From Bryopsis sp. KO-2023 (Eukaryota > Chlorophyta > Ulvophyceae > Bryopsidales > Bryopsidaceae), in NCBI GenBank assembly GCA_030272585.1, contig BSYQ01000014.1, positions 2,108,001 to 2,172,000 of the forward strand: 64,000 bases of DNA, written 5' to 3'. The notes below the pieces were generated by a model, which was not told the origin of the DNA, ran no database searches, and saw only the letters and a program-made list of their open reading frames with translations. Of this stretch, positions 1-64,000 are shown piece by piece. The stretch's first letter is position 1. Each line of letters opens with the position of its first letter. A program made the position numbers and the translations under genes.

Positions 1-381
1 ACAGGTGCCGTCCACAAACCCCAGGCCTCCCTAGTCACTCTGGAGCAATCGGTCGCACCAAGCATGGAACCCCCAAAAGCAATGAAAGGCTACATGACTA
101 AAATCACAGCCAACATCGTGGCGAACATCGTGGAGGATTTGAAGGGGGAAATCCAGCGAATTCAGGATGGCAAGCCGATTCCGAAAGGCCAGATGAAAAA
201 ATTGCAGAAAGCTCAGAAGCTGAAGAAGAGTGAGCTTCCAGAGATTGTGAGGACGGTGGGGAGTATTGCTTTTGCACAGGCTGCCAGGATGCCTTGCAGA
301 AACGACCGGTTTGCTTCGATGAGTTTCAAACCCTGGTCGGCACCAGCCAGGGAAATCCCCTTTATCGAGGAAATAGAGTGA
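1..381 (+). CDS. C-terminal exon of an unidentified protein (5' truncated)
   Basis: The reading frame is open from base 1, so the window begins inside an exon. It stops at TGA 379-381 after the ending PFIEEIE. About 126 residues are visible. The segment is basic in the middle (repeated Lys around KGQMKKLQKAQKLKKSE) and mostly helical in appearance, with no membrane segment or recognised motif. An in-frame ATG at 64 could be an alternative start, but the open frame upstream makes a continuing exon more likely. I do not recognise the family. Confidence 0.5.
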   Translation, partial: TGAVHKPQASLVTLEQSVAPSMEPPKAMKGYMTKITANIVANIVEDLKGEIQRIQDGKPIPKGQMKKLQKAQKLKKSELPEIVRTVGSIAFAQAARMPCRNDRFASMSFKPWSAPAREIPFIEEIE

Positions 382-1405
382 AGGGGGGGAAGGGGCAGGT
401 CGAAAAGAAAAGAGAGAAAAAATGTTCTGACTATGGTCGTCTTTTTTTCCCCTTTTTTCTGGCTAAAATCGGAGGGGTATTTTTATGGATCGTAATTTAA
501 AGGAATTGCATTCCTGGCCGCGTAGTGATTTTTTCTTTCTTTCTGTTTTTTCAAAGCTTTTTATTTTTATCTTGTTTGGGGGAACCTCAAGATTCAGTGC
601 TTATGTCGGTGCGGCGAGACAATTTTTTCAGTTAATTTTCAGGAAATTGATATTTGTTTTTTTTCTTCTTCTTTTGCTTCTTTTATATTTGGATTTTTTT
701 AGTTGTTTTTCCTAGGTTACAGGGCTGGATGTTGGTTCAAAACAGGAAGAAACAAAGCTCAACTGTTTGAAATCTTGACATGGATTTTGTAACCTGAGGT
801 AGTACTTGATTTACAGTGTGTGAGGGGTGTGTTTTCTGAAAAATTATGAAGCTTTATGATTTCTGTTGCAACTTTTTTGTTTTTTGGTGAGTGCTGGGGA
901 CAGTGGCACTGTCCACTGAGAGACATGGCAAGTTTGTTTTAGAACCCCACCTGCCTCCCTACTTTCTAGAGTGGGCAAAACCTTTCTCAGAAGTGTCCCC
1001 CCCCCAAAAAAAAAATAAATCCATCATCAAACCCAATTCGGATGCAAACAGGTCTCGAGGATCTTCTGAATGTTCCAGCAAGAAGCACAATTGTGTGGGA
1101 GCTGGGAGAACTTCAAGGAAAAAGATTGAATGAGATTGACCATAAAAATTGCATGCATAAGATAACCAAAATGTTGATAAGAATGATACCAGTAATGGAA
1201 ACAATGTTGCCTGGGATTACCAAAAACTTCATGGACACCAGGGACATCGCAGTGTGTCCGACTGATGGATCTCCACTGACGTCCCAATTTAGACGATTCT
1301 GATCGCAGGGGCTTACTGGCTGGGTTGGTACTTTGCTCGTGACGTTCTGCATTTTCAACAGTCCAGCATTTTTTTCGTTTCTTCACCGAAAAACGCCGTG
1401 GTAGA
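382..1405. other. 3' UTR / intergenic region before the TRIC gene
   Basis: T-rich sequence downstream of the first gene, followed by mixed sequence up to the TRIC start. An 86-codon open frame at 1042-1302 has no recognisable domain and no good splice context, so it is not called. The last 100 bases probably hold the TRIC 5' UTR and promoter; no clear core element is visible. Confidence 0.4.
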
Positions 1406-3627
1406 ATGGTCGAACCGACGGGCTTGTTATTGGACCTTCATCATTTTTTTGGAGGATGGAGTTTCTGGGTGTGCTTTACGTTGCACTGCACGTTGGCGGC
1501 CACCTTCGCTCCCGACCTGAAAGACAAGTATCTGCTGCACTACTGGGTGAGTGGGGGCTTGTTCCCATCGATTGATGTCCTAGTTCAAAACTGATTGAAA
1601 GCAAACGCAGACCGAACAGATTTTCGTAAACGGTTTGAATGTCAGAACTCCCTTTTCTTGTACTGAACAGGCAACTTTTCTTGCCGGTTTTGGAGGGGGG
1701 TGCCTGTCGTCGCTGATGCTCATGGTGAGGGAACTGTGGATGTTTCACTTCAGCAGTAAACCAATCAATATATTGTATATATACAACACATCTATTTTTA
1801 TTGTATTTCATAGTCTCAGAAATATGATATGATATGGACACGATCAAAGAAATTTTCCAAAGGCACCCAAAAAAAAGAAAGAAAAAATTCCATCGAACAG
1901 TGGATTGGAAAAAGTCATCAAGTATGAGGTAATTTTCTGCATGCTTTTTTTTGTTCCAATTAGTTCACCCCCAGTTTTTTTCTTTTTTCCTTCTTTTTCT
2001 AGAGACCAGACATCGCACCGTTGCCACTGCTGGGGGATAATCTTGAGGGAGTAATCTGGACGATTACATGGTGAGGTCCCCCCCCCCCCTTTTCTTTCCA
2101 AGAAAATTATGTGAAAATTTCTGAAAAGCAAGAATTATCATCTGTGTGAATTACACACAGATGATATTGTGTTCACCCTGTGTCAAACTAAAAGAAATTT
2201 CTTCACCGTCGTTTTTTTCTTTTTTCTTTCTTGGTGTAGGTGGATAGTCAATTATTCTCCGTTCAATGTAGTAGAACGAATTGTGAAATTTCGTCCCGTC
2301 CTGGTGGGTAAGCTTTTTGTGTTGTTTTGCCTTCTTGCTCATTTCTTGATCGAATTTTTCATTTTTTTTCTTTTTCTTTCCTTCCCCTGATCGAATCCAT
2401 CCTGTTGGGCCGAGTGCTTTCTGCTTCCCCTTATTTTGTCTGAGCTCTTGTTTTTTTGTTTTCACTTTTCCGCATGACAGACTGTGGCATCCATGGGATC
2501 GTCCTTTTGCCGAGCAGGATTGATGGCAGCCAGGGTAATTTCTTGTCAAATATGCTGTTTTTAAATCATCATTTCACCTTTTTGACTGGATAGGACATTG
2601 AATTTTGCATCGATTGGTGGATATGCAGACCAAATTTAATTTGATTGCTGTCCCTAGAAGGAAATTTGAAAAGAAATAAAAATACAACGTTCGAAACACC
2701 ATTTTCTTCCCTTCGGACTGGCATTATCCTAGTGATTGATGCAGTCCCTGTAATTTTCGTTATTCTCAAGAATGCCGGGTTTTCAGGTGGATTTGGCTGT
2801 GAAATTATTCCCCAACATGCTGATACCCCCGGTTCTTTTGGGGACTGTGGGGGGATTTGCTGGCAAGGTGTTTTTGGACATTGTTCGGGGGGCGATGGGT
2901 CTCCAGCCAGGATTGAGCAGCCATGAAATGATCAATCCCGGTTTTATTTGGAGGTCGGCCTTGCTTGGTTCGATGGGATATTATGGAGCAGTGCACATCT
3001 GGGAGTTGGCCTCCCCAGCGGAGGGGCTGGCCCTTCTCAGAGCCGTGCTGGTAACCGATATTTGAAAAGAAACTAAAAATAGAAGAAAGAAAATCACTGA
3101 TTGTAATCTTTAGGATTTCTCCTCCCATTCATATATTATGTGGTAGACAAGATCTTCGTACAATGTTAATTTTTAGTCGAGCCGTACAATGTTTGTTTTT
3201 AGTCAAGCTTCGTATAATTTTGTTTTAGTCAAGTTTCATTGTGATGGAATTTTGTTTTGGTTGTAGATTGGTCATAGTATGTTGAGCCAAATATTTGGAA
3301 TGCCGTTGGATTTCACGAAGCCCATGGCGGCAATTGGACATACTTGCAGGTGAGCTATAATAAAAGAAAGTTATTATCCTGGACACAGCTTTGGGGGGGA
3401 GTTCCAAGAAGTACCTTTTTTTTTCTAAGAATGTGAGTGTTGAGATGCGCAAGATTTGCGAGAAAATGTGAAAGTTCTAAAAAGAAGTATTTTTTTCTTC
3501 TAGAGTAGGGCATTCTCTTACCCCTCATCTATTTTTTTTTCTTTTCTCATATTGTAGTAATGTTCCACGGCCCAACTTCATTCTTGCGAATGCTCCTTCA
3601 ACGTCCAACTCCAAGAAGAACCAATGA
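1406..3627 (+). CDS. TRIC-type (trimeric intracellular cation) channel
   Basis: Predicted small multi-pass membrane protein resembling TMEM38/TRIC potassium-permeable channels of internal Ca2+ stores. Exons by phase: 1406-1546, 1671-1724, 2003-2070, 2240-2303, 2481-2534, 2787-3050, 3267-3349, 3558-3627, giving 265 aa. The N-terminal hydrophobic segment (LHHFFGGWSFWVCFTLHC) and the hallmark-like stretch TITWWIVNYSPFNVVERI align with the W-x-x-x-x-x-CPxD region of animal TRICs. Later segments are Gly-rich and hydrophobic (LGTVGGFAGKVFLDIVRG). A phase-0 66-nt exon at 1863-1928 (Lys-rich, KKKKEKIPS) may also be used, giving 287 aa, nearer to the usual 290-300. The first exon starts at the only suitable ATG. 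TRIC is best known from animals and prokaryotes, so presence in a presumed green alga is notable. Family assignment is from memory of motifs, not a search. Confidence 0.72.
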
Positions 3628-6600
3628 GTTTTTGTAACACATGTTGAACGGAGGTAGTTTGATATTTTGAAGAATTAGGTAAAACCTGCTGCTACGTTTC
3701 ATGTCGAGATGTGTTGGTAAATGAAATGTAGTGAAGTTGATTCTATTGTTGGAAATAGAACTATGATTGTGTCCAAGAGTCCTTGGAGCTTGGATAATTC
3801 AATTATCGTAGGATAAATAACCCACCATATTTATTTGAATGCACCTTCATGTTGTCAATACCAAACAAAGCTTCCTTTATGGTGTTGCATGTCGATCAGC
3901 GATAAATGTAAGGACCACAAGTGCAAAATAATCGTAGTTCGAGGCTGTTGGTATTTGTGATACAACGTAACATTAATACTACGTAAGCAATACTGGGTAT
4001 TCGGGGTTGGAATACGTCCGGTTTGCCAACGGATGACTTGATGGTGTGGACACTCTCCTCTAGTATGAACGTAGTTTTAGTCTTGCTACGTTGTCCTACT
4101 ACAGACAAGAACAAATATTTAACAATATCACTTCAAGCTATACATAATGGGATTATAATTACCGTATGCCCTTGCATAATCTAACCGTGAAAGATGAATC
4201 AGTTTGGTCAATCGATAATAAATGATATATTCTAAATGAGTTAGATTGATAGCATGCCCGTTTCCCCCATCCATACAAGTTGGATAGGATCTTGGTCATT
4301 GGTATGATGTTCCAAGTCGTTGGGATTGCGAAACGAAAAAGACTTTGATAGTTTGTTGCGGTGGTGAAAAAGTTCTAATCGGGAACAACTAGGCTAGCTT
4401 TGGAGTCCAACTTCATGTTCCTTGTGTGCAAAAGATCGAGGTGTTTCTTGTCTCCATTTGGTTTGATCTAATCGTGTCGGACAGGTTGGCTTAGTAATCC
4501 TAGGAATCTAAGACAACCCATACAATGTGTCAATGAAATAAGGACCAACTAACTTGTCTAGCCTATCTATCTATCCTATCTTGTCCGGTACGGTCCACTC
4601 TTGGAACGATTGCCCATCTCAATAGGTAACATGCACCCCCCAAGCATGAAAACGACATGATCTACGCCTCTGCGAATTCTTCTTTCACCTCTTCCGTACA
4701 ATGTGACGTGGTCATGGATGACACGACTCGTCTTTGTGAGAGAATAAACAATAGATTATAACGTTCTTTGTCGATTCCATATAGTGCCAATGAGACCACT
4801 CTAACTCCTTCGTCAAAATCACTAAGTAATTGGTCTCATGACTAGTAAAACTACTCGAGCGTTACAGGTCACAAAGAGTCCCACTTGAGTCGCTCAACAA
4901 CCAAGACAGCTTGATGTGGCTTCGCCTGTTTCTTACGGCCCACTGAAACACTGCTCCTTAAGTTTAACTTTTCTCGACTTTTACTCTTCTTCATGCAACT
5001 TCAACTCTCTTTCATGGAGTTTAATATCCTCCTTACGTGGCTCTCTTCTATATTCAAGCATATCTTTGATTTGAACCCTTTTCACGCTTTCAATCTACCT
5101 TCTTCTCGTTTTTAAGTTGTTGATAATCTTCATTTGACCTTCTCAAGACCTTGATCTTCAAGTATGTTGCTCGACAATAATTCGCATGCAAATGCTTTGT
5201 AATACCCGGCTTGCTAGTCGTAGCATTCTCACATATATATGAGAGCAAATTGCCATAAAGGTGGTCCATATCGTTGTAAACCTTAGATACACATGATAAC
5301 ATTAAGGTTTGCTTTTTTTATGCTTATTCACAAAGGGATTTTTTCTCCTGTCATGTTGCACGCCATGAGCACAATCACTCAATCTTTAGCGATTTTCATT
5401 CCTTTAATTTCCTTTTTTAGTTCTTCTTGTACGCAATTAAGTTTGGTAGTGCCCCAAAGTAGAAAGTCGTTTAATCAACGTTGAAGACGTCTTTAGGTAT
5501 AATTCTTGAAACGTTCTTGCGTTATCGTGATTGTCCAGTTGTTTGCAGTTGTTTGCAGGGGTAACATTTGTATTGATGGCCTCCCCTTAGAGTTTGATGT
5601 GACACAACCCGTTTCGTTTTTTGCAACGTCTTCGCCACCCAATTGATATATCTCTTCAACGTCTTGATTGTTTCCGTGACGATCCTATTGTTTGTTGGTT
5701 TCTTGATCACGGAGATCATTCCAACACGCCCCTTGACACATCAAGTCGGTTCACATCCTCTTGCTTGTTGAGCAAATCTAGTTTCTCGCTGACAAACATG
5801 TACTTCCGAGCTCTTTTGTTAGTAATATGATTGCTCGTTTAGAGCCTTCGGCAATATTTTGAATATCATATTAAAAAACGTCTAAATATTCGTTATTTCG
5901 ACATCAATTCATATTCAAATTTTTTATTAGGGCACCGACCTTTTTTTAGGTTGTGAGGTCGAAAATTAAATTCTGGAGTTGGAAAACAATTTTCCCACTG
6001 AGAATGTGTGATTCCATGGTTCATTAAAGAATGAGTTGGGACGAGATTTCGTTGTATTATGAAAGCTAAGAACGACTGAAGTAAGAGAGTCGATGCAAGT
6101 AGTGCTGGTCGAGAAGGTTCAAACAGTTAACGACTTGTTGCACTTGAAAAGTTGCGTTGTGCTCGAAGAGCATCTCTTTTGTTTTCACACAACTTATGTG
6201 TACAAGTCTTACTTCCTTTTTTACTTCCGAAACGAAAGAGGCAAGCGACACTCCAAATACTATTGTTTTAGTGATCACATACCAATACGTCTTTGCAATG
6301 GCTTCATACTCATGAACGATGTATTACACGATATATTACCAATTTTTAAAAGCCATCGAAAACTGAGAACAACAATGGGTTATTATTAACGACACCGTTA
6401 ATAATGAAACCGTTCAACTACACATAACTCTGATCCGTACGTGTTCACGAAGAAATATTGTTCTCTTTGAATTGGAAGGACAAAGGATTACGTGATTCTA
6501 GGAGGGCTCTTAAGAAAATCGCATCATCCTAAAAATTGTCGAAAGTGGTCACACGAGAAATAATATACTTAAGTATGTTAACCGCTAAAGAAAAAAGTCA

Positions 6601-6691
6601 CCCTATCAGAACATTTCTAAAAACACGAAGTAAAAGTTGCAAAAAAATAGGTGGTGGTTTGCAACCTATGATTAAGCGCCTGTGGTACTCT
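3628..6691. other. Gene-poor stretch, about 3.1 kb
   Basis: No open frame here joins into a plausible protein on either strand, and no tRNA, rRNA or terminal repeat was recognised. Base composition is more even than in the flanking introns. It could be a decayed transposable element or plain intergenic DNA; I see nothing that decides. The 3' end of the minus-strand mTERF gene lies at its right edge. Confidence 0.4.
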
Positions 6692-7450
6692 CTAGTCAAA
6701 AGACTTTTTTCCTTTGCCATAGGTGTCCAGGACATAGGCTTCATCTCGGTCCCCCCTCGATTGAGAGGTCAAACTTTGTAGTTTCCATATCCACTGAGGG
6801 TTGCTCTCCAAAAGTTTGGCAGATTTTTTCCCCAAAAACAACCTTTCGAGCTCGCGCAGAGTATGGTCCAATAATTCGACGTTCAGAATTGATGGCTCCA
6901 CCTCCACGAGGTTTTCGAAGTTTTCCACCCCGCCCGCGTCAGCGAGAAGTTTCCGTGCGGTGTCTAAATCTTTTTGGACAATTTCTGAGTCTTGGCTCAG
7001 CAACGACGGTCGTTTCAAAACCAGGGCGGAAGCGTCAACGTTGGGCAACATTTCCTTCAGGCGAATCACTCGGCGGATCACGCTTTCAATGTCGAGCGCG
7101 AGTTTAACCTTTTCCACGGTTTTCAAGTGTCTCTCCCCAAAGTCTGGCAGGATCTCCTGAAGCTGTCGAACTCGGGATTTGACCTCGTCGATGGGAACAC
7201 CAGTCTCACGTGACACGAGTTCCACCGAGAGCTCAAGCTTCGCGTTGTCGTTCCATCCTATCGGTTCGGCGATTGTTTCCGGCGTCTGAAGAATTTCCCC
7301 GAGTTTGTTGGTGCGTCTTTCCAGCTTTTTGGTGTAATATTTCCCAACCGTCCAAGGCAGCCCCACTCCGTCATCCCCATCCGAACGACAGCGCACCCGG
7401 ACCAGCCGCGCCAAACCCCACGCACCGTGATATTTCGAAAGTGAAAGCAT
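6692..7450 (-). CDS. mTERF-domain protein, short form
   Basis: Single-exon frame of 252 aa from the first ATG (7448-7450). The frame is open further upstream but only with non-ATG codons. The N terminus (MLSLSKYHGAWGLARLVRVR) is rich in Arg, Ser and hydrophobics with few acids, as in organelle targeting peptides. The body shows repeated roughly 30-residue helical units with Leu and Pro at mTERF positions (SVIRRVIRLKEMLPNVDASA, then ALVLKRPSLLSQDSEIVQKD, ETVEPSILN-like, LLESNPQWIWKLQ). mTERF proteins bind organelle DNA or RNA and affect transcription, splicing or translation. It lies 205 bp from, and divergent to, a probable mitoribosomal protein gene, which suggests a mitochondrial role. A degenerate helical-repeat protein of another type is the alternative. 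Confidence 0.6.
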   Translation of the reverse strand: MLSLSKYHGAWGLARLVRVRCRSDGDDGVGLPWTVGKYYTKKLERRTNKLGEILQTPETIAEPIGWNDNAKLELSVELVSRETGVPIDEVKSRVRQLQEILPDFGERHLKTVEKVKLALDIESVIRRVIRLKEMLPNVDASALVLKRPSLLSQDSEIVQKDLDTARKLLADAGGVENFENLVEVEPSILNVELLDHTLRELERLFLGKKSAKLLESNPQWIWKLQSLTSQSRGDRDEAYVLDTYGKGKKSFD

Positions 7451-7655
7451 CCCCCCTAGATGCTGGATCGTTGAACAGTGCTTCTGGCCAAACTGGCCAA
7501 AACGCTGCGCTGGAGCTAGCTCCTTCAAGTAATTAGTAATTCGAGTCGATCCGTCGTACTGGTGACGCTGTGCCAGAAACCGTTTTTCTGACGTGTGGTG
7601 AGGACAGAAAGAAACACTCCAAGCGAACCCCTTTGCGGTTTCTGTCTTTGGAAAA
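7451..7655. promoter_or_regulatory. Shared divergent promoter, mTERF / mitoribosomal candidate
   Basis: Only 205 bp separates the two start codons, so both promoters must lie here or overlap the genes. It contains an inverted repeat GACAGAAA (7603-7610) and TTTCTGTC (7639-7646). No TATA box is evident. A similar divergent arrangement is seen at 27277-27677. Confidence 0.5.
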
Positions 7656-10600
7656 ATGGCGTCCCAAGGGCTACGTAGGTTTACCTCCGCTGCCCGTAAA
7701 TATGGAGCTTGCTCGGAAATCTTCGCCCAGCGGTTGCAAGGGATTTCGCTTCCGGGATCGGTGTCTTTTTCGCGAAACGTAGGGAGTTTTGTCGACCCTT
7801 GGTCCAGCGCCGACCCCAGTGTGGAGCCTCCAGATGAACAAACAACGCTCGATCACAACCGGCAGAAATTGTTCGGCGGAATGGAGGGGGATCCCAAAAA
7901 GGGGCTGGCGGACGACGTCCGTCGGCATCCCTTTGGGGGAATCATGGCTGGCTGCGTAGGGCACGACGAGGATAGGGGTATCACCTATTGGGAGTACGAT
8001 TTGATTGGTGGAGCGGTATACAACAACGGGCAAAACGCTCTACTGTCGAACGCGACCAAGAATGAGATCTATAAAAAGCACATGGACGACCCCGACAGGT
8101 GAAACCAAATTCTAGTGGGAAAAATATTGAATATGTTTATATGGACTTGCTAAGCACAAAACTGAGCATTGTTTATTTAATTTATTTTAGATTTATTTTG
8201 TTTTGGGGGGAAACCAGGGTGGCATCATTTGCATTGATATTTGTGTTCTGAAAAATATATATACTGGCTGGTACCAAAATGGATTGTACAGAAAATTCTT
8301 GTTTGGAAAAACGAAAATGATGGTGATGTTATTTTGGTTTTTTTTGCCCCAGAAGGGAAAAAAATAAGAAAAATAAGAAATTCAATAATTTGTCCGTGTG
8401 GCTGGGCGGCTCCAAAAATAGTTTCATGATGCCACGGACTCATCGTTCATTTTGTTGACCAGAAGAAAAAAACTACAGAAAGAGGAAAACGAACTAAGCA
8501 ATTAAGTTGTAAATTATGTGTGCGTTTTTCTGTGATTTTCACCCTTTTTAATTTTCTATTTCTGGAAGGTGGAGCATAGAGGCCTTGGCACTTCATTTTC
8601 GGATCCGGCAGCAGCGTGTGATGGCAATCATCGGCCTCAAGGTGAGATTTTTTTTTATTATTTTATATACATACATATATTTTTTTTTCGCTGAGATGCA
8701 ATGGTTGGGAGCTGCTTCACCGGGGCACATTGGTTTTCAATTGGCTGTGGTTATTCGCCAGCTTGAAAAGGGAATGCCCTTAAATAGGCAGCTGTCTATG
8801 CATGGTCCATCGTACCATGTGCCGGATTTACAGAAATGAAAAAAGAAGAAAAAAACCCATCAAGGCGGTTCTCCTTTCAATGAAAAGTTTTTGTTTTGTT
8901 TTTTCCGAGGGTAGAGCCGTTATATTCTTAGTTTTAGTTTTGTGTGCGTCTATATGAAAAATGACCCCTTGGAGTGTATTTCTCGTTTTTTTTTACTCTT
9001 ACAATGATTCTTGTCAAAAAGGATGTGACTCTAGGAATTGGAGTTCAAAGAATATGGGGATTTGAAGGAAGAAGATTTCAATAATTTATCTGAAGGTGAA
9101 AAACAATCTTTTTATTCTTAATGCTTCTAATTCCAGTCGATAATTCACTGTTCAATTCGGGGACATCCCATTTCTATTTCAGTGGTGGTGGGGGGTTTTT
9201 TCCCCTTCCGGGAAAAATATGTTTTCGTTGGAGTTCATAAAACACTGTTTTTCCCCTTCAGTCATCATTGTATACTTGTTTTTTTGTGTTTTTTTGGATG
9301 CAATTCTCTCCTTGAATCTGGATACACGATTTGACCCCCCTGCCCCCTGTTTATTTTTTTCTCCCCTGACAATTTTCTTCGTTTTTTTTTCGTTTTGAAA
9401 AAATTGAAAAGATGTTCAAAGTGCGATGGCCCCCTTCGGCGCTCGAGAAGACAGTGCTGGTAACAAGATCGAATTGACTGAAGCTCAAGAGAAAAAACGC
9501 TGGTCAAATTATTGCGACTGGCTGGAGACGGAGGTCTACGGAGCAACTGCAACAAGGGGCTCTGGTGAAAGGCATCATGTTTCCGTGCCAACGTACCCAA
9601 AATTTGAGGTGGGGATTATCTTAATTCTCAAAGTTTGCAGTGGAGTTTTGGTCTAGTCTGTTCTGTAGTCAACATATGGCGGTGCGAAACCTTAGGTTAC
9701 GCCCATTTCAATACTTTTTATAAGCTCCGAGGGTTATTTCGGAAGTAAAAAAAGGAGAGGGAGAACAGGGAATTGATATTCTCTAGGTTTGTTTTCTTTC
9801 AAGAATGAAAGGAAATGTTATGTGCTTTGTTATTCGATGGAGGATTTGCCTGTTTTGTTTCAAATGGGGACGCCTCTTTTTTTCTCCCCCGGTTTCTAGC
9901 TAGAATTTGTCCCCTTTCTGGTTTTATGTTACTCTCTTTCTTTTTTGTTATAATTTTCTATAATTCAATAATTAATTTTAATTTTAATTTTTTTTTGGGG
10001 GGGATCTGATGAGTTCGTTATCTGTGCGGCAGTTTCCATTGGAAAAATGGTGGACTTTGAAAAAACTAAAATTGAGTATATGAGTGCGTGTGGGTGTTGT
10101 GGTTTCTATTGCAATGTATTTTTTGTCGATTCATATCCCTGTTGTCTTAGGGTTTTGTTATTAATATTATCCTGTTTTGTTTTGTTTTTGGCCAGGAAAT
10201 TCCACTGGAAGATGCCAAGAAGTATGTGGGGGCAGAATGGGATGTGTCGAGAATCAATCGATTGTACACCCAAAAGGAAGACAGGCAAATGATCAAAGAA
10301 TTCAAGGAGAATTTTCTGCTGAACCTGGGAAAGGTAAAAATAAAAGGGCAGTTGCTGCCTTCCCCCTGACAATATCCATACACAATGCATCCTTCAATAA
10401 AGATAACCCTAAAAAGCTCAGCATATTGTTTTTTTCAGTTATCCTTTCTTTGCTTTTGGCTTCTTTTTTCTTTCGGGGTGGGAAAAGTGTTACTTTCAAC
10501 TCTTGCTTTTATTTTATTTCATTTTATTTGTTTATTTTATTTATTTTTTTTGGGGGGGAGTGGCACACTGATCGATGTTTTTTCTGCCTAGCCACCTGTG

Positions 10601-11050
10601 ACACCATGCATTGCGAAAAACACTACGCCTCAAAACTTGGTTCACACTGAAAAGTATACAACAATTTTTAATCACCCTTATTTTTCCCCCTCTCTGAGTT
10701 TTTTTTTTCTTCTTCTTTTTCCAAAACCCTAGATCGGAGTCTCCCTGCAGAGAACGAGCCGCAAGGGCTACACGAAATCCCCTCCGAAACGAGACATGGG
10801 TCTGACTGTGACTCCCTTGGGAAAAGATCACCAAGATCCCTACGTGGCTGAGCCAGATGGCACTCAGAGAGCCCTGAGTGAAGATGAATTGCTGAATTGG
10901 CAAAGAAAGAATCGATGGGCCGTGAGGAGAATGGTGCAACACCGAGTCAGAGAAAGGGAGGCCAGAGCAGACCAGAAATTGAATGAAGTTGAATCGCAAG
11001 TCGATGAGGTGGCAGCAGATGCTGAAACTCCAAATGATCATGAAAAGTAG
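7656..11050 (+). CDS. Bot1/EMRP-like (mS35-type) mitochondrial ribosomal protein candidate
   Basis: Six exons keep phase: 7656-8098, 8569-8641, 9035-9095, 9412-9608, 10196-10333, 10733-11050, giving 409 aa. The N terminus (MASQGLRRFTSAARKYG) looks like a mitochondrial presequence. The most telling part is WSIEALALHFRIRQQRVMAI followed by IGLK and an acidic helix (ELEFKEYGDLKEEDF). This resembles the Bot1p/eukaryotic mitochondrial regulator family, whose fungal members are small-subunit mitoribosomal proteins. An upstream ITYWEYDLIGGAVYN block fits as well. The C terminus is charged and helical (RKNRWAVRRMVQHRVRERE). The 61-nt exon 3 is needed to keep phase. Family name is a recollection of the pattern; a profile search for PF12298 would decide. 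Confidence 0.6.
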
Positions 11051-11410
11051 CGGGAGAAGTAGTAGGAGAATGTTTGAGCTCTTCTTTTTTTTTTCGTGTG
11101 CTTTTTCCTTAGGGGGGGGGGGGGGCTTGTTGAGGAACCCGTTGGGAATGCATATCACAGTACTTTTGAGGATGGGGCTGTGAGATGATGAGTGCCATGG
11201 ATGTGTGTTTGGTTTCTTGATGATTTGAAGCAAAAAAAGATATATCTGGAAAACAAAATCTGTCGTCATTGATAGAGATCATAATTAAGACTTTTTTGCC
11301 TTGTGGCTTTTGTTTACAACCCATGCTCGTCGGATCAAAATCTCGCTTGGTCGTTACGCGACCGACCAGCAACGTGAAACGAAAATCATCATCATCATTG
11401 TGGGACCCAA
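11051..11410. other. 3' UTR / intergenic
   Basis: Contains a G-run (11114-11126) and the shared 3' regions of the converging genes on either side. No coding potential supported. Confidence 0.4.
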
Positions 11411-12335
11411 TCACTTCCTGCCAGGGGGAGCCGTCAATTGCCTCCCGGTATTGTCAAGAAGATTCTCGACATATTTGGCGGATTTGGGCAGGCCTGTGTT
11501 GATGAGCAACTTCCTCACTGCGCACAAAAGAACCCCATCACTTCAGCACTTCTTGAACAAATGGTCAAAAGACACATCAGGCCCCAGCTCGATCACTTAC
11601 ACAGGCCAGTGGCCGCCCCAGCGTAGGTCCTGTGTGGTGCGACGTCGCTGCCTTCACCTGCGCACAACAGATTTATTTATCGTGATTCCCGCTCTTCGAG
11701 TCGTGACTGTGCATGTGAATTGTGGGCAATGAATCAATGATAGGAAGAAGAATGGCGTCCCCCCTTCTGGAATTTCTCTGCCGCAGTTGGCGAAGCCGTG
11801 ACTGTCAAAAGGAGCTTTTATGGCAACTAGGGGTACTTTTACGTTCACCACCAACACAGTACGCGGAACGGCAAATCAGAGAGAGAGAGAGACAGAGAGA
11901 GCTCAGGCCCGGGATTCCGACACTTCTTTTTGAACAGCAGCCTTCCAGCCTTCAGCGCCGGTTCACTAGCAAAGGGGCTGGTTCCGTCGTCTCACCAAGA
12001 ATCTCGCCCGAACGCGCGTCCAACGAGTGCGCTGCCACGACGAGAGAGATCATCAAAACTACCAGGAGCTTCGTCATTTTTGTTGTTATCGGAGTCTTAA
12101 CGAGTGGGCAGACTTACTTCTGGGAAGACGACAGAGAGCAAACAATAAGTACCACTGAAGCGCTTACTGTAAATGATACACGTAAATGTCACACGGTCTG
12201 ATACATGCCAGCAACCACCAGTTTGCACTTGGGCGCGCGAAAGAATGCAGCGTCGGGTGGCTAGGCGGCTTCATTACGATTCAGTCCCCACCCCGGCTGA
12301 CTGTGATAGAGGCGAAACCGTCCAAACTGGCTATG
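11405..12335 (-). repeat. Tandem segmental duplication, left unit
   Basis: Matches 13105-14145 in direct orientation and covers the whole peptide gene plus about 250 bp of upstream sequence. The part from exon 3 to exon 2 differs at only a few positions. Intron 1, the signal exon and the upstream region differ much more and carry a different length of GA repeat (11878-11891 here). Confidence 0.85.
11411..12077 (-). CDS. Secreted cationic peptide precursor, copy A
   Basis: Three exons on the minus strand: 12077-11996, 11657-11601, 11517-11411, giving 81 aa. Exon 1 encodes a clear signal peptide (MTKLLVVLMISLVVAAHS) and ends one base into a codon before GTGAGA. Exon 2 is a short Gly/Ala spacer (GEGSDVAPHRTYAGAATGL). 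Exon 3 encodes a 36-residue basic peptide starting LRKLLINTGLPKSAKYVENL and ending APPGRK. Both junctions are phase 1, the same architecture as the 23.1 and 30.0 kb genes. Near-identical copy B lies 1.7 kb to the right in the same orientation. The end GRK would fit C-terminal processing but this is inference. The family is not one I recognise; an antimicrobial or signalling peptide is possible. Confidence 0.6.
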
Positions 12336-13104
12336 CACCCTTGAGTAACAACCAACGCCGCCTTTTTACACTCTCGTGACGATCCCCCCATTCATTCATT
12401 TCCAGGCATACTGTCACGTGACTTGCTGTCGTGTTTCTGGAAGTGGAAATGAGTGGTGAGAGTAAAAGGTGGTCAACTGTGAAGGGAAATGGGATCATAT
12501 TTATGTGGAACTGGCAAACGAATATTGTAACAACCTTGGTACACGACCCTGGTTCCGGAAGTAATCAACTGCCAACTAAACCAACCATGACCACAAAAAC
12601 TCCCCGCCTTCCTCAGCCACATTTTCTACCGAATGAGGCGTCAATAAGCATTTGTATATATATGACAGTACGTACTGTGAGATTTCACACCAGTTTTGAC
12701 CGTGCTTGTCCATTTTGCCTAACCCTCAAGTTTAATAAAACCTACCTCTTTATGCATCTCACTGGTACAGCGACTGTGATCCCATTACAATGGAATGGAT
12801 GTTGCGAAGTGTGGAGTAACAACTTGTGGCCATCCGAAAAATCATGCCTTGCTGGCCAAATCAGAGCAGGGCAGGTTGTATGTTTCCAAAATATTTTGAC
12901 AGTTCATATTCAAACACATTTACAACCGAGTTCCTGACTCGCAAAAAAGTTGCCTCCTGCCTCCTCCAGCTGGAGACCAAAAAGGTAGTTCTGAAGAATC
13001 CGTTGGAAACCCCGCTGGGTCGTTCCACGACCATCCAACAACGCAAAACCAAAGTCTTGTTTTTGGTTCAGTGGGGGTGTGCTAAAAATTTTCATCAGTT
13101 GTGA
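12336..13104. other. Spacer between the two duplicated peptide genes
   Basis: About 770 bp unique to this interval. A 168-codon plus-strand frame (12431-12937) has no domain, no splice partner and ordinary composition, so it is not called. Confidence 0.4.
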
Positions 13105-13617
13105 AACCCAATCACTTCCTGCCTGGGGGAGCCGTCAATTGCCTCCCGGTATTGTCAAGAAGATTCTCGACATATTTGGCGGATTTGGGCAGGCCTGTGT
13201 TGATGAGCAACTTCCTCACTGCGCACAAAAGAACCCCATAGCTTCAGCACTTCTTGAACAAATGGTCAAAAGACACATCAGGCCCCAGCTCGATCACTTA
13301 CACAGGCCAGTGGCCGCCCCGGCGTAGCTCCTGTGTGGTGCGACGTCGCTGCCTTCACCTGCGCACAACAGATTTGTTTATCGTGATTCCCACTCTTCGA
13401 GTCGTGACTGTGCCTGTGAATTGTGCGCAACGAATCAATGATAGGAAGAAAAAAAAACGCGTCTCCCCTCTTGGGATGTCTCTGCCGTAGTTGATAAAGC
13501 CTCCACTGTCGCCCTGTTAGAGAATTCGCGACTGATCACCTCCTTTCATGAAAGGAGGTTTTACAGTAACTAGTGGCACTTTCACATCCACCACTATCAC
13601 AGTACGCATAACGACAA

Positions 13618-13665
<48 letters not shown>

Positions 13666-14145
13666 GCTCAGGCCCGGGATTCCGACACTTCTTTTTGAAC
13701 AGCAGCCTTCCAGCCTTCAACGCCGGTTCACTAGCAAAGGGGCTGATTCCGTCGTCTCACCAAGAATCTCGCCCGAACGCGCGTGTGCTGCCACGACGAG
13801 AGAGATCATCACAACTGCCAGGAGCTTCATCATTGTTGTCGCTGTCAAAGTCTCAACGAGTGGGCGAACAGACAGAGAGCAACACTCAACGCTGGCAGGA
13901 CATAACTGACGGAAGATTGGGTCGAATAAGTACCAATCGAGTGCTTACTGTACAGGATGCATGTAAATGTTATGAGATCTGAAAAACACGTCACGAACCC
14001 CCCAGTTTTTACATGGGCTGCCCCTGTGCGTTCCTGGGGGACTGAATTACGCGAAGAGGTACAGCGTCCGGCCGCTGGGCGGCTTCATTGCCATTCAGTC
14101 CCCACCGCGGCTCACTGTGATTGACGCGAAATCGTCGAAACTGGG
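13105..14145 (-). repeat. Tandem segmental duplication, right unit
   Basis: Direct-repeat partner of 11405-12335. It has 37 bases of uninterrupted GA repeat at 13621-13657 where the left unit has a short one. The promoter-side ends (about 12180-12335 and 13985-14145) remain recognisably similar, for example the shared GGCGGCTTCATT and CAGTCCCCACC segments. Confidence 0.8.
13112..13833 (-). CDS. Secreted cationic peptide precursor, copy B
   Basis: Exons on the minus strand: 13833-13761, 13358-13302, 13218-13112, giving 78 aa. The signal exon (MMKLLAVVMISLVVAAHARS) has three codons fewer than copy A and several replacements. The spacer differs by one residue (Ser for Thr). The terminal exon differs from copy A at one silent base only, so the encoded mature peptide is identical. 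Reading phases and splice sites match copy A. The long GA repeat lies in intron 1. Identity of the mature exon with a divergent signal exon could mean selection, recent gene conversion, or both. Confidence 0.6.
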
Positions 14146-14908
14146 CGTTGCAGTTCCGAAGTTCAAAAAAAAAAACACCATCTCCATACGCACACGCCTT
14201 CGAATCAAACCGTCAAAAAGTCGTTCTGTTGGAGGATCTTGGAAACAACGGACGTGTCCTTTCGAGTTTTCTCGCACGATTTTATCAGTAGATTTTCATG
14301 GGTGAAGAGGGTGGTGTGAGAAACCCAGGCGTTCATTCCGTCGATTCCGTCCGACACTTCATTTCCGAACTCGGCTCCAGTAGTGGCTTTCTGGCCGATG
14401 TTTGGACTTGTTAAGCGGTGGGGGAACCCGCTGCTTGTTGCTGGAATCAAAAAGCAGCGTGTCCGACGGGATACAAAGTGGCTTCCTTTTTTTCAACGAG
14501 GTGCCGAAACCTTTCGCCTATTGATTCCCAAGGGGACACCTGCTTTTTAGGCGGGGTCCAGGTGGGGTAGAGGAGTGTAGGGTTTGTTTGTTTGTAGGGT
14601 AACGCCTCCATCTTGGAATTTGTCCGAATTCGCATTATTCCCCACGTCGTTCGCTGCGACGGTGTCGTTTTGGCGTTGACGATTAGGGCAAAAGGTGGTA
14701 TTCAAGAGGAAAGAAAAAACACCCACTGCAAACAAGGCGCGTCAATATTGATTAATCCATCAGGGCGGACTGGGGTGACTGGTTGCCCAGCCAAATACCG
14801 GTACGCATGCGTTACAACCCAACCCAGAACGAACAGAGTGTTGCACAAGCTCCTATTCTTACAACCCATTCCCGAAACCCCATCCTAACCCAACCTCACA
14901 GCCCACAT
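14146..14908. other. Intergenic, 5' of copy B and 3' of the coiled-coil gene
   Basis: Roughly 760 bp with several short open frames on both strands and no supported gene. The first part probably contains the upstream region of peptide copy B. Confidence 0.4.
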
Positions 14909-17900
14909 TCAATGTGACGGCCTCACAGAATCAAAATCTGGAGCTTCGTTGGAGACCAGAGTGGTGTCGAGGGCGCCGATTTCCACGCTTTCTCCGCCAG
15001 GGCAAGAATCGCTTTCCAAAGCTGACACTTTTTGCTTCATTTGAGAAAACTGCGATCGAAGGACGTCCAGTTGGATCTGGAGCACACACCAAGACGATAC
15101 TTCATTGACAAAAACTGGTCAAATCGCCACAGATGACTTGCTACTGACAGATATTGGCTGTGTGATATTCGAAGGGGCCTTCCCTTGACTTGTATGAATG
15201 GTGTCGTATAATGTGGGGTAGGTTTACAAAATAGCAATTCTAGTTTACAGATAGATAGATGCCTGGGTGGGGCGGCTTTGTAAAAGAAGCGGTGAAAAAA
15301 ATATGTGTTGTAGCTCTTTCTCGTATTCAAGTTTCAGACCAAAAAATTAATTGAGCCTATTTTATAGAAAAGCTGGTGATAGTGGCACTGACTTGAGCTG
15401 CCTCCAGTTGGCATCGCATTTTCTTTTGGCAATTGTCCAATTCCATCCGGCTGCTTTCTTGACAGGCAATCAACTGCCACCCCCCCCAAAAAAAGCATGC
15501 AACAGACATTAACCAATGGAAAATACGGAATTTTCATTTTTTTTCCTCCAGGAAAAAATGCAAAAAAATTTAATGCATTTTTGGAATCCTGCTTTTAGCT
15601 AGGAAAACGAATTTGAAACTTGAAGTCGTGGGCACTTGTTCTTCGTTAAGAGAGGCTTCCAAGTGAAATACCTGTATCAAGTTTCTTGTGGTTAATTGCC
15701 AAAACAAACACGTTTTGCCAACCCCCTCCCCCCCCCAAAAAAAAAGAGCGTTCTAGAAACACACCTTTTCCTCATGTCTGATTTCAAGGTCCTCCAATTT
15801 CTGCCTCATTTCCTTTATAATTGTAGCTTTGGATTCCACAGCACGTGCTGCTATTTCAGAACATTCCCTAGCTTCATTTGCGTCGGATTCATTAGCAGCT
15901 GCCTCAATCGTTTTCGATTCAAGCGCCCTTCAAGGGGACCAAAATAAAATTAAATAAAAAATTAAATAAAAAATAAAAGCCATAAATTCAAAAGCAGAAC
16001 TCCCAAGGTTCAATTGACAAGGCTTGACTTCCATCAGATCAACAATTTGAACAGAAAATTATAAAGCAAACTGGTGAACCAATTGTTTTTCCCCCCACCG
16101 ATTAAGCTCTTGGATTTGGTCAGACATGCGTTTCAGCATGAAATCTTTTTCGTCCAACAGGCCTTCCACACAGACTAATCGACTCTTGGCGCTCCTGACG
16201 AAATCCTCTTTTTCGGCCAAATTCCCTGAAATCTGGTTGAAAGTGGTGCGATATTCGTTTCTTTCTGCAGTCACGAATTCCAGCTCTCTCTGAATCGCCT
16301 CCAGACGTGCATCAGAATTTCTCAATCCTTTTTCCCAGCGCTCGATGACCATCTTTTCCCAAACACATAAAATATAATCAGTGAATCAATTTTGTACAGA
16401 TCATAGTTGAAGGAAAACGAAATCCGAAACAGAAAAAGGAAAAAAAAGATAGTTCTTGGAAATTAAAGAGGAAAAAAAAAAAGGAAAGTGCTGTCTCCAC
16501 CTGCTGTTCGGAGCTTTGCATGACTAAATGTTGATTTCTGGCTTCGCATTCCCTTAACAGCATGTCCAAAGATTGGGCTCTTTCCTCCATTTTCATGCAC
16601 TCGGCATCTACGATTTAAAAAATATAAAAAAATATAAAAAAAAACCTGTTTACCTCAGACTCACAAAGCTTGGCCTGAGGAATTTTGGAATTGCTTCATG
16701 CGCAAGAGAAGAAGAAGAAAAGAAAAAATTGCGCAGCGCACAAGCTGCATTTGGCTTTCGCTCTGATATTTTCTTTGCATTAAAAAAACAAAAAGGGAAA
16801 AGGAGAAAGAGAAAAGGAAAAAATTTATCTAAAAATATAAAAATGAAAATCTTCAAAATCTTCAAAAAAGAGATTTAAGTCTATCTATCTATTTCTAGCA
16901 GAAATCACGATATATTTTTTCTGCATCTTTTTTAGGACTTGTGGGCAATATACAGTGAACTGGATGAAGTGACACTGACCTTTTGTATTGATAGCTTCGT
17001 CCAGTTTCGCCCTGGACTCTGACCAATGGCTCTTTATCGAGCTTAAGTCTTCCGACAGCTGAAAAACCTAATCCAGTCAACCCCCCCCAAGAAATAAAAA
17101 ATAAAAATGAATTAACCAATCTCTTCAAAAATTCCTATGAACAAATTAGCAATTGGGTCATTTGTACAATGCACAGTTTTTTCGATAATTTCACATCTGA
17201 TGTTACAAAGGGAAGAAAAAAAGAAAAGCCACTCGGATAACAAACTCCTAACTGAAAATGAATTAACAGAGGAAAAAGGAAAAAATCAGAAGAAGGGGGG
17301 GAGGGGGGGGGGGGCTGCTGGAGTAAAAAATAATCGATGCATTGGTTGGCCCCTAATACCTGCTCTCTTGCAGCGCTGATTTCAGCATCGAGTTCGACTT
17401 TTTCGCCTTGCATGTGGAGCCCCACTCTTTTCAGTTCAGCCACTTCTTCTTGGAGATTCTGGCATTTTTCCTCCAACGCGTGCTTCTCTTTTCGCACTTT
17501 TTCGATCTCTTGCTGCCCTGATTCAAGTCCTTTTTGAAATGCAGCGTCTGAGGCGCTTTTGACCGCGTCTGTCATAGCAACGCTGCAACACTGACACTCC
17601 AAATTTTCAATAGAGCCCGAAAAAAACAAAAGCAAAGCGACAAAAAACTAAATTAAAGAAACCAGAAATTGAAATGTAGAGGAATGCAAGGCGATTTTGA
17701 TGTTTAAAAAACAAAGCTTCAGTCGATCGATGATTTCTTTTTTATGTATGTTCTTCCCAATTTTGAATTTGGGTTTTTCTGTTGGTTAAAAAACAGACTG
17801 GGCTGAAAGCTTTTGTGCAAAGAAGTGACCTCGCCCCCATTTTTTTTTACTTTTCTTTTTTTTTTCCATTTTATTTTTTTTTGGAAGTGAACGGAATTCC

Positions 17901-20900
17901 ACCTCCACTTTCTTCTCGGCTTCTTCCTGGACGGAGCCAATTTCGGAGTGCAAATCGCTGAGGTCTTTTTTCAAATTATCGACTTCAGCACCGAGTCTTC
18001 TTTTTTCCTCCCTCAATCGCCCGCATTTTTTTTCTTCGGCTTTCGCTTGTTCCAAAGCAAGCGATTTTTCTTCAAGACAATCCTTGTGAAAAAAAAAGCA
18101 AATAAAAGTTAATGAAAAGAGATGAAGTAGAATAAAACAGAGTCAATAAAAGAATTTAAGATTTTCTTAAGATGGAATAGTAGGTTTTTCAAAAACAATG
18201 ATTAAGAAAAAAAAATCATTTCAGATGATGCTTGGGATCACTGGGTGAAACTAGTTTTAAAAAAACTATTTAAAAACAATTTAGGCTCTAAAAAATAAAA
18301 AATAAAACGCTCATTATTCCCCCACCGATATGCAGTCATTACCTTGAATTTTTCTCCCAGTTTTTCAAACTTGAATTTCCAGTCTTCCTCGGAAGCTTCG
18401 TATTTTTCTCGCCAAACGATTTCTTTTTCTTGCAGAACGGCCCCATCCGATTTCGAACTTTCCAGCAAATTGTTCAAAGCTTGACTCACCCATTGGCAGT
18501 TTTCAAACGCGAACTTTGCCAATTCGAAAGAAGCCAATGAAGCTCCAGGATTTCTGCTTTCCAGCTTTTTTTTCAGTGGGTTTGTGGAAGCTTCCATTGA
18601 TGTCGAGGAAAATTCACAGATGGGGTGCAGAACAGATTTCTCAACCCATGATAGCATCAAAGACCTGAGGCAAAAATCGAGCATTCGAGAAAATGTATTT
18701 AAAATGGAAAAAAAAAAAATGCATGCAATTTTGCAACAACAAGGAGTGGATTTAGGTGGAGAAATAAACCACAGAAATTGCTTCGGCGTACCCAGATAAA
18801 AAAAAAAGAAAATTCAGCCAAGAAATTTCGATTGCATTTCTCCCTGTTTGTGTTTTTTAAGCTCCGTTGAAATTGACAAAACATGATTTGTTTCAAGTAT
18901 GTATGTATGTTCATTTCTGTAAACCAAGAAATATATATTCTTTTTGATTCAAAATACTGGATGGGCAAATTTTTTGCAATTTGTTGGATCTATTATCGAT
19001 GATGTCTGACCTTTCCTCAGAAATTTCGGCCAAAGCTTTGCTTTCGTTTCGAATCCTTTCGGTTTCGGAGCCCATAGAGCTTGCACGAAGTTTCCAAAGC
19101 TCCACTGAAACACATTTCAAAAAAAAAGATAAGAAAAGATAAAAAAAAGCTTCATTTTTTTAAAAGTGAATGGTGTAGCATTAAGAATGAACATCAGCTG
19201 TTGATAGACAACAGGAAGCTTTCACAAAAAAAAGAAAAATATTAAAAATATATATATATTTTCATATAATTATGCAAAAAAATTTTATGAATGCCTTCGG
19301 CAAACATATAAACAAAAAACAAAACAGTTTACTACAACCAGAAAGCAGTTTTCTAAGGAGACTTTTTTTTTGCTGGTGTGTTACCTTCGGACTCCATTCC
19401 CTTTTTCTGTTTTTCGAAAAGCTTCATTTCCTCTTTGGCCTGTTCTGCGATTCTTGCAGCGTTTTCTGCCGCATGCTGCCACTTCACCATCTGGAGGAAA
19501 AAAAAAACAATGATATGAAAAATGCTATTCTAATTTTATAAAAAAAACCCAATGCTAGAGTATATGAAAAATGCTATTCTAATTAAAAAAAAAAAACAAT
19601 GCAAGTTGTTTCTGGATAATCTAGATGATAGGTCACACTTTGCATTGCCATTCTCATTATTTCTGTATAAGGCTGTTTGCTTTCCTGACAAGAAATTCCG
19701 CTTGTTTCTGTGGTAAAAAAAAAGTGATTCTAAATTTTTAAACAGAGCTTGATGAAGCAGCCTCAACTCAGGGGTTGAATCCTCCCATCCAAAAAAATAG
19801 TAATAATAATAAATTAATGATTGAATAAATCATGCTTTTTCCCATTACTTCTCTTTAGGTTTTTTTCCTTTTTTTATTTCAGGGCTTTTGCTCAACTCAT
19901 GAAACATTTTCAGCGCAAATATATATTTGTACGCAGTTTCTTCCACTTTTGTTTTTTAACAGGGGAAAACCCCGAAAAAAAAAATCGATATTCCCCCCTC
20001 ATATCAGCATTTTTTCCTCCACTGAAAATAAATAAATCAATAAATTAAACACAAAAATTGAATTAATTTAATCTAAGAAAAGTCCATATTCTGGCTATGA
20101 AAACCTTTGACACAAGCTCCCCCCCTGCAGCAAATTTATAACGTTAAAAAAAGTGTTAAAAATACCTCCATCTGTGTTTTTTCGGCGCTGGCTTTCGATT
20201 TTCTTTCAATTTTGAACATCTCTTGAGCATCTGCCCCCAGCCTCGTGATTGTTGTTTTGAATTCTGAGGCTAGTTTTTCGGATGCAACAAAAGCTTCTTT
20301 TTGGTCCTTCAAATCGCTTCTCAATTTTCTTGTTTCGGCCTGATACCTCAATCACAAATCAGAGCAAAAAATAAAAAATAAATGAAAAAACAAAAATAAC
20401 AAATAAATGAATAAATCACAAGCTAGCCCCCACAAGCTAAAGAAAACATGAAACCTGAAAAAATAAACGAACAAATGTATTTGGTTTCTTTTCTTTCTCT
20501 CAGTACTATTGTTCTTACCAAGGCATTATTCATATTTCATTTTTTTTTTAATTATTCTGTTGCATTTTCATCAGGGGCAAAAAAAAAAAATGCGAAAAAC
20601 AAGTACCGACTATTGCAGGGTTTCACCGACATCGAAAAAAGGCGGATGAAATTCAGAAATCATTTTCATTTTTTATTCTTTTTAAACAAATTAAGTCCAC
20701 AATTTTTATTTTTTTTTCTTTGATGTACTCTACCTGTGCTGTTTCGAGTTTTTCCCTTAGAATGGACTCTTCTTTTCTGAGTGTTTCGTAGTCTTTTTGC
20801 ATTCCAGTTATTTTTTCTTGGGAAATATTCAGGTGTTGCTTCAATCGCACTGCTTCCGCTTTGTACTTTGTCGTCCTGGAATTGTTTTTTTCAAAAATAA

Positions 20901-22415
20901 AATCAAAAAAGAGGAAAAAAACTTCAAGAAAAGAAAAAAAAAACGTGAACCGACTTTCCTTAGAGGAAAAAAAAAAAAAAAACGAAAGAAAAAGAAAAAA
21001 ATACACAACGAAAAACGAAAAGTCAACCTTGGGAAACTGAAGGAGTGGATTTTTACTTTTCACAGTTCACTATCCAAAATATTTGCAACGATATTTTGTA
21101 CCTTTCTTGAAGTTTTCTGCATAAATCACCATCTGGAGCTTTCCCCTCTTTTCTCAATCCACTTATGATGGCCTTGTTCATTTTCGATTCTTTTTTGAAC
21201 CGGCGACACTCTTCCATCACTCTTTCTGCAGAATTTTTCGCGATTTCGACTTCGTCTGACAGTTTTTGATTTTCTTTCTGTAAACGGTTAGCTTTGTTTC
21301 TTGCGTCCTCTTCAGCATCGTGACTTCTTTTCAACTTGGAGTAAAAAAGCAAAAAAAATAAAAGAGTTAAAAAAAAGGTTGAAAACTCAGTGCCGTTTCC
21401 ATCTTTTTTTAAATTGTCCATCGAAAAAAGACACAAAAAATAAAATAAAACTAAAAAATAATTGGAAAAAAAAGTATCGTAGATATACTGGGAAAAATCA
21501 GTTTCTAATTCATCCCCTTTCCAAAAACATGGCTGTTGGAAAAAAGAACCAAAAATTATAAGAGCTTTTTATTCAACTACTGCAATATGTATCTTTTTTT
21601 CCTGAAAATATTTAAAAAATAGCTGACAAAAAAGGTGACAGGTTTTTCTCTTACAGTCAACAACAAAGTTTGAAAAATCTTCACAACTGACCTCCATTTC
21701 CATCAACTTGTTGAAGTTTTCTCCAGTCCCTGTTTTTTTTCCCCAGCACAACAAAAAAATAAAATAGGTGGAAATGCAGGTTCAAAAATTCTTGCACAAC
21801 TCAAAAAAAAGGAAATAAAAAATGAAAAAAGTGCGGAGGTGTAGGAACTCCAAATTCTCGCATAATCCGACTTCTAGAAAAATAAACTGCAAAAAAAAAG
21901 GAACGTGTTGAGGGACTGTTATGTTGTCCATTTTTTTGTTTTTCCTTCTTAAATCAATCAAGATATTCACCCTCCCCCACCCCCCAAAAAGAAAAATCTA
22001 TTGCTGGGGTGATTCGAACCAAGCAAAGGGAATAAAAAAGGGCAAAAAAAAACAGCTCAAAGTACCAAAAGTATCGCGAGTGGCGCTGCTCACTTCTTCG
22101 CCACTTTCCATAGCTTCCGAATCCAACAGCGCTTGCAGTTGCGAAAGAATTTTGCCATAGTTGCGGTCATCCCCGCAACCGTCTTGGAGAGCGGAAACCA
22201 CCGTTCGATACAACCTCAATCGACAGCCCTGCACGGCTTCCATGGTGCCCGACGACCGTAACGCTCGCTGACGTCCTGAAAAAAAAGAAGCGTCCACGTT
22301 CGGGCCTGCGAGATTTCGTAACGGGAGGACTCCCAATGCCAGAAACCATGCTACCTCGGATGTCAGACGTGGAGCTGAATCCAGATTTTTCGGTCAGGAC
22401 TTTATTTTGAAACAT
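14909..22415 (-). CDS. Long coiled-coil protein, about 17 exons
   Basis: Starts at ATG 22415-22413 (MFQNKVLTEKSGFSSTSDIR) and ends at TGA 14911-14909 (...SVRPSH). Exon 2 (about 22279-22067) encodes a globular helical segment (LRLYRTVVSALQDGCGDDRN). The remaining exons are almost entirely heptad-like, rich in Glu, Lys, Ala and Leu. Approximate exons: 21752-21690, 21335-21102, 20877-20733, 20348-20165, 19493-19383, 19105-19013, 18665-18344, 18084-17900, 17587-17363, 17062-16981, 16608-16503, 16352-16100, 15930-15770, 15466-15392 and 15085-14909. Some boundaries in the AT-rich introns are uncertain by a few bases. The helical tail recalls the C-terminal part of plant guanylate-binding proteins, but no GTPase domain is present, so I do not name it. 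Likely structural or scaffold. Confidence 0.6.
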
Positions 22416-23127
22416 TTTCCCTCTCGAAATCCTCACTTATGACATCCACAAGCCACTAATCCTGACCCCGGATTATAAATGGGGGTTTAAATGTAGAGAA
22501 TAAGTTGGAGGGGGAGGTGGGTTGTGTGTGGTGGAGAAAGGGGTCTGTTATATCCCAAGTTGAGAATATAATAGTTGAAGTTATTTATGTTATATTCTTG
22601 GTCTCCACCTGGTGCTTGTGGGGAATTCTAAATGAGCGTCGGTGTAATTTGAGTTGTTGCAACTCGAACGGACCAGCAACGTGAAAGCAAGCACATTGTA
22701 AATGTAAATGATGTTTGTTTGTTTGAAAGCAAGCACATTGTAAACCCACCAATTGGCATGGTTGCTATAATACAGATAAATCACGGGATTGGGTTGGGAA
22801 TGTGATGTGAGAGTGTGGGATTTTTAGGGACTAGGGGTTATTGACCGCTTTCCTGTCTACCTGGTGGAACGCTTTGTTCTTTTCACAGGCATTCTCCGAA
22901 TAGATTCCTAAGAAATTCGTCTGACACACCCCTTCAAGAAAATTCGTTAAAACACACCCGTTGAAAAAAAAAATCGTCATACACACCCTTCAAAAAACCT
23001 AGTGAGATCCACTGAATGTGAACACTTCGCGAAAAATCTGCCACGAGATGGCGCCCAACTCATCAAAATCGACTCCACAAGTGCAACTCTAGCTCGTTCA
23101 CCACTTTCTATCGGCTCCAGCCAGCCT
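22416..23127. other. Intergenic
   Basis: Contains a direct repeat of AAAGCAAGCACATTGTAAA (about 22684-22702 and 22728-22746). Its right part belongs to the duplicated block around the RKLRF peptide gene. No gene supported. Confidence 0.45.
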
Positions 23128-23920
23128 TCAGCCTGTGGTGAAACGGAGCTTTCTACCAGTGCCTGCGCCTTCGCCTGCGTTGAAACGGAGCTTTCTGTCG
23201 GACCCAGCCAGCCTTCTGCCATTGTTATTGTTGAAACGGAGCTTTCTGATGGATCCGGACGGTTTCACTGCGTGAAGACGAACCCTCAGTCATTCTCGTT
23301 TCAATCCACACACCGATGTTCAACACAAATTCAGCCCAATGGCCACTTACACACGCCAACAGCCGATCCATCGTTCCCAATAACGCCTTGATCTTCTAAT
23401 CCATGGCCCTTCCCTGAGCACCACAGAACTCATGGTCAGTACTTCTCCGCTGTCTGGCGTTTCAAACATGAGCTTCCACAACCCGGGACTTCTCCGCTGC
23501 AAGTATCCACCGTTTCACAGAGAAGCGACCTTGTCGGGGGAAAAACGTGGGGACGCGCAGTGAAGAGCGAGTGATCAACTTTCACACAGTAACACTTCGA
23601 GGCCATCAACGCTCCTCTCTGCTGGCAAAGCGTTGCGATGTGCAAGCTTTCCAGCCCCAGCAAAGACGCGACCCTCTCAAGTCCTATGCCGGAAACGATG
23701 GCGCCGTCAAAATGTCTCACCAACTATCTCTGGGGTGGCTTGCGCCGCGACGAAGAGGGCGAACAGTGCAACTGCTACGAGCTTGGTCATCGTGGTTGGA
23801 ATATCAAACGTTTGTCGTTTCTTCAGCAAAAAAACCCAAAGCTTTTTGAAAAAAAAGCAAATTTGTAAAGCGAAGCGGCGGACAACAGAAAAACAGTCAT
23901 GGGTGGGATGACGCCACTAC
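22930..23920. repeat. Inverted duplication, left arm (RKLRF peptide locus)
   Basis: Matches 29945-30960 in inverted orientation, from sequence downstream of the last exon to beyond the signal exon. Shared upstream marks include GACGTCATCCCA-like and GTCCGCCGCTTCGCT segments. Confidence 0.75.
23128..23790 (-). CDS. Secreted RKLRF-repeat peptide precursor, three motifs
   Basis: Minus-strand exons: 23790-23721, 23413-23351, 23267-23128, giving 90 aa. Exon 1 is a signal peptide (MTKLVAVALFALFVAAQATP) ending in phase 1 before GTGAGA. Exon 2 is an acidic-neutral spacer (GKGHGLEDQGVIGNDGSAVG). Exon 3 carries three exact RKLRF motifs, in GSIRKLRFNNNN, GRRLAGSDRKLRFNAG and GTGRKLRFTTG, then TGA. Basic pairs around the motifs could be processing sites. 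The homologue at 30049-30686 has identical exon sizes for exons 1 and 2, and the phases agree. Another frame of exon 3 is also open (ESSVS repeats) but does not splice to the signal exon in phase. Function unknown; a cationic defence peptide or a multi-copy peptide precursor are the candidate readings. Confidence 0.6.
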
Positions 23921-25296
23921 GGCACCAGATCCCCTTCTGATGCAACACCATGTCCACGAATGGTTCGAATTCAAATTCTCACCACAGATTTGCGCCGCGC
24001 GGACCTAACGCGTCTATTGGCGCGTCCTGGTTGCTGGACCTCTTGACATACGGGTGGTGCGGCCGCCGTTTCATGGACGGCTGTGGTGATGATTGGAAGT
24101 GCTGTTAGTCAGCATGACTGTGGAAAATGGCGTTTGCTTTGGCAAAACGAGTTTGCTCCCTGATTGTGTTTATGTTGAACAGGATGCAACCCTACAGGGC
24201 TGTAATAACCATTGTTAGGCTGGATATTCTGGAAAGCTAAGGGAGACAGTCAGTTCGGTGGATGTGGCTAGATGAGTCATGAATGTAACTGGTAGTCATA
24301 GCTTAGTAAAAGGAGATCGGTGAATCGGGAAGGATAAGGTGGTGTCTGTGAGAGGGGGAACTGACTCTTGTTGAATACACTCGTTCGCAACAGCGATACC
24401 GAGTGGTGAAACGGCCGCCAAAGAATGCTTTACAAAAAGTAAGCCAATGAACGACACAATGACCAGTCCCTTCACATCCTAAATAACCTCACTGAATTCA
24501 TCTTTCCTATACTTTCCAGTCATATCAAGATCGTTCCAATGTCCGACTATCGACTGTTGCGATACACTGAATTCCACACTCTTGTAAAAGTTTGGAAGCA
24601 CCTTTCGTCTCAAGGGTCTCACACCATCCTTTTATCCTTTTCAAAATTCGGAGACATCGCTGACAGTTTTCACCATGGTTGGGGACCCCATTCAGAGTTT
24701 TCAGGGGTGCTGAGTGTTTGAAGTCATTACTACTGTTTTCAGGAAGGACGGAAGGGTTCCACTTCGAGGAGGTCACTGTGGAGGATGTGTGGCAGACTGA
24801 GCGATTCTTTTGCATTCCATTCTGTTTAAATTAGTGGGAATATTCAAAGACAGACGGGTCGGGGGTGGCAAGGTAGTCTAAGCTGGAGAATGAGCGTCGA
24901 CTTGTGAAAAAACCACCCAAATTGAGTTTCTGGAGGATGTAGAATCAATCTGCTCTCTTCTTGCAGTTACTGTCCCAAAGGAAGTAAATGGGGAAAAAGG
25001 GCTCCTCAATTTTCCAAAACCTGGATTCCCTCCACCCCCACCAATTTCATCAAAGCAAATTTTATCAGTATTTTTTGGTCAACACCATAACAAGAAATAG
25101 CAAACTGAACGAAGTGATCTTGACACCCGTTTCGATCGTTTTTTCAGCCAGCATCGATACAATGGACCTGTCTTTGTTACAAGATTCGATATGGTTTGTT
25201 GCTGCCTCCCTCAAAGCCAATAGAAATCACCAACCTTTCACCCAACCGCCCCACCTCCAGATCTGTTTTCTTTTTCACTGGAGATCCTTTTTGATT
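23921..25296. other. Intergenic, about 1.4 kb
   Basis: No supported gene. A 96-codon minus-strand frame (24815-24525) containing LRILKRIKGW has no signal peptide, domain or clear splice context. The right end is the 3' flank of NDUFS4. Confidence 0.4.
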
Positions 25297-26619
25297 TCAT
25301 TTTTTGGCAGGGGATTTTCCCTTTTTGGGGACGTTCTTTTGAGGTTTTGCTGCAGGTGCGGCAGTCTGGTTGGAAGCTGCTGGCTGATTGGAACGGAAGG
25401 TTGAGAGGTCGGGCATCCCAGAGCGTTTCACGCTGTCAATTGCAAAATGGAACCAAACATACGTCAAATTCTTGAGGAAAGAAAGACGGACGGTATATAA
25501 TATATATATATATATATCCCTATATCCCCCCTCTTCACTATCTTTGTTTTCAACTGGAAGAATGAAAAAGACGGACGGAATAAAGCAAAAGACCCCCCCT
25601 CTTCAGGAACAACAATCTTCAATCAAACGGCAAAAATTTACATCATTTTTTTCCTTTCAGTTTGCAGCTTAATCAATTTTTTCCCAAGTGGAAGCAAACC
25701 AAATTCCAGTTAGCTTCTCTTTGTACCCTCACATTCATTTCATCACCTATATATTATTCTTATTATTTTCCAAAAATTGGGGAAAAAAACCTGGGAAAGC
25801 GAAGGCACCCACCTGAAATTGTCGCCGTATTGAGAGAATCTTTTGGTTCTGTCGATTTTCCGCTCATTGTAGTCGATAACTTCGTAGGGCCACCCATGTT
25901 TCTTGCAGAATTCGATGGCTTCTTCTTTGTTGTAGAAAGCCACTGCTTCCGTCCGAAAGGTGTTTTCCAAAGGGTCGGCGGTCGATGTCCAGCCCATCAA
26001 AGGATTCTCCCACCTTTACTTTTTTTGAAGAAAACGAATACGGAATTTATATTCGTATTTATTTACATTTAAAATAAAATTGTTGGAACTAACGGAATGA
26101 AACAAGGCTTCCCCCCAAAAGTAAAAACAAAAACCAAAACAAAACAAAAAACAAGCAATGTGCAAAGAATCGAAAAAAAAAAAAAAAAAAAAAAAAAACA
26201 GCTTTTGTCAAGCAAAGAAGTTTCACCGGCCCTATCCCCCCCCCCCCCAAAAAAAAAAAGAAAAATCCAAAAGCAAACGCATCTCTGCTTACTTTGCAGT
26301 GTTTTCGAAGTCAATTTTCCAGGAAGGGGCATGTCCCCACACTGTTTGGGCCAACCCTTGCTGTCCAGCTACTCTGGCCGGGGAGTAAATGGTTGCCTAA
26401 ACAAACCAAAAAGCCAATTAAAAAATACACTCTTCACATATCTATCACTGCTATTCATTGCAGGCAGGTTTCCAGGAAAAGTCCAACTGGTACTGGGATG
26501 CAGCAGCTCCCCAGTCCCCCCCCCCCAAAAAAAAAAGAAGTAAAAAAAAGTAAAAAAAAACACCTGAATTCCAATGTGGGTTGTGTTGGTTGATTGCATA
26601 TCTCATTGGATATTATTCA

Positions 26620-26658
<39 letters not shown>

Positions 26659-27276
26659 TTACCCTCCACCACCAACCTGACTAAAAATAAATAAAAAGTG
26701 AAAGAGTCGATCGAGTAAAAAAAAGAATGGAAAATGTCCTACACTTTGAGAAAACCAGAATATTGTTGCAACCCAATTAAATAATAAAAAAAAAGCTGAG
26801 GGTCTCTCTTAAACAAGCAAACCTGAAATTTTGTTTTAAAGAAATTCTGGGTCACTATGTGGTCACCACTCCACATCAATTTCTTCTCTGGCTGAAAATA
26901 ATCAGTTCCTTTTTTTCCACTATGAGCTATTCTGCCAGTATCCTTAACAGGATTGAGTAGTTTTGTTATTTCATTGTTTTCATCAAAATCCCCTCCCCGA
27001 GAAAAAAACGTCCATAGTCGTCTTTTCTCTGTCGACTCCAGTACACACCCCAACCTAACCAGGCCATCATTATGGAAAATGCTATGCTTCGAACATAATT
27101 CCGAAAGTCGTCGTTTGCCGATTTCTTTCGTTTTTTGCTTGAAGCAAAAAATTCACCTTTCTCTTGTAGGTCCCCACAGGGATGCCACTGGTTACGCCGA
27201 CTCCGGGGGGTGCGTCCGAGGACGCCGCCCTCCTCGAAAGCAGCGACAAAAATTGAGAGCCCCGTCGTCGCAACAT
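25297..27276 (-). CDS. NDUFS4: NADH dehydrogenase (complex I) 18 kDa subunit
   Basis: Nuclear-encoded accessory subunit of mitochondrial complex I, at the matrix arm near the NADH module. Minus-strand exons: 27276-27157, 26891-26823, 26396-26293, 26013-25813, 25432-25297, giving 209 aa with all phases closing. Family landmarks: [12 protein letters not shown], then [28 protein letters not shown], a Lys/Glu helix with [10 protein letters not shown], and [12 protein letters not shown], which parallels the human YGANFSWNKR end. The N terminus ([20 protein letters not shown]) is a typical mitochondrial presequence. Unusually, about 30 extra residues follow the conserved end, rich in Ala, Pro and Lys ([17 protein letters not shown]). 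It is divergent to an mTERF gene 401 bp away. Confidence 0.93.
26621..26658. repeat. (AAT)n microsatellite
   Basis: Uninterrupted ATA/AAT trinucleotide run in an NDUFS4 intron. Confidence 0.95.
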
Positions 27277-27677
27277 TTTCTTTTTTCAAGCCTTCAGAAT
27301 ATTTTTTCCCACTTCAAAACTGGTCCCTCACAAACCAGCCCAATAAAAAACAGAAACAGCGAATCTCGTTACGTAATTTGGATTCGCTGGCTCGATTTTT
27401 TGAAACTGGACATGCGTCGCGCAGCCGTTATGTTTCTCGCGCTTCCCTCCGTTTCTTTTTTCCCGCACCAGTGAAGGGGCAAGTAGAGAAAAAACGAAGG
27501 AAAGCGACCGGAAAAAACATCCCTCCAAACAAAAAAAACTACTGGCTTCTATTGGACGGGGCTCGACCTCTGCGTTTTCGATTTTTCTTAAAGCCATCGC
27601 CGTCTGTTTGGGCAAAAGAAGGGAGGAAGAAAAAAGTCTCCAGCCATTTTGGAGATTTTTTTATTTAAAGGGGGAGG
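27277..27677. promoter_or_regulatory. Shared divergent promoter, NDUFS4 / mTERF
   Basis: 401 bp between the NDUFS4 and mTERF start codons. No TATA box recognised. It parallels the 205-bp divergent region at 7451-7655, where an mTERF gene is again paired with a mitochondrial-protein gene. An antisense open frame here is not supported. Confidence 0.5.
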
Positions 27678-29371
27678 ATGATCCGAAGCGGCCGGATTCT
27701 TTGCAGCAACTTTTCCTGGACTTGGAATCTTTCAGGTGAGCTGAATGTTAGGGGACCCCCCCTTTTTTTTGAAAAAATAAGAAAAAGAAAGTTTTCTTAG
27801 TTTCATTTCGAAAATAAAATTTGAAGTTCACCATTGGATGGTGTCAAAAAACACAAATTTTTTTCGTTGGAAAGAATCGAGTTTTTCAGGATTCTCTCAC
27901 TGAAAGACAGAAACACAGATTTAAAAAAAAAAACAAAAAACAGAGAGGAGGATTTGCATGAATATGCAAATAAACAGGGCACTTGATCTTTTTTTCAAAG
28001 AAAAAACTCTCAAAAACACTCCAGGAAGAAAAAAAAAATCATCGAAATTTTGTTCCGAAAATTCATCAGTTCTCTCTAACGTCTCACCTGGAAAAATCCC
28101 CATCACAAACCTTTTTTTTTTCGTTTTCCTTTTTTTTCCCAGGCAGGAGTCCCTTTGGTTCCGAAGCTTCGACTGCCAAACAAATCGCCGCCGTTGAAAG
28201 CTGCCCCCCCTCTCTGAAAGCCGCTTTGGATTCCGTGGGGGTGAGCCCCCTGGTTTGGAAACAGAAATGGAGCATCAAGGAAAAGAGGTACGGCCATTTA
28301 CACACATCCCAATCCAATCTAGAACACAATTTGAAGCTTCTGGAAAAATGGGGGATGGAAATGAAGGACCGAAAGAGAACCGCGCTCTCCACCTACACCA
28401 TGGTCCGTTCTCGGCCGAAAATCATCGAGGAAAAGCTGGAATGGATAAAAAACACCCTGGATTTGAACGAAAAGGAGGTAATGAAAATCGTCCGGGTTTA
28501 CCCGAACATTCTGCAATACTCCATGGGGGAAAACGTGGGGCCGTTTCTGGAATCGTTCTTGGCGGGGGGGTTCTCCAGGCAGCACGTCAAAGCGGTGGTG
28601 TTAAAAATGCCGAGGATGCTGGGTTACGGATCGAAATTCAGGTCGATGGAGTCTTTTTTCGTAAAAAAAGTGGGCCTGGAAAAGGCAGATGTGTTGAGGT
28701 TCGTCATGGCGTTTCCGAATGCTTTCACCTATTCGCTGGAGCAGAATATGTTTCCCTCGATCGAGAAATACTTTGAGCTGGGGTTGACTAAATCGGATAT
28801 TCTGAGGTTTATCCGGGAAGCCCCGTCGCTGGTGGCTGGGCGTGACTACGAGAAAACCATCCAGTGCAAAATCGATTGGCTGATGGACGATTTGGGGTTT
28901 GACAAGGAGCGTGCCCTCAACGTTTTGAGACTGTATCCGAGAACTTTTTTTGCCAACCTCGAGGTGTGGAGGGAAACCTTCGATTATCTGACTTCTTTGG
29001 GGAATTTCGCGAAGCCGGAGGCGATCCAATTTCTGGAGTCCAACATGGTGCTTCTGGGGTTGAATGTCGAGGGGTTGAAGGAAAAGGTGGCTTTCGCGAA
29101 ACAAACGCTGGGGAAAAGTGTGGAGGATATCGTGGAATTTCCGCAGTATTTGGGTACCCCCTTCGAAAACGTGTTGTGTATGAGAGTGGCGTTTTTGAGG
29201 CACAAAGGGATTCGATTCCAGCACATGGGTTTGCATGAATTCTGTGAAAAGCAAACGGAGGTTTTCTTCGAGAGGTTCGACGAGACGGAGTTTTTGGACG
29301 TGATCGACAAATGGAAAAAATTGTCGAGAACCGAAAAAGCCCATGCTGTGGAGAATGGGTTCCCATGGTGA
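27678..29371 (+). CDS. mTERF-domain protein, long form
   Basis: Two exons, 27678-27735 and 28143-29371, joined in phase 1 give 428 aa. The short first exon encodes an organelle-targeting start (MIRSGRILCSNFSWTWNLS). The body contains about eight mTERF units with the usual Pro near each unit end: VMKIVRVYPNILQYSMGENV, VKAVVLKMPRMLGYG, VLRFVMAFPNAFTYSLEQNM, ILRFIREAPSLVAG, ALNVLRLYPRTFFANLEVWR, AIQFLESNMVLLGLNVEGLK, VEDIVEFPQYLGTPFE. The end (RVAFLRHKGIRF) also fits. Such proteins act in plastids or mitochondria on organelle nucleic acids. Pairing with NDUFS4 favours the mitochondrion but does not prove it. Confidence 0.9.
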
Positions 29372-30048
29372 TATGTTTTTTTTTCCTCCTTTTTTGGTTT
29401 TGTGTTTTGTTTTTCTTGGGGTCGATTGCGATGATTACAACGAGGCCGAAAGGAATTAGGGTTTGTCCAGTGTGTAAAATGAGTGACATAGCATCCCATC
29501 GCTCCTAAAAAAGAGTGAGAAAATCTCAGCAAAAATAGTGAGGAAATATCAGTGAGCATGATCTCATTCTTGGTGGTGTTGCTTCATCCGATGAACTCTT
29601 GTATTTATGGAATTGAGGCAATGAGGGGGTGAAGCCTGTCTGGCAAATGAGTGGTGTAGGCTTGCCAATCATGCAGTATTGTTTCAACTTGGTGGGGTAT
29701 CCAAGAGTGAGATGCCCAATGGAGCTGTGTGCTATTCTTGAAATGCTTTTCCCACCACTCGGTGGTGAAATGCTTACGTGATATGATCGAGGGTTTCTAT
29801 GAAAACTTCGGGGTGGTCGTCTGGGAATCTACAACCAGAAGCAAAATTGTCAAGAGAGAAAATTTTCAAAATGTGTCAAGGGGGGGAGTTAGGGTTTCGC
29901 GATGAGCGCAAGTCGGGCTTGGACGTGGCGAGGGATTGAGTTCACATGGTGACGTCATCCCAACACGATGACTGTTTTTATGTCGTCCGCCGCTTCGCTC
30001 GGCAAAACGGCGTGCTTGGGACGACGAACGTTTGAGACTCCAACCACG
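29372..30048. other. Intergenic
   Basis: 3' region of the mTERF gene, then the start of the duplicated block (from about 29945) that holds the upst­ream region of the 30.0 kb peptide gene. No further gene seen. Confidence 0.45.
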
Positions 30049-30960
30049 ATGGCCAAGCTCGTAGCAGTTTTACTGATCGCCTTCTTCGTCGTGGCGCAAG
30101 CCACCCCAGAGATAGTTGGTGAGACATCTTGACGGCGCCGTCGTTTCCGGCATAGGACTTGAGAGGGTCGCGTCTTTGTTGGGGCTGGAAAGCTTGTACT
30201 TTTCCACACTTTGCTAGCAAAGCGGCGTTGGCTTTGGAGTGTCGCTCCGCGGTTATTTCACTGACGGAATGTTGATTACCCTTTCTTCCCTGCGCATCCC
30301 CACGGACGCGACAAAGCAACGTTGCCTGTCCATGAAACGGTGGATACTTGCAGCAGAGACCTCCGAAACAAATCTATCGTGGGGATAAGTTCATGTTTTA
30401 AACGCCAGACAGCGGAGAAGTACTGACCATGAGTTCTGTGGTGCTCAGGGAAGGGCCATGGATTAGAAGATCAAGGCGTTATTGGGAACGATGGATCGCC
30501 TGTTGGCGTGTGTAAGTAGCCATTGGGCTGAATTTGTGTTGAACATCGGTGTGTGGATTGAAACGAGAATGACTGAGGGTTCGTCTTCACGCAGTGAAAC
30601 TGTCCGGATCCATCAGAAAGCTCCGTTTCTTCGGCAAGGGCAGAAGGCTGGCTGGAGCCGACAGAAAGCTCCGTTTCAACGTTTAACATGGTTAACGATG
30701 TTAAAAGGCTGCCTGGATCCGCCGGAAGGCGCCCTCCGAATGGCAGATGATTGGGCGGGGAAGAAAAAGTCGGGGGGAAACAACAGATAAACCGATCCGG
30801 TCTAATCTATTCTCACTGGGAAATTTTCAACAAAATTTGACTGTTGTGTCTCGTGGGACGCACATTGTGCGTCGCACAACACAACGACACACCCGTTTTA
30901 AGAAAATTCTTAGGCACCCCCTACAGGGAGCAACAACACTTTGAAAAAAATCTGCCATGA
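29945..30960. repeat. Inverted duplication, right arm (RKLRF peptide locus)
   Basis: Partner of 22930-23920 in opposite orientation. A further partial copy of the 3' flank and last exon follows at about 30935-31160 in the orientation of the 23.1 kb copy. Confidence 0.75.
30049..30686 (+). CDS. Secreted RKLRF-repeat peptide precursor, two motifs
   Basis: Exons 30049-30118, 30449-30511, 30595-30686, giving 74 aa. The signal exon (MAKLVAVLLIAFFVVAQATP) ends in phase 1 before GTGAGA, as at 23.1 kb. The spacer exon is GKGHGLEDQGVIGNDGSPVG. The last exon has two RKLRF motifs, in SGSIRKLRFFGKGRR and LAGADRKLRFNV, ending at TAA. Compared with the 23.1 kb copy it ends after the second motif, and the linker NNNN is replaced by FGK, creating RFFGKGRR. 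The mature part is strongly basic with almost no acidic residues. Inverted relative to the 23.1 kb copy. Function unknown. Confidence 0.6.
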
Positions 30961-30999
30961 TATGGTTCCCAACTCATCAAAATTGGCTTTACATGTGCA

Positions 31000-31160
31000 A
31001 CTCTAGCACATGTGTCTCTTGAGCTCGTTCACCAGAGACATCGATCGCTGGGTAGCAGCGGGGGTGACGGTGGGGCCGTTGTTGAAACGGAGCTTTCTTT
31101 CCGCTCCAGGCAGTCTCCTGCTGACGGTGCTTCTTCTTTCAATCATTTAGCTTGTACAAG
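31000..31160 (-). pseudogene. Relic or isolated last exon of an RKLRF peptide gene
   Basis: The minus strand reads SRRLPGAERKLRFNNGPTV and continues to TAG near 31003. This aligns with GRRLAGSDRKLRFN of the 23.1 kb gene, and its 3' flank also matches (GTGCAACTCTAGC, CCCAACTCATCAAAAT). No signal or spacer exon was found upstream within 400 bp, where instead there is a CAAA microsatellite. It is either a broken copy or an exon of an unannotated precursor. Confidence 0.5.
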
Positions 31161-31341
31161 ACATGTCTGAAAATGCTTTTACAACCCGAATGCTGTTCTT
31201 CATACTGTTCCTTCACAGATAAGGACCACGAACTCTGACCGACATTAGCGATAAAACGCCCTCAGAAAAAAAAAGAAAGTTGCTGAATAATTATACACCG
31301 ATTGTATAATTCTACAGGTGAATTCCCCTGCTCTAAGATAG

Positions 31342-31412
31342 ACAAACAAACAAACAAACAAACAAACAAACAAACAAACAAACAAACAAACAAACAAACA
31401 AACAAACAAACA
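31342..31412. repeat. (CAAA)n microsatellite
   Basis: About 17 perfect CAAA units upstream of the sulfotransferase gene. Confidence 0.95.
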
Positions 31413-31519
31413 CACAATCCGAATTCTCAACAATTTCACAGACAACTTTCATAAACTTCTGAAAAAAGACATGGAAAGTGAAAGTTCAGAACCTGGCAAC
31501 GAAAAGAAAGAAAGAAAGA

Positions 31520-34500
31520 ATGAACACGGTGGGGGTGCATTCATCAACTCTGGCTATTGTGGGCGATGGTCAATGTCACATCAATGTCCTTGGGAGAGAT
31601 TCTTCAATCCCATACAAAGCAGGGAATCTAAAACCGCAAGTCGGAAAAAGCGCGAGAAGCTTGGAAAATAACAAACCCGAAGTGGAAGGAACAAACGGTA
31701 AAGCTTCCGCCGCCAAGATCGACTGGCAGGCTGCACCCTCCCATTCGAACCTCACGAAATCCACACTATCCAAAATAAAACAAACGTTTTTTTAAATGCA
31801 GGGGCGTGCAAGGGAGCGCACATATTCCTTAGAAAACGATGGAGCCATCGATGTAGGTCTGCTGGTGTTGTTTGATTTATTAATATTGCGGGTGGACTTA
31901 CAGGAATGATTGCATCCCAGCTTTTTGATCAACTCCTCGACAATTCAAAGTCGAATGCAAAAAAAGAAAAAAAAGAAAAGAAACGTGTTCACTGTTCTGT
32001 GGTGTTTTTCACAGAAGTCACAAATGTCTGAAAAGTTGCAGTCTGCTGATTGCTGTCTTGGTGGTGGTGGTCTGGACGACCCCAAGTCTGACATACCCTC
32101 TCTTTTTGAGGGAGAATGGATTAGGCGCATCCAAACAACACAGAGTTCTCAAGCTGAAAAGCGGTGAGTTTATCTGAAGAAACTGGCTGAATAATGAATT
32201 CCCGTCGAGGTCCAAAACAGAATCGACAGGCAAACATCTGTCCATCCCTCTTCATCTGGATTGTTAGTATTTTTATTTTTTAAATATATAAATATATATA
32301 TTATATTAAAAAGATACATGGTTGTGTCTTTGAATTCTATTGAGCATAACATGCCCTTCGAAAGTTTGTTCAATTTTGGATGTTTTATTATCAGCTCCCA
32401 ATAAAGATGATGAAAATTCAACCAGGGCGTTGGCACAGAAGATCATCCAGAAAACCAAGTGAGAATTTAACAGGAAAACTTGTTGCAATTAATTTCCTTT
32501 TATTTTTTCTTATCTGTACCCTTCAAACTTTGAACTGCTGTACAATTATATGATAGGTTTTGCTGTAGCTGGAAGCTGTGTCTGGAAGCCATTCCCTTTT
32601 AAGCCGAAGCAGGTTTAAAAAATATACATAAATAAATAAATATATAATAAGGTTCAAATGAAAGCTGCATGTTTTTCATTCCCGTCAAATGAAACCATAT
32701 TTATCAACATATATTTTTTATTTAAGTATATTTACTTAACCTTCAAAAATTTGCCAACTGCTGGGTGAAAGAATAGCAATCCTCATCCAGCACGCAATCA
32801 AGTAATCGCATGATGGAAAGCTTCAGGAAAAAAATTGCAGACTCGATTGTGCTTGTTTTTTTTTAAAGGAAATCCAACCGTTCCAGCTACAGGGGTGGGG
32901 ATCCCTTGCCGGAAGTGCTACCCCCCTTGATTGGCCTCGTGACTACACACCATAAAACTGGAACGGTTTTGTTCGCTGATATGTTCACTGCCCTGTGCCC
33001 AACGATTGGAGTTGACCTCATGAAGGTTCGAAAAAAGGAAAAGTTGAAAAAGTCCTCCAGTTGCTGCTGGGTAATTTTTCACCTCACTTTAAAAGTCGAT
33101 ACATGTCAATATGAGAAAGTTTAAAATGCAGGGTTCAAAAATTCCCTAATGAAGCTTTTTGGAAAAGTTTGAAGAGAATTGGGGCTCTGTTATTGAAAAA
33201 GCTACCCCCAACTTCCTGACCAAAAAGCCAAGGGCAAAAAAAATCCCTTATGAAAAATGGAAGCCTTATGTGTAGATCGGGTTTTATCCACTTCATGTTT
33301 CATCATCAACTTATAATTCTGCTTTTGAAAGAAATCAAGTGGGGTTATGAGCAGGTATTTCGTGTCGTTACAATGGGAAATACAACACTGGAGTATCCCA
33401 TGAAATATTTGCATTCCTCGAACGCCACAGAAATGATCGGCTTGTCCATGCATGGGTTCAAGGAGCAGTGCTCCGGAGAGTACAAATGTGATCGATTTAA
33501 CGCAACATGTCGATTGCCTGCATGTCAGTCGGTCGACCACAGAGATCAGGTATTCCATTCAAATTCTGCTCGCGGTTATTTTTGGATCGTGTGGAAAGCA
33601 AACAGCTGGGTTTTTTTACCTGATGGACGAATGGTATTTTTTTTCCGAGTTTGGATCCAGGGTGGGTTTTTCTCAGGCCGTGCAATTTGCTCAATGGTTT
33701 ACGACTAATTTAGAGTTTTCTAATTTATGTAGAGTTATGAAATAGTGCATGTGGTGAGGAACCCATTGGAGATGCTTATTTCTGGATTTCTGTACCATCG
33801 AGAAGTGGGGGCCTCCCTGGTGGCGCAAGGTTCGGAAATGTGGCTGATGGAGGACAAATCGCATCTGCTGCCCGAACCCATGGCGGAAAAATTCAAAGGG
33901 GTCCCCTACTACAAGGTTGCTCTCCATGACAGACTTTTGTATGAATCTTGAAGAAACGACCCAAAAAAGGGAAAAGCTGGTGTTTCTCAAGTAAAACCTA
34001 CTTTTTTTTATTGTTTGATACGGTGCGGTTTTAGGGAAAAAAAATTCATAAGAGAAAAAAGTAAAGGGCGGTAAATTTTTGTGTTTTCGATGCCAACACT
34101 TTTCACTTTTTTCTTTTTTTGACTACGATTTTTTTGTGTGAGTGTTGTTTTTTTTGTGTCAGCAGGTGCTGGAGGAATTGAGTTTGATAGATGGCATCAA
34201 GGCGGAATTCCTTGTGAACGGAGCACAGATTTTCCAAGCAGCCAGAAACTACAGGGATTCGAAAAATCGGGCCGGTGTCGTGAACATACATTTCGAGGAT
34301 TTCGAATTGGACTTCCAAGGGACAATGACCAGAGTGTTCAAAAGCCTCCGTCTCACAGAAAAAGCTCCACTCCAGAAATTGCTCAAAGTGAGGTCCATCC
34401 TTTTCACAATAAGAAAGACAAGATATTTTTCGCGGTGATATGAGTTTTACCCGAAAACCCAAGTGTAAAAATCAAAATTTCAATTCAATTCTCAAATTAA

Positions 34501-34943
34501 AATATCAGATATCGAACTTTGAAACTTGACCCCCTTGGTATTTTTTTTTTTAAATGGAAAATCCTAGTCTCAGCTGCAATTCAAGAAAATATATTAAAAA
34601 AAAAAACTCGGGAAGAACATCACAATTGTGTATACTTCTATTCAGTCTCTTGCTTTCTTTTTTTTTTTTCCCGTACATGTTTTGTATCAGTTCAATTCTT
34701 TCAATTGGCTTTTTTTTCCTTAATTTTCATAATTTTCTGCAGGTCGCCAGTGCTTTTGACATCCGGTCGATCCCAAAAGAAATTCTCGCAGAAAAAGTGA
34801 ATATTCATGTGACCAAGGGAAAATTTGACAAGTCTTTCATTCGAAAGTTAATTTATGACGACCTCGAGCTCAGAGAGGTCTTTGAAATTTTGGCAGTCGA
34901 AATGGGATATCAGTCCGCATTTCCAGATGGAATTCAGCATTGA
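31520..34943 (+). CDS. Membrane-anchored sulfotransferase-family protein
   Basis: Nine exons keep phase: 31520-31697, 31802-31856, 32015-32163, 32395-32458, 32869-33025, 33355-33549, 33733-33915, 34166-34387, 34743-34943, giving 467 aa. A basic tail precedes a single hydrophobic anchor (SLLIAVLVVVVWTTPSLTY), so a type II Golgi membrane protein is likely. The luminal part shows GLVTTHHKTGTVLFADMF, fitting the PAPS 5'-phosphosulfate loop, and VHVVRNPLEMLISGFLYH, fitting the 3'-phosphate binding site (R-N-P ... S). A Cys-rich insert (CSGEYKCDRFNATCRLPAC) lies between. The expected role is sulfate transfer from PAPS to glycans or proteins. The start codon and the first two exons are the least certain; the donor at 31857 (GTCTGC) is weak. 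Acceptor substrate cannot be inferred. Confidence 0.72.
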
Positions 34944-35400
34944 GCTCGTTTACATGCAGAAAAATGGATCAAAAAGAATATACATTTTTTCCAGGGATTT
35001 TTTTCCCGGAAAAAGAAAAAACGTTTTACCCAAGTTCCTTAAGTTGATGGTTTTTTCGGTCAGTAAATAACTTTTTATCCAAAGTCCTCATGTTGATGGC
35101 TTTTTGATCAGTAAGTAACTTTGAATCCAAGTTCATTAAGTTAATGATTGCAAGTGTTCAAAAGATAGTGTTTTGTGAGGGGTGTGGAGCTGATATGTAG
35201 AATTTGAATGTAATAATTTTGGGACAAACTGTGGATGGGTTTCATTTGTGGGGAATCTGGGATCACAAGATCACATTGGCCCAGTAGAGTTTTCTGGCTG
35301 AGTACGACTGTGGCTGCTTTCATGGATGAACATTGTCAACATATGTTGATAATGTAACAGGCCAAAAAGAATGATCCAAGGAAAAGAAAGCACTGGTGTA
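34944..35400. other. 3' flank with degenerate tandem repeats
   Basis: Between about 35025 and 35150 a unit of roughly 55-60 bp containing CAAGTTC(A)TTAAGTTGATGG and GATCAGTAA(G)TAACTTT is repeated about three times with changes. The rest shows nothing codable. Confidence 0.6.
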
Positions 35401-35733
35401 CTACACTATAGTATAGCTATACACAAAAGTCCACCTGATGGGGGGGGACTCGGGCACTCTTCTCTTAAAGACTTTTTTGATTGCTCTCCCCAGCCTCTTG
35501 AGACTGGGGAGGCAAGAGCACCCGAGGCCCACCTCGTCACCGCAATCCTGTGAAAACTACACAAGAAATCTGAGCATTTACTTTTCTTCCACGACAGTCC
35601 ACGAAAAAAGTATTCATGCAGTCCAACATGGAAGGATATATTTTCAACAAAGAACCGCGACGCATGGATATCCACGCGAAGGTTTGTCGACAGCTTACCT
35701 CGTTGAAGCGGAAAGCGGTCATTTCTGCGGTGC
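35401..35733 (-). CDS. Amphipathic Lys/Arg-helix peptide, 3' exons
   Basis: Two minus-strand exons, 35733-35699 (phase 1 entry) and 35547-35401, ending at TAG. The first reads TAEMTAFRFNE, the second DCGDEVGLGCSCLPSLKRLG, then RAIKKVFKRRVPESPP. The stretch SLKRLGRAIKKVFKRR forms a strongly basic amphipathic helix, typical in pattern of linear antimicrobial peptides. The plus-strand locus at 41883-42417 is homologous in exon sequence, splice sites and frame, and Lys is often replaced by Arg rather than by unrelated residues, which supports this reading frame. I found no signal exon between 35734 and the mobile element at 36007, so the gene may be disrupted or its first exon may lie farther away. 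Confidence 0.5.
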
Positions 35734-36006
35734 CTGCAAAGTTTCAGAGCTGGAAAACTTGAGACAGGAAATTCAAGAAAGAAGTTCGCTTTTTGTGGGT
35801 TTACGACTTTTTTTCGGTCACGGGATCCTTGGACGACCGACTCTTGCTGGTTTTTGTATCTGACGTGGTCACACTTGTGAGGCGGGGGGGGGGGGGGGCG
35901 CGGTGACAGTATCGTGTGAGAGTGTCTCGGCAAGTTTCGTGTTGAGCATCACGACGGCGCGCAGAAAGGAAAACGTTAGAAAGATATGAGCTCAAACACA
36001 TACTTA
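35734..36006. other. Upstream flank of the helix-peptide exons
   Basis: A poly-G/C run lies at 35886-35899. The minus-strand frame here is Pro-rich but not hydrophobic, so it does not provide a signal peptide. Confidence 0.4.
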
Positions 36007-36871
36007 CTCTGTCCGAATTTAACTGTCCACTTATGTTTGGGGTTACAGTTCACGAATGAGACCTCCAATTGATGTGAAATTTTGTGGCCAACATCTCTGA
36101 TACACGTAGATGAAGCCTACAAAATTTCAGATCCATTGGTGTAGAGGCTGCGACGCAGTGACTCCGAAACCAGAAACGAAGCAAAACCGCGATTTTCACC
36201 TTCCTGTGAACGTTTTGACACGTCAAACGTTCATCGTTTGCCACAAATTTTTGTGAACACATTCTTTAGATGTTCTGTGGCGAGCTCACAAAATTTCGTC
36301 GTAATTGAACCAGTGAGCAACGCACGATGTCGTCGTTCAGTAAATCGTGACGACTATAAAACCGAGGAAAGTCGACCTCTGAAACCGAAAATAGCGGCGC
36401 AACGCGCGAACTCCACCTCGACCTCGCAAACGTCATGAACGCAACTCAAGAGACCTTTGCGCGCCAGTTCGCTCGAAAATAGGAGCGAAAGTGACCAAGC
36501 TGCCTAGAAAATGGGATTATGATACGGAATGCCAAGCGCATTACACGAGAGGCCAGGTGGAATTTTCAGAGCAAATTTTGGGGATACACTATACGAAGTC
36601 TATTATATTGCGTTGCTTTATAACAGTATCTTACAATTTTGAATCAATTTTAGTATGCAAATTGTAAAAGTCGTCGAAGTGAAAATCCAGTTTTTGCTTC
36701 GTTTCTGGTTTCGGAGTCACTGCATCGCAGCCTCTACACCAATGGATCTGAAATTTTGTGGGTTTCATCTACGTGTATCAGAGATGTTGGCCACAAAATT
36801 TCACATCAATTGGAGGTCTCATTTGTGAACTGTAACCCCAAACATAAGTGGACAGTTAAATTCGGACGGAG
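36007..36871. mobile_element. Mariner/Stowaway-like non-autonomous element (MITE)
   Basis: Left arm 36007-36204 and right arm about 36677-36871 are inverted repeats of about 195 bp with roughly 90 percent identity. The ends read CTCYGTCCGAATTTAACTG and are flanked by TA on both sides (36005-36006, 36872-36873), as expected for TA-targeting Tc1/mariner relatives. The roughly 470-bp interior has no transposase-sized frame, so movement would need a transposase elsewhere. Confidence 0.82.
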
Positions 36872-37704
36872 TAAGTATATATTTTGCTGCAGTAAACAAT
36901 TAATTTTGTTTTTTCAATGGTTTTCCATCCACTGTTCTCGATGAAAGGGGAAAAAAAATGCGAAAATGTGCCTCTGTATCGGCGGCTTGATCGTCCGTTC
37001 GTTGGAGGAACATCAGTTTGTTTGTGTGTTTGTTTTGTGTTTGTTTTGTGTGTGGAGAGACGAAAATAAATCATGTTTTTCTTATTTCTTCACTCCATCA
37101 TGGTATTTCGTCCTTTTTATGGTTCTATTTCAATTGGGCAGAGGTGATTTTCTTTTCCAGAAAGGAGGTCACCTTTCTACACAAAAAGTTACGACATAAT
37201 TTTGGCAAGAAAACCTGCTGAGAAATTATACATAAAACCATTGATTACAAGCCAGATCAATACAGAAGTGAACTGCTTGCATTGGCAGTCTCTGCGCCTT
37301 ATTCAGAGTCCTAAAATCATCCATTATTCTGAATCATTAAAAAAAAAACCTGCAATGGATGCCATGAATACGTTTCACGATAAATCATCCAACACATCAA
37401 ACCAATAAAAAAAAATCCTGCTTCATATCTTCTTTTCTTTTTTCTTTAGGCACAGGATATCACATCAAAATTTCTTTTCTTTATTCACACAGAACCCATA
37501 TTTTCTCTCATTGTATTTCCATTTATGCCATTTATTCCTGAAAAAACCCACATTTTTTTTTTCTTTTTGCAATCAAACAAAAAAAATTGCACTTTTTCTT
37601 TCTTTTTCCCCCCCTTCGAAACCTGACTCTCACCAGACTGAAAAGAGAGACGGACCAAAAAAAACAAAACATCACGAATTTGCTGTACAAAATGTTCAAA
37701 AAAT
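36872..37704. other. Intergenic / 3' flank
   Basis: AT-rich. It contains GTTTGT repeats at 37015-37055 and the 3' UTR of the Cys-rich gene at its right end. No gene supported. Confidence 0.4.
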
Positions 37705-39741
37705 TCAGTTGAGGAAATCTGCGAGAGTGAGAAGCTTCCTTTTGTTGCAACCAACAGTCGCACCGGCATCACCAGCTAAGCCGATGATAATCCCTTCACC
37801 ATTGACCTTGGTTCCAGAATTTATCTCAGAGGTGCCGGTCGTGATGCACTCTCCATCGGGGCCCAAGATGGCTGTGGCCATAACGTCGGCACGAATGTAA
37901 CCAATGCCATAACCAGAGGCACCATCTGACAGTACAACATCGTTATTTAGAGTAATGGATTTGAATTTGGTTCGAACCTACAGCTACCGAGAAAGTGCAA
38001 GCACACAATGAACATCGAACAATGAAGATGGTTATTTTGGACCTGAAAGTGGCTTCGAAAAAAGGATACGAAACCACATTTGTTCATCTCTTGAACAATT
38101 ATAAATGTACAATATATGTGTATGTATGTATGTATATATGTAATAGTTGTTTGCTTTCCGACATCGACTATTAGGAGTCGGAAAACAGTCTTACCGGCAC
38201 ACTCTCCAAGAGCATTGAGGTCACCAAAGGTCTCTCCGAAAGTACCTTCACCAAATGTGGTGACAGAAGTGTCGATGTTTCCGTTGATTTTGACAAAGCA
38301 CTTTCCACCTCTGGCCAACACCTTGACCATCACCCATCCAGAGAGCTGTGCAGTTGTCTGCCCTTGTGGAGGCTTGATGGCTGTACATGTCACAATACAG
38401 ACATCATGGCATGAAAAACCAATTATTTTCATTCCATCTGATCACCTGGCAGACTCATTTGGAGCAATACACCCAATGTGAGATGAAAATTCATTTCATT
38501 CAGAAACAAGGCATAGTTAAAGTGTGCATATTTTGGAGGGGTTTGTCGGAACCATCTGTGCACATTTCAAGGGGGTATTTCAAATAGACATGATGATCTT
38601 CAATTCGACTTACAATCGCCAGGCTTGCGGCACCTACACACCAACAAACGACATCGTTAGTTGACTAATATGTAATCTCTTTAAACAAGGAATCAAAGCA
38701 GCAAACCCTATGGCAGAGGTAGCCAAACCAGGTAGTGGGAAAAAACAAGCCAAGGAAGAAATCCTGGTCATTGTTTCTAGCCAGTAAAGAGAGAAGGATG
38801 TACGACAGAGGGTCGCTGGTAAAATCAACACATAAGTCTCAAATAAACCACGTACATTTTTCCAGCAGCACAGGTCAGACCCCGAATACAGCGATCTCTG
38901 CAGCAGGAAAGCCCATCGGTACCGCATCGACCCCTCCTCTTGATGGGCAAACATCTGTGGAGCAGAACATACATCAAAAACGGCCATAATGAAAGCAAAC
39001 TCAATTCACACTCACACATAGGAAGTGAATGCATTCTGCGCAGAGGTGCACAATAAGAAACAAGTGCTCAGGACAAGTTCCTGGACTGATGTGAGGCCAG
39101 TCTCACCTCTTGGCCATTCCCACCCAGTCACGATCTCCCATGTTCAAACATCTGAAACCATAATTACATTGAGAATTGGCACAGCAGCCCTGCTTGAAGC
39201 CTCCGCAACCTGTCCCCAAGTCATCAAAAAATATTCAAAGACAATTGTCGCTTGCAAGCGAAAAACACTGAGCCGTCACTTCATGGTGTTCGCGATACAA
39301 TGTATGTCTCAGAACCGGAAATGCCGAGGTGTCGTGCGCTGCACCCAACCCAATCGGGTCTAGCAAAGATATTGCACTCAGAGTGGATCCACTTCACACA
39401 AAACACACTGTTGAAACGATTCCTGTCTGGAGTGGATCCAGTCTGGACAACTGCGCACAGCCGATCGCGCGCGCAACATCGGAGGAATCAAGTTGGCCAT
39501 TAGCAAGCCGCCAGAGGCGATCCGCCGATACAGATCGAACCCGAGCACGGAGAAACAAACGTAGATACAGCCGCTTCTCACCCCCCCTCGACCGCGAAGG
39601 TCGCCTTCTTGGGCTCTGTGGAAACCTACGGCGAGTTGGGAATCTCCTCGCACCGCTGTCATCATCGCTGCCTTCGTCATCATCGCCGGCCGCCACGATC
39701 GAAAACAGCAAGAAAAGCGCTAGAATCTGGACGAACTTCAT
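37705..39741 (-). CDS. Secreted protein with two Cys-rich (knottin-like) modules
   Basis: Minus-strand exons: 39741-39582, 39209-39107, 39035-39018, 38954-38856, 38633-38614, 38380-38195, then 37977-37705. All phases close up to 38195. Joining to the last exon needs a further piece of length 2 mod 3, and 38052-38021 (32 nt) would fit, but its donor is weak. Exon 1 is a signal peptide (MKFVQILALFLLFSIVAAG), an acidic patch and an Arg/Pro tail, ending in phase 1 with G like the small peptide genes. Module 1 is GCGGFKQGCCANSQCNYGFR plus C; module 2 is RCGTDGLSCCRDRCIRGLTC plus AAGKMC. Both have C-x6-CC-x3/4-C-x5-C spacing, as in cystine-knot folds. The C-terminal 150 or so residues look beta-rich (TTFGEGTFGETFGDL; DGASGYGIGYIRADVMATAI). 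Function unknown. Confidence 0.62.
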
Positions 39742-40102
39742 CGCGACGGCACTCTTTTCAGCGGCGAATGCCAGGGGGGTTTACGAGGGATCGGTAGTTT
39801 TCTGGATTCTGTGCCGTTCGGGATAGACGTTGGGTCTGAGAGCTGGCTTTATGGAGCATCGGTGGGCTGGATCCGGGAGGTACGATGTACAGCGATGTGC
39901 AGGCGAGGACGATGTGACAAGACAGAAGTACATAAATAATCGACGGGGTCCCAGAACTGTCCACCGCACGCGCGCGTCTTGGCTTTTCTTGCCGGGCAAT
40001 TCTTCTGTCCAATACGAATTTTCGCTGCTCGATTTCGAGAAGGCCCCCAAAACGGAAAAGAAAGCGCTCAGACATGGGAATTTGATTTCGTGCTGACGTC
40101 TA
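39742..40102. other. Intergenic between two minus-strand secreted-protein genes
   Basis: Holds the promoter side of the Cys-rich gene and the 3' flank of the Gly-rich gene. Open frames on both strands lack support. Confidence 0.4.
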
Positions 40103-40574
40103 TCAGGTCGCTTTACCTCCTCCTCTTCCGCCCGAACCCCCGCTTCCACCTCGACCTCCCGCTCCACCAAACCCACCACCACCATCACCACCTCCTCCAC
40201 CACCACCATCACCACCTCCTCCTCCTCCACCTCCGCCCCCCGATCCACCTCGCCCACCAGCTCCGCCGCCACCGCCGCCACCAGAACCCCCTCGACCACC
40301 GCCTCCTCCTCCTCCTCTGCCACCCCGAGCAGCAAGAAGATCGCGCTTCACTGCAAGAATTCCATGAGTTTGTTACCGCACGGTGCCAGACAATTGGAAC
40401 AACGTCGCGAGAAGAACCTCCCCTTACTCTGTGGACGCTATCTATCGGATCCGATATTAAAACCTCCGGAGGTTTTAATGGCTGCATACCCACGGAGTTA
40501 GCTTCGACCTCATGCGCCGCAGCGACCGCCAGGCTGACCAGCATGAAAATACCCACCGCTTTGAACATTTTCAA
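40103..40574 (-). CDS. Secreted glycine-rich protein 1
   Basis: Exons 40574-40428 and 40345-40103, joined in phase 0, give 129 aa. The signal peptide is MKMFKAVGIFMLVSLAVAAA, followed by HEVEANSVGMQPLKPPEVL and then a Gly-rich domain of about 70 residues with spaced Arg and Ser (GGRGGSGGGG units), two GD steps and one GFGGAGGRGG. It ends GGRGGGKAT. The acceptor used (CAGTGAAG before CGC) is chosen because the stronger site four bases upstream leads to an immediate stop. Gly-rich secreted proteins are known as cell-wall components and as antimicrobial peptides; nothing here separates these roles. Confidence 0.6.
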
Positions 40575-41882
40575 CCTTTAAAGTCCGAAGGACAATATTG
40601 TGTGATCGATCAGGCTTCGAAAGAGGGAAAATCAAGCGATCAGAATTCCTTTGGCCTGGAAGAGTGCCCAACATATATCGGGTATTTTGATGTGACTTTG
40701 AATGCTCGGCTGGTTGTCTCTGGCGCGATCCAGGTGCCATTCTCGTCGACTGCCACTTGGTAGAGTCGGTAGATCTAGATATACAGTCAATTGGCTTTGT
40801 AAAGCATCAGAACGATCATAAGCTTTCACCTGATACCTTGAATTTGGAGTACTGGAGGTGAAAATCAGACTGGAGCAATTTCTTGCCAATTGGCCTTCCC
40901 TTTCTCACAGAAACGAAAAAAACAGTCAATTGAGCCCAGGAAATCCAAAAGCCAATCTACCCCATAAAATCACACCACGTTTTTTTAGAGCCGACCAACG
41001 TAAAGAGGATGAAAACCGGCTTCTTGACACTCTTCTCTACGAGCCCACGTTCGGGGGAACTTTCGAGTAAACCATAATAAAGAAAAATGAAAGCAGCAGC
41101 AAATAAAAAACACCACTAAATCATGCCAGGAGAAAGACAATCCTGAATTCGGGGATACAACTTTTTTCTGACACACACGCTCGGCAAATATGCAAAACAA
41201 TCTGGAATCCGCTTCTACTTGAGAAGGCCCCAGGTGGCTGCGTCCAGTTTCCAATCATCCACCCATGATTCCAAATACACACCTCTCGAACTTAACCATA
41301 TGGCCGCAATACACCACCCGCGGGTCCCCTTCCTCAAATATGCACAAATATCTGCTCGCACATCTTCCCCACCAAAGGAAACCACACATGTCAAAAATGC
41401 ATGCGGCGAGTGAAACCCAATCGTTTTCGTTGCGTAGCAAGGGCGACCTCGTTGCACAAAACAGCAGTGCCACCCAAGTCTGTCGAGATTGTTCTCGTTA
41501 CTAGTGCGCCTGGAAACGCCTCTCACGCGTCGCTGGACGTGGAGCAGCGCCAAACCTAGGACGTTTTCAGCAAACAAACTAAGTCTCTTGCGACTCGACT
41601 TGAAAAACGTGATATCGATGGCGCTTGTTAAGCCTAAGTCTCAGCGTACATCTTTGCGACGTTATTCTTGGTGTGCGCCGTTATGATGCACAACGCGCGC
41701 TCACAAAAAAACTTGTACCCCACACCATCGCCAACCATCTTGCAGCACACACTTTTACACTTGACCGAGCAAGTGTGATACCAAAAGGTACAAAAACCGG
41801 TTTCTGGACTTGGCAAACCCTTCTGCAAACGCAAATTCTTGCTTTGAGTTTTCCAGCACTGAGCAAGAACTTTCGACCACAG
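40575..41882. other. Intergenic, about 1.3 kb
   Basis: No hydrophobic signal exon was found on the plus strand for the helix-peptide exons that follow. Frames of 60-120 codons occur on both strands without recognisable domains; a 120-codon minus frame (41577-41215) is the longest. Confidence 0.4.
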
Positions 41883-42417
41883 CAGAAATGAGCACATTCC
41901 AAAGCAACAAGGTGAGCTATCGACAAGGATGGAAACCTTTCTAGAGGGGCTTCTGAAACCTGACGTAAATATCCGTGCGTCTTGGGGTTTTTGCCGAGTT
42001 TTGACGACGGCACGTAAAAACCTCGTCTCCACACGCTTGGAACGCCTACTGAAAAAGATAGCGCCGTCAGTGTAATCTTGAGGGCGAGTGAGTGTTGATG
42101 TGTGTGAAGCTTTACGCAAGAAGTGGACAAAGATATCCTTGCATGTCATATTGCATGGATGTTGTTTTGTTGGGCACTTTGCAGGAGGATGCTTAGGATT
42201 GTTGTGTTGTTCATAGGACTGCGGTGACGGGGTGGGCCTGGGGCGCTCCTGCTTTCCCGGCCTGAAGAGGATCGGGAGAGCAATCAGGAGAGCCTTCAGG
42301 AGGCGAGCCCCCAGGTCACCCCCGTCAGACATGGCGACAGTGGGCTCGACCCACTCATCATTCTCCCACCGCCATCACCATCTATACCATCTGCACCACC
42401 CCCACCAGGTGGATTAA
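41883..42417 (+). CDS. Amphipathic Arg-helix peptide with His-rich tail, 3' exons
   Basis: Exons 41883-41911 (phase 1 entry) and 42217-42417, ending at TAA. The first reads AEMSTFQSNK. The second reads DCGDGVGLGRSCFPGLKRIG, then RAIRRAFRRRAPRSPP, and ends in a His-rich tail (SHRHHHLYHLHHPHQVD). It is the inverted homologue of 35401-35733, sharing the acceptor-proximal DCGD, the helix, and the sequence just past the first donor (RAGCTRTCGACAA). Lys in one copy is Arg in the other across the helix. The His cluster could bind metal. A longer first exon from 41857 is possible. No signal exon was found, so this may be an incomplete or dispersed gene. Confidence 0.5.
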
Positions 42418-43151
42418 GGAACAGTGATTTTTCTACTTTTTGGGAACTACATTGTTGACAGATTTTCACTGGAATGTGACTGTTTATTATCAACATGAAG
42501 GATCAGTTGGGTTTTCTGTTCACCCCACAGTTCGGTCATTGTGTATTTGCTTGATGTAGTGGACCATCCCGGCTTTTCCCGCCTTCATCCCCTCCCCTCC
42601 ACACACCTACCATGGTAAGGTCCAAGGGAAAAACAAAAACCTGGTGATATTTTTTGACTTGGGCTTCCACATCCCCTAAAACACAGTCAATGATATCTTA
42701 ATTGCGAAAATGTTCCATGAAATGTTTAAAATGCTCTCAATTTTTGTCAACAGCACATTGCACCTGTTGTGTGTGTTGCCCCTTTTTTCAATTCGTATCT
42801 ATTTTTGTGAAATGGTTGATCACATGGACATCAGGGTTGATGGATGAACTAAAAAGTTGCAGAATCCGACTCCACCACAGTGCAGAACTAGTTCTTTGGA
42901 CAGAAATGCACATGGGATCCAGAATCCAAAATTGGAATTGGAATCCAGAATCCAAAATTGGAATTGGAATCCAGAATCCAAAATTGAAAATTGGAATCAG
43001 GAATCCAAAATTGAAAATTGGAATCCAGAATCCAAAATCGAAAATTAGAATTTTTGCTTCTCTCTCTGCATTCAAGATCTAGTAGATATCGACATTATTG
43101 CCTGAACACCACCTGGATAGATGTCCTAACTCCTGACCTTTGCTTTTTCAG
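42418..43151. other. Region 5' of recognised CHUP1 exons
   Basis: Should contain the missing 5' exons of CHUP1 or their introns. I could not place one with confidence; a Pro-rich plus-strand frame near 42330-42408 overlaps the helix-peptide exon. Confidence 0.35.
42916..43050. repeat. Tandem repeat, GAATCCAGAATCCAAAATTG units
   Basis: About five imperfect units of 26-30 bp built from GGAATCCAGAATCCAAAATT and GAAAATT or GGAATT linkers. It probably lies in a CHUP1 intron. Confidence 0.9.
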
Positions 43152-46096
43152 GTCGTCGACCGCAATACACCCCCACTCTCCACAAGCACTCGCCCAGCCA
43201 CGTACCGGTCCCCCCCCTTCGATGCATCCACACTACCCAGCCAAAAGCACCCAAACTCCGAGAAGGTGTGTCTTCTGAGGAAGAAAAAAATTCGACCCCC
43301 CCCCCAAAAAAAACTATTGGGGTGGTTCATTTCAAATTGGGTTTGTTTTTTCAGTAACAAGGATTCGTTTACAGGGTGACTTTCACAAGGAGCTTTCTTT
43401 TTCAGGTTCACTGTTTTTGGTGCAGTTGTGGGGGGACTTACAGGACTTACTCGTATTGGGCTGGATTTGTTTCTGGACAGTTGGGGCTAAATTGCCTCGT
43501 TATCGGACAATTTTTGCTTACTATAAATACAACAATTATTCATTTATCCCCCCCCAAAAAAATATAAAAATAGAATTTCTGGATGCAGTTTGAAAGGTTT
43601 TCATGGGTTCATATCATGGGTTGCATCAATGTTTCTGGAATCCTTTGTTTTTACCACTCCACTTCATCATTGAATCAAATGCACCCAGTGCCTGCAAAAT
43701 TTCTTTGTTTTATGGCATTTTCAGCATGGAAGTGACGCAAGGAAAAAATCTGTTGCTTACCCAGGTTACATGCGTCAACAACTTGGAGCCCCCACCTCAC
43801 CTCTTCTTCCCACGCCAGCTCCAATCAGTGCACCAGTCGCAGCCCCACCAGCCCCTCAGCTTCTCTCCCCTCACAGGGATCTTCCTCAGCTCCCGAACCC
43901 CCCTCAGGATCCTGCTGCCTCCCAGACTGCACCCCCCGTTCAGCATCCAGTTCCATCTCCACCTCCAGCCATCTCCACCACAGCTCCACCGCCCCCACCT
44001 TCATCCGCATCCACCAGAGTTCCACCACCCCCACGTCCATCCTCGTGCACATCCGTCTCCACCAGAGCTCCACTTCCCCCACCCCCTCCTCCATCCAAGT
44101 CCAAACCCATTTCCACCACAGCTCCACCGCCCCCACCCCCACGTCCATCCAGATCCACCTCCGGTAGCGTCCCACCGCCCCCTCCACGTCCCCTCAAGGC
44201 AGCCAAGAAAATCCTCCACAACAAAAACGTAAGTACTGGTACAAACTTAAATAATTCTTCATTTTCAAGGAAGTTATTTCAAGATTATTACACCACAATT
44301 AAAAAAAATTGGAAAGCATTTTAATAATCCGCTGAAAAAACAGAAACAAATTGGAATTGTTTTTGTTAAAAACTACTCTCTAAAACAAAGCAAGGCCCCT
44401 TGAAAGTGGGGACCTCAGTGGTACTATTGTGTGGATGAAAGCCATTGAAAGCCATGGGTATTTTGAGTGAAGTACCCAGCTGCATGTTGAAAGCTTGAAA
44501 ATTTCCAAACCACGGACCAATATCATGTGTTTGTGAGGTGGCTACATGTGACTTTCAGTTTTGATATAATCGAGATTAGTGGCTGGAATCGATGCAAAAA
44601 ATCTTATGAAACTTCAAGAACCCCTCACTATAAAATTTTCTGTAGCAAAAGTATTGCTTCTTCAACTTCGTTTTCACAAGGCTTTGAACACTTCTTCAAA
44701 AGGCGAATTCTTATGTTTTTTTCTGTGGTTTTTTTTTTTTTTTTTCTTGAAGGTGGTCCAAGCTTTCCAGACCTTTGTGAGGGGAGGGAAGCTGCTGGGT
44801 CAAGCGGCCACCACCGTCACCTCCGCACGGAAGCCAGTCTCGGGATCACCGTTCGTCGGGGAGTTGGAAGCCCGGAGCCCGCTTGCACGTCAGGTTCGGG
44901 AGGAGGTGGTGTCGTTCCGGGAAGTGCTCGAGGACCTGGCCGCCCGAATCCAAGCCGCGGAGTTCCGAGACATGTCCGGGCTCGTGGAGTTCCTTCGGGA
45001 GGTGGAGGGGCAGCTGGATCTTCTCACGGACGAGGGTCGGGTCCTCAAGCACTTCCCGGACTGGCCTCAACGACTCGGGACGATGCGAGAGGCGGTGAAG
45101 CTCCAAGGGGAGCTCATGGGGATGGTTGGTCGCTTCAAGGCTTGGCCGACAGGGATTCGGGCCGCTACGGAGGACCTGGTTGCAATGGAGAACTACACTG
45201 TAAGTGGAAAGGAATATTGTGATCAATGATAAACTTGCAATTCAAATTTGGGTGGCAATTTCTGTTTCAACAATGAAAAGAAAAGTGATTAAAGTTGTGA
45301 ACAGGAAAAAAAACCCACCCTGGTTGGTTTTCTGACCGCCATATTACTTTCACGCCTATTCAAACTGCGAGCTAGTTTTTTTCCACTAGAGTTGCCCATT
45401 TTTTCTGTGGAGCAGAAGTGCTTGAAAATTTTCTGGGGACGAACATCAAATTTCCAGTTGCATGAGTGTGAAATAAACTCTATGAAAAAATTAAAGGAAA
45501 TTAATCAAATGAGTAATGTTCTTTGTGTTTTATTGCAGCGTACCACTATTGCCCGGGTGGACAAGCTCCAACAGCAGGAGGGGGAGGTGGCTGAGAGGTT
45601 TGGGAAAGCGCGGCTGCCTTGGAAGAAGGGCATCTGGCGCGACGTGCGACTGGCAGCCCTGGACCTATTGGCCGTCTACCTCCCCCTGGCCATGGCTCAG
45701 GCGCGGAAGGACCTGCCAGCATCCACCAGGGCAGAGCTCCTCCAGGGTATGTATATACATATGAAGCACAACATATTTCATTGCATATCAGAAAACAGAA
45801 AACAATTTCAATATAAAATGAGCTGCAACAATTAGAGTCGAATAGACTACAAAACAACAACAACATAACAACAAAACACACACAAGAATTCTGATTTTGA
45901 ATGAGTGGATGCCAGAATTTGGCCCTAATCAAATCAAAAAAACAACTGAATGCTGACCAGAAAGCGAACCGTTGCAGGAGCCATCACCTACACCTATATG
46001 GTGCATGCCTTCGTGGGGGGGCTCTGCCCTAGGTGTCGGCCACTCTTTGGGGAGCTGATCGACATGGCGGAGCAGCACTTGACCCCTCTCCACTGA
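43152..46096 (+). CDS. CHUP1: CHUP1-like chloroplast-positioning protein (5' exons missing)
   Basis: CHUP1 of land plants sits on the chloroplast outer envelope and links it to short actin filaments, binding actin and profilin. Exons in phase: 43152-43265, 43375-43405, 43725-44228, 44753-45199, 45539-45746, 45978-46096. The third exon is a long Pro-rich region (TTAPPPPPPRPSRSTSG and similar). The next exons match the conserved C-terminal domain: VREEVVSFREVLEDLAARIQ, DMSGLVEFLREVEGQLDLL, then DEGRVLKHFPDWP, which corresponds to DERAVLKHFDWPE of plants, and WRDVRLAALDLLAVYLPLAM. It ends MAEQHLTPLH. The first exon recognised enters in phase 2, so at least one upstream exon with the N-terminal anchor is not identified. 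This gene is the main evidence for a green-lineage genome. Confidence 0.82.
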
Positions 46097-49000
46097 GGGG
46101 CTGTTTTTTTTCTTTTTCTTTTTTTTGTACTAGGTTTTGTGAGTGCATGTGGGGCATTAGGCCCTGGTCGTTGGTGGGCCTCCCAGTTTTTTCCTCGCCA
46201 CGATCTCGCCCAGGGGGGTTTCGGGAGGTTTACCCTCTGGGAAATAGAAAACAAAAATTGTAAAATATTCAGTATTACGTGTCTCTTTTCGGGGGGAGGG
46301 AAAAAACTTATCTTTTTTGCATTGGTATCAAACGTTCCATTTTACATGGTGCACTCACCCTGTTTTGAAAGCCAATCTGGGGAGCAGTGGCGGACCATCC
46401 AGAGAAGACATCATGGTGCTGAAACGAAGATGCCTGAAGATCTAATGGATAAAATCCAGGTCATTGCACCTGCAGCTGATCCACCCTCACTCCACCTCAG
46501 AAGAAACAAAAAAAGCTTTTGGATCTGATTCCAGAGCAAATTATTCCCAATTAGAAAGGGTTTGCTTGTCATTATGCAACCAAAAAACGAAACTGCTGAA
46601 AAAAAAGAGAGAAGAAACCTCACAGAAAAGAAACTTTATGCCGCCCGTAAAAGCAGTAGAATTTTTTTTTCCACCCACCATCACTACCACTGTTTGTTCT
46701 CTTTTTTGAATGTGTCCACATATCTGTTCATACATATAAGTTCTCAGTTCTTTATTTATTTATTTTTGCCGTGCCATTTCGATTTCTTCTCTTTCATTCA
46801 GATTTTTCTATCAAAAAGACACTTGTTTACAGAATGAATGATATGAATGTCTACCCATGAAGGGTGGGAACATGTCTAAATGCCACATCCATCCACATCC
46901 TCCCCGCCATTCATGATGTGATCGCAACACCAGGCCGCCAACTCCTGGTCCGATCGCTTGCAGGCGATCCACGCGATCCGCCATTCTTACTGGAAATCTG
47001 TGCAGGCGAAAGACACAAGCGGACTCCTTCTCGGCCGACGTGCTCGACCCTATCATCCAAATGTTTGGCAAAACAGAGAGTCGGAAAAAGACTAGCAATC
47101 GAGTCGGAGACTTTTTGATCACATTGTGATGATGTGACACTCTTCGTTCGCTGATGGTGCCTCTGATCGCGTGCGCCAGATCGTTTCAAAAGAAACTGGG
47201 CGTCGTATCGATCAAGATCAACAGCGTCCACACGCTTCGTTCATTCTGTGAAGACGGCCGGCTACCTCCCTGGAGGTCGCCTGCGAGTCAGGGGTATCTG
47301 GTCGAGTCGCGATTTGTCTTAGTGAGGGATTCCTCCGCTCTGTCATCGCTCACAGTAGCACACCGCCGCCGTATTGCACCAAAAAAAAATGGAAAGTACC
47401 CGCTATTGAAGGTGTGGAGGGCTGAGTTTCACTGCCTCAATTGGCAGACACCGTCCCTTCATCCCTATGTTCCAAAAAGAATAAAAATAGTCAATCGACA
47501 GTGGACGAAAATAAACACAGGGAAACAGCAGGTGAACAATACTTGCATCCCTCGATCCGGGGAAAAAAAATCAATTCCCTCCCCAATTTTTTTTACTCGA
47601 AGATTAGCTTGTTTCTTTCTTGTTTTTCCATTCTTAGGGATTTCGCTGATTTGTAGGAACACCACATAATCTTTTGAAAATGCTTGTTGAGAAATCAATC
47701 AATTAATCCATCAAAGATTAAATTCGCTTTCTACCAGGTACTGAAACAAACCCATGTTTGTTTCATTCATGTGGTCAAAGTCCTAAGAAAATTCTTGAAA
47801 GAAGAAGAGGGTGCATTGATTTCGGATCGGGCAGCCGATATAAGAAGCAGCTTGGCCTTTTCTGGATCTTCTTTTTAGAACGAGTGGGTTTAACATTCAG
47901 TTGTAATGAACCACATCAAACTCAATCTATATTGCATGTCAGACCCCAATAATTTTGCTAATTCCGAGTATAACTCGAAAGAAGAATTCAAGTATAAGTG
48001 TGCTGACCTCAATCCGTTTCTGAATCTCTCCAGCCCGACCCAGCGCTGTGTATCGAATCAGACAGCCGTGGAACGATCAAGATCACAGTTTCCAGGTTTC
48101 CGAAAACTCTTCAATATTTCTGTTCTTTTTTATATCCTATTTTTGGCCCCTTATGAATTTGAGTACTATTTCCTTCATATAGGATTTTTTTGCTACAGAA
48201 TTTAAATGAAAATTGGAGCAATGAAAAATATTTCAGTACATAAATAAATAATAAGAACGTGTAGCTGCTGAAAAAATAACTTAACAATAATTATCAATTG
48301 GTTTTCTTATTGTTTTCCTTAGCAAACGGCAGGGTTTCATCGTAAATTCATTGAGGCTGATATGATGTGTCATTGCACTGACCCCCTCAATTTTTATATA
48401 TATATTTGTCCAGCTGTCGAAATCTGGTCCTTTCTTTGAAATATTACTTGATTTCCTAAAAACACTCGAAGACAAGCATTTTCTGGTTTTTTTTGCAACT
48501 TCGGCAGAGAATAGGCTGCCCCCTTTTGCAGCCATGGACAATTGGGGGCAATTCCCTGCTTGGTCCTACTCCCAAGACTTCATTCTGTCGAACCCAGCGC
48601 AAATTGCTAATCTTTCAATTTGCGTTTTTTCAATTTGCGCTGGGTTCGACAGAATGAAGTCTTGGGAGTAGGACCAAGCCAGAAAAAAAAAAACAAGCAG
48701 CTTGCTTAGGATCTGGAGAGAGAGAGAGGAGAATTTATGGAGCGATTGAACACCGAGGGGCAAAAGGGCGGGGTGGACTGGTGAAAAACCGTGTTATGAA
48801 TCATACAGTGTGTGTTTTTGTGGGCCATTGTGGCCCCCAAATCGACAGAATTGATCCCCCGCTTCAATTCCAGCAGCAACTGCTTTTTCAAAATTTTGTC
48901 AGCAATTGTCAAGCTGAATCCACCAGAACAAGCACGCACACCGACACACACACACATATTTTTCCGACTCCGAATGCATCGGTGTACCAGATCCCAGTGG

Positions 49001-49809
49001 GGTGGAACAAGGGAAAATTCACTTTTCTTCTTCTGCTTTCCATTCTGGATCCTTCTTAACAAAATTGCTTGCAGCACAAGTGGGGCAACTACTGAGTTTG
49101 TTGTTGTTGTTGTCTTTCCTTTCCCAATCCCTGAAATTCTTCTCACTTACTTCGCTTTGATGTCTTAATCATTTTTATTGTCTCGAGGATTCTCCAGCTG
49201 ACTTTCCATGCCAGTTCAACTTTTCAGAACTTTTTCAGAGAAGCTTTGCGGCATGCAATCGAATGAATGCATTTGCACAGCTATGACTTGTTCAGTCTGA
49301 ACAACTCGAGTTATGAAGTGTCATTTCCTCAGAGATACAGCTGTGTGTTTGAGACGACTCTAATATTTTCACAACTCATCCCATTTTAAGCGTTATGCCG
49401 CATAACAATGCAGCATTGTTGTCCGCCAAAATGTAACTTTTGGCAGTGGCGGAGCTTTGAGCTGGCCGCAGAAGAAAATGTCATGTATTCTAAATCAAAA
49501 AAGCCCGTTTGCAGCCGATTACACATATCCTTGTCGTTACTTCAACCCAACAAACCCCAACAGGGGACACGATCCTGAAAAGCAAAACCTAACTCACTTG
49601 CTGGCATTGTTGCTTCATATTTGTCTCACAAATACATTCAGCATACCATTACTAGAACAAAAAAATATTATTTGGCACTCATGAAAGATATATACAACAT
49701 CCCTGTTCCAAACAAAGACATCTAACTTGAAAGGAGAGCGCCTGAAAATCAGATATTTCATGATTCACGACCTCTCCGTAAATAGTACTGGATTCTGGAG
49801 GTAAGGCTT
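46097..49809. other. Gene-poor 3.7 kb with a GC-rich open segment
   Basis: No gene can be joined here. A 60-codon plus frame at 46344-46529 and an 84-codon minus frame near 48535-48281 are weak possibilities. At 46930-47070 all three plus frames and part of the minus strand are open in locally GC-rich DNA, resembling the exons of the peptide loci. A 171-codon plus frame (47154-47669) runs from this segment into AT-rich DNA and is not supported as protein. Confidence 0.35.
48558..48679. repeat. Perfect 49-bp inverted repeat (foldback)
   Basis: 48558-48606 and 48631-48679 are exact reverse complements, with a 24-base loop that itself repeats CAATTTGCG. No transposon end is recognisable. Perfect arms imply a recent origin. 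Confidence 0.93.
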
Positions 49810-50760
49810 CTAGTCCCATTTGTTGCGACGATTCTTCCACCAGTCGTTTCTCCCGCGGCCACGTCCTCGACGACGTCGTCCGCCGCCACCGCCACCACCA
49901 CCACCACCTCCTCCGCCGCCTCCTCCTCCGCCACCGCCGCCTCCACTGACACTCCCACCGCCGCCTCCGCCTCCACCACCTCCGGAATTGCTGCCGCCTC
50001 CACCACCACCGCCACCACCTCCTCCTCCACCACCGCCTCCGCCTCCGCCTCCTCCACTGACACTCCCACCGCCGCCTCCGCCTCCACCACCTCCAGAATT
50101 GCTGCCGCCTCCTCCGCCACCGCCTCCTCCTCCTCCACCACCACCACCGCCTCCTCCGCCGCCTCCTCCTCCACCACCACCGCCGCCGCCGCCGCCTCCT
50201 CCTCCGCCAGAAGTGCTGCCGCCTCCGCCGCCGCCACCACCACCACCAGAAGTGCTGCCGCCACCGCCACCTCCACCTCCGCCACCACCTCCGCCTCCGC
50301 CTCCTCCACCACCTCCGCCGCCTCCTCCTCCACCTCCGCCGCCGCCGCCACCGCCTCCTCCACCACCACCGGCGTCATTACTACCGCCACCACCGCCTCC
50401 ACCACCTCCACCTCCCGAAGTCTGCCATCGGTTGGTGAAAACATTTCCTCCTCCTCCTCCTCCTCCACCACCACCGCCTCCTTGAAGAAGTTTACGCTTC
50501 GATCGGAGTTCGGCAATCTCTGCATCCCAACATAAAAAAAAGCGTGACCCCCCAAATCATGTACCAGACCTGTACGTCCCTTCCTACACCTTTTCATTAA
50601 GTCAACGACCACATGTGGAGAACAAGAACGAGTCTGGAATGGTATTCAGCTTCATAAAAAGCTCAGGACCAAACCGATGTAGCACCGCACCGTCGTTTTC
50701 GGCTGTCACTGCGCATATGGCCAGTGCCACGAGAAGCGTGGCGGCCAAAAGCTTCGTCAT
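49810..50760 (-). CDS. Secreted glycine-rich protein 2
   Basis: Exons 50760-50691 and 50519-49810, joined in phase 1, give 259 aa. The signal peptide is MTKLLAATLLVALAICAVTA; the exon ends with G before GTGCGG. The mature part begins EIAELRSKRKLLQ and is then almost all Gly over about 210 residues, broken by NVFTNRWQTS, SND, and repeated STSGGGG, SNSGGGG and SVSGGGG steps. The end is basic and aromatic: RRRRGRGRGRNDWWKNRRNK plus WD. The RG-rich, Trp-containing tail is unlike that of Gly-rich protein 1. The signal exon resembles those of the small cationic peptide genes (M-T-K-L-L/V start). The complementary strand shows a long poly-Pro frame that is an artefact of this composition. Role unknown; cell wall or defence are both possible. 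Confidence 0.62.
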
Positions 50761-51617
50761 TTTGAAATAGGGGATCAGGTATATTGAGAGTCCGCAAGAC
50801 CTCGAAATTTCCAGGTGCAACGCTCGTTCGCGAAACCACGCAACGATCGGTTTGTTGGGTATTTTTCTGCCTAGACGAACGAGACGTAGGTATTTCAACG
50901 AATACTTCCATCGTTACGAGTTGACGTTCCGAGCGAAAACCCCATAGTGGATGGGCATTGTCATATCGACGCTCTGCCATTTGTCCGGGGTGCCATCATG
51001 GCACACAGCACTGCTGTTGTTTTGGTTTCACTCCAGACCCACGTGTTTGTCAAAGCGATTTTTCTTCAAGTATGTACGAGGTTTTTCGAGACATCAAATT
51101 ACATTGTGGAGGAGAATTGAACTGTGAAGCTTAAGGTTGCAGTTCTCCTAGAAGCTTTTTCCCAAAGGAAAACATTGTAATCAATAATCGTTTTTCGAAG
51201 ACACACTTGCTACTGTCACGATTGATTGACGATCTTACATAAGGAGAGTCATATATATATACAGCTTCTACTGATCTGTCAGTGGATTGACCAGGTTTTG
51301 TGCTTTAGCTTGTAGGAGCTACCTCTTCTCCACAGAAACTGTTTCTTTGGGGGGTCAGCAGAAATGTCAGGTCTGTTAAGAACTTGCGAGTCGCACAATC
51401 GAGCACAAATGAATTGATGCAACTAAACTGTGTGGTCACTTTACTTGTTGCATCCCAAGCAACTTTTTTTGTGAGAGTTCAGCATTTCGAAAATGCTTTT
51501 TTTACATGTTAAGAAAAAAAACAGTGAGATGGCGTTGATTACAAGAACTGGCCCCATTGCCTACAACAAATTTTCACACCACAAGAAAACAAAAGCAACT
51601 ACCCTCCATCCCTTTCT
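50761..51617. other. Intergenic
   Basis: Upstream region of Gly-rich protein 2 and 3' flank of eIF3i. The frame upstream of the signal exon stays open on the minus strand to 50898 but the internal ATG at 50760 gives a proper signal peptide. Nothing else seen. Confidence 0.4.
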
Positions 51618-54600
51618 TCAGAAAAATTTAGTGGTAAAGTAGTCGTCGTCGAAATGGTGTATTCTCACGAAACCATCTTCACCTCCCGTCGAAAACCTAA
51701 GCAAGAAGTTCCAGCAGAAAAAAACATCAGCAGAATAAACAGGCACAACACAATACGGAAAAAGACAAGGCCTCTGGTTGCTTGCATTCCTGTCAAATAG
51801 TAAACATTTTGCTGCAACTTGTAATTTGGAGATTGCCCAATCGAGAACAGAAAATGCCTGTGTTTTGACGCTGATTTACTCACCCTCGTCCGGATGGATG
51901 GAATGCAACGGTGTTGATCGGCCCGAAATGCCCTCTAACACTGCCAAACTCTTCAGCATAGATCTGCAATAGACATGCACAGAACCTCATTCATTCCATT
52001 GTTTCATTTCTCAACTAAGAAATATCTAAATGAGGTATTCGAATGAGGATACGGGAAACCTGGTTTGTTGCTCCAACAACTCTATAACTCAGCTGGACAG
52101 TAAATGATCTACAAGGCACTTTCAGCCATAGAATAGTACTGGAATCAAGTCAAGTTGAAAAATATGTTGAAAAAGAAAGCCATCTGAACTTATCACCCTG
52201 CCAAAAATACACTCTAAAAACCAGAACGAAACAAAAATTGAATGACAGCAAGGAGTGCAGAAAATACCTTGTGATAAAACTTGGATTCGAATTGGCCAGC
52301 CTGGGCAGCGGTCGTCGTCACTTCGGATGCATCTTGCCCTCCCCCCAAAACGATCTGAAAATGCACCACAACGAAAACTTTTATTTAATATTCTTCGTCA
52401 AGCGACACACACACAGAGAGAGATATATTATGCCATGAATAGGAGGGTTGTTTCTTTCTGTGGTGAGAAATCCGATGTTTAGTACACACACCAGAACCAA
52501 TATCAATTGGCACCGGAAAGATCAGAGTTATTCTGGCAGCGGTGAAAAGACCACAGAGCACCACACCAGCCCCTCGGCTTGGAACGCTGCCAATAATATT
52601 TTTGTTATAAAGTCGATAAAAAAACTAATTAAATTTTATATAGACATTTAAAATGCGCGTCCACATGTTTGTACTGATGTTGTTCTAATAATCGGTGTCC
52701 CTCCAGTAGATGGTTTCAATAAATTAAAAAATATCTCGAAGAATGTGGCAGCTTTGTGTGTGAAATTTCAAGAGACCATGGAGAGGTCCAAGAAATACGA
52801 TGCATAAAGAAATGCAACGAAAAACGGCCAAGATTCGATCTAGCAGCAGTGAAAGAACCACAGGGCACGGAAACAGCCCCTTGGCTTGGAATGCTGCGAA
52901 CAACCCCCCTCCTTCAATTCAGAAAACCTAGAATCAAGGAGAGCATCGATACACCATGTCCTGGGGGATGGAGTAGCCAGAAACAGAAATACGACTGTGT
53001 CCGTATCTGCCTTTTCTTATCATTTTTCGACCTCCTGATATTGTTTCTCAGAATCAGTTATGCTGGAGGGGAGATCGAAAACAAAAAAAGGCATCTTTGT
53101 GGATGGAGTTAGGCTGTTTCGTTTTGCACCATATAATTCCAGGGACCGTTTTCTTGGATCGATGGAAGTGACGAATGCATAAAACGACGACTCCGATTTT
53201 GCATCAGTGCAAAGACCACGAGGGCACCACACCAACCCTTTGGCTGCGAGTGATGCTGGGGAAAAAATAAACTAAATTCAAGCGGAAATACCCCATCATT
53301 CACAAACGTAACGCAACACAGTTGTGCCTTCCACTTCAAACCCCCCATCAGGAGCTATTCAAAATTCGGCCAAGCCGAATTTTTGATGGATTCAGTTCAG
53401 TTTGATAGGACTTACGTGGTCATAGAGAGGCGAAATGTCGGCTGCATTGACTGCCTTTTCCGTCTTGTATTCTTTGAGAACTTCCAGCGACACAGTGTCG
53501 ATCAGCTTGGCGGTTTTGTCCAAAGAGGCCGTCACGAAATGAGAATCGTCCACCGAAAATCGCATGTCGTTGATGGCATCTCCATGCGCTTTCACTTCAT
53601 GCAGGAGCTTCCCTGTCTGGAGAGGGAAAAAACACGAAAACAAATCCATTACTGATCAAGAACCGTCAGACATGGTTCCATCTATGCCATCCATAATTCA
53701 TGATGGAAGTAGTAACCACATCTTGCCTTAATTCTTTCATTCAATGCTATTTTTTTTGCAGAATTGCCGATCAACGAAGCAAAAACACCATCGCACACAT
53801 GTTGGGTTCCCAACGTCTGCTGTGACAATCTGCTAAAATCAGTAATTTTTTGAATAGTGGGTTTTCTTCATTCTCCGTCAAAAGTCTAAGATCAAAGTTC
53901 ACCAATTATCCACATGTTGAATGACCCTTTCCCCACCTCCCCCAAGAAAATGACTAAAACAGATAAACCCATCAAGAAAATAACAATTTGCTCACCTCGA
54001 CATCCCATTTCGACAGGCATCCCTCAACATCACCGGTCAAGAGTGTACGATTGCAGTCTGTCCATTTGATTCTGTTGATCCGGGTCGGCATGTCGTAAGA
54101 AACCAGGATTTCGTCAGACTGATCCAAAGGATCATCAGTGATCTCGACCATGTGGATTCGAGGGGGACTTCCTGAAAAAGGATCGGCGGTGAATGCCGCT
54201 TGTCGATCACCGACAGCTAGACAGCAAGCCCTGATGCAGAAAACGAATCAGTTGATCACCATATGGAAGAAAGTGTGGTGCAGGTGATTCTGAGAAAGGC
54301 ATTATACCCAAAAATGAAATGATATGGATAATACTGGTTACTTCTAAATCGACCATCAGTGTGTGCTGGTACGCCAAACCTTGCAGATTTTAGATAATCA
54401 TGTTTCGATAGGAGTGCATGATGGAATCTTGAATGCATTTTCTTTTCATTCCCCCCCCCCAAAAAAAAATCTTTCGAGCAGAAATGCCCACAGTTCCTTT
54501 TCAGATCACCGATCTGCTTAATAGAGGGTAACTCTTCGAACCTGCATTGCTCTCTTAATGCCCATTTGCACAGTTCTTTTCCGGTATCCAATTCCCACAA

Positions 54601-55851
54601 TCTGAACGATGAGTCAGCTGATGCAGTGACTAATCTCGACGAGTCCCCTGAGAAAACACCACCAACCAATCCAATCAACATAGATTTACTTGTTTACATA
54701 TTTTCACCCAAATCTTGGCGAGGCAGAAAACAAGACTTCTATCTGGGGTCCAACTTTTCTTAGAAATTGAATCGGAAAGTCTGCGAAAAAAATTTCATCA
54801 TGGAAAGAAATGTACTGCGGGGATCATACACTGAGAGCAATCGATACACTCTAATGCAGAAAACCACTGGTTTTAATTTTGCATTTAAGGCTGGCGTGAA
54901 TGGCTGCCAGTAAACCCCGCCATTCACCAACTTAACCAACAATGCTCTAATCAGGACACAGACCCCCTCCCAAAAAAAACATCAACAAATATAAAACACC
55001 ATGAAAAATTCTTAACAAGACGGATTTTGAGGGGACGGTGATTGGCCAAGCAGGATCTTGTTTATCCACCGAATGCTGATGAACCGTAGAGAATAAAACA
55101 ACAATTTTCCAACTTTGAAATGAAAGGACCCTTATGATTATTCCCACTTCCCCCCCCCCTTCACACTAACATGAAATATCGCAGGTGTAAACGGAGCCTT
55201 CATGCCCAACGTAGGTTCCAATCCTCTCCCCAGTTTCTTGAAAGAACAAGCACACCTCTTTATCCTGTCAGGAGAAGTATCTATATTTTGTCAGGATTTC
55301 AAACAAAATCCACATTCAATTTGGGTTTCCCAACCAAAACCCATGTCAGACAGAGCAACCAACTTTCCATAGGTTGGGGTTTCCCCTGTTTTTGGTCAGG
55401 CTTTTTTAGACACAGCTTTTTTAAGGTTCCATCCAACAAAAAGAATATGACAAGCCCCCAGTCTGGAAAATATTTGAAAGTAAAAAGCGCAGGAAAAAAG
55501 CAGGAGAGACGCGTGTGAAGAAATCAATGCTCAAGGATTGAGGACGGGATCGAGAAGAGTTGCAACATTGACGGGCTTCTCACCTTCGCACAACTGATGA
55601 GGAGATCTCCTTCGCGGTTATACCTACGCGATTGAGAAATAAACAAAAACCTTTGTCCACCTGATGCACGAACAAAATAGGCAAAAATAAGGCAACACGA
55701 TGAGCACCTAAACGGGAAAATTCTCGCACCCGCGCCTTCCCTCCTCCAAAAAAATATACAGAGAAAACTAGGAGAAAAGAAATTGGTGAAAGGCCACTCA
55801 CTTCAAGCATGTCATCGGCCGCGTATGGCCTTTACAGACGAGCGGCCTCAT
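51618..55851 (-). CDS. EIF3I: Translation initiation factor eIF3 subunit i
   Basis: WD-repeat subunit of eIF3, which supports 40S recruitment to mRNA. Nine minus-strand exons keep phase: 55851-55802, 55623-55584, 55264-55171, 54647-54542, 54230-53996, 53616-53416, 52354-52268, 51963-51884, 51696-51618, giving 323 aa against about 325 in animals. Matches run end to end: [131 protein letters not shown] and [19 protein letters not shown]. The intron between 53415 and 52355 is unusually long (1.06 kb) and holds repeated segments. Confidence 0.95.
52490..53260. repeat. Three diverged repeats inside an eIF3i intron
   Basis: Segments at about 52535-52592, 52840-52898 and 53200-53258 share a core like GTGAAAGACCACAGGGCACC followed by CAGCCCCTTGGCTTGGAATG and GCTGC. 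Copies one and two are closest. They lie in an intron and do not join the eIF3i frame. Confidence 0.6.
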
Positions 55852-57800
55852 CGTTTTTCCTTCTCTTCAAAGCAAAAACTATAGGCAAGCGATTTCTTGT
55901 CCAGGAAAAAGGTTGCAACCTCTCACGCTCGCAGGCAAAAAAAAAACACCACCCAAGGACAGCTCGCGTTGATCTCCGGTTGTACCGACAGGAGGACACC
56001 ACTTCTCAAAAACACCGAGCGCCGAAGCGAATTTTCTACTGGCGATCGAGCGAAAGAGGGGCTGGAAAGGGGAACCACCGCAACTTCGACGCAGCTCGGG
56101 GAGTTCAGATTCTGAAAGTCGGCGGATTGGGGAAAAACTTGGTGAAAAAATGCATTAAAAAAAAAGCCGCAGAAGCAGTCGTACGGATTTTTTTGGTTGG
56201 TCGAATCTTGGCAGCAAGGGTGCTTCTCTCCTTTGGATTTTGTGGAAACGGAGTTGAATCGGGACTTCACAGAGTGGGTTTTGTAAAATGAAAGGCATAG
56301 CAAGCCTGTTGTGACAATATTGGATCAGTTATGGGTGGAAATTAGGAGGGTTCTGGAAGGTAACTTTGTCTGAATCTGTGGAGAGTATAAAGGAACCAGT
56401 GGACCTCCCTCAGCCAGAAACCAAAGGAATGAAAGGAGAAAAAAGGGGAATATTTGGCGTTTTCTTTGTCTATTTTCTGTCTTACTGATGCTTGGCAGGT
56501 TTATTTTGGTTTGAACACTGGACGGATGAGTACTTACATCTCAAAATGCAGTCTCTGTGGGTTTCTGAACGATATGATCAACTGCTGTACAGAATGGGGA
56601 AGAAAAAGGAGCTGGAGTTCAATGTGTCAGGAACAGGCAGTGGAAAATTGAACCAAAGAAAACGACAGAGAATATTGTGGAGGGTGGGAAAAAAAAGAAA
56701 GCAACCAATCATGGAGGAAGAGAAAGACACAAACTGTGCATGGAGGAGAAAAAAAACAATGTTTAAAAAAAATTTCAACCGAAACAAGAAAAAAAGAAAG
56801 AAATCTTCACATTCTATACCAGGAACCCCTCCTTTTTTTTGGAAAACCACTTTTGCTCTCTATCTTCCTTTAGCTTTTTTTTTTCTTCTTCTTTTTCATT
56901 TTTTTCACCCCTTCCTCGGCAAATAATCATTCAAACCAAACACCATTCCCACAAACACACCATGCATTTCTTCATGCAAAAAAATATCACGCTTTTCTTT
57001 CTTTTTCTTTTTTTTTCGGGTTTGATTCCCACCCTCTCATAGCCCTGTGTCCATTGAGATCAAAAATATCCTGAGATCAAAAACATCTTGAGATCAAAAT
57101 TATCTTGAGATCTCTCCTGCAGGTATGCAAGCCTTCCTATCGAAACCAACCCCAGAAATATAAATTCTTGACCGCACATATCTATTACACAAAACAAGGA
57201 ACAAAGTCTCTTTCTTTTTTCTCCAAAAGCAAATTCGACCAGTGCAGTCAAATACAAATAAATGCACCCATCCCTTTTTTTTTCTCTTTTTTCTTTTCCT
57301 TTTTTGAATTTTTTTTTTTTTTTTTTTCTTTTTTGGAAGTTTTCTTCTTTTTTTTTCTTGCTTTCTATTTTCCTTGATCGTTGAAATTTCTCACATTGTT
57401 TTTAAAAAAATATCTCCTCGAAAAAAAAAAAAATTAAAACAAATCTTCAAATTGAATGTCAGACATTCAATTTTTTTCTCTCACTCTTTTTTCAACACGG
57501 ATATACAATACGGAAAGCGAAAACAACACCAACAGGTTTTTTTTTTGTTTTTTTTACCTTACTTTTTTGTTTTCCTTCACCCCCCTTCTTTATTTTTGTT
57601 TCAAAACGAATCTTTCGTTCTCACACCCAAAAAAAGGACCGACGTTAAGAAAAAGAAAACAAAAGTTTCAAAAAAAAAAACAAAAAAAAACGCGATATGC
57701 TGAAAATCAACCCAAAAAAACAGCAAATGATTTTCGGAGTTCGAACCAAAAGGAAAGAAGGGGGGGGAGGGGGAGGAAGGGTCAGTTCAAACAGCAAAAT
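55852..57800. other. Intergenic between eIF3i and the F-box/LRR gene
   Basis: Two plus-strand frames (55809-56291, 56492-56926) are open but AT-biased and Lys-rich, with no domain; I leave them uncalled. A short tandem repeat of TGAGATCAAAAACATC units lies at about 57054-57115. Poly-T tracts dominate 57270-57360. Confidence 0.4.
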
Positions 57801-58685
57801 CTAGGCGAGCAATTCACTCAAATGTGGTAGATCATGAAAGCAATCCAACTCCTTCAGTCTGCTTTTCGTCCATTTGACGTTCAACGATGTGAGGTTGGTC
57901 AAACCCGCCATATGAACCATCCCCGACAGCCCAACTTTCGTCCAGCACAAATTGAGAGACACCAATCCTCTCAGTTTTGCCAGATGTCTGACACCAGGAT
58001 CCGCAAGCTCCGTCCCGATCAGGTCCAGGCAAGTCAGCCTAGTCAGTTTCGTCAGGTGCAACACCCCAGCATCGGTAACCGACGTCCAGCTCAACATCAG
58101 TTTCTTCAACTCAGGCAATTCCGCCACGTAGCTAAGGCCCTTGTCGGAAACTGCCGTCCCCCCCAGCTCCAGGGAGGTCAAATTCTTGAGCGCTGGGATT
58201 CCTTGCATGCCCACATCCGTCACTCTCGTCGACCAGAGATCCAAATTGGTCAAACCCGTCAGCTTGCAGAGCGTTTGCATGGCGACGTCCCCCACCTCCG
58301 TCCCGCTCAAAAACAGGATCTCCAGTTTGGGCAGGGACATCAAATGGTTCACCCCCTCGATGCCTATTTTCATCATCCCCAGATCGAGGGACTGGACGGT
58401 CGGCAAATGAACTGCGATCACGGCGATATCTGCATCGTGCAAACCTCGGGCCCTCAAGCTACGGAGGTGCGGGAAATGAGCTGCGATGGATCGCATGACG
58501 TTGGTGAACGAACCCATCTGCTGAACGGTCCATCTGGAAATGCACACCTCGCGCAACTCGGAATTTACACTCGTAAACCAATGCTTGCTGACCATGCGCA
58601 ACGTCCGCATGTCGTACTTGTCCAGGCGCTTCGCGATCAATGCGATCGCGTCCCTCGGCAAGTTTTCCCATATGCATCGGGAATT
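57801..58685 (-). CDS. F-box / leucine-rich-repeat protein (first exon not found)
   Basis: Long terminal exon of 294 codons, starting after the acceptor TGTGTGCAG (58686) and ending at the stop 57803-57801. It begins with an F-box-like stretch (IWENLPRDAIALIAKRLDKY, DMRTLRMVSKHWF). Then about eight regular LRRs follow, such as LTNLDLWSTRVTDVGMQGIP, LTSLELGGTAVSDKGLSYVA and LKKLMLSWTSVTDAGVLHLT. The T-D/S-x-G pattern is that of the Cys-containing/GALA-type LRRs of plant-like F-box proteins. Expected to be the substrate-recognition part of an SCF ubiquitin ligase. No in-frame ATG exists upstream before the intron, so a short 5' exon is missing; an ATG near 58860 (MKLSRQPFEKNFKNLHGR) is a weak candidate. 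Confidence 0.75.
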   Translation of the reverse strand, partial: NSRCIWENLPRDAIALIAKRLDKYDMRTLRMVSKHWFTSVNSELREVCISRWTVQQMGSFTNVMRSIAAHFPHLRSLRARGLHDADIAVIAVHLPTVQSLDLGMMKIGIEGVNHLMSLPKLEILFLSGTEVGDVAMQTLCKLTGLTNLDLWSTRVTDVGMQGIPALKNLTSLELGGTAVSDKGLSYVAELPELKKLMLSWTSVTDAGVLHLTKLTRLTCLDLIGTELADPGVRHLAKLRGLVSLNLCWTKVGLSGMVHMAGLTNLTSLNVKWTKSRLKELDCFHDLPHLSELLA

Positions 58686-60109
58686 CTGCACACAACATAC
58701 CACCCCCAAACCTCTTCAAAACAATAGAAAATATTAGGAATAGAGTTGATAAGAAAAGCAGCAAATAATAATAATAAAAAAATGAGGAAGAGTAGAGATC
58801 CATTTTTTGCCCTTCCATGTAAATTCTTGAAATTTTTCTCAAACGGCTGCCGGCTGAGCTTCATTTCAGAAAGGGATGGCCCCAAAAAATACTAATATTC
58901 TAAAATTTATTTTTTCTTAAATACTTTATTTTATTTTTTAAAAAAGGTGGATGTGTAATTGAAGGGTGCTAATCACAGGTACCACACCTTTTTGTCGCCG
59001 TTTCCCACAGCATCTACTTTCACAGAAAACATTTCATCAACTGCATATTTAAAACCAGAAAAAAAGAAAAATCAGCAAAGTTGATATCATAGAAAACCCT
59101 GCAGCTTTGAAGCCCACAAGTATTTTTTAATTTTGTGTAGGACAAATATATATTTTTTCTTTTTTGTACAGAACATATATATACATTTTTTTTTGGACAG
59201 GACACATATTTTCTTATTAGTTCCCCGTGTTTCCTACAAGTCGAAAAAAAACTCTTTAATTTTCGAAAAGAGACATAAAGAATCCGTGACGTCGTCGTCA
59301 CGTTTTGGCGTGAAAAGGATGCCATCTTTCGTTTCAAAATAAAGCTGCAAACCCCCGTCGACCGCTCGAGTAGACTTCAGTGTGTTTTCAAAAAAACCAT
59401 GGCCGCTCTACGATAGTTCGCACCCTGGAGTTGCTGCATTCGATGAGTCGTCGTTTTTTTTTAAACACGCAAACACAGGGGACTTACAAAAAAAAGAAGC
59501 CAAAGCTCCTTGCGAAGCGCTCACCTTTTCTTTTTTTTTCGTGTTTTGGAATTTTGTTGCAGTTTCTTCTTAATAGATTGTTGCCCAAAGTATCCCCGAC
59601 TAAAAAACCCCCGCTATACCCAACCACGAAAGCCCAGAATATATTCTTTAAAAAAAAAACAAAGAAAGAAAGAAAGAAAAAAGCCTCTTTAAAAAAAAAA
59701 ACGTCACAAAAGGTTATAAAAAAAGCGAAGTTTTGTCGTCGACGAAACAAACCAACGACTTCTAGACCTTACAGGGTTCGTTTTTTTGGGGGGGGCCAAC
59801 AGCTTGTGATTGCCAGAGTGGTCATAGGGCCAGGTCATATGCAAACACTGTACGACATTCTCGTCCAATACCCTATGTCAGACCTGGGAATGACCCAGTT
59901 TCCCCCTGGCTCCTCCCTCCCCCTCCAAACGAAATTGGAAATTCCACTTTCTGTTGGTGTCGATTTGTTGAGGCGAGCGTTTTTGCCAACCCCGTGAAGA
60001 GGAAAACGACGACCTCGCCAGTTTTGTTTTGAAAAAAAGAAACGGAAAGCTTTGCTTTGGGCCTGGCAGGGTATTTCTGTTTGTTTTTTTTGTCAGCGTA
60101 TCTTTTTCG
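58686..60109. other. Intergenic / 5' regions of F-box-LRR and BUB3 genes
   Basis: Contains poly-A/T tracts and the region where the missing F-box first exon must lie. Palindrome-like GTGACGTCGTCGTCAC sits at 59285-59300. A 205-codon plus frame at 59380-59997 begins without ATG and is Lys-biased; rejected. Confidence 0.4.
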
Positions 60110-63100
60110 ATGTCGAAGAACTTTTTGGGTGAGAAATTGCCCTCGCCCCCGAGCGATGGAGTGAGCGCTGTGCGTTTTTCTTCCACCAGCGACCTGCTGT
60201 TGGTCGCTTCCTGGGATGCAGTAAGTGACAGCGGCTTTTCCAACAGGAAAGCAACGAAAAACGCTGACTTTCCATTTCCTCTTCAGTTTTGAACATTAAA
60301 TGGTATAACTTTGACAAAAATTAAAAATGTCCTTATGCTTGTTTGAAAAAAAAGAAATGAAAAAAATTCAAGCTTGAAGTGTCCAAGAACACTTCATTTA
60401 ATTTTTTCGATTGCTGTTGGAAACTGATTGGTGATTGATTTGTTGATGAAAGAGCATTAGGCTGTACGATGCAAACGAGCGGCAAATGAGAGGAATGGTG
60501 TCCCATGGAGCACCCGTCCTGGATTGCAATTTCCAAGACGAAAAATCGGTTTTTTCGGGGGGCTTAGACGGAAAAGTACAAAGGTAAAGAGCATGTTTTT
60601 TTTTTGAATGTATGTGTAAGAACGTTGAAATCAATTCAAGAACAGTAGATATATATTTGGAAAAAAAAACACAGTTTGCAAAAATTGCTGATGTAACTCC
60701 ACCAAATGAATGAGAGCATTTTGCATGATATGATACATTTAAAAAAATGAAAAAATATTAATAAGTATATAAGTAAACACTCCCAGTAGTTGTGATTGAT
60801 CGTTCCTCCATTCAATTTTTTTAATAACTAAATCAATAACCCCAGAATCAAACTGTTTGCACATCTCTTCGCTCAATTTCACCAGCATCGTTTCAAAAAG
60901 TGCGGTTGTGATTCTTCAACCGCAAAATATGTATTAATTCAAAAGCAATTGAAAAAAATTATCTGCCATCTGAATGATAATGTTTTCTTTTCCTTTTTTT
61001 CCCCCCTTTTTTGATTGGTTTGTCAGTCACGACTTTTATCACCAAGGAAATCCCATCGTACTGGGAAATCATCAGAAGGCTGTCAGATGCGTGGAGTATT
61101 TAAAGGAACAAGGTAAGCTAATCAAACCCTTTTTTTCTATTTTTTCTTAAATTTTTTTTCAAGGGGGAATCAAACTTCGCAGAAAATAATCATAACATGT
61201 TCTGTCAACTTCATTCTCATTGTTATCTGCACTCATTTTTCCAAGTGTGTGAGTTTTTTTCTTTTTGTTTTTTGATCTTCTAAAGCAACGCCCACACTAT
61301 ACTCATATTTTGTATTTCAAGGGCATCTGACTGCAACGACGTAACAAAATTTTTTTTTTGGTTTTATGGTGTTGGTTGCATTTTTATTTTTATTTATTTC
61401 AGGAAAGCTTCGTGTTGGCTATCAACAGCTGATGTTCATTCTTCATTGCTTTTTTTTAATTATTTTTTATGATTTTTTTGGGTTTAGGGCTGGTTGCTTC
61501 TGGCGGGTGGGATGGGGTTTTGAATTTATGGGATCCCCGTCAATATCAAAGCCCCATAGTTTCCATTCAGCTTCCGGGAAAAGTGTTCACTGCTGCACAC
61601 ACAGCAGAAAGACTGGTGGTGGGGACATCGGAGCGACACGTTTTGGTTTACGACTTGCGAAAGTGAGTTCCATCCATCCTCCTTTTCAGCTTTCCAAGTA
61701 AATCCCTATTTTTGAAAAAACATACCCTAAAAAAAGTGTTGAAAAAATAGTATTAAAAAAAGTACAGGAAGGGAATCCCCCCCCTTTTCTGGAAACACTC
61801 TGGCCTAACTGAAAAACAGCAAAAAGAACTGGTGACCGAACCAATCATTATTTGGAATCGTTTTGACCATGTTTATACGTTTGAATGGAGTTCTCATTTT
61901 TCACACACATGTGCATTTATGTGTGTGTGTGTGTGTGTTTTTTCGTGTGAAGTATTTCTGGGGGGCAGCCAGACGAACATCGAGAATCTTCATTAAGGCA
62001 CCAGACGAGGTGCATTCGGAGTTTCCCGGATGGCCAAGGATATGGGCTAGGCTCCACGGAAGGTAGAGTGGCCATCGAATTCTTTGGTTCATCCAATGAA
62101 GGAAGAAAATATGCGTTCAAGGTGAGAGTATCCCCGAAAAACCAACCTTCCAGGAAAATTTAGCAGCAGCAGGGGGTAAAAATCAGGAGTGCCCCTGCCA
62201 TGATGACCGCTGCAGTTCGCTTCTTGATTTGATAGTTCGCCAAAACAAAAAAGAGTGGGATGTAAGATTTCTCACTCTTTTATTTTTCTTCCCCCCCCCC
62301 AGCGACCCCATGCTCGTGACAACTTTCACTTTCTTTGTGAAAAGTGTTTCTTTTATTTTTGTGCAAGTTTGCTCATCTCACTTTTTTCTCACATTTTTTC
62401 ACATTTTTTCCTCCCTCCCTCCCCTGGCCCTCTTTAAGTTTACACCAAGGTGTTTGCTTGCAGTGTCATAGAAAAAAGGTTGAAAATCGTGAAGTGGTGT
62501 ATCCTGTGAATGCCATTGCTTTTCATCCGGTCCATGGGACTTTCGCTACTGGGGGATGCGATGGGGCCGTGTACGTCTGGGATGGGGATAATAAAAAAAG
62601 ACTGTCCCAAGTCAGCGGGTACGCCACCGTATTTTCCAACTCTTAAAAATTGAAATTGGATGCACCTCTGTCTGCATTTTGTTTTTGTTTTTGAAGTGTG
62701 ACTTCGAACAGTTGGAAAATTATGCGAACTGAGACGGAGAAAATTAACCTCTGTTTTGCTGGTCACGTCGAAATTGGATTTCTTCTTTCCACACATATAT
62801 GCCAGTCTTTTACTGGGGCTGGAGCTGAAAGAAACAATCAACAATGACAATAATAATATTAGGAAACGGCTGAACGGCCTTACGTCAATTGACAATAGTA
62901 ACAATAATAATAATATAGTTTGCAATATTTTTTGGCAGGTTTCCAGCAAGCATCGCAGCTTTGGACTTCAATCGAAATGGGACCCTGCTGGCGATAGCAA
63001 GCAGTTACACTTTCGAGCAAGGGGAAAAAGAGTGAGTTCTGTTCCTAGTTTTGAATGACACTTTATGAATTTCCATCCAAAGAAACGACGTTTCCTGGTT

Positions 63101-63328
63101 CTTTTCGCCCAACAAAGCAAGCCCAATAATTACCATCTTAACAGTTATATGTATTTTTATATTTATAACTTAATAGTTGTGGTTTTTTTTGGTTTTTTTC
63201 GTGTACCAATCGTTTTTTGATTTTGTAACTTCTAATTATGTAATTGCAGCCATGCTGGGGATGAAATTTACGTCCGGCCCATACAAGACAGCGAAGCTCA
63301 GCCCAAACCAAGGAAAAGCTCAATATGA
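60110..63328 (+). CDS. BUB3: Mitotic checkpoint WD-repeat protein BUB3
   Basis: BUB3 recruits BUB1/MAD3-type kinases to kinetochores by binding phosphorylated MELT repeats. Eight exons in phase: 60110-60220, 60453-60583, 61027-61112, 61488-61662, 61953-62121, 62464-62618, 62939-63031, 63250-63328, giving 332 aa (human about 328). Landmarks: [51 protein letters not shown], then [20 protein letters not shown], which parallels RESSLKYQTRCIRAFPNKQG of animals and separates BUB3 from RAE1. [20 protein letters not shown] and a C-terminal [17 protein letters not shown] follow. All canonical propeller blades appear present. A TG dinucleotide run (61918-61938) lies directly before exon 5's acceptor. 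Confidence 0.93.
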
Positions 63329-64000
63329 AAAGCGCACACTGTCGAAAAAAAGAAAAGAAATGAAAAAAAAAATCTCCAGTTTCCAAGTTGCCTCTGTCAT
63401 CAATTGATCAATTATCAGCAATCAATCTTGAAGTTGAAAAAAAAAAAAGAAAGAAAGAAAACTAGTAAAGAAGAAAATAGTATCGTCCAGGGAAGTGTGC
63501 GCCTACATGACTGACATAGAGGAGCAGGGAAAATCACTCAGCGGCTTCCCATTCACAATTTTTTTCTCGCCCCCTGGGTGGAAAAAACAGAAAAAGGTAA
63601 GAACCGAGATTCAAAAATTGATCAGGTCTTTTTTTCCTCTGTTCACCTGGTTATATTCTGCCTCTTATTAGTTTTTTCAAGGGTGGGGAAAGGGACCTTT
63701 TTGGGGGGGGATTGGAGGGAATTTGGTCGAAACTTTCAATGAGATTCTACCACTGATGTTTCTGTACATTTATATATCAGGAATGGCACTGTTGTAATGT
63801 TTTGGGTAAGATTTTGTACAGTTGTTTATCTGCAGTCTTTCTGAAGCACCACTGGTTTAACAGTACCTAGTGTCGACGAAATATCTTGAAGAATAATATG
63901 TCGATATTTGTCCAGCCACATCCCATCCCTCTACCATACTGTTCATTCAGGGGCGTATCGACCTTACTAAAATTATGAAAATTTAAGAAAAAAAGTGTGA
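63329..64000. other. 3' region of BUB3 and beyond
   Basis: AT-rich 3' flank. A segment around 63480-63597 ending before GTAAGA could be an exon of a following plus-strand gene, but no protein is recognisable in this length. Confidence 0.35.

What the first reader, a model, noticed from the sequence alone, without database searches (positions are those of the whole stretch)
11411..50760. Clustered family of secreted peptide genes sharing a modular signal exon
Seven loci in 40 kb begin with a similar signal-peptide exon. In six of them (11.4, 13.1, 23.1, 30.0, 37.7, 49.8 kb) it ends in phase 1 with G just before a GTG-type donor, while the downstream exons encode unrelated mature parts: a basic GRK-ending peptide, RKLRF repeats, knottin-like modules and a Gly-rich domain. 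A conserved leader with swapped or fast-evolving mature exons is a hallmark of diversifying secreted peptide systems. That gene structure is seen in the sequence; a role in defence or signalling is inference.
Basis: partly seen in the sequence, partly recalled or inferred. Interest (0 to 1): 0.88.

Follow-up and report, generated by a model that had tools for sequence, protein, structure and literature searches.

The report
Green-alga secreted peptide gene family
A giant single-celled green seaweed carries a small family of genes that share the same secretion tag but differ in the small positively charged peptide behind it, an arrangement best known from animal defence and venom peptides.

Summary
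The window is from the siphonous green alga Bryopsis sp. KO-2023. All seven proposed signal exons have a phase-1 G|GT donor, but only four share a homologous leader (11.4, 13.1, 23.1, 30.0 kb). These belong to one three-exon family: leader exon, short symmetric 1-1 pro exon, and an exon for a cysteine-free cationic peptide. I found eight intact members in the 91 Mb assembly (five on this contig, three on two others) and at least four decayed copies; the counts are lower bounds. Leaders recovered by a profile from other contigs, constant junctions and phases, and deposited models (two identical to my chains) support the genes. Similarity falls from leader to pro exon to mature exon. The other three loci look secreted but are not shown to share this leader: a Cys-rich gene with its own paralogs (37.7 kb) and two Gly-rich genes (40.6 kb; 49.8 kb, borderline). 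Phase-1 introns near signal-peptide cleavage sites are general, so they alone do not show a shared module. Best reading: an orphan birth-and-death family of secreted prepropeptides laid out like cationic antimicrobial precursors. Expression, cleavage and function are untested.

The parts
11996..12077 (-). gene A1 (11.4 kb) exon 1: leader MTKLLVVLMISLVVAAHSLDARSGEIL + G, phase-1 donor GGTGAGA
11601..11657 (-). gene A1 exon 2: pro segment GEGSDVAPHRTYAGAATGL, phases 1-1
   Evidence: similar DNA on C1 and C10
11411..11517 (-). gene A1 exon 3: basic segment LRKLLINTGLPKSAKYVENLLDNTGRQLTAPPGRK and stop
13761..13833 (-). gene A2 (13.1 kb) exon 1: leader; used in deposited model BSKO_13564
13302..13358 (-). 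gene A2 exon 2
13112..13218 (-). gene A2 exon 3
23721..23790 (-). gene B1 (23.1 kb) exon 1: leader MTKLVAVALFALFVAAQATPEIV + G
23351..23413 (-). gene B1 exon 2: pro segment
23128..23267 (-). gene B1 exon 3: three RKLRF repeats; whole chain identical to BSKO_13566
30049..30118 (+). gene B2 (30.0 kb) exon 1: leader
30449..30511 (+). gene B2 exon 2: pro segment
30595..30686 (+). gene B2 exon 3: two RKLRF repeats; chain contained in BSKO_13569
37705..39741 (-). Cys-rich secreted gene BSKO_13571; leader exon 39654-39741 by the deposited junction; separate family with paralogs BSKO_13614 and BSKO_13615
   Evidence: leader not in the A/B family
40490..40568 (-). signal exon of a Gly-rich gene, phase-1 donor GTATGC; not shown to share the leader
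40103..40350 (-). Gly-rich exon of the 40.6 kb gene (junction inferred from splice signals and open frame only)
50691..50760 (-). signal exon of a second Gly-rich gene, phase-1 donor GTGCGG; leader similarity borderline
49810..50519 (-). Gly-rich exon with RSKRKLLQ near its start and an Arg-rich end (junction inferred only)

Best explanation
Four of the seven loci are members of a small orphan family of three-exon genes for secreted prepropeptides, found so far only in this alga. Exon 1 gives the signal peptide and ends in phase 1; exon 2 is a 19-21 codon, net-negative pro segment bounded by phase-1 introns; exon 3 gives a short cysteine-free peptide, cationic in all eight members, ending in Gly or Gly-Arg/Lys in six and carrying RKLRF repeats in two. 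The family grows and dies by tandem, inverted and dispersed copying. Most likely the signal is removed on secretion, a protease cuts at basic or RKL sites, and the released cationic peptide acts outside the cell, by analogy with acidic-pro/cationic-mature antimicrobial precursors, perhaps toward the bacteria that live on and in Bryopsis. Shown: homology, junctions and phases, dispersal, decay. Inferred: secretion, cleavage, activity.
For: A leader profile trained on the C1/C10 members finds the four window leaders (E 6.6e-14 to 1.1e-6). The pattern for donor 2 + intron 2 + acceptor 2 hits 7 places in 91 Mb, all of them family members; the reversed-pattern control gives 0 forward and 1 reverse. 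Deposited protein models: 5 returned at E<=10, 2 identical to my chains (BSKO_13566, BSKO_00758), 1 containing one (BSKO_13569), 1 joining the 13.1 kb leader to the 11.4 kb exons 2-3 (BSKO_13564), 1 keeping part of intron 1 (BSKO_11072). Exon 1 is 1 mod 3 and exon 2 is 0 mod 3 in length in 8 of 8, while introns 1 vary freely from 281 to 402 nt. Similarity among five representatives of the eight falls from leader (10 of 10 pairs above all 500 shuffles) to exon 2 (6 of 10) to exon 3 (1 of 10, the recent copy pair). Net charge of exon 2 is -1 to -3 in 8 of 8, of exon 3 +2 to +10 in 8 of 8, no cysteine in any. Decayed copies with a shared leader deletion.
Against: No expression data were available. 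Whole-gene dN/dS in the five recent pairs is 0.45, 0.58, 0.59, 0.99 and 1.74 on few changes, so selection on the protein is not firmly shown. The gap test is weaker than it looks: 5 of 5 exon gaps are multiples of three against 3 of 15 intron gaps, but exon 3 was ended at its stop codon, one gap only reflects different stops and two are the same event, which leaves three distinct events; between types exon 3 has gaps that are not multiples of three. With region-wise shuffles leader z-scores drop to 2.0-9.5 and overlap at the low end with those to the three unrelated leaders (up to 2.6). No homolog outside this species was found. Cationic charge alone is weak evidence of antimicrobial action.
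Confidence: 0.48

Rival explanations
1. Signalling peptides: the prepropeptides are cut at basic sites to release short peptides, some amidated at C-terminal Gly, that act between cells or gametes, as proposed for Chlamydomonas.
For: RKLRF repeated 3 and 2 times in the 23.1 and 30.0 kb genes resembles multi-copy precursors; [quoted passage not shown]
Against: No Gly follows RF in the repeats; the 30.0 kb and L025 members lack the end; the Cu2_monooxygen loci fetched (4 of 5 matches) looked DBH/MOXD-like by eye rather than a clear amidating enzyme; convertases were not searched for; fast divergence is less usual for a signal.
Confidence: 0.22
2. Secreted wall or wound-plug components: the basic and Gly-rich secreted proteins of this stretch are extracellular matrix or plug proteins, and the peptide family is part of that coat.
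For: Two Gly-rich genes and a Cys-rich gene with signal-like starts lie in the same 40 kb; family member L025 has a Gly/Tyr-rich mature part; Bryopsis is known for wound repair (PMC3252328, search listing and start of abstract only).
Against: Most exon-3 peptides are short and not repetitive; shared location does not show shared function.
Confidence: 0.17
3. The resemblance is only generic: a secreted protein has a hydrophobic N terminus and often a phase-1 G|G junction near the cleavage site, and the loci are unrelated.
For: Phase-1 excess near signal-peptide cleavage sites is general (PMC1626468, passages). This fits 39.7 and 40.6 kb, and probably 50.76 kb.
Against: For the other four the leader DNA, pro exon, intron-2 length and junctions match members on other contigs.
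Confidence: 0.06
4. Decaying or noncoding copies: the loci are remnants of a repeat that happens to carry a leader-like exon.
For: At least four frameshifted copies on the same contig; dN/dS 0.99 and 1.74 in two of five recent pairs.
Against: Eight copies keep three open exons with matching phases; deposited gene models, though how these were made is unknown to me.
Confidence: 0.07

Closest known systems
Myticalins of Mytilus (linear cationic antimicrobial peptides; PMC5577615, 12 of 18 matching passages seen)
   Same: conserved signal and anionic pro part, divergent cationic mature part without cysteines, frequent Gly-Arg end, multigene family with pseudogenes, a phase-1 intron
   Different: pro part is C-terminal there and N-terminal here; no sequence relation claimed; antimicrobial activity untested here
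Conotoxin and frog-skin prepropeptide families (recalled; papers seen only in the search listing)
   Same: conserved signal, less conserved pro, most divergent mature part
   Different: no disulfide framework, only eight intact genes found, no secretory gland
Nodule-specific cysteine-rich peptides of legumes (PMC12461094, search listing and start of abstract only; gene layout recalled)
   Same: conserved leader with variable peptide, in a host that keeps internal bacteria
   Different: no cysteines here; link to symbionts is only a conjecture
Putative neuropeptide-like precursors of Chlamydomonas (PMC6313938, abstract and section 3.1)
   Different: those came from a rule-based screen of 771 proteins, not one family with a shared leader

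Membership tests
A/B leader family defined here | leader exon found by a profile of members on other contigs | tested here: met
   met for 11.4, 13.1, 23.1, 30.0 kb; not met for 39.7 and 40.6 kb; not found by the C1/C10 profile for 50.76 kb, borderline in others
A/B leader family defined here | 57-63 nt exon 2 with phases 1-1 ending TGT|GTAAGT and a third coding exon | tested here: met
   8 of 8 intact members; I saw no such exon in the 40.6 and 50.76 kb genes on reading, without a systematic search
Cationic antimicrobial peptide precursors | signal, acidic pro segment, cationic mature segment | tested here: met
   charges in 8 of 8; signal by hydropathy only
Cationic antimicrobial peptide precursors | activity against microbes | not testable with these tools
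   needs synthetic peptide
[quoted passage not shown]
   6 of 8 members: Gly-(Lys/Arg)n in 4, bare Gly in 2
Amidated (neuro)peptide precursors | amidating enzyme in the genome | tested here: inconclusive
   PF01082 gives 5 matches, 2 over cut-off, none in the 14 control genomes; the four loci fetched look DBH/MOXD-like by eye, the fifth was not fetched
Knottin / cystine-knot peptides | family-level sequence match for BSKO_13571 and paralogs | tested here: not met
   no Pfam family at E<=1 in BSKO_13571, 13614 or 13615, no PDB sequence for BSKO_13615 at E<=10; fold prediction never ran because the machine was busy

The most novel reading that the evidence does not exclude
A siphonous green alga has evolved its own prepropeptide system, unrelated to animal or land-plant families, in which a standard leader and pro exon deliver rapidly changing cationic peptides, with the mature exon replaced as a unit through matching phase-1 introns, to police its endophytic and surface bacteria.
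Probability: 0.15. Interest if true: 0.8.

Novelty: new member of a known kind. Interest (0 to 1): 0.5.

Why it matters
Families with a fixed leader and variable secreted peptide are textbook in animals and legumes (recalled). The papers listed by my searches (15 of 37, 12 of 194, 15 of 395) included none on such a family in green algae; the unlisted ones were not seen. A compact family in an alga that can be wounded, regenerated and cultured would let one test whether giant single cells use diversified peptides for defence or signalling. The exon boundaries also give a clean case for asking whether mature parts change by exon replacement or by fast point change.

Tried and rejected
Rejected: that all seven leaders form one family. 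Rejected as proof of relatedness: the shared phase-1 G|GT donor, which is general to signal peptides. Considered and not claimed: accelerated evolution of exon 3. It differs more than intron 2 in three of five recent pairs (uncorrected p 0.003, 0.007, 0.033) but in no recent pair significantly more than intron 1 (significantly less in 11.4/13.1), and intron 2 itself is unusually alike, which gene conversion or constraint could explain. Left open: exon-3 replacement versus divergence; some pairs of exon 3 keep weak similarity (11.4/L003 reached by 2 of 500 shuffles, 11.4/L025 by 6). Dropped rows: 5 of 13 hits of the leader pattern (L006, L008, L009, L010, L018; control 1 and 1) judged chance by their letters; 4 of 8 hits of the 5' UTR pattern (L084-L087; control 4 and 0) showed no signal peptide by eye; one exon-3-like hit on C20 (L027, E 0.36) was looked at and not followed. 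The 50.76 kb leader found only itself in the genome. No Rfam family at gathering score, and no tRNA by a bacterial-code scan, in the window. For the family members scanned, the best Pfam match is E 0.064, in the leader alone.

Limits: the genome paper of Bryopsis sp. KO-2023 was not among the listed papers, so how its gene models were made is unknown to me. The organism name rests on one 100% protein match and further BSKO models on contigs of the same lengths as C14, C1 and C10.
Full report
Source. The window is G000:C14:2108001-2172000 of a 91.1 Mb assembly in 28 contigs. Its mTERF gene at 28145-29368 is 100% identical to BSKO_13568 of Bryopsis sp. KO-2023 on a contig of the same length as C14, so the host is that coenocytic green alga.

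Observation. A hydropathy scan finds the seven loci named; no signal-peptide predictor was run. All seven have a phase-1 G|GT donor at codons 18-34 (8 of 26 listed rows, one locus with two ATGs). Among the other 18 rows 3 have one; under a longer donor motif that I chose after seeing the loci, none has. But phase-1 introns near the signal-peptide cleavage site are a general property of secreted proteins, attributed to glycine codons or to exon shuffling (PMC1626468, passages), so the junction alone does not make a family.

Which loci are related. Aligning 11.4 and 13.1 kb with loci from C1 and C10 that a DNA search brought in shows a common gene: leader exon, intron 1, a 57-63 nt exon 2 ending TGT|GTAAGT, intron 2, exon 3. 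The 23.1 and 30.0 kb genes have the same plan; in these seven intron 1 is 281-402 nt and intron 2 is 79-84 nt. A further member, L025 at C14:2056 kb, was found by protein search; its intron 2 is 158 nt and holds a dispersed repeat. A DNA profile of 5' UTR plus leader built only from the three C1/C10 genes finds exactly these four in the window with E 6.6e-14, 7.6e-13, 1.1e-7 and 1.1e-6, the next hit being at E 1. The 39.7 and 40.6 kb leaders are not found at E<=10 by any of four part-set profiles; in the profile of all eleven leaders 39.7 kb appears only at E 27 and 40.6 kb not at E<=100. The 50.76 kb leader reaches E 0.0078 in that all-member profile, 0.14 and 0.2 in two part-set profiles, and is absent in the other two. 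Pairwise z-scores against region-wise shuffles are 2.0-9.5 among six family leaders and -0.2 to 2.6 between these and the three others, so single pairs overlap at the low end and the profile is the stronger test.

Family size. The donor-intron-acceptor pattern of intron 2 occurs at seven places in the assembly, all members; the control gave 0 and 1. Protein searches with the 23.1, L025, 11.4 and L004 chains, DNA searches and two leader patterns add L025 and decayed copies but no other intact gene that I recognised: eight intact, five on C14, two on C10, one on C1. Four copies on C14 (L013, L014, L015, L063) share a two-base loss in the leader; L064 has an exon-2-like match and a displaced stretch like the exon-3 region of those copies. 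These counts are lower bounds, as the tool states.

Are they genes? A profile search of the protein database returned five proteins at E<=10, all from this alga. Two equal my chains letter for letter (23.1 kb = BSKO_13566; L003 = BSKO_00758), BSKO_13569 contains the 30.0 kb chain, BSKO_11072 is L004 with part of intron 1 kept, and BSKO_13564 equals the 13.1 kb leader joined to the 11.4 kb exons 2-3. The last may be a mapping artefact between copies that are 89-99% alike by segment or a real cross-locus splice; I cannot tell. Exon 1 and exon 2 keep their length class modulo three in 8 of 8. In five recent pairs all 5 internal exon gaps are multiples of three, against 3 of 15 intron gaps, but exon 3 was ended at its stop codon, one gap (45) only reflects different stops and two are one event, so three distinct events remain; between types exon 3 has gaps that are not multiples of three. 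dN/dS is 0.4-0.6 for the leader between types; whole-gene values in the five recent pairs are 0.45, 0.58, 0.59, 0.99 and 1.74 on few changes. Protein-level constraint is thus modest or uneven.

Gradient. Against full shuffles, leaders exceed all 500 in 10 of 10 pairs of five representatives (of eight members), exon 2 in 6 of 10, exon 3 in 1 of 10, which is the recent copy pair. Full shuffles flatter hydrophobic leaders; the region-wise test above is fairer. Exon 2 is net negative in 8 of 8 and exon 3 net positive (+2 to +10) in 8 of 8; no member has a cysteine. The C-terminus is Gly-(Lys/Arg)n in 4 of 8 and bare Gly in 2 more. RKL recurs in 5 of 8 exon-3 parts, and KRKLL, KRRLL or a variant also in the 49.8 kb Gly-rich gene and in the C-termini of the Cys-rich proteins; this is a post hoc remark that could mark a shared processing site.

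The other three loci. The 37.7 kb gene is BSKO_13571 (205 aa as deposited); the search with my 262-aa chain returned it with BSKO_13615, BSKO_13614 and a 146-aa protein from another source. My chain has one more Cys-rich exon than the deposited model, and both BSKO paralogs keep that stretch. No Pfam match in the three BSKO proteins at E<=1 and no PDB sequence match for BSKO_13615 at E<=10; 'knottin-like' describes cysteine spacing, not a tested fold. The 40.6 and 49.8 kb genes are Gly-rich with splice junctions inferred from sequence only; the joined frames are open.

Interpretation. The family has the layout of prepropeptides: signal, small acidic pro segment, cationic mature peptide. Closest in design are mussel myticalins (conserved signal and anionic pro part, divergent cationic mature part, Gly-Arg ends, pseudogenes; PMC5577615, passages). 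[quoted passage not shown] Signalling is the main rival: Chlamydomonas is proposed to make amidated peptides from precursors with the same cleavage rules (PMC6313938, abstract and section 3.1), and 6 of 8 members fit the C-terminal rule. My check for an amidating enzyme was inconclusive.

Verdict. Real, not among the papers listed by my searches, of a known kind, smaller than claimed (four of seven loci here, eight intact genes found genome-wide), with function open.

Noticed in passing
window 13833-13761 and 11657-11411: Deposited model BSKO_13564 equals the leader of the 13.1 kb copy joined to exons 2-3 of the 11.4 kb copy, skipping exons 2-3 of the former and the leader of the latter.
   Followed up: partly
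L025 intron 2 (C14:2056 kb): About 73 bases of a dispersed repeat sit inside intron 2; 39 of 45 listed matches of that gene in the assembly are this repeat, a lower bound.
   Followed up: no
window 36000-36203 and 36676-36878: Inverted repeat arms, 95.6% alike, like a foldback element.
   Followed up: no
window 35478-35564 and 42199-42286: Inverted 82% match lying in two similar short ORFs.
   Followed up: no
intron 2 of the A/B family: Intron 2 keeps nearly constant length (79-84 nt in 7 of 8) and is more alike than intron 1 in all six pairs compared, at p<0.05 uncorrected in three.
   Followed up: partly
C14:1.30-1.76 Mb (L013, L014, L015, L063): Four decayed family copies sharing one leader deletion, the first three in longer similar stretches.
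   Followed up: partly
window 37705-39741: Deposited BSKO_13571 lacks one Cys-rich exon that its BSKO paralogs keep: alternative splicing or a model error.
   Followed up: no
C12, C9, C8 loci L028-L031: Several multi-exon copper monooxygenase (PF01082) genes that read as DBH/MOXD-like by eye.
   Followed up: partly
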